Assembly (NCBI GenBank): GCA_963971425.1
Contig: OZ020514.1
Location: 28,880,602-28,944,601 of the forward strand
From: Bryoerythrophyllum caledonicum
Lineage: Eukaryota; Streptophyta; Bryopsida; Pottiales; Pottiaceae
Direction of reading: 5' to 3'
DNA: 64,000 nucleotides
Of this stretch, positions 1-64,000 are shown piece by piece. The notes beneath the pieces were generated by a model that searched no databases, was not told the origin of the DNA, and saw only the letters and a list, made by a program, of their open reading frames with translations. How positions within the stretch are numbered: position 1 is the first letter of the stretch; each line of letters starts with the position of its first letter. The position numbers and the translations under genes are program-made.

Positions 1-2714
1 TACATAAGTCGACGCGCTCCTGTTGTAATGCTCAACCCACAGAGAATTTGCAAGCTCAGCAAACGCCTGGATCTCGGCCTCATGGTCACCGCATATCCAA
101 ATCAAGACCGCCGGTTGCGTAAGGTTTGGCATTCCACCACTCTTCAAGGTTTTCATGAAGTCAGTGAAGAAGGGGTTTAGCACCCCGAATGTCGCCCTCC
201 GCATATAACTTGGGACAAAGCGGAAGTCGATCACTCCCAATCGTACAGGTGAATCTGTCGGCCAGGAGTTCGCAGGCCATTGCCCTAGCAAATTTGTGAC
301 CGCATTATACTTTCGGAAAAATGCAGATCCAACAAGCATTTTGAAGCTCGACCGTTTCTCCAAAAATTGTTTGAAGAAGGCCTTTGTGTACGGAGAGAGC
401 TGTTCAGCCTTTTTGTTCTTGCTCCTGAGCATCTTCCCTTCCGTGAAGAAGATCTCCCCTGGTTGCTCAAGAAGGACGCGCATCGTTGCTGACAAGACAA
501 AGTAATCTTTCTTGAATTGCTTCCAGCAGTCCGGTCTAAAGATTCTTGCGGCGTCAAAGAAAGCAAGGGAGGGTTTGATTCTGCTCAACTCCGTCCCGAC
601 TAGCTGCTTTCTCTTGCACGGCTCAACCCACTCCTTCAGAGTGAAGCAGCTTTCCAGCATTGAAGTAGGTTGCTTGATCACAAGCTTTGGCCATCGCTAC
701 GTCCGCTTTGCTCCGCTACGATTCAGGATGTGGAGAAACATCTTCGAGTGATCGAACTCCGACAGGTTCTCGAGCCACTTGAAGAATTCCCGGTTGAGTA
801 CCCCATCCTTTGCAGCTTTCCACGAAGACTTGTCCTTCATCTTGTGGAGGTCAGCTGAGTCAACATCCATTAACTCCCCCTACGCATATGAGGATATGAA
901 CTCACTCCAAAGAGCATAAGTTTCGTCAGAACTGGTGATGATCTTGACTTCGTTGTGAAGGTCAAGAGCATCGCTCTTCTTCTTCTTTCCAGCCGACCTT
1001 ATATTCGAGTTCACATCGGTACATGCAAAGCAAAGCTGAACTGCTTCGATGAATTCCTGACATTCCATAAAAATATGTCCCATATCGGAAAGTACACTGC
1101 ATGCAACTCGAAGCATGTTCAGCTCAAGTCGAGTTGAACATGTATGTCAATAATATGAATATATCAATCAAACTAGCTAACCTTTGCATCTAAAGAATAA
1201 ACTTCATTTCACTTCAACATCGAAACAATAATGATGGAAACTAATATTTTCATAATCAGCTCGACTCGAGATGAATGTGGACAACTTACCCTGTACTTCT
1301 TATCATTCAGGGAATTGCGACCACAACAACTGGGAGTATTATGTGGCTTGGGTGGTGTCAGACGCCCCAAATTGAACCAGATCGGTCGGGCGCTGAGTAT
1401 GTTTGTGGCCCACAACGGCTTGAAGACGGAGAAGTGGTTGACGCGGTTGTAGAACGCTAAAATTTGTCTCAGCTTCTTCTTGTCCAGCGACCAGACCACA
1501 AAGTAGTCCCACATTCAGAAGTGGCAAAGGATTTTGTCTCCGGTACTTTCTTCTCAGCGATCATTGCCTTACTCGCCACAACATTGTGCTATCCATTGAT
1601 GATTTTGAAGTTCAAATTCCGAATTTCTTTTCAATCACATGTGGGCTCTATAGGTGTGTCGGGCATCACGCACAAAGTTTGTTTTGCCGACTTGTCAGGC
1701 ATGTTGATTAGGTAATTCTTCATGGACTCCACGCCCTTCTGCTCTATAGCCCAGATAGTCTAGTCAACGGGAGCATTTGACATCTGGTTGATGTCGATAT
1801 CACGCTTAGCTTGGTTCAGGAAGACGAAGCAGTCTTGGCATTCCGCCCAAAACTTCTCGTAGACAACCGTGGCGTTTTTCTAATCAATGGTGTCGCTCCG
1901 CCACAGCTCCGCTAATATAATTGTGAGCGTAGAAGCTATGCTGACCTCCAAATCGCTCTGAGGTATTAATAGGGGTTTGTCCTGTCCACACACTGGTTTC
2001 CGATGCTAAGCGTCAGTGGCTGCTAAACGCCTAGGTTGCCTTCGCTTTGCAGGCTCCCCCAAACGTGAGCCGCGGAGGTTACTTCCGCTTGGGCGTGAGG
2101 TCCTCCTCCCAGTCGAGCCTTGACTGATATTTGCCTCACTCTCTGTTCTGAGAGATACTTCACCTGGCTCCATTGATGTTGAGGAGTTCCGGGTTTCAGC
2201 CTGCTTCATTGTCATGGACTGAAAAACTTTCGCCTGCAGCTTCGAAGTCAATACCTTTGTGTGCAGTGGGAGTCCATGGTCGGTCACCCAAAATTTATGA
2301 TCCTGCAACTCTTCAAGTCCTTTCAACATCGTCGTGAAGATTGTGTTCTCCAGCCTAGAAAGCAGCCAAGCGAGGCTAAAGAACTGGCTGGTGCTGTCAA
2401 TGACAACGCAATATACGAACATCTGGATCGTTTCTGATTGACACTTTAGTACAACCCATTTGCCCTGGTGGTCCACATCGAGGACGGGGTCTAACAACGC
2501 AGGTGCAAGGTAATTTTCTTCGCCGACCCATTTGTGTACGAGAGCCAGGGTGTTAGTTATCGGGACGTTCTATAAGGACCACCCCTCATGCTGTTGGGGT
2601 TCTAAAATCTCGTAGAATGGTCCTTTTGAAGAGTCATTTGCGTCATCTGATTCGATTGCGACGTTGGAGGGCGCGTAGAATCTATCTTGCAATGTCAATT
2701 GCTCCTCGACCTCA
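1..2714 (-). pseudogene. A1: relic of an unrecognised transposon-borne gene (family A), truncated by the window edge
   Basis: Read on the minus strand, this matches the plus-strand copy at 60590-64000 nearly line for line. The first recognisable exon starts at 2714, after an AG acceptor. It encodes an acidic stretch (AIESDDANDSSKGPFYE), then KWVGEENYLAPALLDP, then a Ser/Arg/Pro-rich linker (2006-2170). Next come blocks containing YEKFWAECQD, MPDKSAKQT and FVVWSLDKKKL. A second exon (about 1060-860) carries KKKKSDALDLHNE and TYALWSEFISSY. The last part visible (120-1) reads LIWICGDHEAE and LWVEHYNRSAS. In-frame stops interrupt it, for example TAG at 2006-2008 and others near 1879, 1761 and 1644. 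A 2-base insertion near 1530 shifts the frame. The gene is dead. Function is unknown; an amino-methyltransferase-like C-terminus is argued under findings. Confidence 0.7.
1114..1280. repeat. Two dyad palindromes inside an A1 intron
   Basis: Imperfect palindromes lie at about 1114-1142 (CATGTTCAGCTCAAG then TCGAGTTGAACATG) and 1252-1280 (core AGCTCGACTCGAG). Both fall in the intron whose donor (AGG|GTAAGT on the minus strand) follows the codons for NDKKYR. The matching intron of copy A2 has its two palindromes at the equivalent places (62013-62042 and 62150-62178). Confidence 0.75.
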
Positions 2715-2796
2715 CTGGAAGATGCAATTTTACACTGTCAGCTTCTCTAACATTTTACAACTTGAAATTGGCATCTATGTGTTTAATGTTAACATT

Positions 2797-2942
2797 TATA
2801 TTCAACTTGGTTCGAGTTGAATTTGTAACTACCGTATTTGGATTCAGTGTTATGTTGCAATTCTTTGCAATCCGTTATTATTTTTGATAGAAAATTTGGA
2901 CTTTGTTTTTTGCACATTTAGCTCGGGTCGAGCTAAATGTGC
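2797..2942. repeat. Palindrome pair upstream of A1
   Basis: Two palindromes lie in the non-coding DNA upstream of the first A1 exon. One is at 2797-2825 (TTCAACT...AGTTGAA type). The other, at 2912-2942, has 14-base perfect arms GCACATTTAGCTCG and CGAGCTAAATGTGC around a 3-base centre. The same pair recurs upstream of A2 near 60475-60505 and 60365-60395. Homology between A1 and A2 stops about 2987, just before the B inverted repeat begins at 2994. Confidence 0.7.
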
Positions 2943-3119
2943 AAGAAGAAGATATCATTATATGGACTACTGTTTAGATTACCAATTCTCAAGGTTCATT
3001 GCAATGGTTATGACCGTAATTGCTATAGTGTATCATTAAACTTGAAAACTTCACGTGTCCGCGTATGTCGCCGCATATTTTGGGGTAGGAATTGACCTTA
3101 TTGATAAAGTGGAAGGACC

Positions 3120-3860
3120 TCGGTTGCACATTCAGCTCGAGTTGAGCTAAATGTGTTGGTCATGAGGATATTTTGTGATTAATGTAGAGCAGCATCATCA
3201 GAATGTGGCTGGAACTCGGGAGGCGAGAGTTCAACAGCAATTTTAGTTACACATTGAGCTCGAGTCGAGCTGATTGTGCACGACGTGAGGACATCATGTG
3301 ATCAATATAGAGCAGCAACCTCAGAATGTTGCTGGAACTTGGAAGGCGTGAGTTCAACAGCAATTTCAGTTACACTTTCAGCTCGAGTCGAGCTGATTGT
3401 GTGCGGCGTGAGGACTTCATGTGATCAATGTAGACTAGCAACCTCAGAATGTTACTAGAACTTGGAAGGTGAAAGTTCAACAACAATTTCAGTTGCACAT
3501 TCAACTCGAGTCGAGCTAATTGTACACGACGTTAGGACATCATGTGATTAATGTGGAGCAGCAACCTTTGAATGTTTCTCGAACTTGGAAGGTGAAAGTT
3601 AAAAAGCAATTCCAATTGCACATTCAACTCGAGTCGAGCTGATTGTGTACGATGTTAGGAGGTCTCTAGAACACCATAGAAAAGCAACCGTAGAATGTAG
3701 GTGGAACTTGGAAGGTGAGGGTTCATCGGATGTTGCCGTGACACATTCTTCTCGAGTCGAGCTGAATATGCAAGATGGCAGGACATCTTTCGATCACCGG
3801 AATTTTGTTGGTACTTGGAAGTTGGGATTAGCCAGCTATTTTCGTTGCACAATTAATTCA
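3120..3860. repeat. 123-bp-period tandem array, one palindrome per unit
   Basis: Six units carry palindromes beginning at about 3126, 3249, 3371, 3495, 3618 and 3740, a spacing of 122-124 bases. Each unit has the palindrome core AGCTCGAGTCGAGCT, followed by a conserved segment resembling 'gacgtgaggacatcatgtga' and 'ctggaacttggaaggtga'. The array lies between the divergent genes A1 and B1. The same array is in the right arm at 53201-53941. Short reading frames across it are by-products of the repeat. Confidence 0.88.
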
Positions 3861-3979
3861 AATATTGTTGATTATTCGCATCATTGGATCTCCAGCCACT
3901 ATTAAGTTTTCAGTAATATATTAGTGAGTACAGTTCACTTCAATACTAATGTGAATGTGGACATGGTTTTTGCTTTCCA

Positions 3980-4133
3980 TATTATGCTCGAATCGAGCTT
4001 AATGTGCATCCTTCAATATTCCATCCCCCTTGCCCTGAAACCAAAGCGACATCACTCTCGTAGTTCATCCTTTTTGAGCATGGACAAACATGCATTATCT
4101 ATTCACAATCAACTCAAGTTGAGCTGAATGCGC
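3980..4133. repeat. Two palindromes just upstream of the B1 start
   Basis: Palindromes at about 3980-4008 (GCTCGAATCGAGC) and 4103-4133 (AACTCAAGTTGAGCT) lie within 220 bases of the first ATG of B1 at 4195. Their placement would suit a promoter or a binding site for the element's own protein. That role is inferred from position only. Confidence 0.65.
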
Positions 4134-4194
4134 CCTTGAACTAGATAATCACGTCTACATTAATGCGGTCTCTGTATGCACTGGCAGATTTGAG

Positions 4195-6873
4195 ATGGCA
4201 AGTTCAAGCACTGTCTACTTCATCGGTGAATTCAATTCCAACGATAGCGGCTCCTTCCAGAATAATCCTCTCGACCCTAATTAGCCTGATTTTGTAGTTC
4301 TTCATCGCCGTCAATGGGTTGGGAAAATTGTAGAAATGAAAAATATCACCGATGTTACCATTTCAGATGGGATTCTTCAAAACCTACGGTCATCTGATGT
4401 TTCTGGATCAACATCTCTATTAGATGAGACACATGTTGCCATTCAAGTATCAAAAACATATGTTGCGGATGAAGCACCGGATGAATGGCGATATTGTGTG
4501 AAGGCCTGGCCAATTGAGCGGGTGTTTTACAATGGCGTTAGTCTATTCCATCATAACCAATGGGAGACTTACGAAACTCTGATGGCAATGCGAAACCAGC
4601 CCTTTGGTGAGAGGACCCGCTCTTATGAGAGCTCCTTTAGAAATCCTCCGGTATCTCCTTTGTCGAAGTCGAGCCGGCTCTTCTCAGATGACTCCATCAA
4701 CTTTGTCGCTGCTAACTCCTGCTGGTCTAGAAGTTGTGTCCAGCTATATCCTCGTGATAAGATTAAGGTCCTTAGGATGCATATGTACTTTGGCACGATA
4801 GTGGTTTTCAGGAGGCATATTAAGTTAGATGTTCATAGACAACTCCGTATTGACAGCAATGGTCAAAATGTTGTCATCCTTAAAAAGAACGCCGACCACA
4901 TGCCTTTTAAGACTCGAGTACTGCCCTCAAGTGAGAAGGTTGTTGCTAAGGTTCTACCTTCGAATTTCAAGTGGAAAGATCAAATCCCTCCACTTGACTC
5001 TCATTTAGCAGATTGCGGACTTCCACCGATATCGACTTCTGGACTAAGTAAGATTAGATAGGTCCACTTTCCTGATTTCAATGCAAAACGGCCTGGAGAT
5101 AATTTTGCACAATGCTCTTTCTGTGATGATTTCCAAACCCAAAGGAAGTTACATCAGCGTGGAGCTCAGGCCACTTTGGTATGGCAGCTAAAGTTGAGCA
5201 CCCACTTGGATTCCGCAATGGCCCATCGGGAGTTGTATTATTCCAATCGTTATCGCTCTCAGGTATTGCCTGATGAATGTCTCACCATCATGCATGATAA
5301 GATGGATCACTCCAAGACTGCCTCGCTTGCCCTTTCTCACAAGATCAAGCATGTCGACGGCCTTACGCGATTACCAATTTCGGTCACAGGAATGCTTGCA
5401 CATGGTCGTAGGAACGTTCGTTATGCTCATTATGGCTTAGATATTTACCCGCATGATGTCAACTACACTGCCGCTTCTTTTGCCAAGTTGTTGCGTGATT
5501 TGGAATAATCCCCGAAGGCATCTAGTCGGAAATTGTTTGAAGGATCCGGGAGGACTGCGTTGTTCCGTGTTGTGTTGCACGGTGCCAAGGATGCGTGTAT
5601 GCCTTCACTACCTGATCACTCTGGAAACCCAACTCCTGCCAAACCTCTGCCTCCAATTTTACATGTGCAAATAGATAATGCTGTTAGTAACAATAAGAAT
5701 AGATATGTTTTCTGCTTCTAGTCTCTTCTTCTTGCAAAGGGTATCTTTCAAGAGGTTTATGTGAATTTCATGCTAGTTGGCCACACTCATGATGACATTG
5801 ATGCGTTATTTGGTTGATAGAGTATGGCATTGAAGAGGGAAAATTTCCTTACCGTTCCTTTGCTAATGAAATCATTTATGGAGTTTGAAGCAATTCCAAC
5901 AGCTCCTCACCTTATTGAAGAAGTTCCAGACTTCAAGTCCTTCATTAGTGATGGAATTTTAGTTGGAGATGAAGTGCTTTGGGGTCACACAAAGGCTCAC
6001 CAGTTCAAATTCTACGTTGACTGTAGTGGATGCCCGGTGCTGAAGTATAAGATTTTGTGCCATAATGACGATTGGCTTCCGTGAGATGGGGGAATCAAGT
6101 TGTGGAAAGAGGATTCTATTGAAAGGTCCTTGTGGCCTCGTGGTGATCCAATTGCCTTGCAACCTTGTCCCATTCGGAATGTTGAGGAAGTGATAAAGGG
6201 CGTGTTGGGTTTCATTTCATATTGGGAGCAACAATCGTGGTAGGATGCTACTGGTGAATATTGTCGGCGGTGTGAGCCTCTGAGATACTATTGGCGTGCG
6301 GTAAACGATTCATGCAATGAACCCATGGTTCTACCAACTATGCTTCAGAATAGATTTTGGCCTACAACTCGAATTGATCGGATTGTCGAGGACCAGATCA
6401 CGGAAGGGGGGGTTCTTTGAGAGGAGTTTGATGAGGATGATGCCTTTGTTGGACACGTTTGTGATTGCTCTGCGCCCTCATTCCGGATCGCTCGGGACAT
6501 ATTTGCGGGCTACTTTCTTGCTATAAGGCCTTGTGATGGAGACGAGCGCCCTGTTTGGATCGCTCGAGCAATGACAGATCCTAATTCTTACCCCGAGCGG
6601 CCAAACTCACTTCGCATACAATACTACCATCCTACCTCACGCGATTCGCACATCCAAAGAAGCTATGCGGGTTGGGATGCCCCTGGCGGTCTGAGGTGGA
6701 GGATAGATGACGACCTTGAGGAGGTCTGGAAGAGCACGAAATCCCTCATCACGGCATCGAAATCAAGGATCCAAAGAGAATCTTTGTGTTCTAATGCAAA
6801 GATACCTCTAGAGCAGGTTGAAATCATTAAGGCAAGCCTCATGAGGAACAACTCAGCATCTATACCTGAGTAA
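4195..6873 (+). pseudogene. B1: DUF7869-like probable transposase gene, 892 codons with nine in-frame stops
   Basis: From ATG 4195 to TAA 6871 one frame runs 892 codons with no frameshift. It is interrupted by stops at 4282, 5059, 5506, 5719, 5815, 5818, 6082, 6241 and 6418. Landmarks in order are: a strand block RRQWVGKIVE (about residue 42); a Cys pair QCSFCDD (about 305); DKMDHSKTA (about 370); LTRLPISVTGMLAHG; VQIDNAVSNNKNRYV (about 493-507); and LVGHTHDDIDALFG (about 527-540). The C-terminal region contains PVWIARAMTDPN. The IDN...NKNRY and GHTHEDID blocks are the hallmark of DUF7869 proteins as I remember them; the spaced Asp residues suggest an RNase H-fold transposase. The Cys pair may bind zinc. 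All nine stops recur in B2. There is no intron. Palindrome-rich DNA flanks it on both sides. Confidence 0.75.
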
Positions 6874-7784
6874 TTCAATTAACATAGTATGTTGTCATAA
6901 GTGTTTTGTTTGTGAGTGAAATTCATATTTGAAATCATACTACTAGCATTCAGCTCGAGTCGAGTTCACTATGCCCGCGTCCATCTACTCTTAAATGTCT
7001 AGACTATATACACATAGTTGTGCGCATTGATGTGTTGACGAATGGGAGATGTTAAGGTGTACTTTCTGCTTGTGCCGAGCTAAAAGTGCAACACATGTTA
7101 TTTGTACCATGATGCATTTCAATACTTCATCAATGTAGTCCTCTTTTTGTTTGATTCATTTCCTCATGAGCCTATACTTTTTGCATACACTGCTCTTTCA
7201 AAAGCGAGTGATGTGATCATGAACACAAATTCCAGTTGTCATTTTGATAATTTCATTGATTAAGAATGAAAATATTTAGTATTTGGATTGTTTAATACAC
7301 ATCTGAGGTACTGGCGCACTTTTTGCTCGATTTGAGCTAAACTTGTCCACAAAATGTAGTGGAATGCTTCAGTTTTATTGCTTGGAGATTTTTCCTTTGC
7401 TATATCGATGGCTATACATGCATATGCGTTGATGGCACACTTTCAACTCGATTCAACCTGAACATGTATACCAATTTTAATGGTACATTTTACGTATTCA
7501 TTGCTATGGACTTCAACATGTGGTATTTTTTACGGATTTGTAAGTATTACATGTTGACTCACATTAATGTCGCATAGAGCTTTACATGCACACCAACATC
7601 TTCTATATTCATAGAGTTTAAAACGTAAATCTTCGCCTCCCAATTTAGTAGACACCATAATTATAGATATTTCAAAAACATGCATTGCACAAATTCTCTA
7701 TACTTAATATGTACATTTATTTCGATTCTACCTGAGTTATTATTTTGGGAGACCCCCAATCTCCCAATTTAATGAATATGGTGT
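6874..7784. other. 3' flank of B1 with further palindromes
   Basis: This non-coding DNA carries palindromes at about 6946-6973 (CATTCAGCTCGAGTCGAG), 7318-7348 (GCTCGATTTGAGC) and 7436-7470 (decayed). It belongs to the inverted repeat but is visibly less identical between arms than the B coding core. No gene was recognised in it. Confidence 0.55.
7745..7767. repeat. Short stem-loop at the edge of the inverted repeat
   Basis: TTGGGAGA, a 7-base loop and TCTCCCAA form a perfect 8-bp stem about 17 bases inside the end of the repeat arm. The mirror copy is at about 49294-49316. It could be a terminator-like or boundary structure; no role is shown. Confidence 0.5.
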
Positions 7785-7819
7785 TTGTACTATACTAATT
7801 CGAAGCAGACTCTGTTCCG

Positions 7820-9420
7820 GAATTGCATATGTGAGGACATCTCTCCCCACGCCAAGGAGCTCTTTTGATTTTTTGTTCATGAGAGGGCGCGGTTTGTCAA
7901 AGCACAAGGCGTTATGGACCTCCGTGGCTACAAGTTGGAGACGAACTTGCTCGACATGTGGCCTTCTAATTTGTAGCGAAACCTTGGCTGTAATGTGAAG
8001 CTTGGAATTGTCGGCTTTCGGAACATTTTGGGCTTTGGAGGAAAGTCAGAGGCGTCTTTAACAAAGCCGTGCTTTCAGAAGTTTGTGAATATGTTCTCCG
8101 CAGAGTAGCCATCCCTCACAGGACTTCCAGCGTGGCTTTTCATCTACGGAGATGTCGAGATGTATAAGCAAATGGAGGCATTTGCAAATGGAGAGGCGTT
8201 TTCCGTGGGATACAACGTTCTTCCATTGGAATACATCTCCTCCCTCAAAAAGCGTCTTGGAGGACATTCAGCCAAGAGTAAACTTGCGTTGGATTCTGTG
8301 CAAATGCTCTTTCTTTTCACGAAAGACCTCAATATAATCTTGGTTGTGAAGGAGTACAGAGTTGTGGAGCATGTGTTGTACAAAAAGCATCAGAAATATA
8401 ACAAGCTTGATTATTCCATGCATATGAACGAGCTCAGAATGGAATTTGTTGTCAATCTGCTAAAACTCTTCTGCAAGCCAGAGACAACAGTGGTACATAT
8501 GTTTGCGGGTACAAAATTGTTGAGCGCTAGTATGGTAAGTCGACTTGCACTTTCGCTTGACTTGAACTAAAATGCACATACATTCATGTCATAATAAGCC
8601 TCGCTATGTAACTGCTTGCCTTTGTTGTCCTATGTAATTGTATGTTCTCGAAATGATTTTCTCGGTAGTTTTGATTTCAAGTCTTTTTCCTTTCAATTGT
8701 TACTGCATAACTTAAGCTCAATTTTAGCTAAAGTGAAAAATAGCCTCTCTTTTTAAACTTGTTTCTGCGCTTGTCGTTTGAGGCACAGGATTGCTATTAA
8801 ATATATAGTAGTTGCGCATCATCAAAATCAGCCATGTTTTGTGCACTTTAGCTCAACTCAAGCTAAAGTGCACATTGATCTCCTGCTAGACATGCCTAAT
8901 CTCTCACATGGGTCGCAAAGGTTGGATGAACGCTATACTGGAAATATTTCCTGGTTGTTGGATATCACGTTAGGGAGAAGGTGTCCCCGCTCCTTGGGAA
9001 GGCTCTTTTGAAGGGGAAAGGGATAGTGGGCGAGGAAGAGGATGACGAGACTCGGAGCACTATCGGTGGAACTTCAAGCCCAAGCGTAAGAACCTCGGCA
9101 GCTGAATCAGGTGATGACTTCGACAATATTGCTCCTCTAGAGCATGATAGGGGGATGCATTCCGAAGTCGGTCATATTGTAGGTACCATTCGATAGCGTA
9201 TGACTACTCATCGTCTAGTCTTTCTAGAGTTCGATTTGTTGGTCATCTATGATAGACCTTGTTCAGCTTCCGTGTTGGACGAGTCATCTGGTCGTCCTCA
9301 GCCAATGAAAAGGAAGGTCATCAACACTATGGTGCGCGCTCCGTTTGCCTCTGCAAGTATTGTTGGAAAGGTCACTAGGTTTAGGGTCCTCCAGAAAAAG
9401 AGAACCATAGAACCATGACA
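7820..9420 (+). pseudogene. A4: C-terminal half of a diverged family-A gene, with methyltransferase-like motif
   Basis: Several blocks align with other A copies. CEDISPHAKELF matches AEELSPYAKAFF of A2. WLFIYGDVEMYKQMEAFA matches LIWICGDHEAEIQAFAEL of A1. MLFLFTKDLNIILVVKE and HVLYKKHQKYNKLDYSM match the minus-strand reading of A3 at 44740-44880. The exon ends LFCKPETTVVHMFAGTKLL...SM, then a donor GTAAGT at 8535. The intron (about 8535-8900) contains palindromes. The last exon (about 8950-9418) encodes an acidic tail and a basic block (QPMKRKV) that aligns with A3's end. In-frame stops (for example near 7893, 7974 and 8107) and a frameshift near 8960 show decay. The N-terminal half is absent; the sequence begins 35 bases beyond the inverted-repeat end. 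Confidence 0.6.
8841..8873. repeat. Palindrome of the older 'TTTAGCT' type in the A4 intron
   Basis: Perfect 13-base arms GTGCACTTTAGCT and AGCTAAAGTGCAC enclose a 7-base centre. A weaker relative is at about 8708-8732. The outer arms differ from those of A1/A2 (CACATTCAGCT), with the change present on both sides, so base pairing is kept. Confidence 0.75.
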
Positions 9421-10250
9421 ATCCTCCATCATTTTCCAAAGCCTCTTCTTTTTCACCTTCTTATTAAGTCTTCCTCCCTCTTTTGGTGATGTCTCCCGTA
9501 TAAGATTTCTAAGAGGACAAAACTCTAAAAGGTAGGTGGTACCGTGGAAGAATAGCTTCTGTTGCATATTCTTGCCTGCAATCTCCATACGAATGCATGC
9601 ATATAAAAAATTTGGCCAATTGAGTCGCTCACGCATCCAACTTTTATATGCTGCTGCCAAGCTACTTGGTGACAACACCTCCGTGCCATCCGATGCCATC
9701 AACAATCTAAGGTTGACAAACTTAAGCCACTATTTCTAGGGGGACTTTGCTTTAATGATGAAGTAACCTCCTCTAATATTGGCCTCCCTTAGTTCTTCAA
9801 ATATTTGGTTTAGCTTTGCCTCAATTAATAACTGTAAGCCCTCCAGTGTTGGTCTCCTAAATGGAAGGGTCGTGCAATGCGACTAGTTCGTTCCGATGTC
9901 ACATTATACTACTTGTTCTCCAATGAGAAACTCATCTCGCGCTCCCCTCCTAGAACCAAGGAGATACGCCTACACTTGAGGAGGGTCGGCAAGTGACCAT
10001 CGTTGTTGAATAAACTGTCAAAGGCCAGCCTTCTTGAAATCCCTGTGATTTCCTTCTACTATTCGCTATGGTATGATCATTAGCGGAGATGGTTTGATCT
10101 CATGTCCTTCTTGGTCTTTCTTTTCTGAATCATCGTGATCTTTGCTTCCACTCCAACGTCAATCTGCAATCTCGTGATCTCCATTGCAACAACCCACTTC
10201 TTTTTGCTTCCCTTAAGAGTTTTCTATTACTATTGGTATCTCTAATCACT
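9421..10250. other. Unassigned; possible decayed minus-strand coding fragments
   Basis: A minus-strand open frame spans 9298-9705, but its lower part is antisense to the A4 tail. Above it, another minus-strand frame reads KLNQIFEELREANIRGGYF (about 9840-9765). No family was recognised. The region could be the remains of another gene or noise. Confidence 0.25.
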
Positions 10251-13200
10251 TAACAACATTGCACCTTTACTTTCAACTATCATTTTTCTTCTTGGCCAGG
10301 TATTCACAAACTCTTCAGAATACAAGCAAGGTGGTTATAACAGTTAGACTTCTTGACTTCTATGACACAACATTAAATGAAAATTTTCTAATACTAACAA
10401 GTAGGATATATCCTATTTTATTGTCAAAATAAGTTATTCAATGAAGTGAAAAATAATATTCAAACTCTAATCAAACACTTCTACTACACTAAAGATCTTA
10501 ATTAGTGTAGTAGACACAAAATACAAACATGTTCATCAATTGCAAACTAGGCAATTAGTGTAGTGACAGAATAGTACATTTAATATCAAGTACTACTCTA
10601 TTTGTGAAAATTTCCAATAAAAATTGCAAAATATATTTTTTCAATTTAGAATCCAAAGCTGTGGAAGTATGCGGTGCGTATATGATTTCATGTCTTGAAA
10701 ATCTCATCGGAGTGCACGATATGGTAATCTTTGAATAGCAGCTCGTTTAGATGTATAGAGCATAGGAGAGAGCTTATAAAGGAGATGTTTCGAAAGGCAA
10801 CAACGTACGCTTTTTGCTTGGGTTAGAAATGAGGGCATGTTTCGTATAGGCTTACTTTTAGACGGCAGTGTATTCCTTATTGACTCATTAATTGCTCTTA
10901 ATAAATATGGAGCATGTCGTAGTATTCTTTCTCAAGGTCAGTTTAATACATATTTTGTACGGAAGTCTACGTAAACCTGTAAGGAAAGCACTATGTATTA
11001 ATCACTGTGTTGTACTAAATATTATGAAGAAAGAAGAAAGTTAGGATCAAAATCTCCAAAGCGCAAATTCCAACGTCTAGCATTGATTTCTATGTGAATT
11101 TCAATTTTATTATAATTTAAATTTTCTTTTCAAAATAATATGAAATGACGATCGAGAAAGTACTAAAATGAAACGTCCATGTCCCTACGTTTTAGGTCAC
11201 AGTGAATCAAATCAACGATCGCGATGTATAAATTCAAGGGCCTTTAATGATCGCACCAAACGATGTATGATCGCAAAGATGAACAGTCCTTGTTCAACAA
11301 AATTGACGGCCTCATTTGCCTACAATCAACTATAGCAATGTGGGAAAATCCATGGTCTTTATTCATCACAATGGTCATTGGATGTCCACTTAAGTTAACG
11401 GTCAATGATCTATTACAATTCACGATTGCAATTCAATATGATCCATAGTAGCAATTTAGCATGATCCACGGTTTCAACAAGATTGGTGGTCCTTGTACTA
11501 CCAAGGCATTGGCTTACAATGGCTACTATGCTTCATTAGAAGGCAAACATGGAATGACACATGGCGCTTGTAGCACTGAGAAAAGGCGACTCGGACTGTA
11601 AGCAAGGACTATGTATGCGGCGTGAGATGCTAGCATTTGCGTTGAACAAAAATCAAGAGGCATCGTGGTAAAGGGGAAACTTGATAAGGAAATATATTGC
11701 ATAATAATGGTGACTTGAAGGGGTGACATCGGGAGACTGCACTTGAAAACTGAACCACTAGCTCCTTGCTCAACTTCAAGGAGTAGCAGACTATAGTAAT
11801 GCAAAGTCATATCTTGAATTGTGCATAAATTTTTCTTTAAAAAACCAATTTATGACAAATATATCCATTACAAGATTTCACTAATAATGAAAATAATAAT
11901 ATACAAGCTGCAATACACCGCATGGTCTAGTAACCACTCACACAACCAATAGTAACAAAAGATGTATAGTTTTTCCAAAAATAACAACACTTAAAAATTT
12001 CTTATGATCTTCTCGTGATCAACAAACTAAAATTTCCAATATATTCTTTTGACATATATTCACGTGTCCAAATATACATTGTATTCAACATTATTCATTC
12101 TAAATTTTCTTTCCATATTACAAATTCTACTACATAAATATTTAATTATTTTTCTTTCCAAGAAAAAACTATTTGAATCTATTGAAGATGCCTATAAATA
12201 CGTTTAACAAGGTATAAGCTTTAAACATGCCAATAAAAAAGAAATCACTCTCAAAGCCTTGTCCTAGACTTGGTATGATTAAAAACAGGGCCTACATCTA
12301 TAATCATAATCACTACATTTGACAAATATTAGCACATAAATATTACACATGAAATAATTCCAAACTTTTGGTATCATTACTTACAAAGGACCTCACATTC
12401 CATCTAATTTATTTACTACCCTAAAACAAAACTATTGGCACATTTTCTATAATGTATATACTACGAGTAAAAGAATATTAGATAACAAGATGAAATACAA
12501 AACTAATGATAGATTGACTCTGCTAGAACTTTAAAAACCATTTTCTAATAAAAACCTCGCCACTTTTGCAACATAACCATATAATCCAACCTCTATTTAT
12601 TATACTTATCTCTACTACTACTCCTACTAAAGAGCCTTTATCCACAATCCCTATCTGACTACCTTACAAATATAGCATTTAGCTTTATGTCCTTTTAAAC
12701 ATGGTACCAATGACATTGTCAACCCTCTAGAGAAATTAATGACACATGAATAAAGGAAATTGTAGGCTAAAGTATAAACAATCCAATCAAATAACTAAAC
12801 TATCAAAATGATTACTAAAAAGAGCACACATCCTATATCTTGAACTTATAGTATTCCATCATATTATATAGATAATTGATAGTGATTATTATAATGGAAA
12901 AATGCATATATTTATACAATTCTACAATCACTATAATTACTTACTATTCAAAAAAATTATTATTACAATATAATAATTGTCTAGGTATTCTTAATTTAAA
13001 TTTCATTAAAAATAAAAAAATTCATTCATGTACTTAAAATAGATACCACCACTTGATGAGATCAAAGCATATGCTAATCTAAATAGAAATGAACAAAAAT
13101 GCACGTACAAGCAATACAGAAAATGACAAAATATAGAGATTCAATAAATCATTTAAACCAAATGTTTTAGAAACTTCTTTCCATCCAAATATTGGTGACA

Positions 13201-16200
13201 TTTCAAGGAATGGGTACTACAAAATTGACCCATCTACCACCTATAAAAATATCATACAAGATATGATATAAATAACACATTACATAATTTTTGGCAATTT
13301 TTCAAATTGCAAAATGGATTAAAAAAATAGCAAAAATTCCATCTACTCCTTTTTGGAAAAAATCCTCTATTTTAGACTTAAAAACAAATAAGGTTGTCTT
13401 TCTTGGTCATCAACATGTATATGCTTCACTTGAAGTTGTCATTGTTAAGCCAAATTTAAAACATTTAGTTTATTGCGGTGACCTCTTCTATCAAGACCTT
13501 CTCTGAGAAGACCTACATCTAAATCCTACAATTCAATTAATAGGATCTACATATTTTTTGTAGTACCCAAAAGTTTTATATAATTTTTAGCATTGCAAAA
13601 ACAAATAAAATATCTTCCATCAATTAAAACAAAAGATTGGAAAAGATATAGAGCCTCTACAGACATATTCCTATGAACTCTCTACAACAAACTTTTAAAA
13701 ATTAAAAATCATCAACTAGACAAATATTTAAAAACATTATGTCCATAGCTATTCAAAAGCGCTATGAATATATTTTTACAGAAATGACACCTTAAAAACA
13801 ACCAATTTTTTCAACTTCCAAATCCTCTATGAATTACTTAAAAAAAAGAATGATGATTACTCCCACTTGTATTGAAATTGACTAGAATTATACTGAGATT
13901 TTATCTTAGTTTCACCCACATCCGACCATCATTATTGTTTGTTAAAAAGTTATTGGGCCCTCTTAGATGGTATTATTTACATTTTCTGCCTTCTATTTCT
14001 CATCAACATTATCAAGCCACTACTCAATATAAAATATCTCAAAGGATTTCAAGAAGTTTCAAACTTTGAGTAGTTATATACGACTCATTCATTTCAATCA
14101 ACAACTTTGAGATTATTGCTTGGTGACTATTCTCCTGACTAAACATGTTCAAACACAATTTGATCTCCTACCACTACATATTGACAAAATTTACATATCA
14201 CATTATACATGTATAGTCAATAATGTGATGTTATGTGATATGCAGGTATTGTCAATAATGTAATGGTAGGAGATCAAATCACATATCTCCATACCACATA
14301 TACCTTTTGTAATTGTATATAGTAAATTATATTGAGTAATGGCTTTGTAATTTTATGCCCTTTTTCAAGTTGACCATATGTTATTGCAACATTTCTTAAT
14401 GGTAGCTTTTCCCATCTTTTTGGCCTTCAACATTTATATTCATTTATAATTTTAAAATCAAAATAAGTATTAACATGGTTTTATTTTCAAATTTGCAAAT
14501 GATATATATATTATAAGGCCCCAAAAGTCTTGTAAGGAATTGGCTTTTTTATTCAATACTCACATAGTATTTAGACACCTTCATTGAAGTAAAGATGTGA
14601 CATACTATTATTTTGTAGCAATATATCTTTTAAACATGACGTCATAAAAATAACTTTTGCCACAACCTTCTAGACATTGAGTTTTTTGTATAAACATATT
14701 ATATTATATTATTTGAGATGGTCAGTAATAGTTTTTTTTATTTTGATTTGACAAAGAATAACAATGATTCAAAATATGTGAGAAGATGAAAGAAATGTTA
14801 CGACATACAATGGTTAGATTCATGACTAGGGAATATGTAAATATTATATTTGAGTATGAATTTTGTAAATTTAAATCTAATTTTAATGTATCAATTTTTT
14901 ATAAACATGTAACATCACGTGCCACTTATGCACAAACCATACAATAAAGTATACATCCTATATTGGTTCTTTTGAATGTATAATAATTGAAAGTTCTATT
15001 ATTGTCAATGAATAATTATGTTTATTTGATTCTTTGTTGTACCATTGCCATGCAATCTTTGAATATTAAAAACATTACATATAAATTTTGGAAGCAATAA
15101 AAGTTTGTACATCTTTTTTGTTAACCTGATATAACGTTTATGTTTTTGTGGAAGTTTGCAGTTTTGACTTTTGATTTTGTCTAGATGACATTGTCAGGTG
15201 CGACTAGGTTATCAAAGTAAAGTGGGTGCATTATTGACCTCCTCTCCAATCGTACGGGCAATGGCACATGGTACTATTCATATCAAGGTAGGAATCCTTG
15301 CTTTATAAAAAGTGGATTTTAAGCTTCCAATTAACGAGTACGAGTTATCTCTTAGGCACTTCTTTCACAGCTCTCCTACCTCAACCGCTTCAGTGGGTAC
15401 AAGTTCTACTTTATATGATGGTGATGCCATTCCAAGAATTGCCTTGATAGAATGATCAGACAAATCACTAGTGTCTCTATTGTGGGCCATGACAATAAGT
15501 AGAAAACTACCATAAACGTCAAAGCAAATATATTGAACATGACATTAATTCCTTATTTTGGTTATAGAAGGATCATCACAATTGATATAGGTATGTATAT
15601 CAACTTGAAAACCTATCGTGTTATGCTTTGCAACCTTCTTTTTTGCACATGTGAGGACTTTATTTCCATGTCTAGAGGAACGTAAGGTAGATGGAAAGCG
15701 AAAGTGAAGTGCAAGCACCTTTATTATATTTTCCAATTCATTGGCAAAGCCCATTTTAAAGAGAAAAAGTTCATTCATGCATCAAGTCTAATAGCTTTGA
15801 TGATTCCAACAACTTTGACATGGTAGCAATATCTTAGTTCATGGTATGTTGATTATAGAGCAATGGAAAGGTATTGCCTTGTTAACCATTTTATATAGCA
15901 ACTATTATTATTAGGAGTTGTAGGGTGTTCAATAAATGAACTTTGTAGATGTTCTCTACTCTTCAATTTATAGCATATTTGAGTTTTATATATTTTTATA
16001 TAAATCTACTAGTATTTATTTATTTTGCATATATGTATTGATGGTTGTACTCACTACAAATGGATGATGTAGTCTGTACTAAAAAGTATATATTTGCAAT
16101 AACAACTTCAATTCAACCCCAATAAATTTAGTAATATGTCATTGCTTTAGATCTAATCAAACAAACCATGGAAATAAGTTGCTTAGTGCCAAGGTCTCCT

Positions 16201-16690
16201 GTCATCTTCATAGTCATCTTTTTTATCACAACTACATCTTGATTAGAATAAAAATATCTTTGATAGTAGGATTTTTTAAAACTATTTTTGAAAAACAAGT
16301 TGTGAAAATCTAATTTTAGAAAATGGTATATCTAAAAATTCTCACTATTCTTTGCTCATTGCTCACTACCTACTACTCATCGCTCACATTTTGAAGTTGT
16401 TGCTCGGAGAAGACAGATGTCGATTTCAAATATTATCATCTTTGACTTGAATTCATATTTAGAGCAAAAGATAGAAGTTTCTAAAATTCACTATAATGAG
16501 TTCCGTGTCACAAACACTTTCTTTTTAAGAATAGACACGATTATCTTGATGAGGCAAGTTTCATCATCATCTAATGCTCACACATCCAATGAACTTTCCA
16601 AAATATAATTGGTTAAAAATTGTAATCTTCATCTAGTATCATACATTCAAAGTGGTTCAAGAAGCCACATTCTAGTTCCTTCAACATTCC
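10251..16690. other. AT-rich intergenic DNA without a recognisable gene
   Basis: About 6.4 kb of AT-rich sequence with stops in all frames. Only short frames occur (for example 13291-13506 and 13872-14069), with no recognisable motif. The one structured item seen is the fold-back at 14158-14279. Confidence 0.6.
14158..14279. repeat. 122-bp fold-back (MITE-like or hairpin)
   Basis: The outer arms are 14158-14186 (ATTTGATCTCCTACCAC...) and 14250-14279 (...GGTAGGAGATCAAAT). They pair with one mismatch and a one-base bulge over about 29 bases. The interior (ACATATCACATTA ... TAATGTGATG) also pairs in part. No clear target-site duplication was seen. It may be a miniature inverted-repeat element or the source of a small RNA hairpin. 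Confidence 0.65.
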
Positions 16691-17949
16691 AACGTTAGAA
16701 CATCTTCACCCCTGGCGGGGAATTTCCCATGCTAGGGCGGAAAACTTCTGTGCATAGTAGGGACGGTCTGAAGAATGGCAGAGGTGATATGCACTGCATG
16801 AAAAAATAAAAATGCCAGCTCGGGATATCAAAGCGACGCCGTGGATTTGGGAACACGGGACACAAAAGTTGGAACGCGAGGCGAGATAGCAATAGGCGGC
16901 TACAACGGCAAATTTTGGTGTTCACCCGGCATACAAACGACCTTTGGAGTCCTCCAGCAATCACCACGTTTGCTTGGGGGACTGGGATGATGGATTTCTG
17001 CTCGCGGTGGGAGCCGTTTCTAAAACCGGATGCCATTCTGGCAAATCTACCGGGGCACTGTGTGCCCCGGTGGAGATGCTCTTAATGAAGGAAATAGTCC
17101 CTATATCCTTCTCCACGTGGAGAAGGATATCAGGTTCATGACAAACCGACACTTCAGTCATGCCAGTCTGTGGAGACCGGAGTTCTTTTGGGTCCTGAGT
17201 CAGTTGTAATAGAGGTTACAATGACCTGTTTGTTCTGCACTCTACTGTTATCTGGTGTGTGAGTGAGTGACTGAGCCCTGGAGTGAGTACGTACCAGTAG
17301 TCTTCTTCTGTTTTTTCCTATTTTTTGGCTGTCAGGAAGCGGATGATAGTAATGGAAACTTAAAGATTGGTGATTTTGACGGTGTTGCAGGTCACTCGTG
17401 ACTGTGGTTAACTTTTATGTAGGCGATCAAGTTCAGAAATAGAAGCGTGGTGTTCTGATTGGAGTTTAATTTTCGGATTGTGAAGGAAGGATTTAGTGTC
17501 CAGCGGGAGAAGCGTCGGCGTTTGGCACAGGGATTTTGCGCATAATTCTTTCTGCTATGGTGTGGACGACGCAATATAGGCTCCTGGCCAGTCGTACACA
17601 CTGACCTTGTTTTAGTACTCAACAGGGCTGCATTGTAATCTGGTTGTTCATCCGTGCAGGCTCTTTGACTCGCTTCTGGAGTATCATTAAACCTTGGGGC
17701 CGAATTTCCGTAGTGCTGGATGCATCAATTACGATATTGCTCTATACCAGCTTGCTCTAATCTCGATCGCATGTCCTGCTCAGAGCGGATCTTACATGAA
17801 CGATATGCATATTCCAAGCCTTGTCTCGGTTTAGAGTTAATTGATCATCTTCCAGCCAAATTCAGAATAGGAGAGCCAGGCGGATTGGTGATATTGAGCG
17901 GAATTTGTTAAGTTGAATTTTGATGAGGCTGGCATGGATCTGAGGAAGA
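16691..17949 (+). promoter_or_regulatory. Upstream region of the LRR receptor kinase
   Basis: Base composition rises sharply from the AT-rich DNA before 16690 to mixed or GC-richer sequence here, as expected for a promoter and 5' leader. Short frames (for example 16944-17141 and 17720-17911) show no conserved motif. The transcription start cannot be placed. An in-frame TGA at 17941 bounds the coding start. Confidence 0.4.
17103..17130. promoter_or_regulatory. Perfect 28-bp palindrome centred on a G-box
   Basis: ATATCCTTCTCCAC is followed directly by its exact reverse complement GTGGAGAAGGATAT, which places CACGTG at the centre. CACGTG is the classic bZIP/bHLH G-box. The site is about 820 bases upstream of the receptor-kinase ATG. 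A perfect arm length of 14 is far beyond the core needed for binding. Confidence 0.6.
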
Positions 17950-20696
17950 ATGATTTCAAGGAAGTTGTGGTCGTGGACAGTATTGCCCTCGGCCCCGAAG
18001 TTGACACAGACCCTACCGCCATGGCGATGTATTACAGTAGCAGTGCTTTGCTCATGGCCAGCGATTGTAGTCATAGCATTTGCATTTGTGTATCTCACCA
18101 AGAGCATAGCTGCAGTGAACCCTGACGGCGAAGCTCTGCTTGCGTTTAAGGCGGCCCTGCAAGATCCGACTGGCATCCTGAACTCGTGGAAGGCCTCCGA
18201 TCCAGACCCCTGTCTGTGGGATGGCGTAACATGCAACAGCAAGCTTCAAGTGCAACGTCTTGTACTCCAAGACTCGCAACTCTCAGGCCCCATTTTGGGC
18301 CCTGCATTGCGGAGCCTCTCCAAGCTTCGCTCTCTCGTCCTCTCTCGCAACAATTTCTCCGGAGCCTTCCCTTCTGAGCTCTCGCAAATCGGTAGGTGTC
18401 TTACTCTGAGATGTCATTTTAGACGTGTATTCAATTCGGAGATAAGGTGTGGACGTGGTTGACAAAAATGGATTGTTTTTGTTTCTAACAGTGACGCTCT
18501 GGAAACTGAATGTGAGCGAAAATGGCTTGTCTGGCGTGCTCCCCGCTTCGCTCGGAAACTTGTCCCGACTCCGCATGCTGGATCTCTCCCGTAACGGATT
18601 CACAGGCCAGATTCCGCCCGACCTGTTCAAGGCGTGCCTAAAGCTCCGGTTTGTCTCACTCGCGGAGAATCGGTTCTTTGGAGCGATTCCCAGCTCACTT
18701 TGGCAGTGCAGCACGCTCGTGGGCCTAAATATTGCCTTCAATAGCCTGCAGGGCACCTTACCTTCTGCCCTTGCAGATCTAACGCTCCTCGAGTTCATGG
18801 ATCTGCACAGAAACGAGCTCTCGGGTACCATACCCGTGCAACTCTCCCACCTCACCAATATCATCTCCTTAGACCTCGGGGATAATCTTATGGGGGGCAC
18901 CATCCCATCCGATCTCGGAGCGCTGGTCCGGTTGCAGAGCCTCAACCTGGCGAGGATGGGCTTGCAGGGTGCCATTCCTGCCAGCTTCGCCAATCTCTCG
19001 TCATTGCAACAGTTGTAAGAGATTCAACTTACGCACAATGTTTGGGATTTGCTCGATTAGTTCTCCAATCAGTTTATCTCCACCTCGGTTTTGTGCAGGG
19101 ATTTGTCGGCGAACAACCTAACTGGGAACATCTTACCCGAGCTCGGTTTATTATCCGGAATGCGGGGGCTTTTCTTACAGCACAATTACTTAGACGGATT
19201 TGTTCCGGCGAGTTTGGGAAATCTTGTTAACTTGACAAGATTGGACGTTTCGTACAATAAGCTCTCGGGAAGGATTCCGAATACGAATGGATTTGTGCGG
19301 TTTGATAATGCTTCGTATCTGGGCAATAGGGATCTGTGTGGGCCACCATTGAGCAATCCATGCCTGGTAGTGCTAGCGCCGGTACCGACATTCGTGGTGC
19401 ACACGAGCCGGCGATTATTGAGCGTCTCAGCGCTGATTGCTATCGCGGCCGCAGGCGCAATCGCGCTCGGGGTGATCCTCATCATATTGCTCTCCATCTG
19501 GGCGATTTGGAGTCCAACCGAGGGGCCCAAGAAGGAAATCTTTGTGTTGGAGAGCACACCTCCATCTTCCGATCAAGACGTCGCCACGCCCATTATCGGC
19601 AAGCTTGTCCTGTTCAATAAAATGCCCCCCATGCGGTTTGAGGATTGGGAGACGGGCACCAAAGCCCTTCTCAGCGATGAATGCCTCCTGGGGCGCGGCT
19701 CCTTGGGGACCGTCCACCGTGCCACGTTCGACAACGGCTTATCCATCGTCATCAAGAAGCTCGAAACCTTGGGAGGCATTAAGAACGCGTCGGAATTCGA
19801 GTCCGAGATGGACTTCCTCGGCGTCTTGCGGCACTCGAATCTCGTTACCTTTCAAGGGTACTACTGGTCCTGCTCAATGCAGCTCATGCTGTGGGATTGG
19901 ATAGCGAAAGGGACACTAGCCTCGCACTTGCATGGATCTGGCTTCCAAGAATCCACCACGACGCTAGTGTGGTCGCAGAGGTTTCGAATTGCGATTGGAA
20001 TGGCGCGTGGGCTGGCGTTCTTGCACCATGACCTCCGGTCGCCGGTGCTGCATTTGAATTTCTCGTCCGCGAATGTGCTACTTGATGAGTGCTTCGAGCC
20101 GAAGATCAGTGACTTTGGGATGTCGAAGCTGCTACCGCTCTTGGGTGCACACACTGCAAAGCGGACTAGTGTGTATGCTGCGCCAGAACTCGCTGGGGCG
20201 AGTCCCTGCGTGACGTCCAAGTGCGACGTGTATAGTTATGGGATTGTGCTTCTGGAGCTCATGACCGGTCGGCACCCGGAGTCATCGAATCATGTTGATG
20301 GAGCTGACGGAGTGACTTCGCTCGCGGAGTTCGTGATTCATACGTTGGAGAGTGAGGATGGGCCAGTTTGCTTTGATCCGAAGCTTAATCTTTTCCCTGC
20401 GAGCGAGGTGATGCAAGTCATTAAACTCGCTCTTGTGTGCACTGCGAAAGTAAGCTCACTGCGACTTTGTCTTCGAGAAGTTGAGATTCAGGAGAGTCGA
20501 TTCAAAGTGGAAAAAGGATAAAGATGACTCCGTGGATATGGTCCGTGCTGAATGTAGCGATGTTTCAATAAATTTTCATTTATTTCTGGTTTTGGTTCAG
20601 GTAGCTTCAAACCGACCAACTATGGGGGAGGCAGTGCAAGTCCTGGAATCGGTGAAACCATTTGGGTCATGGACATCAAGAAGTCCATCACCATAG
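17950..20696 (+). CDS. LRR receptor-like kinase, At1g12460/At1g62950 type
   Basis: Four exons (17950-18391, 18492-19014, 19099-20449, 20601-20696) join in frame across GT-AG introns to give 803 residues. ATG 17950 is fixed by a TGA at 17941. In order: a hydrophobic N-terminal signal anchor (about 30-55); an LRR N-cap ending DPCLWDGVTCN; 12 leucine-rich repeats (about 98-385); a transmembrane helix (about 428-458); and a kinase domain (about 510-795). The glycine loop LGRGSLGTV, lysine IVIKKLE, DFG and APE are present. The catalytic HRD is HLN (VLHLNFSSANVLL), so the proton-accepting Asp is missing. As I recall, the Arabidopsis members also have HLN, which points to a conserved pseudokinase or atypical kinase of the plasma membrane. 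The GKLVLFN...EDWETGTKALL juxtamembrane block supports the assignment. The ligand is unknown. No neighbouring gene is linked to it. Confidence 0.9.
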
Positions 20697-23657
20697 CAAG
20701 AAAGGACTCAGCACGATGACATGAGTACGCTCTCATGATTCTACCTCTAATCTGAAGTGTACTGGAAGCAGCGCAATCGACGCAGCAGATACTCTTTGAC
20801 ACGGGGTTGGTGGATGCAGGCAGCTTTTGAAGCTCGTGACAGCTAGCACAATTGCACATCCAACTATTAATAGTCACGATAATCTCTATTTTGCTTGCCA
20901 TATATGGCTCGTAGGAATTATCACTTCAAACCGACATTGCTCCTACTGAGATTATTTTACGTTATGAAGTCAATTTCACAAAGTAGCACCATACTTGCAC
21001 TTCAGAACACGTGTTTTACTTTATAATGAATCATATGAAGAAAATTTATATGGAGTAAATTGTATTTGAGGGGAGGCTTAAGTCTAACTAGGCTACAGTT
21101 GTATTCATTTATGACTTTTTCAGTGAAGCTATGATATTTAAGACTTTGAAAATGGAGTGGGATTAGCATGTATAAGTCTTCAGTATTGTTTGGTGCTCAT
21201 GCTCATGTAGTGTACATTATGTAAAAGTTGTTCCTACTATATGTAATTGTCTTCTGTCAATCCTTGACGAAGAGGTCTTTTCTGTCAAAAAAGGAAAGCG
21301 TATGATGTAAAGGCCCAAAGTAATCTTCAAGAAAAAGCCTTTCATATGAGCACGGAAAATTTAGAGGTACCTGGCAAACACGTCGTATGATCTATTCATG
21401 TGAAGTGAACTATATTACAAGGTCGACTGGCCTGTTTTCGACAAAGTTGACCATGGCCACACGACTGCACTAAGGTTGGAGTTTTGGTACATCGTGCTCA
21501 TCCTGCTTATCGAGAAGCTGAGTGTGCGTTTCTCAAATTCCGAAGCTTACAAAGCTCCAAAGCTTGCGCCAGGCGCCAATGGGGAGTCCGGTAACCACTC
21601 TTGAGGCTATTTTCCTAGGTATCCCGGCGTGCCAAACTCTTCGCACAAATTGTTTGTCTGGAACCCTGTGTGCCTAGGATTTGAATTCCTTTCATGTGTC
21701 CAAGATTCCTCAGGAAGGCAAGTTGTAGCCTTTTGTTGTGGAATATTGGAAGAAGTTACAATTGTCTAGCATTCCCGCTCTATGCTATTCCCATTCTTTG
21801 GAACTTCGATCTAGATTGTTCATAGGTGTCTTTCCATAGAACTATATCTCACGCAATCCCCAGGTTCAAATTTTTTTGTAGGGTTATAGTGTTCAACTGT
21901 CTCCTTGTAATCAAAGGTTGATATTATTCTCACTATTACCAGTATTCATATAGGGAGAAGCATAGGGTTCTCTCCGACCGAGATGAGCTGCTTCGCATCA
22001 ACTAAGAGATATTCCATCTTATGTTACCTGCCTTTCTTATGGAGGTTAATTGGTACAATATTGAGATTGTATCAAAACTGTCAGTTGCGACCTAATCACC
22101 ACCATTAGGTGGTTGGTATGGTGGTGGTTACCACTTTATGGCCAAAGTGAGTGAAGCTCGTTGAAGAGGAAATAGTCTTAATTTGTTCTTGATTTTGAAT
22201 CTATACATTGAGTACAAGTCTTGTTCCTTTGTGTTCGATATGTTCATGATGGTAGGTTTGTCTTTTTGCCCCCATGAAGTATGTAAATTCCAGTTCTATC
22301 TCAAACAACTTTATATTTTGTTGTTTGATGTTACAATGTTACATTTTGTTGTTACAATGTATTGAAGATGTGGATGGTTATGTCCAAGGTTTTTGGAAGA
22401 GGGAAGTAAGAGGAGTGCGTAGTATGCGAGTATCTAGTTTGACGTAGTTTGTCTCATGAGAAGGTTAGTTTTTAAAGGCGTCTTTGTTGATCTGCTAATA
22501 TATGTTTATGGACATTCTAGAAGTAGATAAACATATGGTGCTAGAGGGCAATCTTGGCTCGTTGATCTTTGAGGTTTTTGAAAATTCAATTGAGGCAGAC
22601 ATTAGTAGATGCTTCGGTGTTCAAAACCTTGGCCATTTCCACCCATACCTCCAAAAATCCATTTATAGCATAATGCCTTGTAGAAAGTTTCAACTTACTT
22701 GGTTGTATGCTTTTTCCAGGTCTGGTAGAAAATATATTATTGGTTGGATGGTCTCAATTGTCCAATTTATGGCTTCTGATATGAGTAAGATGTTATTAAA
22801 AATGCTATAGCTTGGTGAAAAACTGATTTGTAAGTTTTTGATCCATAATAGTAAGTGTGTGATCACTTTGTTTCGCTATCATCTTTGCAATGATCTTTGC
22901 AATGATCTATTGACTAATTTTTGTTATGAGGTGGATCTTAAGTTTGTGATCATTGTTTTGTCCCCTTATTTTGGAAGAAGGATGATCTCACAGGAATTTA
23001 ATGATTTACATAGCCGCCTATTGGTGAAGATTTCTTGTATAAGTGTTAAAAAAATTCTTCAAGCTCGGCTAGGAGTATTAAAAGAACTCTATGGAAATGC
23101 CAACAATCTTTGTTGTTTTTTGTATTGGTAGATTTTTTTACTGTTTGTGGGACTTCTTCAAGGCTAATAGGCCTTGTCAACAATTTGTTTTGGGCTATTT
23201 TGATGAATGGTTGAGTGTTGAAAAAACATATCTTCCTTGCTTGTTTGTTGGCATCAATTGTAGCGCCTCTTGAGTTTGGTGGAGTATAGAAGTTGTCTAC
23301 ATATGCTTGGAGGTTGGCCGTATGGCTATTTGTCTTTCTATAGTTTACAAATTCTTTGATGGTGACTAGTTTTTGATGGCTGATATAGTGCTAAAAAAAT
23401 TCTTAATATATGTGTTGCTTATTCTTGTCTAGGCCTTATTGTATTTAGACTCGATTCAATCTTGCCTCACGTTTCGGAGGTGGGTTTGAACTCAGTTTAG
23501 TCTATCCTTTGTTGTATCAATGAACAAATCTTATTGGAGGGCGAGTTCCGTATTGTGAAGATCTTTAATTGTAATTTAGAGTATGCCTTTTGTTTCTTCT
23601 AGCTATGCTTGATGACTAGGTCACTTGATGACCTCTGCCGTGTGATGCTTAAAAATA
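20697..23657. other. Intergenic DNA, no recognisable gene
   Basis: About 3 kb downstream of the kinase. It includes the 3' end of that gene at the start (the polyadenylation site cannot be placed) and then AT-rich sequence. Short frames at 22502-22810 and 22838-23131 have no recognised domain. A small tandem repeat (TGATCTTTGCAA) occurs near 22880. Confidence 0.5.
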
Positions 23658-23913
23658 TAGTTGGAATTTAAAGTTGTTCATAGTTATTACAATACTGTAA
23701 ATAGTTGAGGTAGATTTAAAAGGGAAAGTGAAGGGGAGAAAGTGGAGAGAGGTGAAAGGAACTTGAGGTAGTCCCATATGTATTTGCAAAGATTGTTACC
23801 GATTGGTACCTTAAGTAAAGGCCTTCTTATTCCACGCATTGTTTTTACTACCTTGTGTGTTTCATTTGCTTGTACAACCATTTTTCTAGTTTATATAAGT
23901 TCAATAGGTTATG
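23658..23913 (+). repeat. 5' LTR of the copia element
   Basis: It aligns with 28443-28694 through shared blocks such as AGGTAGATTT, GGAGAGAGGTGAAAGGAACTT (approximate), CATATGTAT.TGCAAAG and TTTCATTTGCTTGTACAA. The starting TG is mutated (AGTTGGAA versus TGTTGGAG in the 3' copy). Confidence 0.75.
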
Positions 23914-24450
23914 GGCTCATTCATGTAAGTTGCATAAGTAGAGTTTTAGTGCAAATTGGTTAGGAGGAGATCTTCACAATATCTTAGTGTTGGAGGTGCA
24001 CAAGATCCAATATGGAGCATTAGAGGTGTATAAGTGTTGATTCAAGGTCCTTGGAAGCATGGAAGTGATTAAAAACAATTTGAAGAGTTTCTAAGAGCAT
24101 TGGTGGTGTACAATCAAGGTTGTGGATTTTGTAAGTATTTACTTTTGTACTTTTGCACTTTGTCCATATACATAGTACTCAACCCGTAGAGGTAGCCTTG
24201 AAATTTGAGTGATTTAGGTTTATGTGCATGTTGCTCATGCATATAATATACAACAAGTGGATTGCTTTGAGGTTTGAGTGTTTCAAATGTTTGTGTACTT
24301 TGTCGATACACACAATACACAATCCGTATGGATAGCCTTAAAATTTGAGTGTTGTAGGTGCATAAGTGCACATTTGAGCCTAGAATGGCTCATTTGAGTG
24401 ATTGAAGTGCAATATAACACATTGGAAGTTAGATGATGTAACAATGACAG

Positions 24451-27400
24451 GCAAATATGGCAATATATGATGATGCAAGTGCTGAATACATGGACAAGTT
24501 CAAGGGTGAGAACTTCAACTTTTGGAAGTTCAAGATGGAGATAATATTGGCTTCTATGGACCACTGAGAGATTGTGGATGAGCCAAATTAGCGTGTAACC
24601 TATAACAATGACCCAAAAGCCAAGAAGGATAATGTTTTACACATAAAGGAAGTAATGTTGGTCATTGAGCTCAATTGAGTTGACAATCAACCTGCCCACA
24701 TTAAAAGTTGCAAAGGACCAGTGGAAGCATTATATACTTTGTACAACATCTTCAAGACAAGAAGCTTGTTCAACATTCTCTTCATTTGCGAGAATTTTTG
24801 ACAAACAAGATGCAAGAAAGAGACAGTTTGTTGAACAATGTCAACCAAGTGAATGCACTTACAGATCAAGTCACTTGCTTGGATGTACTATGAAAGATGA
24901 AGATGTGGTAATGACTTTCCTTGAGAGCTTGCCGCGCACATTTGAACACTTGATAGTGACCTTGGAGACCATCATGATGAAGGACCTCACGATGAGTCTG
25001 TGACGGTGCGGTTAATGCACGAAGTGTCCAAGCGCAAGGAGAAGGAGCTCCATGGCCTCGACGAGGCCTAAATATCAAGACAAAATTAGTGAGGCGGCTG
25101 TTCTATACGTAGTGAGCGAGAGCTATGTTACAATCATTGGCAAACTAAACTAAGTTGCTCAAAATTTCTTCAAGCCAAAAAAGAAGGTGTAGGACAATGC
25201 AAACCAAACAAAGGAGTAAGAAAACGCCAATCATGAGATGGAGGATAATGACCACGCATTTGCAAGTGAAGATGGATCAAATTCCAAGTCCATGTGCAAA
25301 CGGATCATCGATTCAAAGTCCATGTGCAAATGGATCATCGTTTCAAGTGTCACAAAACACCTCATATGGTTGCATTTGACAAGTATGACGTAATTGTTCC
25401 ACGTAACATGCATTTGGCTAATGAAAGTTTTCCAAGCAGCTGTTAAGTCGAATTGGATTTTTTTGTTGAAGTACTTGTGAGGGGGTATTTGAAAATGTTT
25501 CAAATCAAGGCGTTCTTTATATGCCCAAGTTGCAACAAACCTTGCTCTTGGTCATGAAGCTTGTGACAAGTAGAATGCAGGTGCAGTTTAACGTGAATGG
25601 ATGCATGTTTAGGACCCTTAATAAAAATATTTCAGCGGCAGTACCTCGTAAAGACATTTAGTACCAAGTGACCTTCATCAATGTATTTGAGGCGGATGCG
25701 GCCAACGTGGCACAATCATCAACAAAGAGGGGTGTATTGGAGCTTTGGCATCGTTGACTTGGACATTTGAACGTGAGAAGTGTGCACTTATTTGAATGCA
25801 TGGTAAGTGGCATGATTCTTGGCAAAGATGAATCATTATTGTCGTTTTGTGAAATCTGTGTGCAAAGCAAACAACATAAGACACCATTTCTAAAGTATAG
25901 AGCAATGCGTGCAACAAAGTCTTTGGAGATAATGCATTTGGATGTATGCGGTTCCATGAGACTACTTCTATAGGTGGTAGAAGGTGTTTTGTGCCTTTCA
26001 GTAATGACTTTATGAGGAGGAGGTCGGTGTTCATGTTGAAGACAAGGGAAGAATGCTTTGAGAAGGTCAAGGAATTCAAGGCACTTGCAGAAAAGCTATC
26101 AGAGCACAAGATTCATGGAATCGATTGAGCAATCGAAGGGCTTTTATTGTTTCTTGAAGAAGTACGACATTGAGAAGCACACGTCAACACCATATCGAGA
26201 AAAATTGAGTTGCGGAGCGTGAAATTTGTATCATGGTGGGAATGGCAAGGAGTATGATCCATGCGCAATGCCTCAATCTTGAAGCTTGAGCAAAAGCGGT
26301 GGCCAATGCGGTCTACATCTGTAATCAATGTCCAATGAGGGCTCTCATTACCATCACACCACAATAAACTTGGAGCGGCTGAGAGGCATGCATTGCACAC
26401 ATGCGTATGTTTGGATGCATTGCATATTACATGGTCTCAAATATAAAGTGGGATAAGCTTGACGCAAAAGGCATAGAGTGTCATTTTCTTGGCTATTGTG
26501 AGGGCACCAAGGCATATCCAATCATGCACATTGAGATCATTCAAAATTGTGATGTAGTATTTTTTTATGATAATATTATTATTGGTGATGATCTGGACTT
26601 GAGTCCAAGTGGGAGTAGTGAGACCCCTAGCTTGGTGGACAAATCTTTCAAACCATTACCGTTGAATGTTTGTAATAGTGATACCAAGAAAGAAGAGAGA
26701 TTAAATGCCAAAGGTGGTGTAGCATCTTTATCAACAACTTCACCTAACACTGAGGACTTGAAAAATTTACCAGGGCCGCGTGATTTAAGAAGAAAATGCC
26801 GCTCGCCCAATGAGGTATAGAAGAGTTGTATTATGCCTTGACATGAGGTGGTGCATTCCAATGTGGTGTCATTGAAAGATCCTTTGAACATGTGTAGGGC
26901 TATGCAATCAAAGGATGCAAGCAAGTGGAAGTCGGCCATGCAAGAGGAATATCAGTTGCTCATGGCAAATGGCACGTGGGAGTTCCAAGGCTCTTCTTCC
27001 AAAGGATTGCAAGAGTGTTGGATGCAAGTGGATGTTTTGCACCAAGAAGGATACTATGGGTCAAGTTGTCCTCGTCAAGGAAATATCAGTTGCCTAGAGG
27101 TACTCTCAAGTTGCCAGAGTGGACTTTCTTAAACATTTGTTCCCATTCCGAAGTTTACCACCATTTGGTGCATTCTTGCACTTAGAGCGGTTTTAGACTT
27201 GGAGATTTACCAAATGGATGTGAAGCTCGCATTCTTAAATGTAGAGTTAGAGGAAGACATCTACATGGACCAAGCGCAAGGTTTCATACAATAAGACTTT
27301 GGTCATCTTGTGTACAAGTTCAAAAATCTCTAGTATAGACTGAATCAATCACCAAGAGCATAGTATCAACAAATTAATTCTTTCATCATAACGGAGGGTT

Positions 27401-28400
27401 CTACCAAGAGCCAAACAGACTACTTGTTGTACATCATGCAAATAGATGAGTAATTGTTGGTAGTCCTCATCTATGTGAATGGTTTGATCATCTTGGCTAG
27501 CCCTTAGGCCAAGTTGGCATAGCTCAAAGCCAAACTCAAGGATGTGTTTGAGATTTGTGATGTTGGTGAATTAAAGTATTGCTTCCAAATTGGATTTGAG
27601 TAGAATTGGAAAGCACACCCCATCATCATGAGCCAAAAAAAGTACATTGACGAAATGCTCTAGCGCTTCAACATGAAGGAGTGTAAATTATGAGTACCCC
27701 GCCTGATGTCAATGTCAAGTAGTTGATGCTCTCGAATGAAGAATTTGAAGAGTCTCAAGGAGAGATGGAAGGCATGCTATATAAAGCAGGAGTTGCATTG
27801 TAGATGTATGCCATGGTCGGCACAAAGGCCGACCTTGCATTTCCAATGAGCATGGTGAGCCATTCATGTCCAAAACTCTTCTCGCACATTGGAGGCTATG
27901 AAGCATATCATGCGGTACTTGCAAGGTACCTGGGACCAAAATTGGTGGTATGGACATTGCTTGAGAATGTATTGTGGTGTGGATTGAGTCAAAGTTGCAA
28001 ACAAGTGTTGATTTATAACATGGTATGTATTCTTTATTTGAGATGGTGCAATCTCGTGGAGTTGCAAGAGACAACCTACATTTGCCTTGTCTACAATTCA
28101 GGTGGAGTGCATAGCCATTAGTCAATGAACCAAGGAAGCCGTTTGGCTATGCAAGCTCTTGGCGGATATGGGTTTTGGTCAAGAAGGAGCAACAACCATC
28201 ATGTGCAACAACCAGAGGTGCATTATACTTGTAAAGAATCCTATACACCACTCACGTATAAAGCACACGGATGTGCAACATCATTTAATCGTGAGAAGTT
28301 GGAGAAAAGCAAATTAACCTTGAAGTATTGCAAATAGAAGATATGTAGCAGATGTCTTGACAAAGGCCTTTTCAAAGTAGTGGCATCAAAGGTTAACAAA
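24451..28400 (+). pseudogene. Copia gag-pol remnant
   Basis: Gag starts near ATG 24461 with FKGENFNFWKFKMEIIL and continues with LESLPRTFEHLIVTLET (about 24920). The zinc knuckle is not clear. The pre-integrase block reads LELWHR*LGHLNVRSVHLF (about 25738), then CEICVQSKQHKTPF and an integrase Asp at MHLDVCGSM (about 25935). RMFGCIAYYMV and FLGYCEGTKAY (26405-26515) are the usual C-terminal integrase marks. Reverse transcriptase keeps LEIYQMDVKLAFLN (about 27200), but the YVDD active site reads YVNG (about 27473). RNase H-like MCNN and KHTDVQHH remain near 28200-28280. Many stops and frameshifts occur throughout; the element cannot make its own proteins. Confidence 0.8.
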
Positions 28401-28442
28401 GGCAATTGAATTGCAAGAAGATAAGTACTTGCAAAGTAGGAA

Positions 28443-28694
28443 TGTTGGAGTTTATAGTTGCTCGTGGTTATACCAATACTATAAATAATTGAAGTAGATT
28501 TGGAAGGAAAAGTGAAGGAGAAAAAATGGAAAGGGGTGAAAGGAACTTAAGGTAATTCCATATGTATATGCAAAGGTTGTCACCAATTAGTACTATTGAT
28601 AAAGGCATTAAAAAGAAGGCAATATCTCACTCTAAGTTTGTTTGAAATATTCTGTCTTTCATTTGCTTGTACAATCATTTCTCTAGTTTATGTA
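28443..28694 (+). repeat. 3' LTR of the copia element
   Basis: It starts TGTTGGAGTTTATAG and ends near GTTTATGTAACTTAAATA, matching the end of the 5' LTR (GTTTATATAAGTTCAATA). Confidence 0.75.
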
Positions 28695-28709
28695 ACTTAA
28701 ATATTGATC

Positions 28710-29165
28710 TCTAAACACCACTTTCTAGTGGAGGGCCGTCAATAGCAACCCTTCTATCGTCCAGCTTGGACTTCACTTGAAGTCACCATTTCAAGAAGTT
28801 CCGTCAACAACATCCTCTGTAGACTGGTGCCTAGAGAGGACCTCCATGCACCACTCCAAGGGTGCCTTTAATGGCACATTCTAGAGTGGTGCATTGTGAT
28901 TATCCTTAAAGATCTCTAGTAAGAGGAGGTTCACACTATACCTCCTCCAGAGTGTTGTCTGGGAAGGACCTCCAAGCACCACTTTTGGAGGTGCCATCAA
29001 CGGCATCCCCTTTCAGAATGCTCTAACCTATGGTCCCTTGAATTAGCACTGCACTCACAAGGGGGGTGTTGTTGACAACATCTCTTGGAGTGGTGCATGG
29101 ACATCCATCCTGAATACCACTCTCCAAGGAATGCCCTCAAAGTCACTTTTTTTGAGTACTAAGTC
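28710..29165. repeat. Degenerate tandem repeat of hairpin-forming units
   Basis: Recurring motifs 'caccact...agtggtgca', 'ggacctcca' and 'gccatcaacggca' return about every 75-110 bases. Examples are near 28717, 28850, 28885, 28975 and 29095. Each unit contains a small inverted repeat such as ACCACT...AGTGGT. This is probably a decayed satellite. Confidence 0.5.
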
Positions 29166-29199
29166 AAATAGTTTCATATTGTATTTTATCATTTGTTTT

Positions 29200-30670
29200 A
29201 ATTTGGTACATTTTCTAATTTTGAATTTTTAGGATCTTTACAAATCAGAATTGGTTGAAATGCCTTGATGCAATCTTGTTAAAACTATTCAGAACAAGTA
29301 GTTGCAATAGCCAAAAAAAAGAGGCAATGACTTATTTGTAGAAATCGTTGATGATATGGTCCATGCTTTCATAAATGTAGTACTTTAATACTAGCACTTG
29401 AAGGATGAGAAGCTAGATACTAGACGAGGAAAAAGAGCTTTGACTTCGTCTTGTTTAGCGCACTACGCAACAATTAAAATTTTGAGGTTGTTCATGAGGC
29501 CCTCGTTAACATGCCTTGTCCAGATAAATTTTGCACATGCAAACCTTTTCAAGACAACAAAGAAGTGTTTTTGTCCTTGAAACGTAGGATTGATCTTCTT
29601 CTTAGATTTGAATCTGACTTCCATCGCCTAGACAAGATTAGCGTCTCTCACCCTAGGGTTAAGATAAGCGGAATCAATCAAACTATCATTGACTTTACCT
29701 CCAAATATGATGTCTTCCAAAACTTTCTAGTGCGAGTTAAAGTCTAATTGCTTCTTTTAAAGTCACCAACATGTTTGTCGCGAGTGTTGCACGTCAAGGC
29801 TCTTTAAAAGTTTGTATATAATGCGAGACAATGGCACATTGCAAGGCTTCCAAAGACATTTGCAAAAGCGTACTTTGCTCAAACACACCATCACTAAAAA
29901 GAATGTGTTGCAAAGATTGTACAAGAAGGAAAAAGTATAGTTGCTCCAACATACATAGGCATGATGGACGGTTAAAAGAAGAATAGACTAGAGAAAGATG
30001 CGGTTTTTCATCTACAAGGATGACATTGAGCGTTGTGTGAAAGACACTCAAAGATGTGGGTTGTGTCTAAACCAAAAATCCCGGTTGTCTCGCAAGATGA
30101 GATGGGCACAAAGCTCGACAAGAAGAGGATATTTGCATTTGAGAATGTAGAGTTTTGAATGGCGGAGCGAGTAGAGCTATCGCCGGGAAAGCTATTCAAA
30201 GACATAGGCACTTTGCTGGATTTAGCAAATCATCCGACTCCCCCCATCCTACCATAAATCCCTCAAAGCGGTATGGAAAGAACATCCATATAAATCCCCT
30301 AGCTTTAAATATTAGACATGATAAAAATTCTGCCCCATTATCCGTGGTTGACCGGATCTACAAGATTTATATCATGCCTATATCAGCTCTTGGTTGCATT
30401 ATTACCTTGGAATCCAAGAGCAATTCCATGGTTTTGAGGTACTTAGTTTTGATTGGCTAATTCCCTAGCTGTGACTCCCAATTTATTATGGAGGTGTCTG
30501 ACAAATCTCTTCGCAAACGCACGCAATGAACATATATTAAGCACCTCTGCTATATCTGCACCAAAGTCTATTGATTTGATGCAAAGACAAATGTCTTTTT
30601 CCATCTTCTTAGTTTCACCTAAAACAAGATTAAACAAGTATTTTATATTTTGATTCTCAAACATTATACA
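29200..30670. other. Unassigned sequence with overlapping short frames
   Basis: A plus-strand frame reads KEVFLSLKRRIDLLLRFESD (about 29565-29625) and continues past stops towards PVVSQDEMGTKLDKKRIF (about 30080). On the minus strand, 30443-30664 encodes GETKKMEKDICLCIKSIDFG. I recognise neither. They may be remains of one or two old genes. Confidence 0.25.
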
Positions 30671-33600
30671 ATAGTGATTTCCATAAGTATTTCAAGAGTG
30701 TAGTCATTTTCCTATTCTTTTAAAAAGGCGGCTATATTACATGGGCCTCGCCAAAGTTCCTACAAAATCCTGTCTTTGTCTATTATTTGCTTCATTTGCT
30801 AAAATCACAAGCGCCAATCTCTAAAGAGAGCTACAATCCCAAATTCCCATTTTGCTTTCAATTTCAATTAAAAAATATCAAATTAACTCAAACCATTTTG
30901 AAACTAGACATTCTCCCATCTAATTGTTTGTCCACTTTGTCCACCTCATCGGCCACTTCTATCCCCCCTGTCCAACCCTCAAGACTACAACATGCAATTT
31001 TATAATTACATCAACTGGATTTATCACTTTGAGTAAATAATTAGACTTACAAGTAAAAGCAATAATATTATACTTTGGATATCATTACCACCTTGGACGG
31101 CCACGTTGACAACAAGATATCTAGGTATTCCACATAGAAATAAAAGTTTTAATAACCCTGTTTTGACCCTACATTGATACATGTTCTTGTACTTCAAAAC
31201 TCACTTGTTAATACATCAATCACCCTCATTTACATCACTTTTCTCTTCTAAAATTTTAGAATAAATGTACTAATATCATTAAGTGCACATATTAAAAATC
31301 TTTGCAAAAATAGAAAATCTATTCTTTTGACTAGATTACTACTTCAAAAGGTGACCAACTAGGAGTTGAAGGTAAATTCACCCTTGGGTAATATCTAGGT
31401 GATTGCATGTGATACTAGGATCTTATACAAAAGCAAGGATAGAAAAAGGAATGATTTGAGAGAATGATTTGGAAAGAAACCTCAGATCCTTTGATGCATA
31501 GTCTGGATTATCTAGATCCTAGATATTATCACATCTTTTTTAATAATAACAATAGCCTTACTTGAGTTAAGCCACATGGGCTACCAAATGAAACCTCATG
31601 GATAGTTTTGGCAACCTTGATGAAGCGACATGAATAGTGATATTACCAAGGTAGATGGTAATATATTCAGATTGATCTTAATTTTGAGGTATGTTACAAT
31701 TTTGATTTTACTTATCTAGATTTAAAGTTTCTGTTGGGAACAACGGCTGATTACACTAATTAAACATAAATCCTCTAAACTCTAATTAATTATACATGTC
31801 AAACGTAGGTTATATCACGTTTTTGAGTGAAACAAAGGTTGAAATATTATGAAGATTACCAAGTAGTAAAATCCCCATGGCTCTCTTTGACCTTTGCTAG
31901 TTGCTCTCTTACAAAGTTAACTGCAAGTTGGAAGGCCCATAGAGAATAACCCTCTCATTGCTTCTAGCGAAGATTGATCAAGGATCAGTCTTCTTAGTAG
32001 CCCTAAGTTTTCAGCCTCTCTCCATTCCTACCTTGGTCGTCCTCCGCAACTAAGTTGTATGATTGTTCTAAATTGTCTCACAACTAAGCCTATAGCGTTA
32101 GGCGTCGCCTTGCTACCAAGCCATTTTTGTTCGCTTCTTGTAAATATGCCTTCGCTTTGTCGTTGTCTATTCCACTTAACACTTATCCTGCACAGTTCAT
32201 CAACTTCAAATCAAACCATAAAAAATCAAATCAAAGCTTATCTACAATCAATAGATCAATTGAGAAAAGAAACATTAAGAATCTCAAAATCATTTGTAGG
32301 GCTTTCATCACAAGCTGTTGGTAAAACCAAACAAAGAACCACACCACAAATGAGGCAAACATATCAAACTTTCAAGAAGATTGTAATATCAGTAAAGACT
32401 AATCTGACATATCAAAGACCGCGAAGACCGCAAGACAATCTTCTGTACAAGTAAGTTTAAGATTTAGGGTTTAGGTGTACATTAACATTGTATATAGCCT
32501 CAAAGAATGTTGAGCAAACAATTTTAGGGTCTAGATATTAGGATTTTTTTGTTTAGTGTTTATCCCAGACCTGAAGCTTGGAAAAGCATTGAAGAATATC
32601 ATGATTGAGAAAACCTTGTGAATCTTAAGGTAAAAAAAATCTTAAAGATTGTCAAAGTTGAGAAAACACCTCAAAAGACATTATCGTCAAGATAGGTTGA
32701 GAAATCTTAAAGACCAAAGTTGAGAGAACTTCCAAAAATGTTGAAAAGATTGTATGCCAAATTTAAGTAAATCCGGACTTTTAAAAGTCTAGATTGATCA
32801 AAGTTTAGATTAAATCAAACTCCACCTGCAAAAATTTGGCATATGGGTGCTTGGTAAGATCCCTCAAAGCAATCAAAGGTAGTGACTAAATATTGATAGT
32901 TAGGAAATTATTGAAAGAAATAATTCATAAAATTAATGAAGTTGATGATATAGCATGTGACCTTACTTTAACAGATAGGAGGATCCACCTACGGGACTAA
33001 ATCTACGTACTAAGAGAAAGAAGTGGATGACTGATAGAACCAATCACAAGTGATCAGAGCACCTCAGATGCGATTCATGGAGAACATAAAAGGGTGGGTG
33101 GATCCTCCGATGCAACAATATAATAATATACTAAACGATTGATGATGTTCAAGAGTGAATAGTTGAATTACATGGACCTAATAAAAGTGAGGAGAAATAA
33201 TGTTTATATTGCATCATATAGTAAAAAGCTAACATAGCATACAAGCGGTTTGAATAGAAATATAAGTATCTGAAGAGGGTTGATACACTGTAGACAATTC
33301 ATTGCAAGGAAAACTCGTTTGTACTAAGAGTACCAAAGATGTGAATTCTTACAAAGATGATCAAAAGATCCTAAAGTCCCTCAAGGAAACTAATATGTAG
33401 AAAAGAAACTGCCGCGTTTGAGGATACCATAGATAGGCAACTAAGAGGTTAATGGTTGACAGATCCAACGATCTTGCTGATTGAATTTCTATATAGGGAC
33501 GGATCCGCTGCATTTGTACCATCAAGGTTGGTCATTGCTGCAATTTGGTCCCTTTCTGGGATTGTCCAAGTCTGAGGGTTCAATGTATTTGACCAAGAGG

Positions 33601-33850
33601 CAAATATAGTAGCATCAACATGAACGTGCAATGGACATTGTTTTTTCAGGAACCCATGTAGATGTCCGACAACCCTGGTACTTTATATTGAGGTTTTTGT
33701 ATGTATTTCTTGGATCTTTGAATTGAATAATGAACTTCTCATAATACTCTTGTCCAACTTCTTTTTTGATTGCTAAATGCGCTCTCTCTAACCAGACAAA
33801 ATGTATTTTGGATTATGAAGGACAAAGTAGAACCTATGATTCCAATATGA
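30671..33850. other. AT-rich intergenic DNA
   Basis: No recognisable gene. A plus-strand frame at 32059-32454 (131 codons, Ser/Thr/Lys-rich) lacks any motif. Telomere-like words (GATTTAGGGTTTAGG) occur at about 32460-32475. A minus-strand frame at 33449-33631 is also unassigned. Confidence 0.45.
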
Positions 33851-33859
33851 CATCTTGCC

Positions 33860-35140
33860 ATGGGTTCTAGGCATCCTTTGATTTCTCCTTCCATGGGCCG
33901 CAATAAAGTTTGGATTTGTCATCCTCACGTTGTCTCTCATACTGAGGTTTAAGGGAGTTGGAACTGGCGCACTCTAATTTTGAAATGGCCAGAAGACTTC
34001 TTCCAAGGTTAAAGTAGTGAGAGGCAGAGGTTTGTCGAGTTCTGCAAGTATTGCAATCCCATAAGTGATGTGAGGTGGAAAATGCTTTCAAAAACCCTTG
34101 CAATTTTCTACCCTTTGCTTCCAAAATTCCATACATCCTCAAATTCCAAACTTAATGAAGGACCTCGTATCAATCGCTTTGGAAGCCTTCTCTCTTGCAT
34201 TGACTTGGTTGCCAATTAAAAAAGAAACCTTGTTTCTCTACAATTGCTTGAAAGCTACTGGATTTGGAAGGCCAGAAGGAATTATGGGTCTCCCATCGTC
34301 ATCTTTCTTCCAAAGACGTTAAGCGGGCTTGTTTCTCAATAGCTAGTGCACATCAACTACAGAGGCCTTGTAGCGCATGATGGACAACGATCTTTGTCTA
34401 CGCAAAACTTGAAGAAGTTCATGTCTTCTAGGCCAACAAGTCTATGTGCACCATCACATATATAGCCTTGGACAAAGGATTTGAAATTTGCAACTTCTTA
34501 AACAAACTAGGGCATTAAACTTAACTCGTGCGATTCCTTAAAGGACATCTTAAAATCCGCGACCTCATGAGTACAATTCTTCAATGTCCCAGACAAGTGG
34601 CTAAAGTAAGCATTAATATCCTTATGCGTGTGCGCCACTAATAAGAAACCAACTTGGGTTTCCTTAAACACCCTTCTATAAGTCCACATAGATAAGAACG
34701 GCATGAGGAATTGGTTCTTATTGTTCTTTGCAGAGTTGTCCAGCTATACATACAAATTGTTTGGAAGGGAGACAATTGCAAATAAGTGGCTCAATACTAC
34801 TTGAGATAAGAATTTCATACATTTGGACTTCCCTTTGAGCATAGCCTCAAAGAACAAGTTTGTCAGCTCATAAGGAAAAAGTCTATCTGTTACACGAGTA
34901 GGTCACTTCTCAAGACACCATAGCAATCTTGGAACGAATGAAATAGTGTAATTTGAGTCTCTTCTCCACAAGTCAATGGAGTAGTGAGAATAGGCACCAT
35001 TTCCGTGTCCATGTGTGACCATACTAGTGACTTTTATTGGGAGCTAACCAAGAGGTGAAGTGAGCTTGGTGAAAACTTGCATACGAGGGATAGTAGTCTT
35101 GGCTTTATCCATTTTATTGTAAATTATGTACATTAGGCCC
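33860..35140 (-). pseudogene. Diverged DUF7869-like transposase relic
   Basis: On the minus strand from 35140 the frame reads NKMDKAKTTIPRMQ (B1: DKMDHSKTA), then KVTSMVTHGHGN and YSHYSIDLWRRDSNYT (B1: AHYGLDIYPHDVNYT). It continues with V*LDNSAKNNKNQFLM (B1: VQIDNAVSNNKNRYV), GFLLVAHTHKDINAYFSHLS (B1: LVGHTHDDIDALFG), and EVANFKSFV...FFKFCVD (B1: EVPDFKSFI...QFKFYVD). Several stops interrupt it and the downstream third is barely readable. It is only distantly similar to B1/B2, so it derives from a different, older element. It keeps FSHLS after the HTHKDI block, which I recall as the more usual family form. Confidence 0.72.
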
Positions 35141-36089
35141 CCTTGTTGTAACACCATATTTGATATAGAGGGCGATTTCTATGACTTTGAAGATATGGAT
35201 AGAAGTCAGCTAGAGTTACTCACTTTTGGGCAAAAAAAAATATACCTGAAAGTATACTTTTTAAGATGAAAAAAACTTGATTTTGCCCAAATTAATGGAA
35301 AAAAAGGTTTTTCTTAAGAAAAAAATATGTTTCTAGATGGATCTAAGCATGATGTATCTAATTGGATAAAAAATTGAAGCAAGAATTCAAATTTATCCCT
35401 ATTTTAGGAGCTTTGATGAATATTCTATTTTTAGCAATAAAAGTGAAAATAAGTTTCAGATCTAGAATTTTCAATTATAACATATGAACGCATTTTGGCA
35501 TGAATGTGTCTTGAAATTTTTGAAGTATTTAGCTTCTTAGAACTTTAAAAATAAGTTTATTTGATAAATATCATATACTTGTGACATATATATATTGATG
35601 AAAGATATACCTATATTAGCCAAATCGTAAATCAGAACTCAACTTTTTTGAGGTTCCTGTACTTAAAATCAAGGCAACTTTCATATTCTATCAGTATAAT
35701 TCCAAGATCCATCTCACATCTACACTATGCAGCAATAGAAGGTTTGTGACTCTTTCCAAATGATTTGTGATACTATAAATATACCACCTTAGGGAATTTT
35801 TACCCATATATGCTCTTAGAAATATCAATTTTACTAGACATTTGCAGCTACAAAGAAAAACCACAATATACTATATTTCATTCTATGGAAGACCAAATAA
35901 GCCAAATGTTGCAAAAATTGGTAACGGGAATAGAAGCATAATCCATCAATCCAAGCCTTATTTAAAACTCAATGAAAGAAAATCACTCACAACACTCATT
36001 TATCCCAAGCATTATACAATTGTACTATCATTGATAAAATTGTCTAGGAGATTTCCTTATAAGCCTCCATACGCGACTTTAAAAAAAGC
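35141..36089. other. AT-rich intergenic DNA
   Basis: Homopolymer-rich, with stops in all frames. A short frame at 35842-36096 has no recognisable motif. Confidence 0.5.
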
Positions 36090-36890
36090 CCTTTAACGTT
36101 GATGAATCCACATTGCACCATTCACTTGCATCAGTGGACTGTCCAAAAGATGCTGCAACCGTCGTCTACGCACCACATCAACGTTTGATTTTTGCAGCAA
36201 GTGGCGACGGGTAGGATCCAAATGAGTCAATTTGTTTTTAGCAGTATTTTCAAAGAGAATGCGAGGGTAGGGACGTTTTGCTAAAGGTTCCTGCACAACA
36301 AGTGTCACATACAATCTAGACAAATGTACATTTTAGGTCAAACGGCCCTACACAACACACACAAAGTCCATAACTTTATAATTCAGCCAAGTGCACTTTA
36401 GGTTAAATGGAGCTAAAATGCTCAAGGGCACATTTACAAAGTGCATTTACCATCCATCTAAATAATAATTAGCTTAATGAAGCTAAGCTATATGAGTCAA
36501 TGCCGCTTGACATTGATAAAAACTGCCTAGGCAAAGAACGATACAACAATGCATTAAGCATGTCAGCATATAAACGCACCGCGAGCAAGCGTGAGCAAAG
36601 AGCATCCTTCAAACTGTCATATTGAATGCACTTTGTTAGAAAACATTTCTCCGGATTCAAACGTAGAGACTTGGACATTGAACAAGGCCAAAGTCGTGAA
36701 GGGGTGTTGACCATATCTAGAATTGGCTCGAAAGCAACAAGGCTTTCAATAACTCCCCCATCCACTGCCATTGTCGAATATTCTATGGTTGATAGAGTTG
36801 TAGCAGCATAGTGCAATAGAAGACCTTTACTCTGAACAAAAAGAGCGTACTCCTGTGGATCCAGAAGGAATCCACCGACGCCCGACAATC
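36090..36890 (-). pseudogene. Possible two-exon gene fragment of an element of this type, unrecognised
   Basis: Minus-strand frame 36888-36469 (139 codons) starts MSGVGGFLLDPQEYALFV and stays open. A second minus-strand frame, 36323-36093, reads EPLAKRPYPRILFENTAKNK and HLLQKSNVDVVRRRRLQHL. The 145 bases between them hold a palindrome of the 'TTTAGCT' type at about 36391-36420 and could be an intron ending at the AG near 36345. I found no match to A or B. The palindrome inside a putative intron links it to the same group of elements. Confidence 0.35.
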
Positions 36891-37206
36891 ATAGTGCTCT
36901 AGTATTTAAACAAAAGTGATGCTCACACACCCTCAAAACAATAGATGATTAATCAAATCATTCAAAACAGTTGCACATTCCATCAACAACAAAATCTCAA
37001 TCTACAAAATAAAAGCAAAAGTGTGAAACTTCTCCACATGTATTATGAATTTTTTAAATTTTCATGATGTACAAAGAATGATACAAAAATCAATACAAAA
37101 TTAAGCTGCAATCAATTTATTGACTTTAGCTCTATTTGACCCAAACTATAATAGAGATCTAAGTGTTTCGAACAACATCATCAGCGGAGATTCTTGAATT
37201 GGCCAC

Positions 37207-37398
37207 ATGTCTTCTAATCATTTTACAACATCTCCCAACTCGAGGGATTTTAGGACCAATATTGTGCTATATTGCCCTCAAACAGATGAAGGTCAAAGAG
37301 ATATGGCAACAATTCCTCCACTAGATTCGTATCCTCTTTGGCACCATCATGATTATGTGAGCAAGTTAGAAGTTAAAGGATGTTTTCTGGCAAATTAA
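37207..37398 (+). other. Short unrecognised frame, divergent from the 36.9-kb fragment
   Basis: 63 codons from ATG 37207 (MSSNHFTTSPNSRDFRTN), running away from the minus-strand fragment that begins at 36888. The head-to-head arrangement recalls A1/B1. There is no domain and no further exon that I can see. Confidence 0.25.
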
Positions 37399-37755
37399 AC
37401 ATGTGCTTATGTGAGCCCAATTTTTGGGTCCCATTTAATTTTAAGTTAAACTAGTGAGTTTTTGGTACATTAGTTAGGAATTAACAAAGACAGGCGGTTA
37501 ATGGTGTTATAAACCCCGACTACGTCACCAAATTAGTGGAAAGGTGTTTGGGTTATTTTGGATGACTTTATGAAGAAGAAGAAAAAGAGACAGGGATTCA
37601 TGACGCCCTTCAGTAGTATTTTACTACTTATTTAGGTGGTGGTTCACAAAAATGGTGCGAACACGTAGTGAGTTACAGTAGGTGGATGACCAAAAATTTA
37701 GGAGATAAATAGAATAGTGGAAGAAAAGGGTTGGAGAGGTGTAAGAGTTTAGAGG

Positions 37756-38010
37756 AGTTTATACCTCACAAAGAAAATTAGAAGTAGAAGAAAAGAAAAT
37801 GAAGAAATTAGAAGTAGAAGTAGAAGAAGTAGAAGAAGAGAAAGAGAAAAGAAGAAAAAAAAAAGGAGAAAAGAAGAAGAGAAAGAAATAAGAAAGAGAA
37901 AAGGAGAAAATAAGAAGAGAAAGAGAAAAGAAAGAGAAAGAGAAAAGCAAGAATAAAGGAGAAAAGAAGAAGAGAAAGGAAAAGGAAAAGAAAGGAGGCG
38001 AGGAAGATGA
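37756..38010. repeat. Polypurine tract (GAA/AGA-rich)
   Basis: About 250 bases almost wholly of A and G on the plus strand, with AGAAGAAAAGG-like runs. Long Ser/Phe/Leu-rich frames on the minus strand here are artefacts of the tract. Purine tracts of this length can form triplex structures. Confidence 0.85.
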
Positions 38011-40500
38011 GCTGGAGGACGAAGGAGCAATATGGAGGGAGCAGAATGTAAGGACGTTGAAGCGATGGCGACACTTGAGTTTGGAAGAGGCACGATGGAG
38101 CCAACTGGAATCATGGCGCGCAGGTGCGGGTAGATGCACGATCGCCTCAGGCAAATGCAGGAATTGGGGGACAGGCAATGAGCGCCGAATGTGCAAGCGC
38201 AGTAGGGAGCTCGGCGGCCAGGAGCGGAGAAGAGAGGTGCTGCGAGAGGGGTTCGAGGAGAGAGTGTGGGTATGAGCGAGCGGTCCGTGGTAGAAGGCCA
38301 ATGCACAAGGAACCCGTGAGGGCTTGATGGGACGTCGCATAATTCAGGGTGGCCTCCACCCTCGACCAACAAGGCACCCAACTTTTACAGCTACTTTGAC
38401 TTGCGTGGTGGAACAAGATCCGTGGAGAGAGACAAAAGGAGAAAGACGAAGTTGGAAACAAACTCTGTTGAGGGAGGCAAAAGGACAGACGGGTAGACTT
38501 GCGTGGTGACTTCCTGACACGTCTAATTTTGGGCTTGATGGATTAACCATAGGGGAAACGTGAGATAAAACAATCCGTGAGGGCTCACCCCTCACGAACT
38601 AAGGTTGGATGACCTATAACCACCACGAACCCCAGAATGGACAAGGTAAAGTGGATTAAAACCACCACAGACCCACCCCATTTCCGAAATTTTAGGAAGT
38701 CACATATGATTGGGTGTTAGTTTATGATTGGTTCAAAGCTGCTGGTTTTTAGTCAATGCAGAAGTGGTTATTAGTACAACTTAGTGTGGAAATAGAGAGT
38801 TTTGTAAGTCGAGGAATGGGTCAGGGCTTACTATCCACTTTGAAAATTTGTAGCAATTTCAATATGAAGAAATAAATGGTCATGACAATTGCAATATTCA
38901 TGAAATCCTATTTTGAATTCCCAAAAAATGTCTTACCACGTACACAAACGCTATAAATAGGTCAGCAAGCTTAAGTTGGTGGATATAGGTCATCCAACCT
39001 TATTAGCCTTGGGCCGTAAGGGCTTGCGAGATCAAATCCGCGTTTCCGCGCCCTCACATACGACGTCGCACGGTGCTCGTTAGACTCATGTGCGCTGGCC
39101 TAGAGTGAGCAGGGGGTTTTTTTGTGAGTCTGGCGCAGTGTTTTGAGGGAAGTCCGGACGAGAATGTAGGAGGCGCTGGGGTTCGTCTTGGAGTTGTGCG
39201 CGGCGAGGGGAGAGTACAAGCGCCGTGTGTGTGTAGGAGCGATTTGAGGTGTAGGAGTCCGGCGGGAACAATATCAGCAGCGTGTGCTGCGGTTGGTGGA
39301 GGGCGCGACGAAGGCTGCATTGTGGTAGGCGTGTATGCAGAGCAGGTGTCGAAGCGGAGCGAGTTAGCGAGAGGAGGATTCGGCGACTGCGGTGGGAGCG
39401 CGGCGAGCAGGAGTGAAGAAGCGGTGTCTGTCTGTGCGCGAGGGAACGTGCGTGTGTGCGCGCCGAGTTGAGTGTCGCGATCGGGGTGTCTGTGTGCGCG
39501 TAAAGAAGAGGGCAGTTGGACATGCATTCGGTTAAAGCGAGTGTGTGAGTGAGGCGGCAGCGATCGTGCGCGATTTTGGTCAGACAGAGCGCAGACGTAG
39601 CTTGATCTGCGCTCTTGGACGTTTTGGTGTGGCTAAGGTTTCTTGTGTCTGAGCGCTAGGGTCTTAGAAAGGTATTGGTGAAGGCTGGAGAATTGCCTAT
39701 GGAGAGGTACGTCGTGACTCTAGTCACGAAGCCGAACAACAAGTTGGGTCTACAAAGGAAGTCGTGCGGTGGATGCTGGAGGCATCCTGTTCGCCGAGCG
39801 GTTGGTTGACCGTAGGAAGGAGACGTTGATTGCGGAGGAAGGAGCTCGGGCTAAGCGGGAAGCTAGTGCGAGAGAGTGTGGTGGGGTGTCTGTGTGTGGA
39901 GGGTGGCAACTGATGCGGCTGCGGAGGTGCTGTAGTGCGATAATTGAATGGCTGCAGCGCACGCGAAGTGGGAAGCGCTGCGAGGGAGAGGTGTGTGTTT
40001 TGTGGAGGGGGTCCAAAAGTGAGTTCGACGTTGTTGCTGCCGGTGGCTCGGCGGCGAGAAGGAGAGCGCGGCGCGTTTGGACTGTGGGTTTGGTGAGGGC
40101 GCTGCAGGTGGTTGAGGTCGCGGCTGCGTCGGAGTTGAGGAGCGTCTGCACTGGAATCGGGGCAGCGTAGTCTGTGGGCGGAGCACCTCGGTCTGTGAAC
40201 GTCGGAGTGCTGTGGAGCGGAGCGCGAGGACAGGTCTGTGCGAGAAGGTGCGGTCGCGGCGGTGCGAGGAAGAAGCGCTGGGAGCTGTGGTTCGAGGAAG
40301 AGTGTCTGTCGGCGCTCGATCGAGTGTCTGCGCGTGGAGGTGTAAGGGGGTGCAGTGTGCGCGAACAAAGCAGTGTCTTCCTTTGTGGGTGTAATTGCGC
40401 GTTTGCTGTCTCGATGGAATCACTCGTTAGAGAAGGCTGGGAGTTTAGTTATATCGTTATAAAACTCAAATTGTGTGGGATTTGGGTTATTGGGTAGTGC
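38011..40500. other. GC-rich block with a TATA box; possible solo LTR or leader, unassigned
   Basis: Between AT-rich flanks, 39050-40400 is strikingly rich in CG, GTGTG and GCGGAG words, with few stops in several frames. Frames of 100-214 codons therefore exist on both strands, none with a recognisable domain. TATAAATAG lies at 38952-38960, followed by AAGGGCTTGCGAGATC near 39015. A large solo LTR or the 5' leader of a lost gene would both fit; neither is shown. Confidence 0.35.
38952..38960 (+). promoter_or_regulatory. TATA-box candidate
   Basis: TATAAATAG about 90 bases ahead of the switch to GC-rich sequence. It is a good plant TATA match, but no downstream product is recognised. Confidence 0.35.
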
Positions 40501-43023
40501 CTAGTGCACACTTGTACACTTAAAAAGGAACTAATTCTTCCAGCATACAATTGTGTGCACAGCCGACGTAATGAGGTCTGTGATGATGGGAACAGCTGCA
40601 GTTTAATCACCCCAAACACGGGCGTCCACATGAAGAGTAAGGATAAGAGGAGGAATGAAAATGAAACAAAGGGTAAAAGATAAATTATAAAATTAAAAAA
40701 AAAGGTAAAAAAAGTAAGGTAAAAGATAAGTGTTTTCTCTTTAAAAAGGTAAAAGATAAGTGTATGGTATAACGAAGGGATGAGTACAAGGTACCTTGAC
40801 CACCCTGACTAGGAACTACAAACCTTGGAGTTTACTTATTGTCCTATTGGTATGTTAAGTGCACCAGGGAATAAATGGTGGGTTATTAGATTAAACGATC
40901 TCATTAAGCACGGTAATCTAATCTTGAATCCATAAGGAAGAATTAGGTTGCACTCCTTCATAGTGCAATCAAGTAGGTTGGTAGGGAGATGTAATCTTGA
41001 ATTTACTACTCAACTATATAATGCATTTAAGGGTGGTGATTTTGGGGTTATAGCTTATTCGAGCTATCGCTAATGACGAGTATTTTCCGGAGTATAATCA
41101 CCACCCAACCTATTAAACAGATGGCTTGACAACGTCTTCAAGAAGATATCCTTCTGTGTGCCAAGTTCCGTCATGTAGATTGTTTTGGCACCGACTCTAC
41201 GCTCGGGAACCCTATTGCAATTATTCTGACATAAGATCTTGATAGGGTACGTGGGACAATGCTGAAACACATATTTACATATCTGTGAGATTATAGATGC
41301 CATCATCTAACTCTAGATTGTAATGATGGCAAAGTTGAATAACATCGTGAGGAATTCCGGACAACCCAGGATGCACTCGGACTAGTTTAAGGCCTACTTC
41401 AATTGCTAGCGTAGCCAAATGTTTAAACACATTGTTGTGAAGAATTTAGGTACATGATGTAAAAATATGAAGCATTAAAGAAAAAATGGAGATACTGAAT
41501 GATGGGGGCCATGGTGGAGATATAATTAGCGGTTTCATCTTCAATTATGCGGTCATACTTAATTGGGGCGCAAATCCTATCTTAGAGATAATTTTGTGTG
41601 TCATGTCCTAGCTCAAGGATCAAGAGCGTTTATCAATCGGTTGTCTTACTACTGAAACTTTCAATAATCCCCAGACCACGCGCCACACCAACTGTTCAAG
41701 TGAATTGTGGAATTTGAACTCTGAATCAGCACGATGCGACGGAAATGCTCAGCCAGCCTGTTGAACCACGGTTGATGTGTGCAAATAGTCTTCAAACCCT
41801 ATCTATACTATTGCTATTGATATTATATAAAAAACTGTCAAATATATTTTATAATATGTTTGTAGGTTTGAAGTATGTTGGATAGAAGGTAAATAGTTAT
41901 GGAGTCGATAAAGAAAACGTCTTTCGTTTCATTTATTTAAGTTGGTTATGGACTTTAGTTTATTTTGGACCAAAATGTATAATACTAAACCTTTAGAGAA
42001 AGTTTTAGGCCTAAAGATTCAGAATTTAGAAAAAGGGTTGTTCTTAGAGGATAATGTATAGGATTGAATGACAAGGCAAGGGATGTGGCAAGGGATATTG
42101 GATAAGGGAGTGAAGGAGGTGGCAAAGGATGTCAAGAGGTGGCAAGGGATGGGGGAAGAATGGATGAATGTCATCTTCCTATTGGCCATTGGTCTGTCCT
42201 AATGAGATGTAAGGGGCTTTCCGAAGCTACTTCAGGGTTTTGGTAGACTTCAATAGGGCATTTGAACAAAGAATGCCAAAATTGGAAAACTTAAGTTATG
42301 GTTTATAATTTTGGCACAAAAACATAGGTTTTGGGAATATAGTGAAGGAGTTACAAGCATTTGAAGTTAGGGTGTGATTTGAAGGCCCACTGCCACTCAT
42401 TTAAGCATCCTAGGAGATTTCAAAAGAGCTTCTTAAGATCTAGAAAAACAATTGAAAAGGTGTTATTAAGTTCTACATATTGCGTGGAAGAATTGAAGGA
42501 TTTGGAGTTTTCATGAAGGAGTTATTTGGAATTGAAGAGAGCACATATATTTCCATGACTGTAAGTATATCATTTTGATGTTGGTGATGGTTTAGGCCAT
42601 ATCTTTGTTTTTTGGACAAAATTTTGTCTAAGATTTTTCAAGAAGGTGGTTTAGTATGCAAACAAGCCATATTTTAAGTTTTTTGGCAATTGGAGATTTT
42701 GTTTAGGAGTTATGAAGATCTTAGAGCGCGTGTATTTGCAAACAAGGGTTTTAAGTGGCTATGAGTATTTTGGCAATATATCAAGATTTTTAAAGAATTT
42801 ACAATTAAAATTTGGTGTAGTAGTTACTGGTATTACATCAATTCTATTGGTGAAATTTGGATCCATTTAAGCGGTTGGATTTTGAGATACAAGCTCTTAG
42901 AATTCGGATTAGTTTTCCTTTCCAAGGCTTGAGAATTTTACATAGTTTTCTTAGATAGTTGGGCTTATTTGTTTTATAAGGACTTGTGTATTGAAGTGAT
43001 TGCCTCTTAAAAAATGGAAAAAT

Positions 43024-43058
<35 letters not shown>

Positions 43059-43500
43059 AAGTTTTACTTATCAAAAACTTCATTGTCTAAAAGTGGCAGC
43101 CAGAAATCGAGTCCTTTCTTGGGACATAAACTCTCTGCCACGACAACATCAAGGTTCTTGAATCTTTTGGCCTGCCATGTACGTATAGACGTGCATAAAA
43201 TTCTTTGAGGTCAAACACAACATTTGACCACTTGCCTTAGAAATCTGATAGGGCCCTAAGTATTTCTTCTACATTACTACTTCAATCTAGGCAGAAAAAT
43301 TCAAAACAACTTCAATCTAGGCAGGAAAATTCAAAACAACTTCAATCTATTAGCTGATGAACAGAAAGGACATTGATGTAAGGCAGAGCCGTCAAAAATT
43401 GAGTAGTTAGGCTCAAGCCGAGCTAAAGTGCTTAGTAAGCACTTTAAACTTACAAAAAAATTGTTGTACAAAATTGGATACTTACAAAATATTTTGCCTC
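40501..43500. other. Intergenic DNA without a recognisable gene
   Basis: It holds a short repeat of GGTAAAAGATAAG (40668-40760), a G-rich minisatellite-like stretch at 42075-42150 (GTGGCAAGGGAT repeated), a TA dinucleotide run at 43025-43056 and a weak palindrome at about 43411-43440 (GCTCAAGCCGAGCTAAAGTG). The minus-strand frame at 41070-41306 is unrecognised. Confidence 0.5.
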
Positions 43501-44996
43501 TATACTGATCGGAATCATATCATACCAACGTGACAATGAGCTTGAGACATCTTTGACGGATAATAAGCGAGCAAGCGACTTTGGAGAAGAAGAGAAGGGG
43601 ATTTGATGAGGAAGGGGGAACATGAAGTGATGGAGGCCTCATTGAGAGAAGCAAAAATTGAACATGCGACAATAGAGGAGACCGTGAGCCTAACTCTTGC
43701 TTCCTTCTTTGGTGATAGTAGAGACTGGGAGATTGCAATATTTATCGCGGGTAGTGTGGTGGCGAAAACATGAAACTTAGTTGCCATGAATCTCTCTAGC
43801 ATGAGTATAATGTTGGCATGTCTCTACCCTTGGTCCCTCTCCATTCTTATGTCACGCCTCGCCTGCAGCGTCCTCAGCTCATGGTCACGCTCCACTAAAC
43901 GCTGCTCCATCAACCTACTTTGGATGGCCTCTTCTTTGAGCTTCTTCTTGAGGATGAAGAACTTGCTATCGTCTTAAGCGATGCTTGCCAATGTCAATGG
44001 AGTGCGGGCACTTGAATTGGCGACCTTTCTCCTCCTTAGCCGAGGCCGAGCATATGACCCATCCAAGGTAGGAGTTCAATGAGGCTTATCCGTAATTCCC
44101 GGCAAATCCAACTCCAGGAAGTCCAGTTTGTAAGCGGACAACCGCTGCCGCAGGATAGTGATTGTGTCACCAACTTCTAAATGAGTGCCACTATGAAGCT
44201 CTAGAGCCGTAATGTCACCAAACCCGTCAAACAAGTTTGTCATCTATATTAATTGTGCTAGAAATTGGAGCCACAGCCATGGAGCTCTTGTCCTCATCTT
44301 TGATTTCATCAATGTTGTCAATGCTTGCTTTTTCCTTCCCCTTAGCATCGGCCTTGCAAAGATGTGAGAAGCTCTCCTTGTTCACGTGATATTCACTGAG
44401 AATGAAGTTGGCCCTGTTTAGCGTTAATGCTATCTCTGGTGCTTCAATGAAGTTTGCTTCATCAGAATCGTGCGAGATATATTATGCCTCTAGATCCAAC
44501 ATCTGCAGACAAATGGATTAAACCAAGTTCCACTCTATGTCAAATTCAGCTAAAGTGAAGGAAAAGGCATACAAATACCACAATGACAACCATTAAAATT
44601 TCAAGAGATACTGGTTTGACGGCTGGTTTACAAATATCATATGAGACTCAACCGACACTTCAGCTTGAGGCTAAAGTGCTACTCAACAAAAGTTAGAAAG
44701 AAGTTTTTTACTTGTTCATGTTCATCGAGCATGCAAGCTCGTTGTATTCGCAAAGTTTTGTATACAACACATGCTGTAGAGCTGCTTAGGTCTTCCTCAC
44801 TGCTAGAATTTGTGTGAGCTCTTTCCTAAAGAGGAAGAGGAGGCAAACATGGTTCCGAGCAAGAATGCTCTTCACATTTGTAGTTGCGGAAGTGAGTTTG
44901 CCTCACATTGGCGTAGTACAAATCCAATGGACCGTTATCCAAGAGGGCACGCTTTGAAGCCTTGTTGACGTTGTAGTACTTCTTGAATTTCTTTCA

Positions 44997-45270
44997 GTTG
45001 GACCCTGGGTTGTTCCGGCATCCGTCCGTCCGGTTGTCTGTCCAATAGAGGTTGCTGTTCGTTCGGTAGAAAATATTCTAGAATATTTGGGTATATTCGG
45101 GAATATTCCTATAGATTTGGGGCATATTCTTTGGAATATTCTAGGCATCTGTCCGATAAGGGTGTTGTCCGTCCTGCCCGACTGTCCGATTGTCCGTCCG
45201 TCCGCTGTCTTTGGGCCCCTGTCCGTCCGTCCGCTGTCTTTGGGCCTATGTAGACAACCCTGGTTGGACC
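44997..45270. mobile_element. hAT-type MITE inserted in A3, with 8-bp target-site duplication
   Basis: The octamer GTTGGACC stands on both sides (44997-45004 and 45263-45270). The 258-base insert between them begins CTGGGTTGT and ends ACAACCCTG, giving near-perfect 9-base terminal inverted repeats (8 of 9). An 8-bp duplication and CAGGG-like ends are typical of hAT elements. The interior has two copies of TCCGTCCGTCCGCTGTCTTTG and AT-rich hairpins (AATATTCTAGAATATT). It has no coding capacity. It interrupts the A3 reading frame exactly between blocks that are contiguous in A2. Confidence 0.85.
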
Positions 45271-45878
45271 GACTGAATTCTCCAGCAATACTGAACAAGC
45301 CCAGCTCCGACTTAATGATGTTGAGCTCCATTCGAGCAACCTCTTTCCTCTTCCTCCAATTGATCCAATCTTGCGCGTTGTAGAAGTCCTTAAGTATATC
45401 TAGAGGTTGCTTCACAACCACCTTAGAATAAGGTTCTTCCGGCAATGGCTCTGATCGATTGAGAATTTCTCTACACATTTTTTCGTCATCAACCTCGGTC
45501 ATGTTGCCCAAAAACTTGAAAAATTCGCGCAGCAGCATCCAATCTTTCTTCGGAACCCAAGACTTTGCATCCTTGAAGTTAGCCATCGGCGTCGATTTGG
45601 ATTCGACGTCAATGAGGTCGTCGTGCGCTGCCAAAGATATGAGCTCTTGCTAGAGCTTGATTGTACCCTCAAACGCGATGATGATTTTTACCTTGTTTGT
45701 CAGCTAGAGACCCTTAGCCTTTCCCCCTTTTTTGAGCTCTGCTTGGCTCTTTTCAAGGTCGATCATGGCAAACCATTCACAAACAACGTTGAAAAATGTC
45801 TGCAAATAACAAATTACTATCTAGGGTAATTGATCATAATAGTGTATTGATAATTAGATCAAAGGATATCCAACTCTT

Positions 45879-46006
45879 ACACTTTGGCTCAAGTTGAGCT
45901 AAAATGTGAATAGAGAAAATACAAAGAAACGGTTTGAATCTATATTCATAAAATTATAGATACAAAAGCACATATTTGCACATTACCTCAAGTTGAGCTA
46001 AAGAGC
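45879..46006. repeat. Two palindromes in an A3 intron
   Basis: CACTTTGGCTCAAGTTGAGCTAAA-type palindromes occur at about 45879-45909 and 45979-46006. They lie between the exon ending near 46110 and the exon starting near 45825, matching the two-palindrome intron of A1 and A2. Confidence 0.65.
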
Positions 46007-47545
46007 GTTTGCTTGTTTTAAAAATCTTACCTCGTATTTCATATCATTTGCAAACTCCAATGTTGTTCTTTGCCTTGATCTGTACATACCTCTAATGCTT
46101 GTCGCGGAGTGCTTTGGCATTGGTCTGCCAGCGTGAATCCACAAAGACAAAGTGCCTTGGACATTAGTTGCCCACCTTGACTTGAACTACACGAAGTGAT
46201 TTGCGCAATTATAGTACGTGAAAATCTTTCTCAGCTTCTTCAAATCCTACGTTGAGAGAATGAACCACTACCAAGTTCGAAAGTGTTGCATGATATGTTC
46301 GAGATTCCTGCTGATTATCACCATCCTCAACGCTACAACATTGTGCAAGCTATTTATGATATGGAAGTCACAATCTCCAATGTCCTTAACCTTTGATGGC
46401 TTCTCATCAAGCTTAAGCATGACGTAGATAGTATGTATCTGCAACTTGTTGGCCATTTCGATGTAATAATGCATCAACTCCTCCATCCCCCTAGGTTCAA
46501 ATGCATGTATCGTCTACTCCGCACGCGCATTAAAGAGCCTCATGACGTCAAGCTTGACCTTCTTTTCTCTATCTTCAAAGACCAAGCAGCCCTGAAACTT
46601 TGATGTGAATTTTTGGTATATTTCTTCGACGTTAGTGTAGTCGATAACCTTACCATACTTGAGCGCATGAGGGAGCTCCAAAAATGCGGAGGCTATGCGA
46701 TTTGTCAACTTATTCTCCGAGAGGAGCTCCGTCTTTTTCTTTGACAAGCATCTTGGCTTCATGGCAGCATAACGTTGTTTTACAAGTGAACCAGATTGCG
46801 TGTTGTGTAGGTTGCTCCTGCTTGTTCGTGCGCCTAGTGTTTGCACTTGTGCCGAAGCTTGACTCAATTGGTGGCTTCCGGTCTCGGACTCTGATACTAT
46901 AAGAATAGTTAACAGGCGCTTGTCCGCAATTTTTTTGGCCTTCTCTAGTGCTGCAAATGTATTCATTCAGGATAGGATAACGCGAAGCATAAACGCTACT
47001 GCCTTTGCCTTTAGCAACTGACCACTACTAGTCCCCCATTTCTTGAGGGAGATTTCATGGTCAATTTGGGCCTCTATATCATCGAATTTAGACCCCGTAA
47101 GTGTCTCATCACAGTCTTCGATGGAGAAGGATGATATATCAATGTTCACTACTATACTGAACATATATGGCTCTACGCACTCAATAATTGTCACATATGT
47201 CAACTTTATGTGCTCGATATCTTCGTGAACCACATCCGTAATTTTGGTATTGTAGTCTAAGTATTGCGGGTCTGAGACATCACCAATGAAAGTCTGACAA
47301 AATACGAGATTTATCTGTCTAAGGGGCCCTCAAAAGCGTCCACTTTGACGTCTTGGTTGGATCTTTGAGCTCCTTTAAATCCAAAAGGTTGATGTCATCC
47401 CTATCGTCGTCATCTAGGTCAACTGGCTTTGGTTCATAGAAGTGTTGCAGCTTAGTCACAATGCCGTCCCTCTCATTTCAGCACCTATAAGAAACCCAAC
47501 ACAAGCATCAAATCTCTGAATTGTTATTCCATAGATGTTCAAGAG

Positions 47546-48350
47546 TTCACATTTTAGCTCAACTCAAGCTAAAGTGCATCAACTAAATCTGTATATTGTA
47601 ACCTACCATAGAGCTCTTGTAAACAAAAGAGCTACCTTTGAGAGAAATACTCAAGATAAGAGGACTCTACCTAAGTTAGGAGAGGACCTCACCTAGAATT
47701 CTAATGAGGAACTTTGCAAAACTAGGCAAAAACATCTAATCCTCTACACTTTAACTTGTATTAAGCTAAAGTGCATCAACTAAATTTGTTCTCAACAATA
47801 TACTAGAGAGCTACAAGGAACAAAAGAGCCACCTTTGAGCAAAAGAGCACCAAATTTAATGATGTTGCGAAGTTTTGGAAAGGACCTCACCTCGAATCTA
47901 GGTGAGGACCTCTGCAAAACAGCCCAGCGGCATCTAATCTTGTTTACTTTAAGTCAAGTTGAGGTTAAGTGCATATTATTGAATGCAAATAATTATGATA
48001 AAAGTATGTATAAAATTTACAACATGATTGTGTATTGCAAGCATAGTGAGCTCAACACGAGTTACTAAAGAGCAATGCTTGGTCTTAAAAGTAGAAGATG
48101 AGATGACTTTGCGCATCTTTGGAAAGGGTCTCAGCTAGAATCCAGGCAAGGTCTTTTGCAAATATATGCAAGGTCAACTCATCTTGTACACTTTAGATTG
48201 ATTTGAGCTAAACCGTAGTGGATGGTGAACTTATTATGATTTTTTTATAATGTTTTTGACTTGTAGAGTTTATTTTGGGTCCAGACAGGTGCCGGTTTTT
48301 GTTAAGGCAAGGTGGTATCCATACTTTAGCTCAAGTTGAGCTGAAGTGTA
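47546..48350. repeat. Repeats with palindromes upstream of A3
   Basis: Palindromes or their remains occur at about 47549-47579, 47748-47775, 47945-47972, 48187-48212 and 48321-48350, roughly 200 bases apart. Between them lie repeated phrases such as 'aggacctcacctagaatt' and 'gagctacaaggaacaaaagagccacctttga'. This is a decayed tandem array, equivalent in place to the palindrome arrays upstream of A1 and A2. Confidence 0.65.
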
Positions 48351-48959
48351 GCTAGTACCATATGAATTTCATCTACATTAGAGTGTCAAGTTTTCATTTG
48401 TCAACAAAAGGGTTCAGAGTAAAAGTTTTGGGGTTTAGATTTTAGGTGTAGGATTAAGAGTTTTTACCTTTTAGCCATTTCTAACCACTTTACAACAACG
48501 TGATTCCCAATAAAAACTAGGGTCTTGCAACAATAATTACATTCCAAATTGTGAGCAACAAATATAAAATCATGAATCATATTACAAACTTTATCATTCA
48601 ATTACCGAAATAAATAAACATACTACCATACAATATTGACAAACAAAATAAACACAAACACAAACACCATCATATATAATAACAAACCAAAACCATACAT
48701 GGACACTCAAGAACGCTTATTATCAATGAGAAAGACAAGCAAAAAGAACCACCACTTAACTATCCGAAGTAGAGAAAACAAGGAAGAGAACAAATGCACA
48801 CAAAACAAAACCAAACGTGCATTTATAGAAATGATCACATGAAAAGAATTGCATTTAAATGCACAAAAAAGCTAAAATTAAAAAGCATGTGTAGTAATTT
48901 AAAAAATAAGCTGTACAGACCGTAATGCAATATCAAACAGGATTAAATGAAGAATCACA

Positions 48960-49240
48960 TAGTATGCACACACAGACGTATGCGCTCACACGCACACCCC
49001 GGTGGAGACGGATGTGCACATACGCAAACTTGTGCACACACACTTATGCGCACAAACCAAAATGAACACACAAACACAAAAAACACACAAAAGCATGCCC
49101 ACATAGACACAATTGCATACACATGAAAGCACACACAAATTCTTAAAAATCAAAATACACCACAATGGAAAAATTACATACATATAAGCACTCACATAAA
49201 TGCACACACAGAAAACTTCCATGAACGCCATCCCACAACT
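48960..49240. repeat. CA-rich low-complexity tract
   Basis: Interrupted ACACAC/CACAAA sequence. A Cys/Val-rich minus-strand frame across it is an artefact of the GTGTG repeat. Confidence 0.75.
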
Positions 49241-50187
49241 GAAACAATAGGTTATGATTGCAACAATATACCTTTCACACCACATTCATTAAATTGGGAG
49301 ATTGGGGGTCTCCCAAAATAACAACTCAGGTAGAATTGATCTAAATGTACATATTAAGTATAGAGAATTTGTGCAATGCATGTTTCTGAAATATCTACAA
49401 TTATGGTGTCTACTAAATTGGGAGGCGAAGATTTACGTTTTAAACTCTATGAATATAGAAGATGTTGGTGTGCATGTAAAGCTCTATGCGACATTAATGT
49501 GAGTCAACATGTAATACTTACAAATCCGTAAAAAATACCACACGTTGAAGTACATAGCAATGAATACGTTAAATGTACCATTAAAATTGGTATACATGTT
49601 CAGGTTGAATTGAGTTGAAAGTGTGCCATCAACGCATATGCATGTATAGCCATCGATATAGCAAAGGAAAAATCTCCAAGCAATAAAACTGAAGCATTCC
49701 ACTACATTTTGTGGACAAGTTCAGCTCGAATCGAGCAAAAAGTGCGCCAGTACCTCAGATGTGTGTTAAGCATTCCAAATATTAAATATTTTCATTCTTA
49801 ATCAATGAAATTATCAAAATGACAACTGGAATTTGTGTTCATGATCAGGTCACTCGATTTTGAAAGAGGAGTGTATGCAAAAAGTATAGGCTCATGAGGA
49901 AATGAATCAAACAAAAAGAGGACTACATTGATGAAGTATTGAAATGCATCATGGTACAAATAACATGTGTTGCACTTTTAGCTCAGCACAAGGAGAAAGT
50001 ACACCCCGACATCTCCCATTCGTCAACACATCAATGCGCACAACTATGTATATATAGTCTAGACATTTAAGAGTAGATGGACGCGGGCATAGTGAACTCG
50101 ACTCGAGCTGAATGCTAGTAGTATGATTTCAAATATGAATTTCACTTACAAACAAAACACTTATGACAACATACTATGTTAATTGAA

Positions 50188-52866
50188 TTACTCAGGTATG
50201 GATGTTGAGTTGTTCCTCATGAGGCTTGCTTTAATGATTTCAACCTGCTCTAGAGGTATCTTTGCATTAGAATGGGAAGATTCTCTTTGGATCCTTGATT
50301 TCGATGTCGTGATGAGGGATTTCGTGCTCTCCCAGACCTCCTCAAGGTCGTCATCTATCCCCCACCTCGGACCTCCAGAGGCATCCCAACCCGCATAGCT
50401 TCTTTGGATGTGCGAATCGCGTGAGGTAGGATGGTAGTATTGTATGCGAAGTGAGTTTGGCCGCTCGGGGTAAGAATTAGGATCTGTCATTGCTCGAGCG
50501 ATCCAAACAGGGCGCTCGTCTCCATCACAAGGCCTTATAGCAAGAAAGTAGCCCGCAAATATGTCCCGAGCGATCCGGAATGAGGGCGCATGGCAATCAC
50601 AAACGTGTCCAACAAAGGCATCATCCTCATCAAACTCCTCTCAAAGAACCCCCCCTTCCGTGATCTGGTCCTCGACAATCCGATCAATTCGAGTTGTAGG
50701 CCAAAATCTATTCTGAAGCGTAGTTGGTGGAACCATGGGTTCATTGCATGAATCGTTTACCGCACGCCAATAGTATCTCAGAGGCTCACACCGCCGACAA
50801 TATTCACCAGTAGCATCCTACCGCGATTGTTGCTCCCAATATGAAATGAAACCCAACACGCCCTTTATCACTTCCTCAACATTCCGAATGGGACAAGGTT
50901 GCAAGGCAATTGGATCACCACGAGGCCACAAGGACCTTTCAATAGAATCCTCTTTCCACAACTTGATTCCCCCATCTCACGGAAGCCAATCGTCATTATG
51001 GCACAAAATCTTATACTTCAGCACCGGGCATCCACTACAGTCAACGTAGAATTTGAACTGGTGAGCCTTTGTGTGACCCCAAAGCACTTCATCTCCAACT
51101 AAAATTCCATCACTAATGAAGGACTTGAAGTCTGGAACTTCTTCAATAAGGTGAGGAGCTGTTGGAACTGCTTCAAACTCCATAAATGATTTCATTAGCA
51201 AAGGAACGGTAAGGAAATTTTCCCTCTTCAATGCCATACTCTATCAACCAAATAACGCATCAATGTCATCATGAGTGTGGCCAACTAGCATGAAATTCAC
51301 ATAAACCTCTTGAAAGATACCCTTTGCAAGAAGAAGAGACTAGAAGCAGAAAACATATCTATTCTTATTGTTACTAACAGCATTATCTATTTGCACATGT
51401 AAAATTGGAGGCAGAGGTTTGGCAGGAGTTGGGTTTCCAGAGTGATCAGGTAGTGAAGGCATACACGCATCCTTGGCACCGTGCAACACAACACGGAACA
51501 ACGCAGTCCTCCCGGATCCTTCAAACAATTTCCGACTAGATGCCTTCGGGGATTATTCCAAATCACGCAACAACTTGGCAAAAGAAGCGGCAGTGTAGTT
51601 GACATCATGCGGGTAAATATCTAAGCCATAATGAGCATAACGAACGTTCCTACGACCATGTGCAAGCATTCCTGTGACCGAAATTGGTAATCGCGTAAGG
51701 CCGTCGACATGCTTGATCTTGTGAGAAAGGGCAAGCGAGGCAGTCTTGGAGTGATCCATCTTATCATGCATGATGGTGAGACATTCATCAGGCAATACCT
51801 GAGAGCGGTAACGATTGGAATAATACAACTCCCGATGGGCCATTGCGGAATCCAAGTGGGTGCTCAACTTTAGCTGCCATACCAAAGTGGCCTGAGCTCC
51901 ACGCTGATGTAACTTCCTTTGGGTTTGGAAATCATCACAGAAAGAGCATTGTGCAAAATTATCTCCAGGCCGTTTTGCATTGAAATCAGGAAAGTGGACC
52001 TATCTAATCTTACTTAGTCCAGAAGTCGATATCGGTGGAAGTCCGCAATCTGCTAAATGAGAGTCAAGTGGAGGGATTTGATCTTTCCACTTGAAATTCG
52101 AAGGTAGAACCTTAGCAACAACCTTCTCACTTGAGGGCAGTACTCGAGTCTTAAAAGGCATGTGGTCGGCGTTCTTTTTAAGGATGACAACATTTTGACC
52201 ATTGCTGTCAATACGGAGTTGTCTATGAACATCTAACTTAATATGCCTCCTGAAAACCACTATCGTGCCAAAGTACATATGCATCCTAAGGACCTTAATC
52301 TTATCACGAGGATATAGCTGGACACAACTTCTAGACCAGCAGGAGTTAGCAGCGACAAAGTTGATGGAGTCATCTGAGAAGAGCCGGCTCGACTTCGACA
52401 AAGGAGATACCGGAGGATTTCTAAAGGAGCTCTCATAAGAGCGGGTCCTCTCACCAAAGGGCTGGTTTCGCATTGCCATCAGAGTTTCGTAAGTCTCCCA
52501 TTGGTTATGATGGAATAGACTAACGCCATTGTAAAACACCCGCTCAATTGGCCAGGCCTTCACACAATATCGCCATTCATCCGGTGCTTCATCCGCAACA
52601 TATGTTTTTGATACTTGAATGGCAACATGTGTCTCATCTAATAGAGATGTTGATCCAGAAACATCAGATGACCGTAGGTTTTGAAGAATCCCATCTGAAA
52701 TGGTAACATCGGTGATATTTTTCATTTCTACAATTTTCCCAACCCATTGACGGCGATGAAGAACTACAAAATCAGGCTAATTAGGGTCGAGAGGATTATT
52801 CTGGAAGGAGCCGCTATCGTTGGAATTGAATTCACCGATGAAGTAGACAGTGCTTGAACTTGCCAT
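50188..52866 (-). pseudogene. B2: second copy of the DUF7869-like gene, same nine stops
   Basis: Mirror of B1: ATG at 52866, terminal TAA at 50190-50188, 892 codons in one frame. The internal stops of B1 are all present at the mirrored positions (for example the TAG/TGA pair at 51241-51246 and the TAG at 52002-52000). Because shared inactivating changes are found in both copies, B2 arose by duplication after the gene had already acquired the stops, or the arms have been homogenised since. The small C-terminal differences (for example ASGGPRWGIDDDLEEVWEST against APGGLRWRIDDDLEEVWKST) are the only clustered ones. Confidence 0.75.
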
Positions 52867-53200
52867 CTCAAATCTGCCAGTGCATACAGAGACCGCATTA
52901 ATGTAGACGTGATTATCTAGTTCAAGGGCGCATTCAGCTCAACTTGAGTTGATTGTGAATAGATAATGCATGTTTGTCCATGCTCAAAAAGGATGAACTA
53001 CGAGAGTGATGTCGCTTTGGTTTCAGGGCAAGGGGGATGGAATATTGAAGGATGCACATTAAGCTCGATTCGAGCATAATATGGAAAGCAAAAACCATGT
53101 CCACATTCACATTAGTATTGAAGTGAACTGTACTCACTAATATATTACTGAAAACTTAATAGTGGCTGGAGATCCAATGATGCGAATAATCAACAATATT

Positions 53201-53941
53201 TGAATTAATTGTGCAACGAAAATAGCTGGCTAATCCCAACTTCCAAGTACCAACAAAATTCCGGTGATCGAAAGATGTCCTGCCATCTTGCATATTCAGC
53301 TCGACTCGAGAAGAATGTGTCACGGCAACATCCGATGAACCCTCACCTTCCAAGTTCCACCTACATTCTACGGTTGCTTTTCTATGGTGTTCTAGAGACC
53401 TCCTAACATCGTACACAATCAGCTCGACTCGAGTTGAATGTGCAATTGGAATTGCTTTTTAACTTTCACCTTCCAAGTTCGAGAAACATTCAAAGGTTGC
53501 TGCTCCACATTAATCACATGATGTCCTAACGTCGTGTACAATTAGCTCGACTCGAGTTGAATGTGCAACTGAAATTGTTGTTGAACTTTCACCTTCCAAG
53601 TTCTAGTAACATTCTGAGGTTGCTAGTCTACATTGATCACATGAAGTCCTCACGCCGCACACAATCAGCTCGACTCGAGCTGAAAGTGTAACTGAAATTG
53701 CTGTTGAACTCACGCCTTCCAAGTTCCAGCAACATTCTGAGGTTGCTGCTCTATATTGATCACATGATGTCCTCACGTTGTGCACAATCAGCTCGACTCG
53801 AGCTCAATGTGTAACTAAAATTGTTGTTGAACTCTCGCCTTCCAAGTTCCAGCCACATTCTGATGATGTTGCTCTACATTAATCACAGAATATCCTCATG
53901 ACCAACACATTTAGCTCAACTCGAGCTGAATTTGCAACCGA
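53201..53941. repeat. 123-bp palindrome array, right-arm copy
   Basis: Reverse complement of the array at 3120-3860, with the same six units and the same spacing. Confidence 0.88.
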
Positions 53942-54728
53942 GGTCCTTCCACTTTATCAATAAGGTCAATTCATACCCCAAAATATGCGGCGACATACGC
54001 GGACACGTGAAGTTTTCAAGTTTAATGATACACTGCAGCAATTACGGTCATAACCATTGCAATGAACACAATGGTCCACAACATTGCACGACTTGAGTAC
54101 GAACGTCAACGACTTTGATGAAATACAATATTGAAAGTTTAACACCCAGTGAAAAGCAAACGTCAAGAGGGAGAAAAGATGGGAAATCAATATACCTGAC
54201 AAACAAACATTGGTCAAACTGCTATACGTGAAGACAGAAAGAGATACTCTACTCATCCATGCCCCGAATGGCACCTATCGCTACCTCATTGCGACGATTG
54301 AACTGTAGTATATACCATTGGATAATTTCACACTCTATCACATCGAAGCAAATGCTAATAACTCTACACCGACGCAGATGCTAATAACTCTCAGAGAAGT
54401 AGAGAAACCAAAGGCCAACACAAACAATGTAAGACGTGCGGAGTCTCAACGCGTAGAGCGAAGTAGAGGAAAGAGGAAGAAGGAGTTCGAATAGTGCGGC
54501 TGTTGTTGAGAGAGCCAACGTCACTTCGGGAGCGACGAGAGGATGGTTTGGGCGGGAAAGACTATTTTTGGACGGTAAAAGTAGGTGATGGAAAAGTCTG
54601 CCTGAATTATTGCACCACATTATTTGGGGAATTGAAAGTAGCTTTGTCCGTTTATCGTAGGATGGATATCAACGGTCCAAATCTCTGTACTTTTTGTGGA
54701 CGATCCATTGTTTGCTGTATGGGATTTG

Positions 54729-54870
54729 GGTTTAGCATTTAGGTGTAGGGTTTTTGTTAGGGTTTAGAGTTTAGAGTTTAGGGTTTAGGATTTGTTTTAG
54801 GGTAGGATTTTGGATTTAGTGTTTAGGATTTGTTTTAGGGTAGGATTTTGGATTTAGTGTTTAGGTGTTT
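54729..54870 (+). repeat. Degenerate telomere-like repeat (TTTAGGG)
   Basis: Runs of TTTAGGG, GTTTAG and GGTTTAGAG variants, including two copies of a 38-base unit beginning GGATTTGTTTTAGGG (about 54788 and 54826). This matches the plant telomere unit. It lies at the edge of the duplicated block. Confidence 0.75.
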
Positions 54871-55768
54871 ATGTTTATGAATTGTTATTAACATTCCTTC
54901 ATTTATTCAGCTGTTTTTAATTGGTTCGCAATTCACTATGGAACATATTCATACCCATCTATAGTCACCGTGTACAATTATTTCAACTAATTGAACAAAT
55001 GACCTTAGGTTAAATTATAGTGTCTAGTTTGTCCATTTATGGTTTTTATGTATATGCTATTATGTTTTGTGTATAATTATTCACAACTTAGCCTTATGAA
55101 CTTGGTTCATTTTGTGTTTAAAAAATCGGTCTTTATTACATACATTGCATAACATGCATTAAGTTACATGATGAGGTTGCCAAATTATAGGGGCTATTGT
55201 TGTATGTTAACAATGTAAATACTAACCATAAACGTTGTAACAACTTGACTTGTATTTAGGTAATTTATAGTAGAAATATAGTATTGAAAATAAGCAAACT
55301 TCCCCATTAATATTCTCGTTGTAAAATTATTTTAGATTCACATAATTAAAAATGATGTATTTAGAAATTCAACGATAGTGCATTTTTCATTGATGTGAAT
55401 AAAGCACTAAGAAGACACGTTCTACACTAAAATTAATCTTCAATATATGATGTTTGCATTTACCTATTTAAATTTGTTATAATATTTCAAATGAGCACTG
55501 TTCATTTTAATACCCTTGTATTGTATGTTAGGTGAATATTTTTTAATTGATATTTATCACGCTTGTATCATTGATATAGGATGTTTCATAGAATATGTTT
55601 AAATGATTAAAATCCATTCGGATGTGTGAACAATTTCCCTTATTCACCAAACCTTCACTAATTAAATTTGTAGTATATACCACAACTACAAAATATAGAT
55701 ATAATACACCCACTTCATATTATTTTAGTTGGTTCAAATAATAATAACTATAAATCATTGTACATATT

Positions 55769-55911
55769 AATTATGTTCTAGAGAACCAAAGTTTTAAAAG
55801 TACAATTATAGTATGACATTATTAATGGCAGCATGAACATAATTATGTTCTAGAGAACCAAAGTTTCAAAACTATAATTATAGTATGACATTATTAATGG
55901 CAGCATGAACA
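55769..55911. repeat. 72-bp tandem duplication
   Basis: 55769-55840 and 55841-55911 both begin AATTATGTTCTAGAGAACCA and end GGCAGCATGAACAT, with only a few differences. Confidence 0.9.
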
Positions 55912-58394
55912 TATTCCACTCAATGAAGTCTAGTTAACTTATTTAATGCATTGATATATTACACAAATACATAATTATTCACATTGGTCATGTAATAGAT
56001 CATATAATGATACAAAATTATTACTCCCACATGATGAACTATTGTCAAAACACCTCATATTGATATTGTTATTCATTACTCATTGAAAAACATACACCAA
56101 AAGAAGTATACGTGATACATCTTCAAAGAACATTGAGTATGAAATCACTCTTGTACTCGAGCGTCTCGCACTCCACGAAAGAAGAATCAACGAGTGCAAG
56201 TAGTATAGAAGAATGCAGAGCCTTCACTAATGATAATCAATCATTTAACGCAATGGTAATCTCTAACACTCTCTAACTCACTCACAAAGCTTGACTTGAT
56301 AAAGGCATCAAGTCAAGGACGTGTGCGGCGCTTTACGCACACGCATACAATCCCAGTTGGATGAAAATCATCCACGTTTGAATGCAATGCGCTGAAGTTT
56401 GCCCAACAACAGATGTTGATTAGTAACAAACTAACAAATGCTAAAACTACGATAGAAAGAGGCCCTCCACGCCACATCCCGTGACATTAGTGCTTCATAA
56501 ATTTTATCTAGTTTTGATGTAGTAAGGTGCACTTTACAAAGGTAGTGTAAGTCTTGTGTTGCCAAAAAATCTTTTCTGAAACGAAGATGAAATGAATTAA
56601 ATGCATCAGGCTTCTCTATGCTAATACTCCATGAGTCAAAAATTCTTCTTGATATTTTCCTAATAAAAGTTAGTTGAAATTTGCAATTAAATGAACCTTT
56701 GAAATTTCATAGATATGATGGCCCTAGATCATACTACATTGAAGACATAATATAGTGTTTTCTATGGTAATGCATGAAGTCAATAATATTTGTAACAACA
56801 TTTAAAAAGATAAAAACCATAATATTCAAATATCCCGAGGAGTAGTCATCATGTTTCTTTAGGAAAACAAAGTTGTTTACATTTGCAATGTCGTTACTTT
56901 ATTAAGTGTCAATTGAAATATTGTATCTTAACCTTTCAAGGTTTGTGAAGCGACATTGTGGTTGCAACACATGATGTTTTGTTTATTAGGCATACAAGGT
57001 GTTTGAATGGATGGATGAAATTGATACAAAAGCTTGCGTGAGTATGTGTAGCGATCCAAAGATACAAAGATATCAAACTGTATATTGCTACACTATCTTT
57101 GACAACGTGTGTGAGAAGTTGAAAAAACAACAGTTGATCTATTTGGCGAGGAACTTTAGAGTTTTGGGTGTATATATCGGAATGTCCTCTTATTAGAAGT
57201 TGTTAAATGAATTTTTTAAAACTAAAAATGTGATATCTTATTCAATATTGAATTATTAAATATTACATTGCAGTTAAATATATCTTTTGCGTTAACTACA
57301 ATGACTAAAAATCTATGACAGATTAGTTAGCATGAATTTTATGTTAATTTGACAATATTCAATCAACTAACAATAATCAAAATAATGGTGTATTAGAAGA
57401 GATTTCAAGTTTACTACAAGGAAATGGAAAACAAAGTATATATTGATTCATTATAGGCCTTAAAACTCAACGACAAATTGAGGCGATAAAATACGTGGTA
57501 CTAGAAATCACTGAATATGTGGTGATTAAATTTCAAGGATGAATACCAATTTATGTTTATGATGTCTCTCAAAGGTCACAACTTCAGATGTATCTAGCAG
57601 TTGGCGCTTGCTTTGCAACGCACTAGTTCACCTATTTTAATGTAGTTTTTTATCACAAAATATAAAAAACAAAGGTAACAACAATGTACATACAATATTA
57701 ATATGTTAAGTTTGAAACCTATGCATGCATTTTAATAATTTAATAGAATAGAGTAGAAAAAAAATTAGCTTTTAGATTTTTTTGCATTTTAACATTGGAT
57801 TTCAAAAACGTTATGAACACCAAATTTGTAATCTAGAGTTTCAAATTTATTTTGGATAAAAACAAATTGCAACACACAAATGCAAATTTAACACACACGA
57901 ACTCAACTCGCAATCTCACCTCAAAACTTGTTATTTCAATCTCCACAACTCGAATATGCAATTTTGCAACTCCAACTTTGTATGCCAACCTCCAAGATCA
58001 CAACTCCAACTTCACAACTTTTCACTCCAAGTTTAGAACTCATAATTTACAATTCAATCTTTTAGTGTTAACTCAAAAATAATATTTTGAACGACAAATT
58101 GCAAAGATGATGAAGAGCACAAATTGCAACACACAAATGCAAATTTGTCACACCTAAAAACTCAAGCCAATGCATTGCAACGCAATAGTCCAACCATATT
58201 AATGTTGTTTCAATATTATGATTGAGGAAATTGGATGTGTGGGGCGAGTGGTGGATGAAAAGGTTTCCCCATGGTTGAAAGACCCGTGGGGAAGGTCACC
58301 TATGACCGTGCGCATGAGTTGACGTGTTGGGTAGAAAAGTGAGGTCATTTGTTCTAGGTTTTGTTTCAGCTTGTGTTGTTGGTGGTCGATGTGT

Positions 58395-58640
58395 TGAAGG
58401 TGTGTGAGAGAGAGAGCGCGTATATTAGAGTTGTGCGTGTGTGAGGATTTTTGTGCGTGTGAGTGAGTCTATGAGTTGCGTGTGTGCACGTATTTTAGAG
58501 TTGTGCATGTGTGTGTGTGAGTGTGTGAGTGTGTGAGTTGTGTGTGTGTGAGTGTGCGCGTGTGCGTGTGTGAGGGTTGTAAAAGTGTGTGAGTGTGCGC
58601 GTGTGCGTGTGTGAGGGTTGTAAAAGTGTCTGAGTTTGTC
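58395..58640. repeat. GT/GTGTGAG microsatellite tract
   Basis: Interrupted GTGTGTGAG and GTGTGCGCGTGTG repeats, including a 50-base direct duplication (58556 and 58594, GTGCGCGTGTGCGTGTGTGAG). Confidence 0.8.
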
Positions 58641-58999
58641 ATTAGGTTTTGTGTTGTGTCAGGTGTGTTTGCAATAGGAGAGTGCGGTTGTGAGAGATTG
58701 TTTTTTTGCTAGGATTTCTGTGAGGGAAGTTTGTTGTGAGGGTTAGCATGTTCATTGTACGTGGTTTTCTTTTTTGTGCGTCTGTGTCTGTGAGAGTCGT
58801 TTGTTGCAAATGTATCTGTGTCAATAGTGCGGGATTGTGCGCGGATTCCTTTGCGCATAGTGTGTGGAGCGAGTGAGAGCAGTCAGGACAGAAAGTTCTG
58901 ACCTTGGAGTGAGAAATTCGAAGCAAACTGGTTAGTTTGGACCTGATTCAGTTTTTTGTGTATGTTTGAGTTTTGTGTATGTTTCAGTTTCGTGTTTGA

Positions 59000-59640
59000 A
59001 TTTATGTTTGATTTTGTGTCTATGGTTGAGTTCGTGTTTTTCTATATGTTTGAGTTTGTGTTTATGTTTGAATTTATGTTTCAGTTTGTGTTCCTGTTAT
59101 TTTCCAATCATAGTAGTAGAATTTTGTGATGAACGTTGTGATATCAGCTAATTGTATGTGAATGGTTTCATTTTCTTCGTTTATGTTTGATTTTGTATTG
59201 ATGTTGAGTTTGTGATTGAACTGATTTTGTGTTGATGTTGATTTCGTGTTGTTGTCATTTTTTCTATCATAATAGTAGAATTCTCTGTTGAACGCTGTGA
59301 CTTCAGCTCATTGTATTTGAATCGATTCAATTTTTTGGTTTATGATTGATTTTGTGTTGTTGTTGAGTTTGTGATTCAACTGATTTTGTGTTGATGTTGA
59401 TTTCATGTTGCTGTCATTTTTTCTATCATAGTAGTAGAATTCCTGTGATGGAAGCTGTGATTTCAACTCATTGTATTTGAATCGATTCATTTTGTTGGTT
59501 TAGGTTTGATTTTGTGTTGTTATTGAGTTTGCGATTCAACTGATTTTGTATTGATGTTCATTTCGTATTTGTGGCATTTCTATCATAGTAGTAGAATTGT
59601 GTAACAAACCATGTGATTTCAGCTATTTGAATCTGTGCGT
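59000..59640. repeat. About 160-bp tandem repeat upstream of A2
   Basis: The phrase TATCATAGTAGTAGAATT returns at about 59107, 59264, 59425 and 59582, about 158 bases apart. It is followed each time by 'gctgtgatttcagctcattg' and 'gaatcgattca', then TGATTTTGTGTTGATG. About 3.5 units. The 'TTCAGCTCATTGTATTTGAA' stretch in each unit resembles a decayed half of the 31-bp palindrome. Confidence 0.75.
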
Positions 59641-59769
59641 TTACAATGCATAGGTGCTGAGATTGAGCAATTGGAGCAGAGCAGTCGGTGTTTTTCTTCA
59701 CACGAAGAAATGTCGCATACTAGATAAGAATTTTTATCCCCGAAATCAATGACTTCCATCCGGTTACAT

Positions 59770-60520
59770 GCATAATCAGCTCGACTCGAGTTGATTATGC
59801 ACAATTCTAGATACGGGAGCGTTGAAAATAGGATATAGGGATGGCAAATTCAGCTCGATTTGAGCTAATTGTGTACTAAAATAATAAAATTAACCAATCG
59901 TTGAGAAGTTAAGCTAGCCATACCTGTGGCCAAACGAACAAAAATACAAGTAATATATCACACGATAGATTCGCATGAATATCTTAACTAAAATCACCAT
60001 GACAGTTGGTAATCTAAACAGTAAACCATAAAATGCGACTTGCTGATTGCATGATTAGCTCAACTCGAGTTAAATGTGCATAATACGAAGGACAACGACA
60101 TCATTTAAAAATATTAACAGACTGCAATCAAAAGCATCAAACCACTGCACCCGCAAACAGAAGTTTCAGATTCAACTCGGACCGAGTTGAATATGAATGT
60201 CAACATTGTGCTTACATATGACTATCTAAGGATGTGAAAGCGAAACCTCTGGAAAGAAAATACGATTATTAACTTTACAGTAAAGTCGAATCAGTGTTAA
60301 TTATAAAATCACGTTGAGATTAATAATCTAAACAATAGACCATATACTTAAATCCTCTTCTTGCACATTTAGCTCAACCCGAGTTGAATGTGCATGAAAG
60401 AAAGTCTTTTTATTAATCAAAAATATAAAGAGACTGCAGAGAAATGCAACAATACACTGAATCTAGAAATGGAAATTATAAATTCAACTCGAACCGAGTT
60501 GAATATGAATGTTACCATTG
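59770..60520. repeat. Palindrome cluster with about 300-bp repeat period, upstream of A2
   Basis: Palindromes occur at about 59772-59800 (perfect, GCATAATCAGCTCGA then TCGAGTTGATTATGC with one change), 59848-59875, 60055-60083, 60168-60198, 60365-60395 and 60478-60508. The two types (CACATTTAGCTC and ATTCAACTCG) alternate, and the pair 60055/60168 repeats as 60365/60478. Between them recur TAATCTAAACA.TA.ACCATA and AAATC.CAT/G.GAGAT. Only one such unit is present beside A1. Confidence 0.75.
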
Positions 60521-62012
60521 AACACAAAAATGTCAATCTTAAGTTGTAAAACGAAAGAGAAGCTGACATTGTAAAATTGAATCCTGCAGTGAGGTTGAGG
60601 AACACTTGGCGCTGCTCGATAGATTCCAACGTTGCAATTGAATCAGATGACGTGAACGACGCTTCAATGGGACCATTCTACGAAATTTGAGAACCCCAAC
60701 GGCATGAGGGGTGGTCCTTACAGAACGTCCCAACAACAAACACCCTGGCCCTGGTACACAAATAGGTGGGCAAAGAAAATTACCTTCCACCTGCGTTGTT
60801 AGATCCGACGTTAACGTGGACCACCAGGACATATGGGTTGTACTAAAGTGTCAATCAGAAACGACCCAGAAGTTCGTATAGTGCATTTTGATTGACTGCA
60901 CCTGTCAGTTCTTCAGCCTCGCTCCGCTGCTATCCAGTCTGGAGGACACAATCTTCACGACGATGCTGAAAGGACTTGAAGAGTTGCAGGATCAAAATTT
61001 TTGGGTCACGCCCAATGGACTTCCATTGCGCGCAAAAGCATTGACTTCGAAGTTGCGGACTTAAGTTTTCCAGTCGATGACAATGAGGCTCGCTGAAACA
61101 CGGAACTTCTCAACCTCAATGGAGCCAGGTGAAGTTTCTCTCAGAACTGAGAGTCAATCGATTACTAGTCAAGGCTCGTCTAGGAAGAGGACCTCACGCC
61201 CAAGCGGAAGTAACCTACGCTGCTCACGTCTCGGAGAGGCTGCAAAGCCGAGACAACCTAGGCGTTCAACTGCCACTGACACTCAGCGCCGGAAACTAGC
61301 CTGTGGATAGGAGAAACCCCTAGCAGTAACACAGAGCGATTTGGAGGTCAGCATAGCTTCTGCGCTGACTAGTATAACAATAGAGCTAAGGTCGGGCGAT
61401 ACCATTGACTACAAAAACGCCACGGTCGTGTACGAGAAGTTCTGGGCAGAATGCCAAGACTACTTCGTCTTCCCGAACCAAGCCAAGCGTGAGATCGACA
61501 TCAACCAAATGTCAAATGCTCCCGTTGACTGGACTATCCGAGCCATGGAGCAGAAGGGCGTGGAGTCCATGAAGAACTACTTGATAAATATACCAGACAA
61601 GTCCGCCAAACAAACATTGCGCGTGATGCCTGACACACCTGTAGAGCCCACAAGTGATTGGGAAGATATCCGGAAGATGAACTTCAAGATCATCCACGGA
61701 CAGCACAGTGTTGCGGCGAGCAAGGCAATGATTGCTTAGAAGAAGGTGCCGGAGACAATCCTTTGCCACTTCCAAACGTGGGGCTGCTTTGTGGTGTGGT
61801 CGCTGGACAAGGAGAAGCTGAGAAGAATTTCAGCGTTCTACAACCGCGTCAACCACTTCTCAATTTTCAAGCCGCCGTGGGCCACAAACATCCTCAGCAC
61901 CTATCCGATCTGGCTCAATCTAGGGCGTCCGACACCACCCAAGCCATAGAATACTCCCGATGGTCATGGTCGTGCGATTCCTTGAACGATAAGAAGTACA
62001 GGGTAAGTTGTC

Positions 62013-62178
62013 CACATTCAGCTCGAGTCGAGTTGATTATGAATATGTTAGTTTCCATCATTCATGTTTACATTTTGAACTGATATAATGCTTACTCTTC
62101 ATATGCAAATGTTAGCTAGTTAGATAGATTTATTCATATTATTGACATACATGTTCACCTCGACTCGAGCTGAACATG
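62013..62178. repeat. Two palindromes in the A2 intron
   Basis: 62013-62042 (CACATTCAGCTCGAG then TCGAGTTGATTATG) and 62150-62178 (CATGTTCACCTCGAC then TCGAGCTGAACATG). The intron starts GTAAGT at 62003. Positions match the A1 intron. Confidence 0.8.
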
Positions 62179-63639
62179 CTTCGAAGTCATGTAGTTTAGT
62201 TTCCGGAATCTATCATGTTGTTCTGAAATAACAAGAATTTATCAAAGTAGTTCAGCTTTGGTTTGCATGTATCGATGTGAACTTGAATATAAGGTCGGCT
62301 AGAAAGAAGAACAAGAGCTCTTGACCTTCACAACGAAGTGAAGATCATCACCAGTTCCGACGACACTTATGCTCTCTGGAGCGAGTTCATATCGTCATAC
62401 GCGCAGGGCGAGCTGATTGATGTCGACTCAACAGACCTCCGCAAGATGAAGGACAAGAATTCTTGGAAAGCTGCGAAGGATGGGGTGCTCAACCAAGAAT
62501 TCTTCAAGTGGCTCGGCAACATGTTGGAGTCCGATCACTCGAAGATGCTTCTCCACATCCTAAATGGCAGTGGAGAAAAGCGGACGTGGCGATGGCCGAA
62601 GCTGGTAATCAAGCAGCCTACTCAGTGCACGAGAGTTGCTACACTGTGAAGGAGTGGGTTGAGCGGCGCAAGAGAAAGTAGCTAGTCAGGAGGGAGTTGT
62701 GCAAAATCAAACCCTCTCTTGCTTTTTTTGATGCCGTAGGAATCTTCAGACCGGACCGCTGGAAGCAGTCCAAGAAGGATTACTTCATCTTGTCAGCAAT
62801 GATGCGCGTCCTGCTTGAGCAATCGGAGGAGATCTTCTTTACGGAAGAGAAGATGCTCAAGAGCATGAACAAGAAGGCTGAAGAGCTCTCTCCCTACGCG
62901 AAGGCCTTCTTCAAACAATTTTTGGAGAAGCGGTCCAGCTTCACGAAGCCTCTTGGATCAGCATTTTTCCGGAAGAACAATGCGGTGACAAATACGCAAG
63001 GGCAGTGGCCTGCAAACTCATGGCCGAGAGGTTCACATGTACGACTGGGGGTGATCGACTTCCGCTTCCTCCCAGGTTATATGCAGAAGGCGACAATCGG
63101 GGTGCTAAACCCCTTCTTTACAGACTTCATGAAGACGTTGAAGAGTGGACGAATGTCGGGCCTTATGTAACCAGAGGTCTAGATCTAGATACGCGGTGAC
63201 CATGAGGCCGAGGTCCAGGCATTTGCTGAGCTTGTGAGTTTTCCTTGGGTCGAACATTACAAGAAGTGCGCGGCGTCTTATGTTCAAGGGAAGCACGAGC
63301 GTTTGGGCAACGTGGCAGTAGGCAGCAAGCCATTGAAGGAGCCTGTCATGATGATTTGGATCACCTAGAAGGCAAGGAATTAGTACATTGGAGTTTGCGA
63401 CGAGTTCAAGTCGCCGAATCATGCCGCCAATGATGACAATCGCAAGTATCGGGAGCTGGATTTACGTGTGAACAATGGAGAGTTCACGATGGAGTTCTAC
63501 TTCCAGATACTGGGAATGTTGTGCAAGCCTGGTGATCTTTTCAGCGTTTGGCGGATCAAAAATCCTTATTGCAGCAGTGGTTAGTGCTTCTGAATTTTTT
63601 AAATTTTGTCGTTGTTGTCTACCGTATCATTCTATTGTC

Positions 63640-63815
63640 AAATCAACTCGATTGGAGTTGAACATGCGGCGTGGAATCACGTGCTGCATGATTAGCTCGA
63701 CTCGAGTTGAACATGTAGTGTGGATTCAAGTGCTACATGATTAGCTCGACTCGAGTTGAACATGCATCGTGGATTCAAGTGCTGCATGTTCAGCTCGACT
63801 CAAGCTGATTCTGCT
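63640..63815. repeat. 48-bp tandem array with four palindromes in the last A2 intron
   Basis: Palindromes at 63645-63667, 63687-63716, 63735-63765 and 63784-63812 are 48-49 bases apart. They are joined by the phrase GTGGATTCAAGTGCTGCATG. All lie inside the intron that starts at 63580. In A4 the intron at the same codon position also contains palindromes. Confidence 0.85.
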
Positions 63816-64000
63816 AGGCCGTTGCCTTGTCATTGAGTTCTTATATCTGTTTGAAATGTCTGCAACTGAACGCTCTGAAGATATTTAGAATCTGCAAAAA
63901 CAACGATAGCGCTGCATATGCTGCGAAGGCGCGCATGGCCTTGACGCTCGATAAGGTCGACTTGGTGGAGGCAAGGTATCATGTTGACATTAAAAGAAAA

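Follow-up and report, generated by a model that had tools for sequence, protein, structure and literature searches.

A 33-bp palindromic dyad with the core AGCTCGA-n-TCGAGCT was found to belong to one lineage of two-gene DNA transposons, composed of a gene A and a DUF7869 gene, B. We consider it likely, though well short of certain, that the dyad is a repeated cis-acting site of this transposon and a putative binding site for an element-encoded dimer. Binding by a dimer of a protein that the element encodes was the first option offered in the preliminary description of this DNA and gave the best fit among those tried. The near-invariant bases in both half-sites and the one-sided decay of copies suit such a site more than they suit a hairpin or a mechanism of copying.

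The dyad and its host element

The exact core occurs 6187 times in the 437 Mb genome, and 2216 sites lie within three mismatches of the 31-mer; the control gave 0 in both cases. In the window, meaning the whole 64-kb stretch of DNA analysed, 24 core matches with at most one mismatch were found versus 0.01 expected, and a looser scan returned 54 sites where three mononucleotide shuffles gave 1, 2 and 6. This bears out the dozens of palindromes described earlier, and all of the sites then noted (1114, 1252, 62013, 62150 and 63645-63812, plus the 123-bp array) are present. The palindrome itself is real, but its length is corrected from 31 to 33 bp, the paired fraction being 0.64 at position 16 and 0.27 at position 17. 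All 46 core sites examined, drawn from the first 50 listed of the 6187, lay inside A/B elements or their MITEs, so that within this sample the palindrome was absent from unrelated DNA, as had been expected.

The element ends in 28-bp terminal inverted repeats (TIRs) of sequence AACACCATATTC, with AACACC at the ends, which were matched within two mismatches at 1118 + 1112 places genome-wide (control 0). A 4-bp target duplication was present in 6/6 full-length and 16/16 short elements. Gene B had no stop within the matched stretch at 22 of 51 scored places, and PF25273 was the only domain found in the B proteins scanned. With regard to a possible RNase-H-type DDE/D transposase, the conserved aspartates of B comprise D430, which is invariant, and D552, D592 and D594, conserved at 90% or more. 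From its context, B is a putative transposase; the domain itself is labelled 'unknown function'. A PDB sequence search with B gave a single, chance-level match, a literature search for 'DUF7869' gave none, and the 17 pattern matches in viral contigs included no relative of B. The A protein is about 1300-1460 aa in Ceratodon, and its homologues often have an FCP1/NIF-like phosphatase domain at the C-terminal end. Ceratodon homologues of both A and B have locus tags containing UG and VG, which we take to denote the U and V chromosomes. Within the window, the two A copies A1 and A2 share DNA blocks of 82-88% identity and are 75% identical over 253 aa of protein.

Dyads occur at right ends and in the element interior. 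Of 12 ends of long or chimeric elements reached via the TIR, half lacked a recognisable dyad within about 500 bp: L088, L089, L090, L097 and L099, all of them left ends resembling those of L018/L022, and L101, which resembles a right end. The L103 end had only a weak one. Given these dyad-less ends, the layout appears not to share the symmetry of classical subterminal repeats. Across 17 loci, 11 of 171 dyads fell in A/B protein-matching sequence, which made up 49,251 of 185,705 bases (14 of 171 with an earlier query set). Dyads had been described as lying outside the A and B exons; depletion was found, but not complete absence. The first dyad of one A2 intron pair starts 8 bp past a GTAAGT donor-like site at 62003, placed there from the reading frame.

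Table 1. Dyads, genes and element ends in and adjoining the window
Feature	Position	Strand	Basis or remark
Element 1, left end with TIR	C1:28875614		beyond window
Gene A of element 1 (A1), broken copy	1..2630	-	tblastn with A pieces and homologues
Dyad in A1 intron	1112..1144	.	dyad scan
Second dyad, A1 intron	1249..1281	.	dyad scan
A1/B1 spacer, 10 dyads	2795..4134	.	centres 2811, 2927, 3141, 3264, 3387, 3510, 3633, 3756, 3992, 4118; 123-bp tandem array inside at 3123-3765
Gene B1, DUF7869 protein	4201..6873	+	PF25273, E 9.1e-39; single frame, in-frame stops (broken)
B1 3' flank dyads	6943..7468	.	centres 6959, 7331, 7452
Element 1, right-end TIR	7758..7785	-	flank TGTA
Family-2 dyads (CACTTT arms)	8706..8873	.	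centres 8722, 8857; behind A3 fragment 7800-8540
Older A element (A4), weak family-2 dyads	35150..48351	-	centres 36407, 43417, 45893, 45992, 47563, 48202, 48335
A4 left-end TIR-like site	35150		6 mismatches
Element 2, right-end TIR, inverted copy	49276..49303	+	flank CTTT
B2 3' flank dyads	49714..50118	.	centres 49730, 50102
Gene B2	50191..52860	-	in 4791-nt inverted repeat, 99% identical to B1 copy
B2 upstream, 8 dyads	52927..53936	.	six in 123-bp array 53296-53938
A2 upstream, 6 dyads	59769..60509	.	centres 59785, 59859, 60064, 60181, 60378, 60493
Gene A2 (broken)	60627..63584	+	runs on into locus L063
Two dyads, one A2 intron	62011..62180	.	
Four dyads, A2 intron	63636..63815	.	49-bp tandem array
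Left-end TIR beyond gene A2	C1:28948848		in L063; flank TACA

Dyad change between families, within families and in MITEs

The two arms had been reported to co-vary, and this holds between families, with hardly any covariation within a family. Arm classes agreed in 149 of the 156 dyads with both arms classified (87 of 243 were dropped as unclassified), compared to a permutation mean of 112 and maximum of 122, or 142.7 and 148 when permuted within loci. Exact CACATTC/CACATTC pairs were found at 169 sites and exact CACATTC/CACTTT mixes at 0 genome-wide, as raw counts, while CACTTT and CAGTTT arms mix at 223 exact sites. CpG deamination was considered as a source of the covariation and can account for changes of TCGA to TTGA or TCAA; the outer-arm difference between families goes beyond it because a symmetric 1-bp length change is included. 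The alternative form ascribed to the older copies holds as a consensus but not as an exact string in the window, where CACTTTAGCTCAA occurs once, at 8844, TTGAGCTAAAGTG has no exact match and the 36.4-kb site is poor, with 10/15 arm positions paired. Identity of A was 40-87% within an arm class and 30-51% between classes. For B, the window copy is 73% identical to that of L020 (same arm class), and B of L059, which belongs to another arm class, shows 66-69% identity to each of these two. Arm class is thus not cleanly followed by either protein.

Of 234 dyads found for the analysis of individual changes, 135 had both arms in family 1, 29 were of family 2, two were mixed and another 68, whose arms could be assigned only in part or not at all, were left out. 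Family 1 showed 309 one-sided changes and 39 paired versus 25.4 expected; the corresponding numbers for families 2/3, pooling sub-families and tandem copies, were 151 and 59 versus 32.1. As array dyads and copies are related, these counts do not represent independent events. Among the 270 family-1 half-sites, which carry about 1.6 changes each, positions 4, 9, 13, 5, 7 and 14 change in 0-4% and position 12 in about a third, and the change rates of the two half-sites correlate with r = 0.97. Mutation context alone does not explain this profile, since change at CHH cytosines varies about tenfold between positions (C12 vs C5 and C14).

Two MITE families were found, with lengths of 163 and 237 bp and one dyad in each copy. 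Exactly one dyad, counted as such when at least nine of its 16 positions pair, was present in each of 16 short elements reached via the TIR, 12 of them picked blind and four by spacing. This retention is known from two families, possibly of common ancestry. The 4-bp target duplication was present in 28 of 29 MITE1 copies, nine of which were recruited by a perfect palindrome and 20 by overall similarity, and all three dyad changes among these copies were one-sided. In 15 MITE2 copies (four chosen by 237-bp TIR spacing, 11 blind), 20 one-sided changes and one paired change were counted, and mismatches at positions 12 and 15 are fixed; further copies, L017 and L054-L056, were used in a 19-copy alignment only. 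Outside CpG, the MITE2 dyad changes at 0.028 per site versus 0.054 for the interior. The MITE2 TIR rate of 0.019 is biased because one TIR had to be exact.

Competing explanations for the symmetry

Symmetry could be produced by mutation rather than function if template switching or hairpin repair copied one arm onto the other, a process of quasi-palindrome correction. The paired-change excess in family 1 and in families 2/3 favours this process, as do the perfect 33-bp dyads (17/135 in family 1, several being MITE1 copies) and the L049 locus, where two units have different yet paired outermost bases. However, MITE copies, for which the starting point is known, change one-sidedly, two MITE2 mismatches are fixed, and a mutational process would not hold six positions near-invariant. 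The MITE2 counts contradict quasi-palindrome correction as a frequent process, leaving the copying mechanism suggested in the preliminary description unsupported in that form and quite unlikely overall. A long, near-perfect inverted repeat that is often intronic and present inside MITEs might also work by folding into a hairpin, either a cruciform or a stem in RNA, in processes such as splicing, silencing or excision. A stem would constrain pairing, whereas here identity is constrained at the six positions, mismatches are common and there is little within-family compensation. Compensatory changes among related copies were few beside one-sided ones in MITE2 and family 1, with families 2/3 giving a mixed result, and a hairpin role is very improbable.

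Under neutral descent the dyads would be passengers of tandem duplication and transposition, with family differences reflecting ancestry. The arrays do resemble tandem duplicates, with commonest dyad spacings of 34, 45, 47, 52 and 123, and those of 34-123 bp units probably arose by ordinary tandem duplication. CpG decay mimics some arm changes and, with CpG included, the MITE2 dyad (0.046) decays hardly less than the interior (0.056), 5/15 copies being changed at each dyad CpG. Against this, the family difference is symmetric across the two arms with no exact CACATTC/CACTTT mixes, dyad columns of the 123-bp array are conserved at 0.90 versus 0.78 for the remaining unit, the dyad near +320 shows little change across six right ends, and both MITE families keep one dyad per copy. 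Passive descent is considered improbable. The possibility that the dyad is itself a very small mobile palindrome whose insertion into the element gives rise to introns, also raised earlier, would suit its intron location and sharp outer boundary, and identical flanking 4-mers were slightly above shuffles at some offsets (at best 13 of 203 dyads at one offset, shuffles 2.4). Yet most of the 203 had no target duplication around them at any offset or length tried, many dyads lie outside introns, occupying spacers, 3' flanks and MITEs, and each of the 46 core sites is within the same element lineage, making this origin extremely unlikely. Introner elements and intron-creating MITEs are repeats in introns; the dyads are likewise intronic but differ from them in these same two respects, most having no flanking duplication and not being confined to introns.

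Relation to known transposons and proposed role of the dyad

Sola, reportedly described as a superfamily of DNA transposons by Bao et al. in 2009, has a 4-bp target duplication, a DDD-type transposase and a presence in moss; the duplication length is common to the moss element. 'Lanisha' elements sit on Ceratodon sex chromosomes and, given the UG/VG tags of the Ceratodon A/B homologues, could be the same element as the one described here. Titles and abstract openings of literature on moss transposons and MITEs, palindromes, introns, moss sex chromosomes, Lanisha, CACTA, Sola and Zator contained no description of the dyad.

The closest precedent is the CACTA group (Spm/En, Tam1, Tgmt/Tgm1; TNPA/TNP1-type binding), which likewise comprises large, two-function elements with many short repeats able to pair as palindromes. 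The subterminal repeats of CACTA elements can form palindromes, and their motif varies among subfamilies within a species, the 20.5 kb soybean Tgmt having palindrome-forming short repeats, two at the left border and 12 at the right; deletion derivatives are mobilised in trans when cis sites are kept, and TNPA with the subterminal repeats is a precedent for protein-bound element sites (PMC2613891). The earlier statement that no described plant repeat behaves in this way was too strong, as these repeats are comparable (PMC2613891). CACTA elements differ in having CACTA termini, a 3-bp target duplication and a tnp2 transposase, in place of AACACC ends, a 4-bp duplication and a DUF7869 protein B. 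The moss sites are mainly in the spacer, introns and B-side end and, unlike those of CACTA, each is one complete 33-bp dyad. No tnp2/TNP1-type domain was found in the B proteins, A exon 1 or the four A homologues scanned.

If the dyad is a dimer site, two identical subunits of a candidate DNA-binding protein, A or B, would each occupy one half-site. The element's own genes may be regulated by such binding in the 3' flank, spacer and introns, and a single occupied dyad could contribute to mobilising the MITEs, short as they are at 163 and 237 bp. Selection on the dyad would be limited to the time when a copy is active; inactive copies would then lose their symmetry through changes in single arms, while families would drift to new outer half-sites jointly with their protein. 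Such joint drift of site and protein is our proposed reason for both arms differing between families. A further proposal, tentative and on balance unlikely, is that the lineage lies outside the described superfamilies, with an A dimer binding the dyad in the element's introns and promoters to couple mobilisation to polymerase-II control, and the dyad and A co-evolving into rarely mixing site families.

An apparent signal of covariation can arise without any hairpin when the site of a dimer diverges from family to family and decays inside each one. The moss element offers a natural series of cis-site families for testing the co-evolution of a transposon protein and its site, and as test material it supplies B copies whose matched stretch contains no stop and a very young MITE family with copies about 99% identical.

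Extent and distribution of the dyad

The core AGCTCGA-n-TCGAGCT, with at most one mismatch, occurred 24 times in the window against an expectation of 0.01, and the exact core was found 6187 times genome-wide (437 Mb, 894 contigs), with 0 occurrences of the reversed control. The 31-mer with up to three mismatches was found at 2216 places genome-wide (control 0). Because pairing between the arms dropped from 0.64 at half-site position 16 to 0.27 at position 17, the dyad unit was set at 33 bp. The palindrome of the preliminary description is real and well delimited.

Twenty sites (19 near perfect palindromes and one cluster) were inspected with 10 kb of surrounding sequence, and two settings were observed: dyad clusters adjoining A and B, the two genes of one DNA transposon lineage, and single dyads within a 163-bp element with the terminal inverted repeat (TIR) AACACCATATTCATTATATTGGGAGATT and a 4-bp target-site duplication (TSD). 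For placement, 46 of the 50 core sites listed first (total 6187) were fetched; 40 were assigned to A/B elements or miniature elements (MITEs) via homology or TIRs, and the remaining six (loci L049 and L051) lay immediately upstream of B genes. The claimed restriction to one transposon family was thus borne out at all 46 fetched sites of those 50. Protein-matching sequence was poor in dyads, with 11 of 171 dyads against 49,251 of 185,705 bases across 17 loci (14 of 171 with an earlier query set including a read-through query), and some at least of the 11 lay at a match edge. Two loci contain 34-bp tandem arrays with a repeat unit about one base longer than the dyad, which gives two overlapping alternative palindromes.

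The miniature elements MITE1 (163 bp, ~99% identical, perfect TSD in 28 of 29 copies examined) and MITE2 (237 bp) have a common TIR. Among 24 TIR loci sampled without regard to dyads (L080–L103), 12 were complete short elements. These and four picked for 237-bp spacing formed a set of 16 (15 MITE2, one MITE1), all with a TSD and exactly one dyad of at least nine paired positions. The remaining 12 were termini of long or chimeric elements: right ends L087, L091, L095 and L100 had dyads near +320 and +445, the MITE2-like end L098 had one dyad and L103 a weak dyad only; ~500 bp of L101 and of each of the five L018/L022-type left ends (L088, L089, L090, L097, L099) contained no recognisable dyad. 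L018 has a degenerate palindrome at +313.

The transposon lineage and its copies in the window

B matched PF25273/DUF7869 (E 9.1e-39), and its nearest relatives bearing an organism name were from Ceratodon and Physcomitrium. None of the A pieces tried from the window reached the Pfam cut-off. The 14 Ceratodon A homologues were 1291–1463 aa long, eight of them with a precomputed NIF/FCP1-like phosphatase domain, which is C-terminal in the homologue P0129 (E 8e-12). Many A homologues (among P0126–P0141) have UG or VG locus tags. A (L024:4889-6589 and homologues P0126–P0141) carries an INGQHSVAAS motif, which we take to resemble ParB/DGQHR proteins, without a Pfam hit.

Right ends lie behind B and left ends behind A. 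Six TIR pairs on C1 (contig coordinates), 18.1–23.4 kb apart, each enclosed one B gene, and all six had a perfect 4-bp TSD. Since 22 of 51 scored B places (from 4544 first-look candidates) lacked a stop within the matched stretch, the reading frames indicate that the lineage was probably active recently.

The two window elements have crossed 4-bp flanks (AAAG...TGTA and CTTT...TACA; window 7785 and 49276, L062:1013, L063:4247): either flank of one element is the reverse complement of one belonging to the other element. Given this crossing, it is as if the 41.5-kb interval between them had been inverted by recombination between inverted copies, both elements originally having had perfect duplications. 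Identity is 99% between B1 and B2, spacers included, compared with ~82–88% between the A1 and A2 blocks, and gene conversion between inverted arms is a possible reason. B1 has nine in-frame stops in its matched stretch and a single frame throughout, a pattern suggesting C-to-T decay of the kind seen in methylated repeats. Two further strong palindromes, unlike the dyad in sequence, lie upstream of a receptor-kinase-like gene.

Coordinates of elements and associated features
Feature	Location	Length
Element 1	C1:28875614 to window 7785	12.8 kb
Element 2	window 49276 to C1:28948848	19.0 kb
B1 with spacers	window 2994-7784	
B2 with spacers	window 49277-54067	
B1	window 4201-6873	
Palindromes ACCGGGGCACTGTGTGCCCCGGT, ATATCCTTCTCCACGTGGAGAAGGATAT	window 17049-17130	
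Receptor-kinase-like gene	17.9-20.5 kb	
34-bp tandem array	L018:4714-5017	
34-bp tandem array	L019:4985-5254	

Arm changes between and within families

The dyad arm families were TGCACATTCAGCTCGA, TGCACTTTAGCTCRA and GACAGTTTAGCTCGA, each of the two arms of TGCACTTTAGCTCRA being one base shorter. Both arms could be classified in 156 dyads (87 of 243 were dropped), and 149 had the same class in both arms, against a permutation mean of 112 (maximum 122) and a within-locus permutation mean of 142.7 (maximum 148). Exact CACATTC (family 1) dyads numbered 169 genome-wide and exact CACATTC/CACTTT mixes 0; CACTTT/CAGTTT mixes (family 2 and the third class) occupied 223 exact sites, a single base separating these two most similar classes.

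Within family 1 (135 dyads) there were 309 one-sided, 22 unpaired double and 39 paired double changes, where independence predicts 25.4 paired. Families 2/3 (57 dyads) had 151, 48 and 59 respectively, against 32.1 paired expected, with most of the excess at positions 11, 14 and 15; this set lumps sub-families and tandem copies together. MITE2 (15 copies) had 20 one-sided changes and one paired, and the three changes in MITE1 (29 copies) were all one-sided. The arm co-variation described earlier is borne out when families are compared with one another, with little of it inside a family. As within-family changes are mostly one-sided, a symmetrising mutation process is contradicted if frequent, though not if rare, and the evidence favours a dimer-binding site over the copying mechanism proposed to preserve the dyad.

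Per-position change rates correlated between the two half-sites (r = 0.97), with 0 changes in 270 half-sites at position 4, changes in ~1% at positions 9 and 13 and in about a third at position 12; cytosines in the same CHH context differed in rate approximately tenfold. In MITE2 the dyad had 0.028 changes per site vs 0.054 in the interior outside CpG (0.046 vs 0.056 including CpG), conservation in the 123-bp array was 0.90 in the dyad vs 0.78 in the remainder of the unit, and six right ends showed few changes in the dyad near +320. Such a profile and conservation are what the site of a dimeric protein would look like, and argue for this reading over a stem, since a stem would keep pairing and not letters. 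A hairpin function is disfavoured, the letters being conserved rather than the pairing and within-family co-variation being slight. Judged from sequence, co-variation between but hardly within families likewise points to a dimer-binding site over a hairpin or copying mechanism. The suggested dimeric-protein site is thus favoured by half-site profile and one-sided decay; binding itself we infer.

Relatives and putative role

Sola transposons have a 4-bp TSD, and Lanisha elements are associated with moss sex chromosomes; both are candidate leads for relatives of the present element. The closest published behaviour found is that of CACTA elements. In soybean Tgmt, a CACTA element, subterminal repeats can form 2 and 12 palindromes, and the repeat motif differs between Tgm1 and Tgmt, which its authors tie to diverging TNPA-like proteins (PMC2613891). 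The likeness is of palindrome-forming repeats with differing motifs to family-specific dyad arms; the ends, TSD and transposase are all different, and rule out CACTA membership.

Identity of A was 40–87% within and 30–51% between arm classes, and B did not separate cleanly by class; because the A ranges overlap and B is not cleanly separated, neither is singled out as the putative binder. The dyad is a cis-site that recurs in a moss-type transposon lineage encoding DUF7869. An element-encoded dimer (A or B) would bind to it, and there the dimer may regulate the element's genes and may assist mobilisation.
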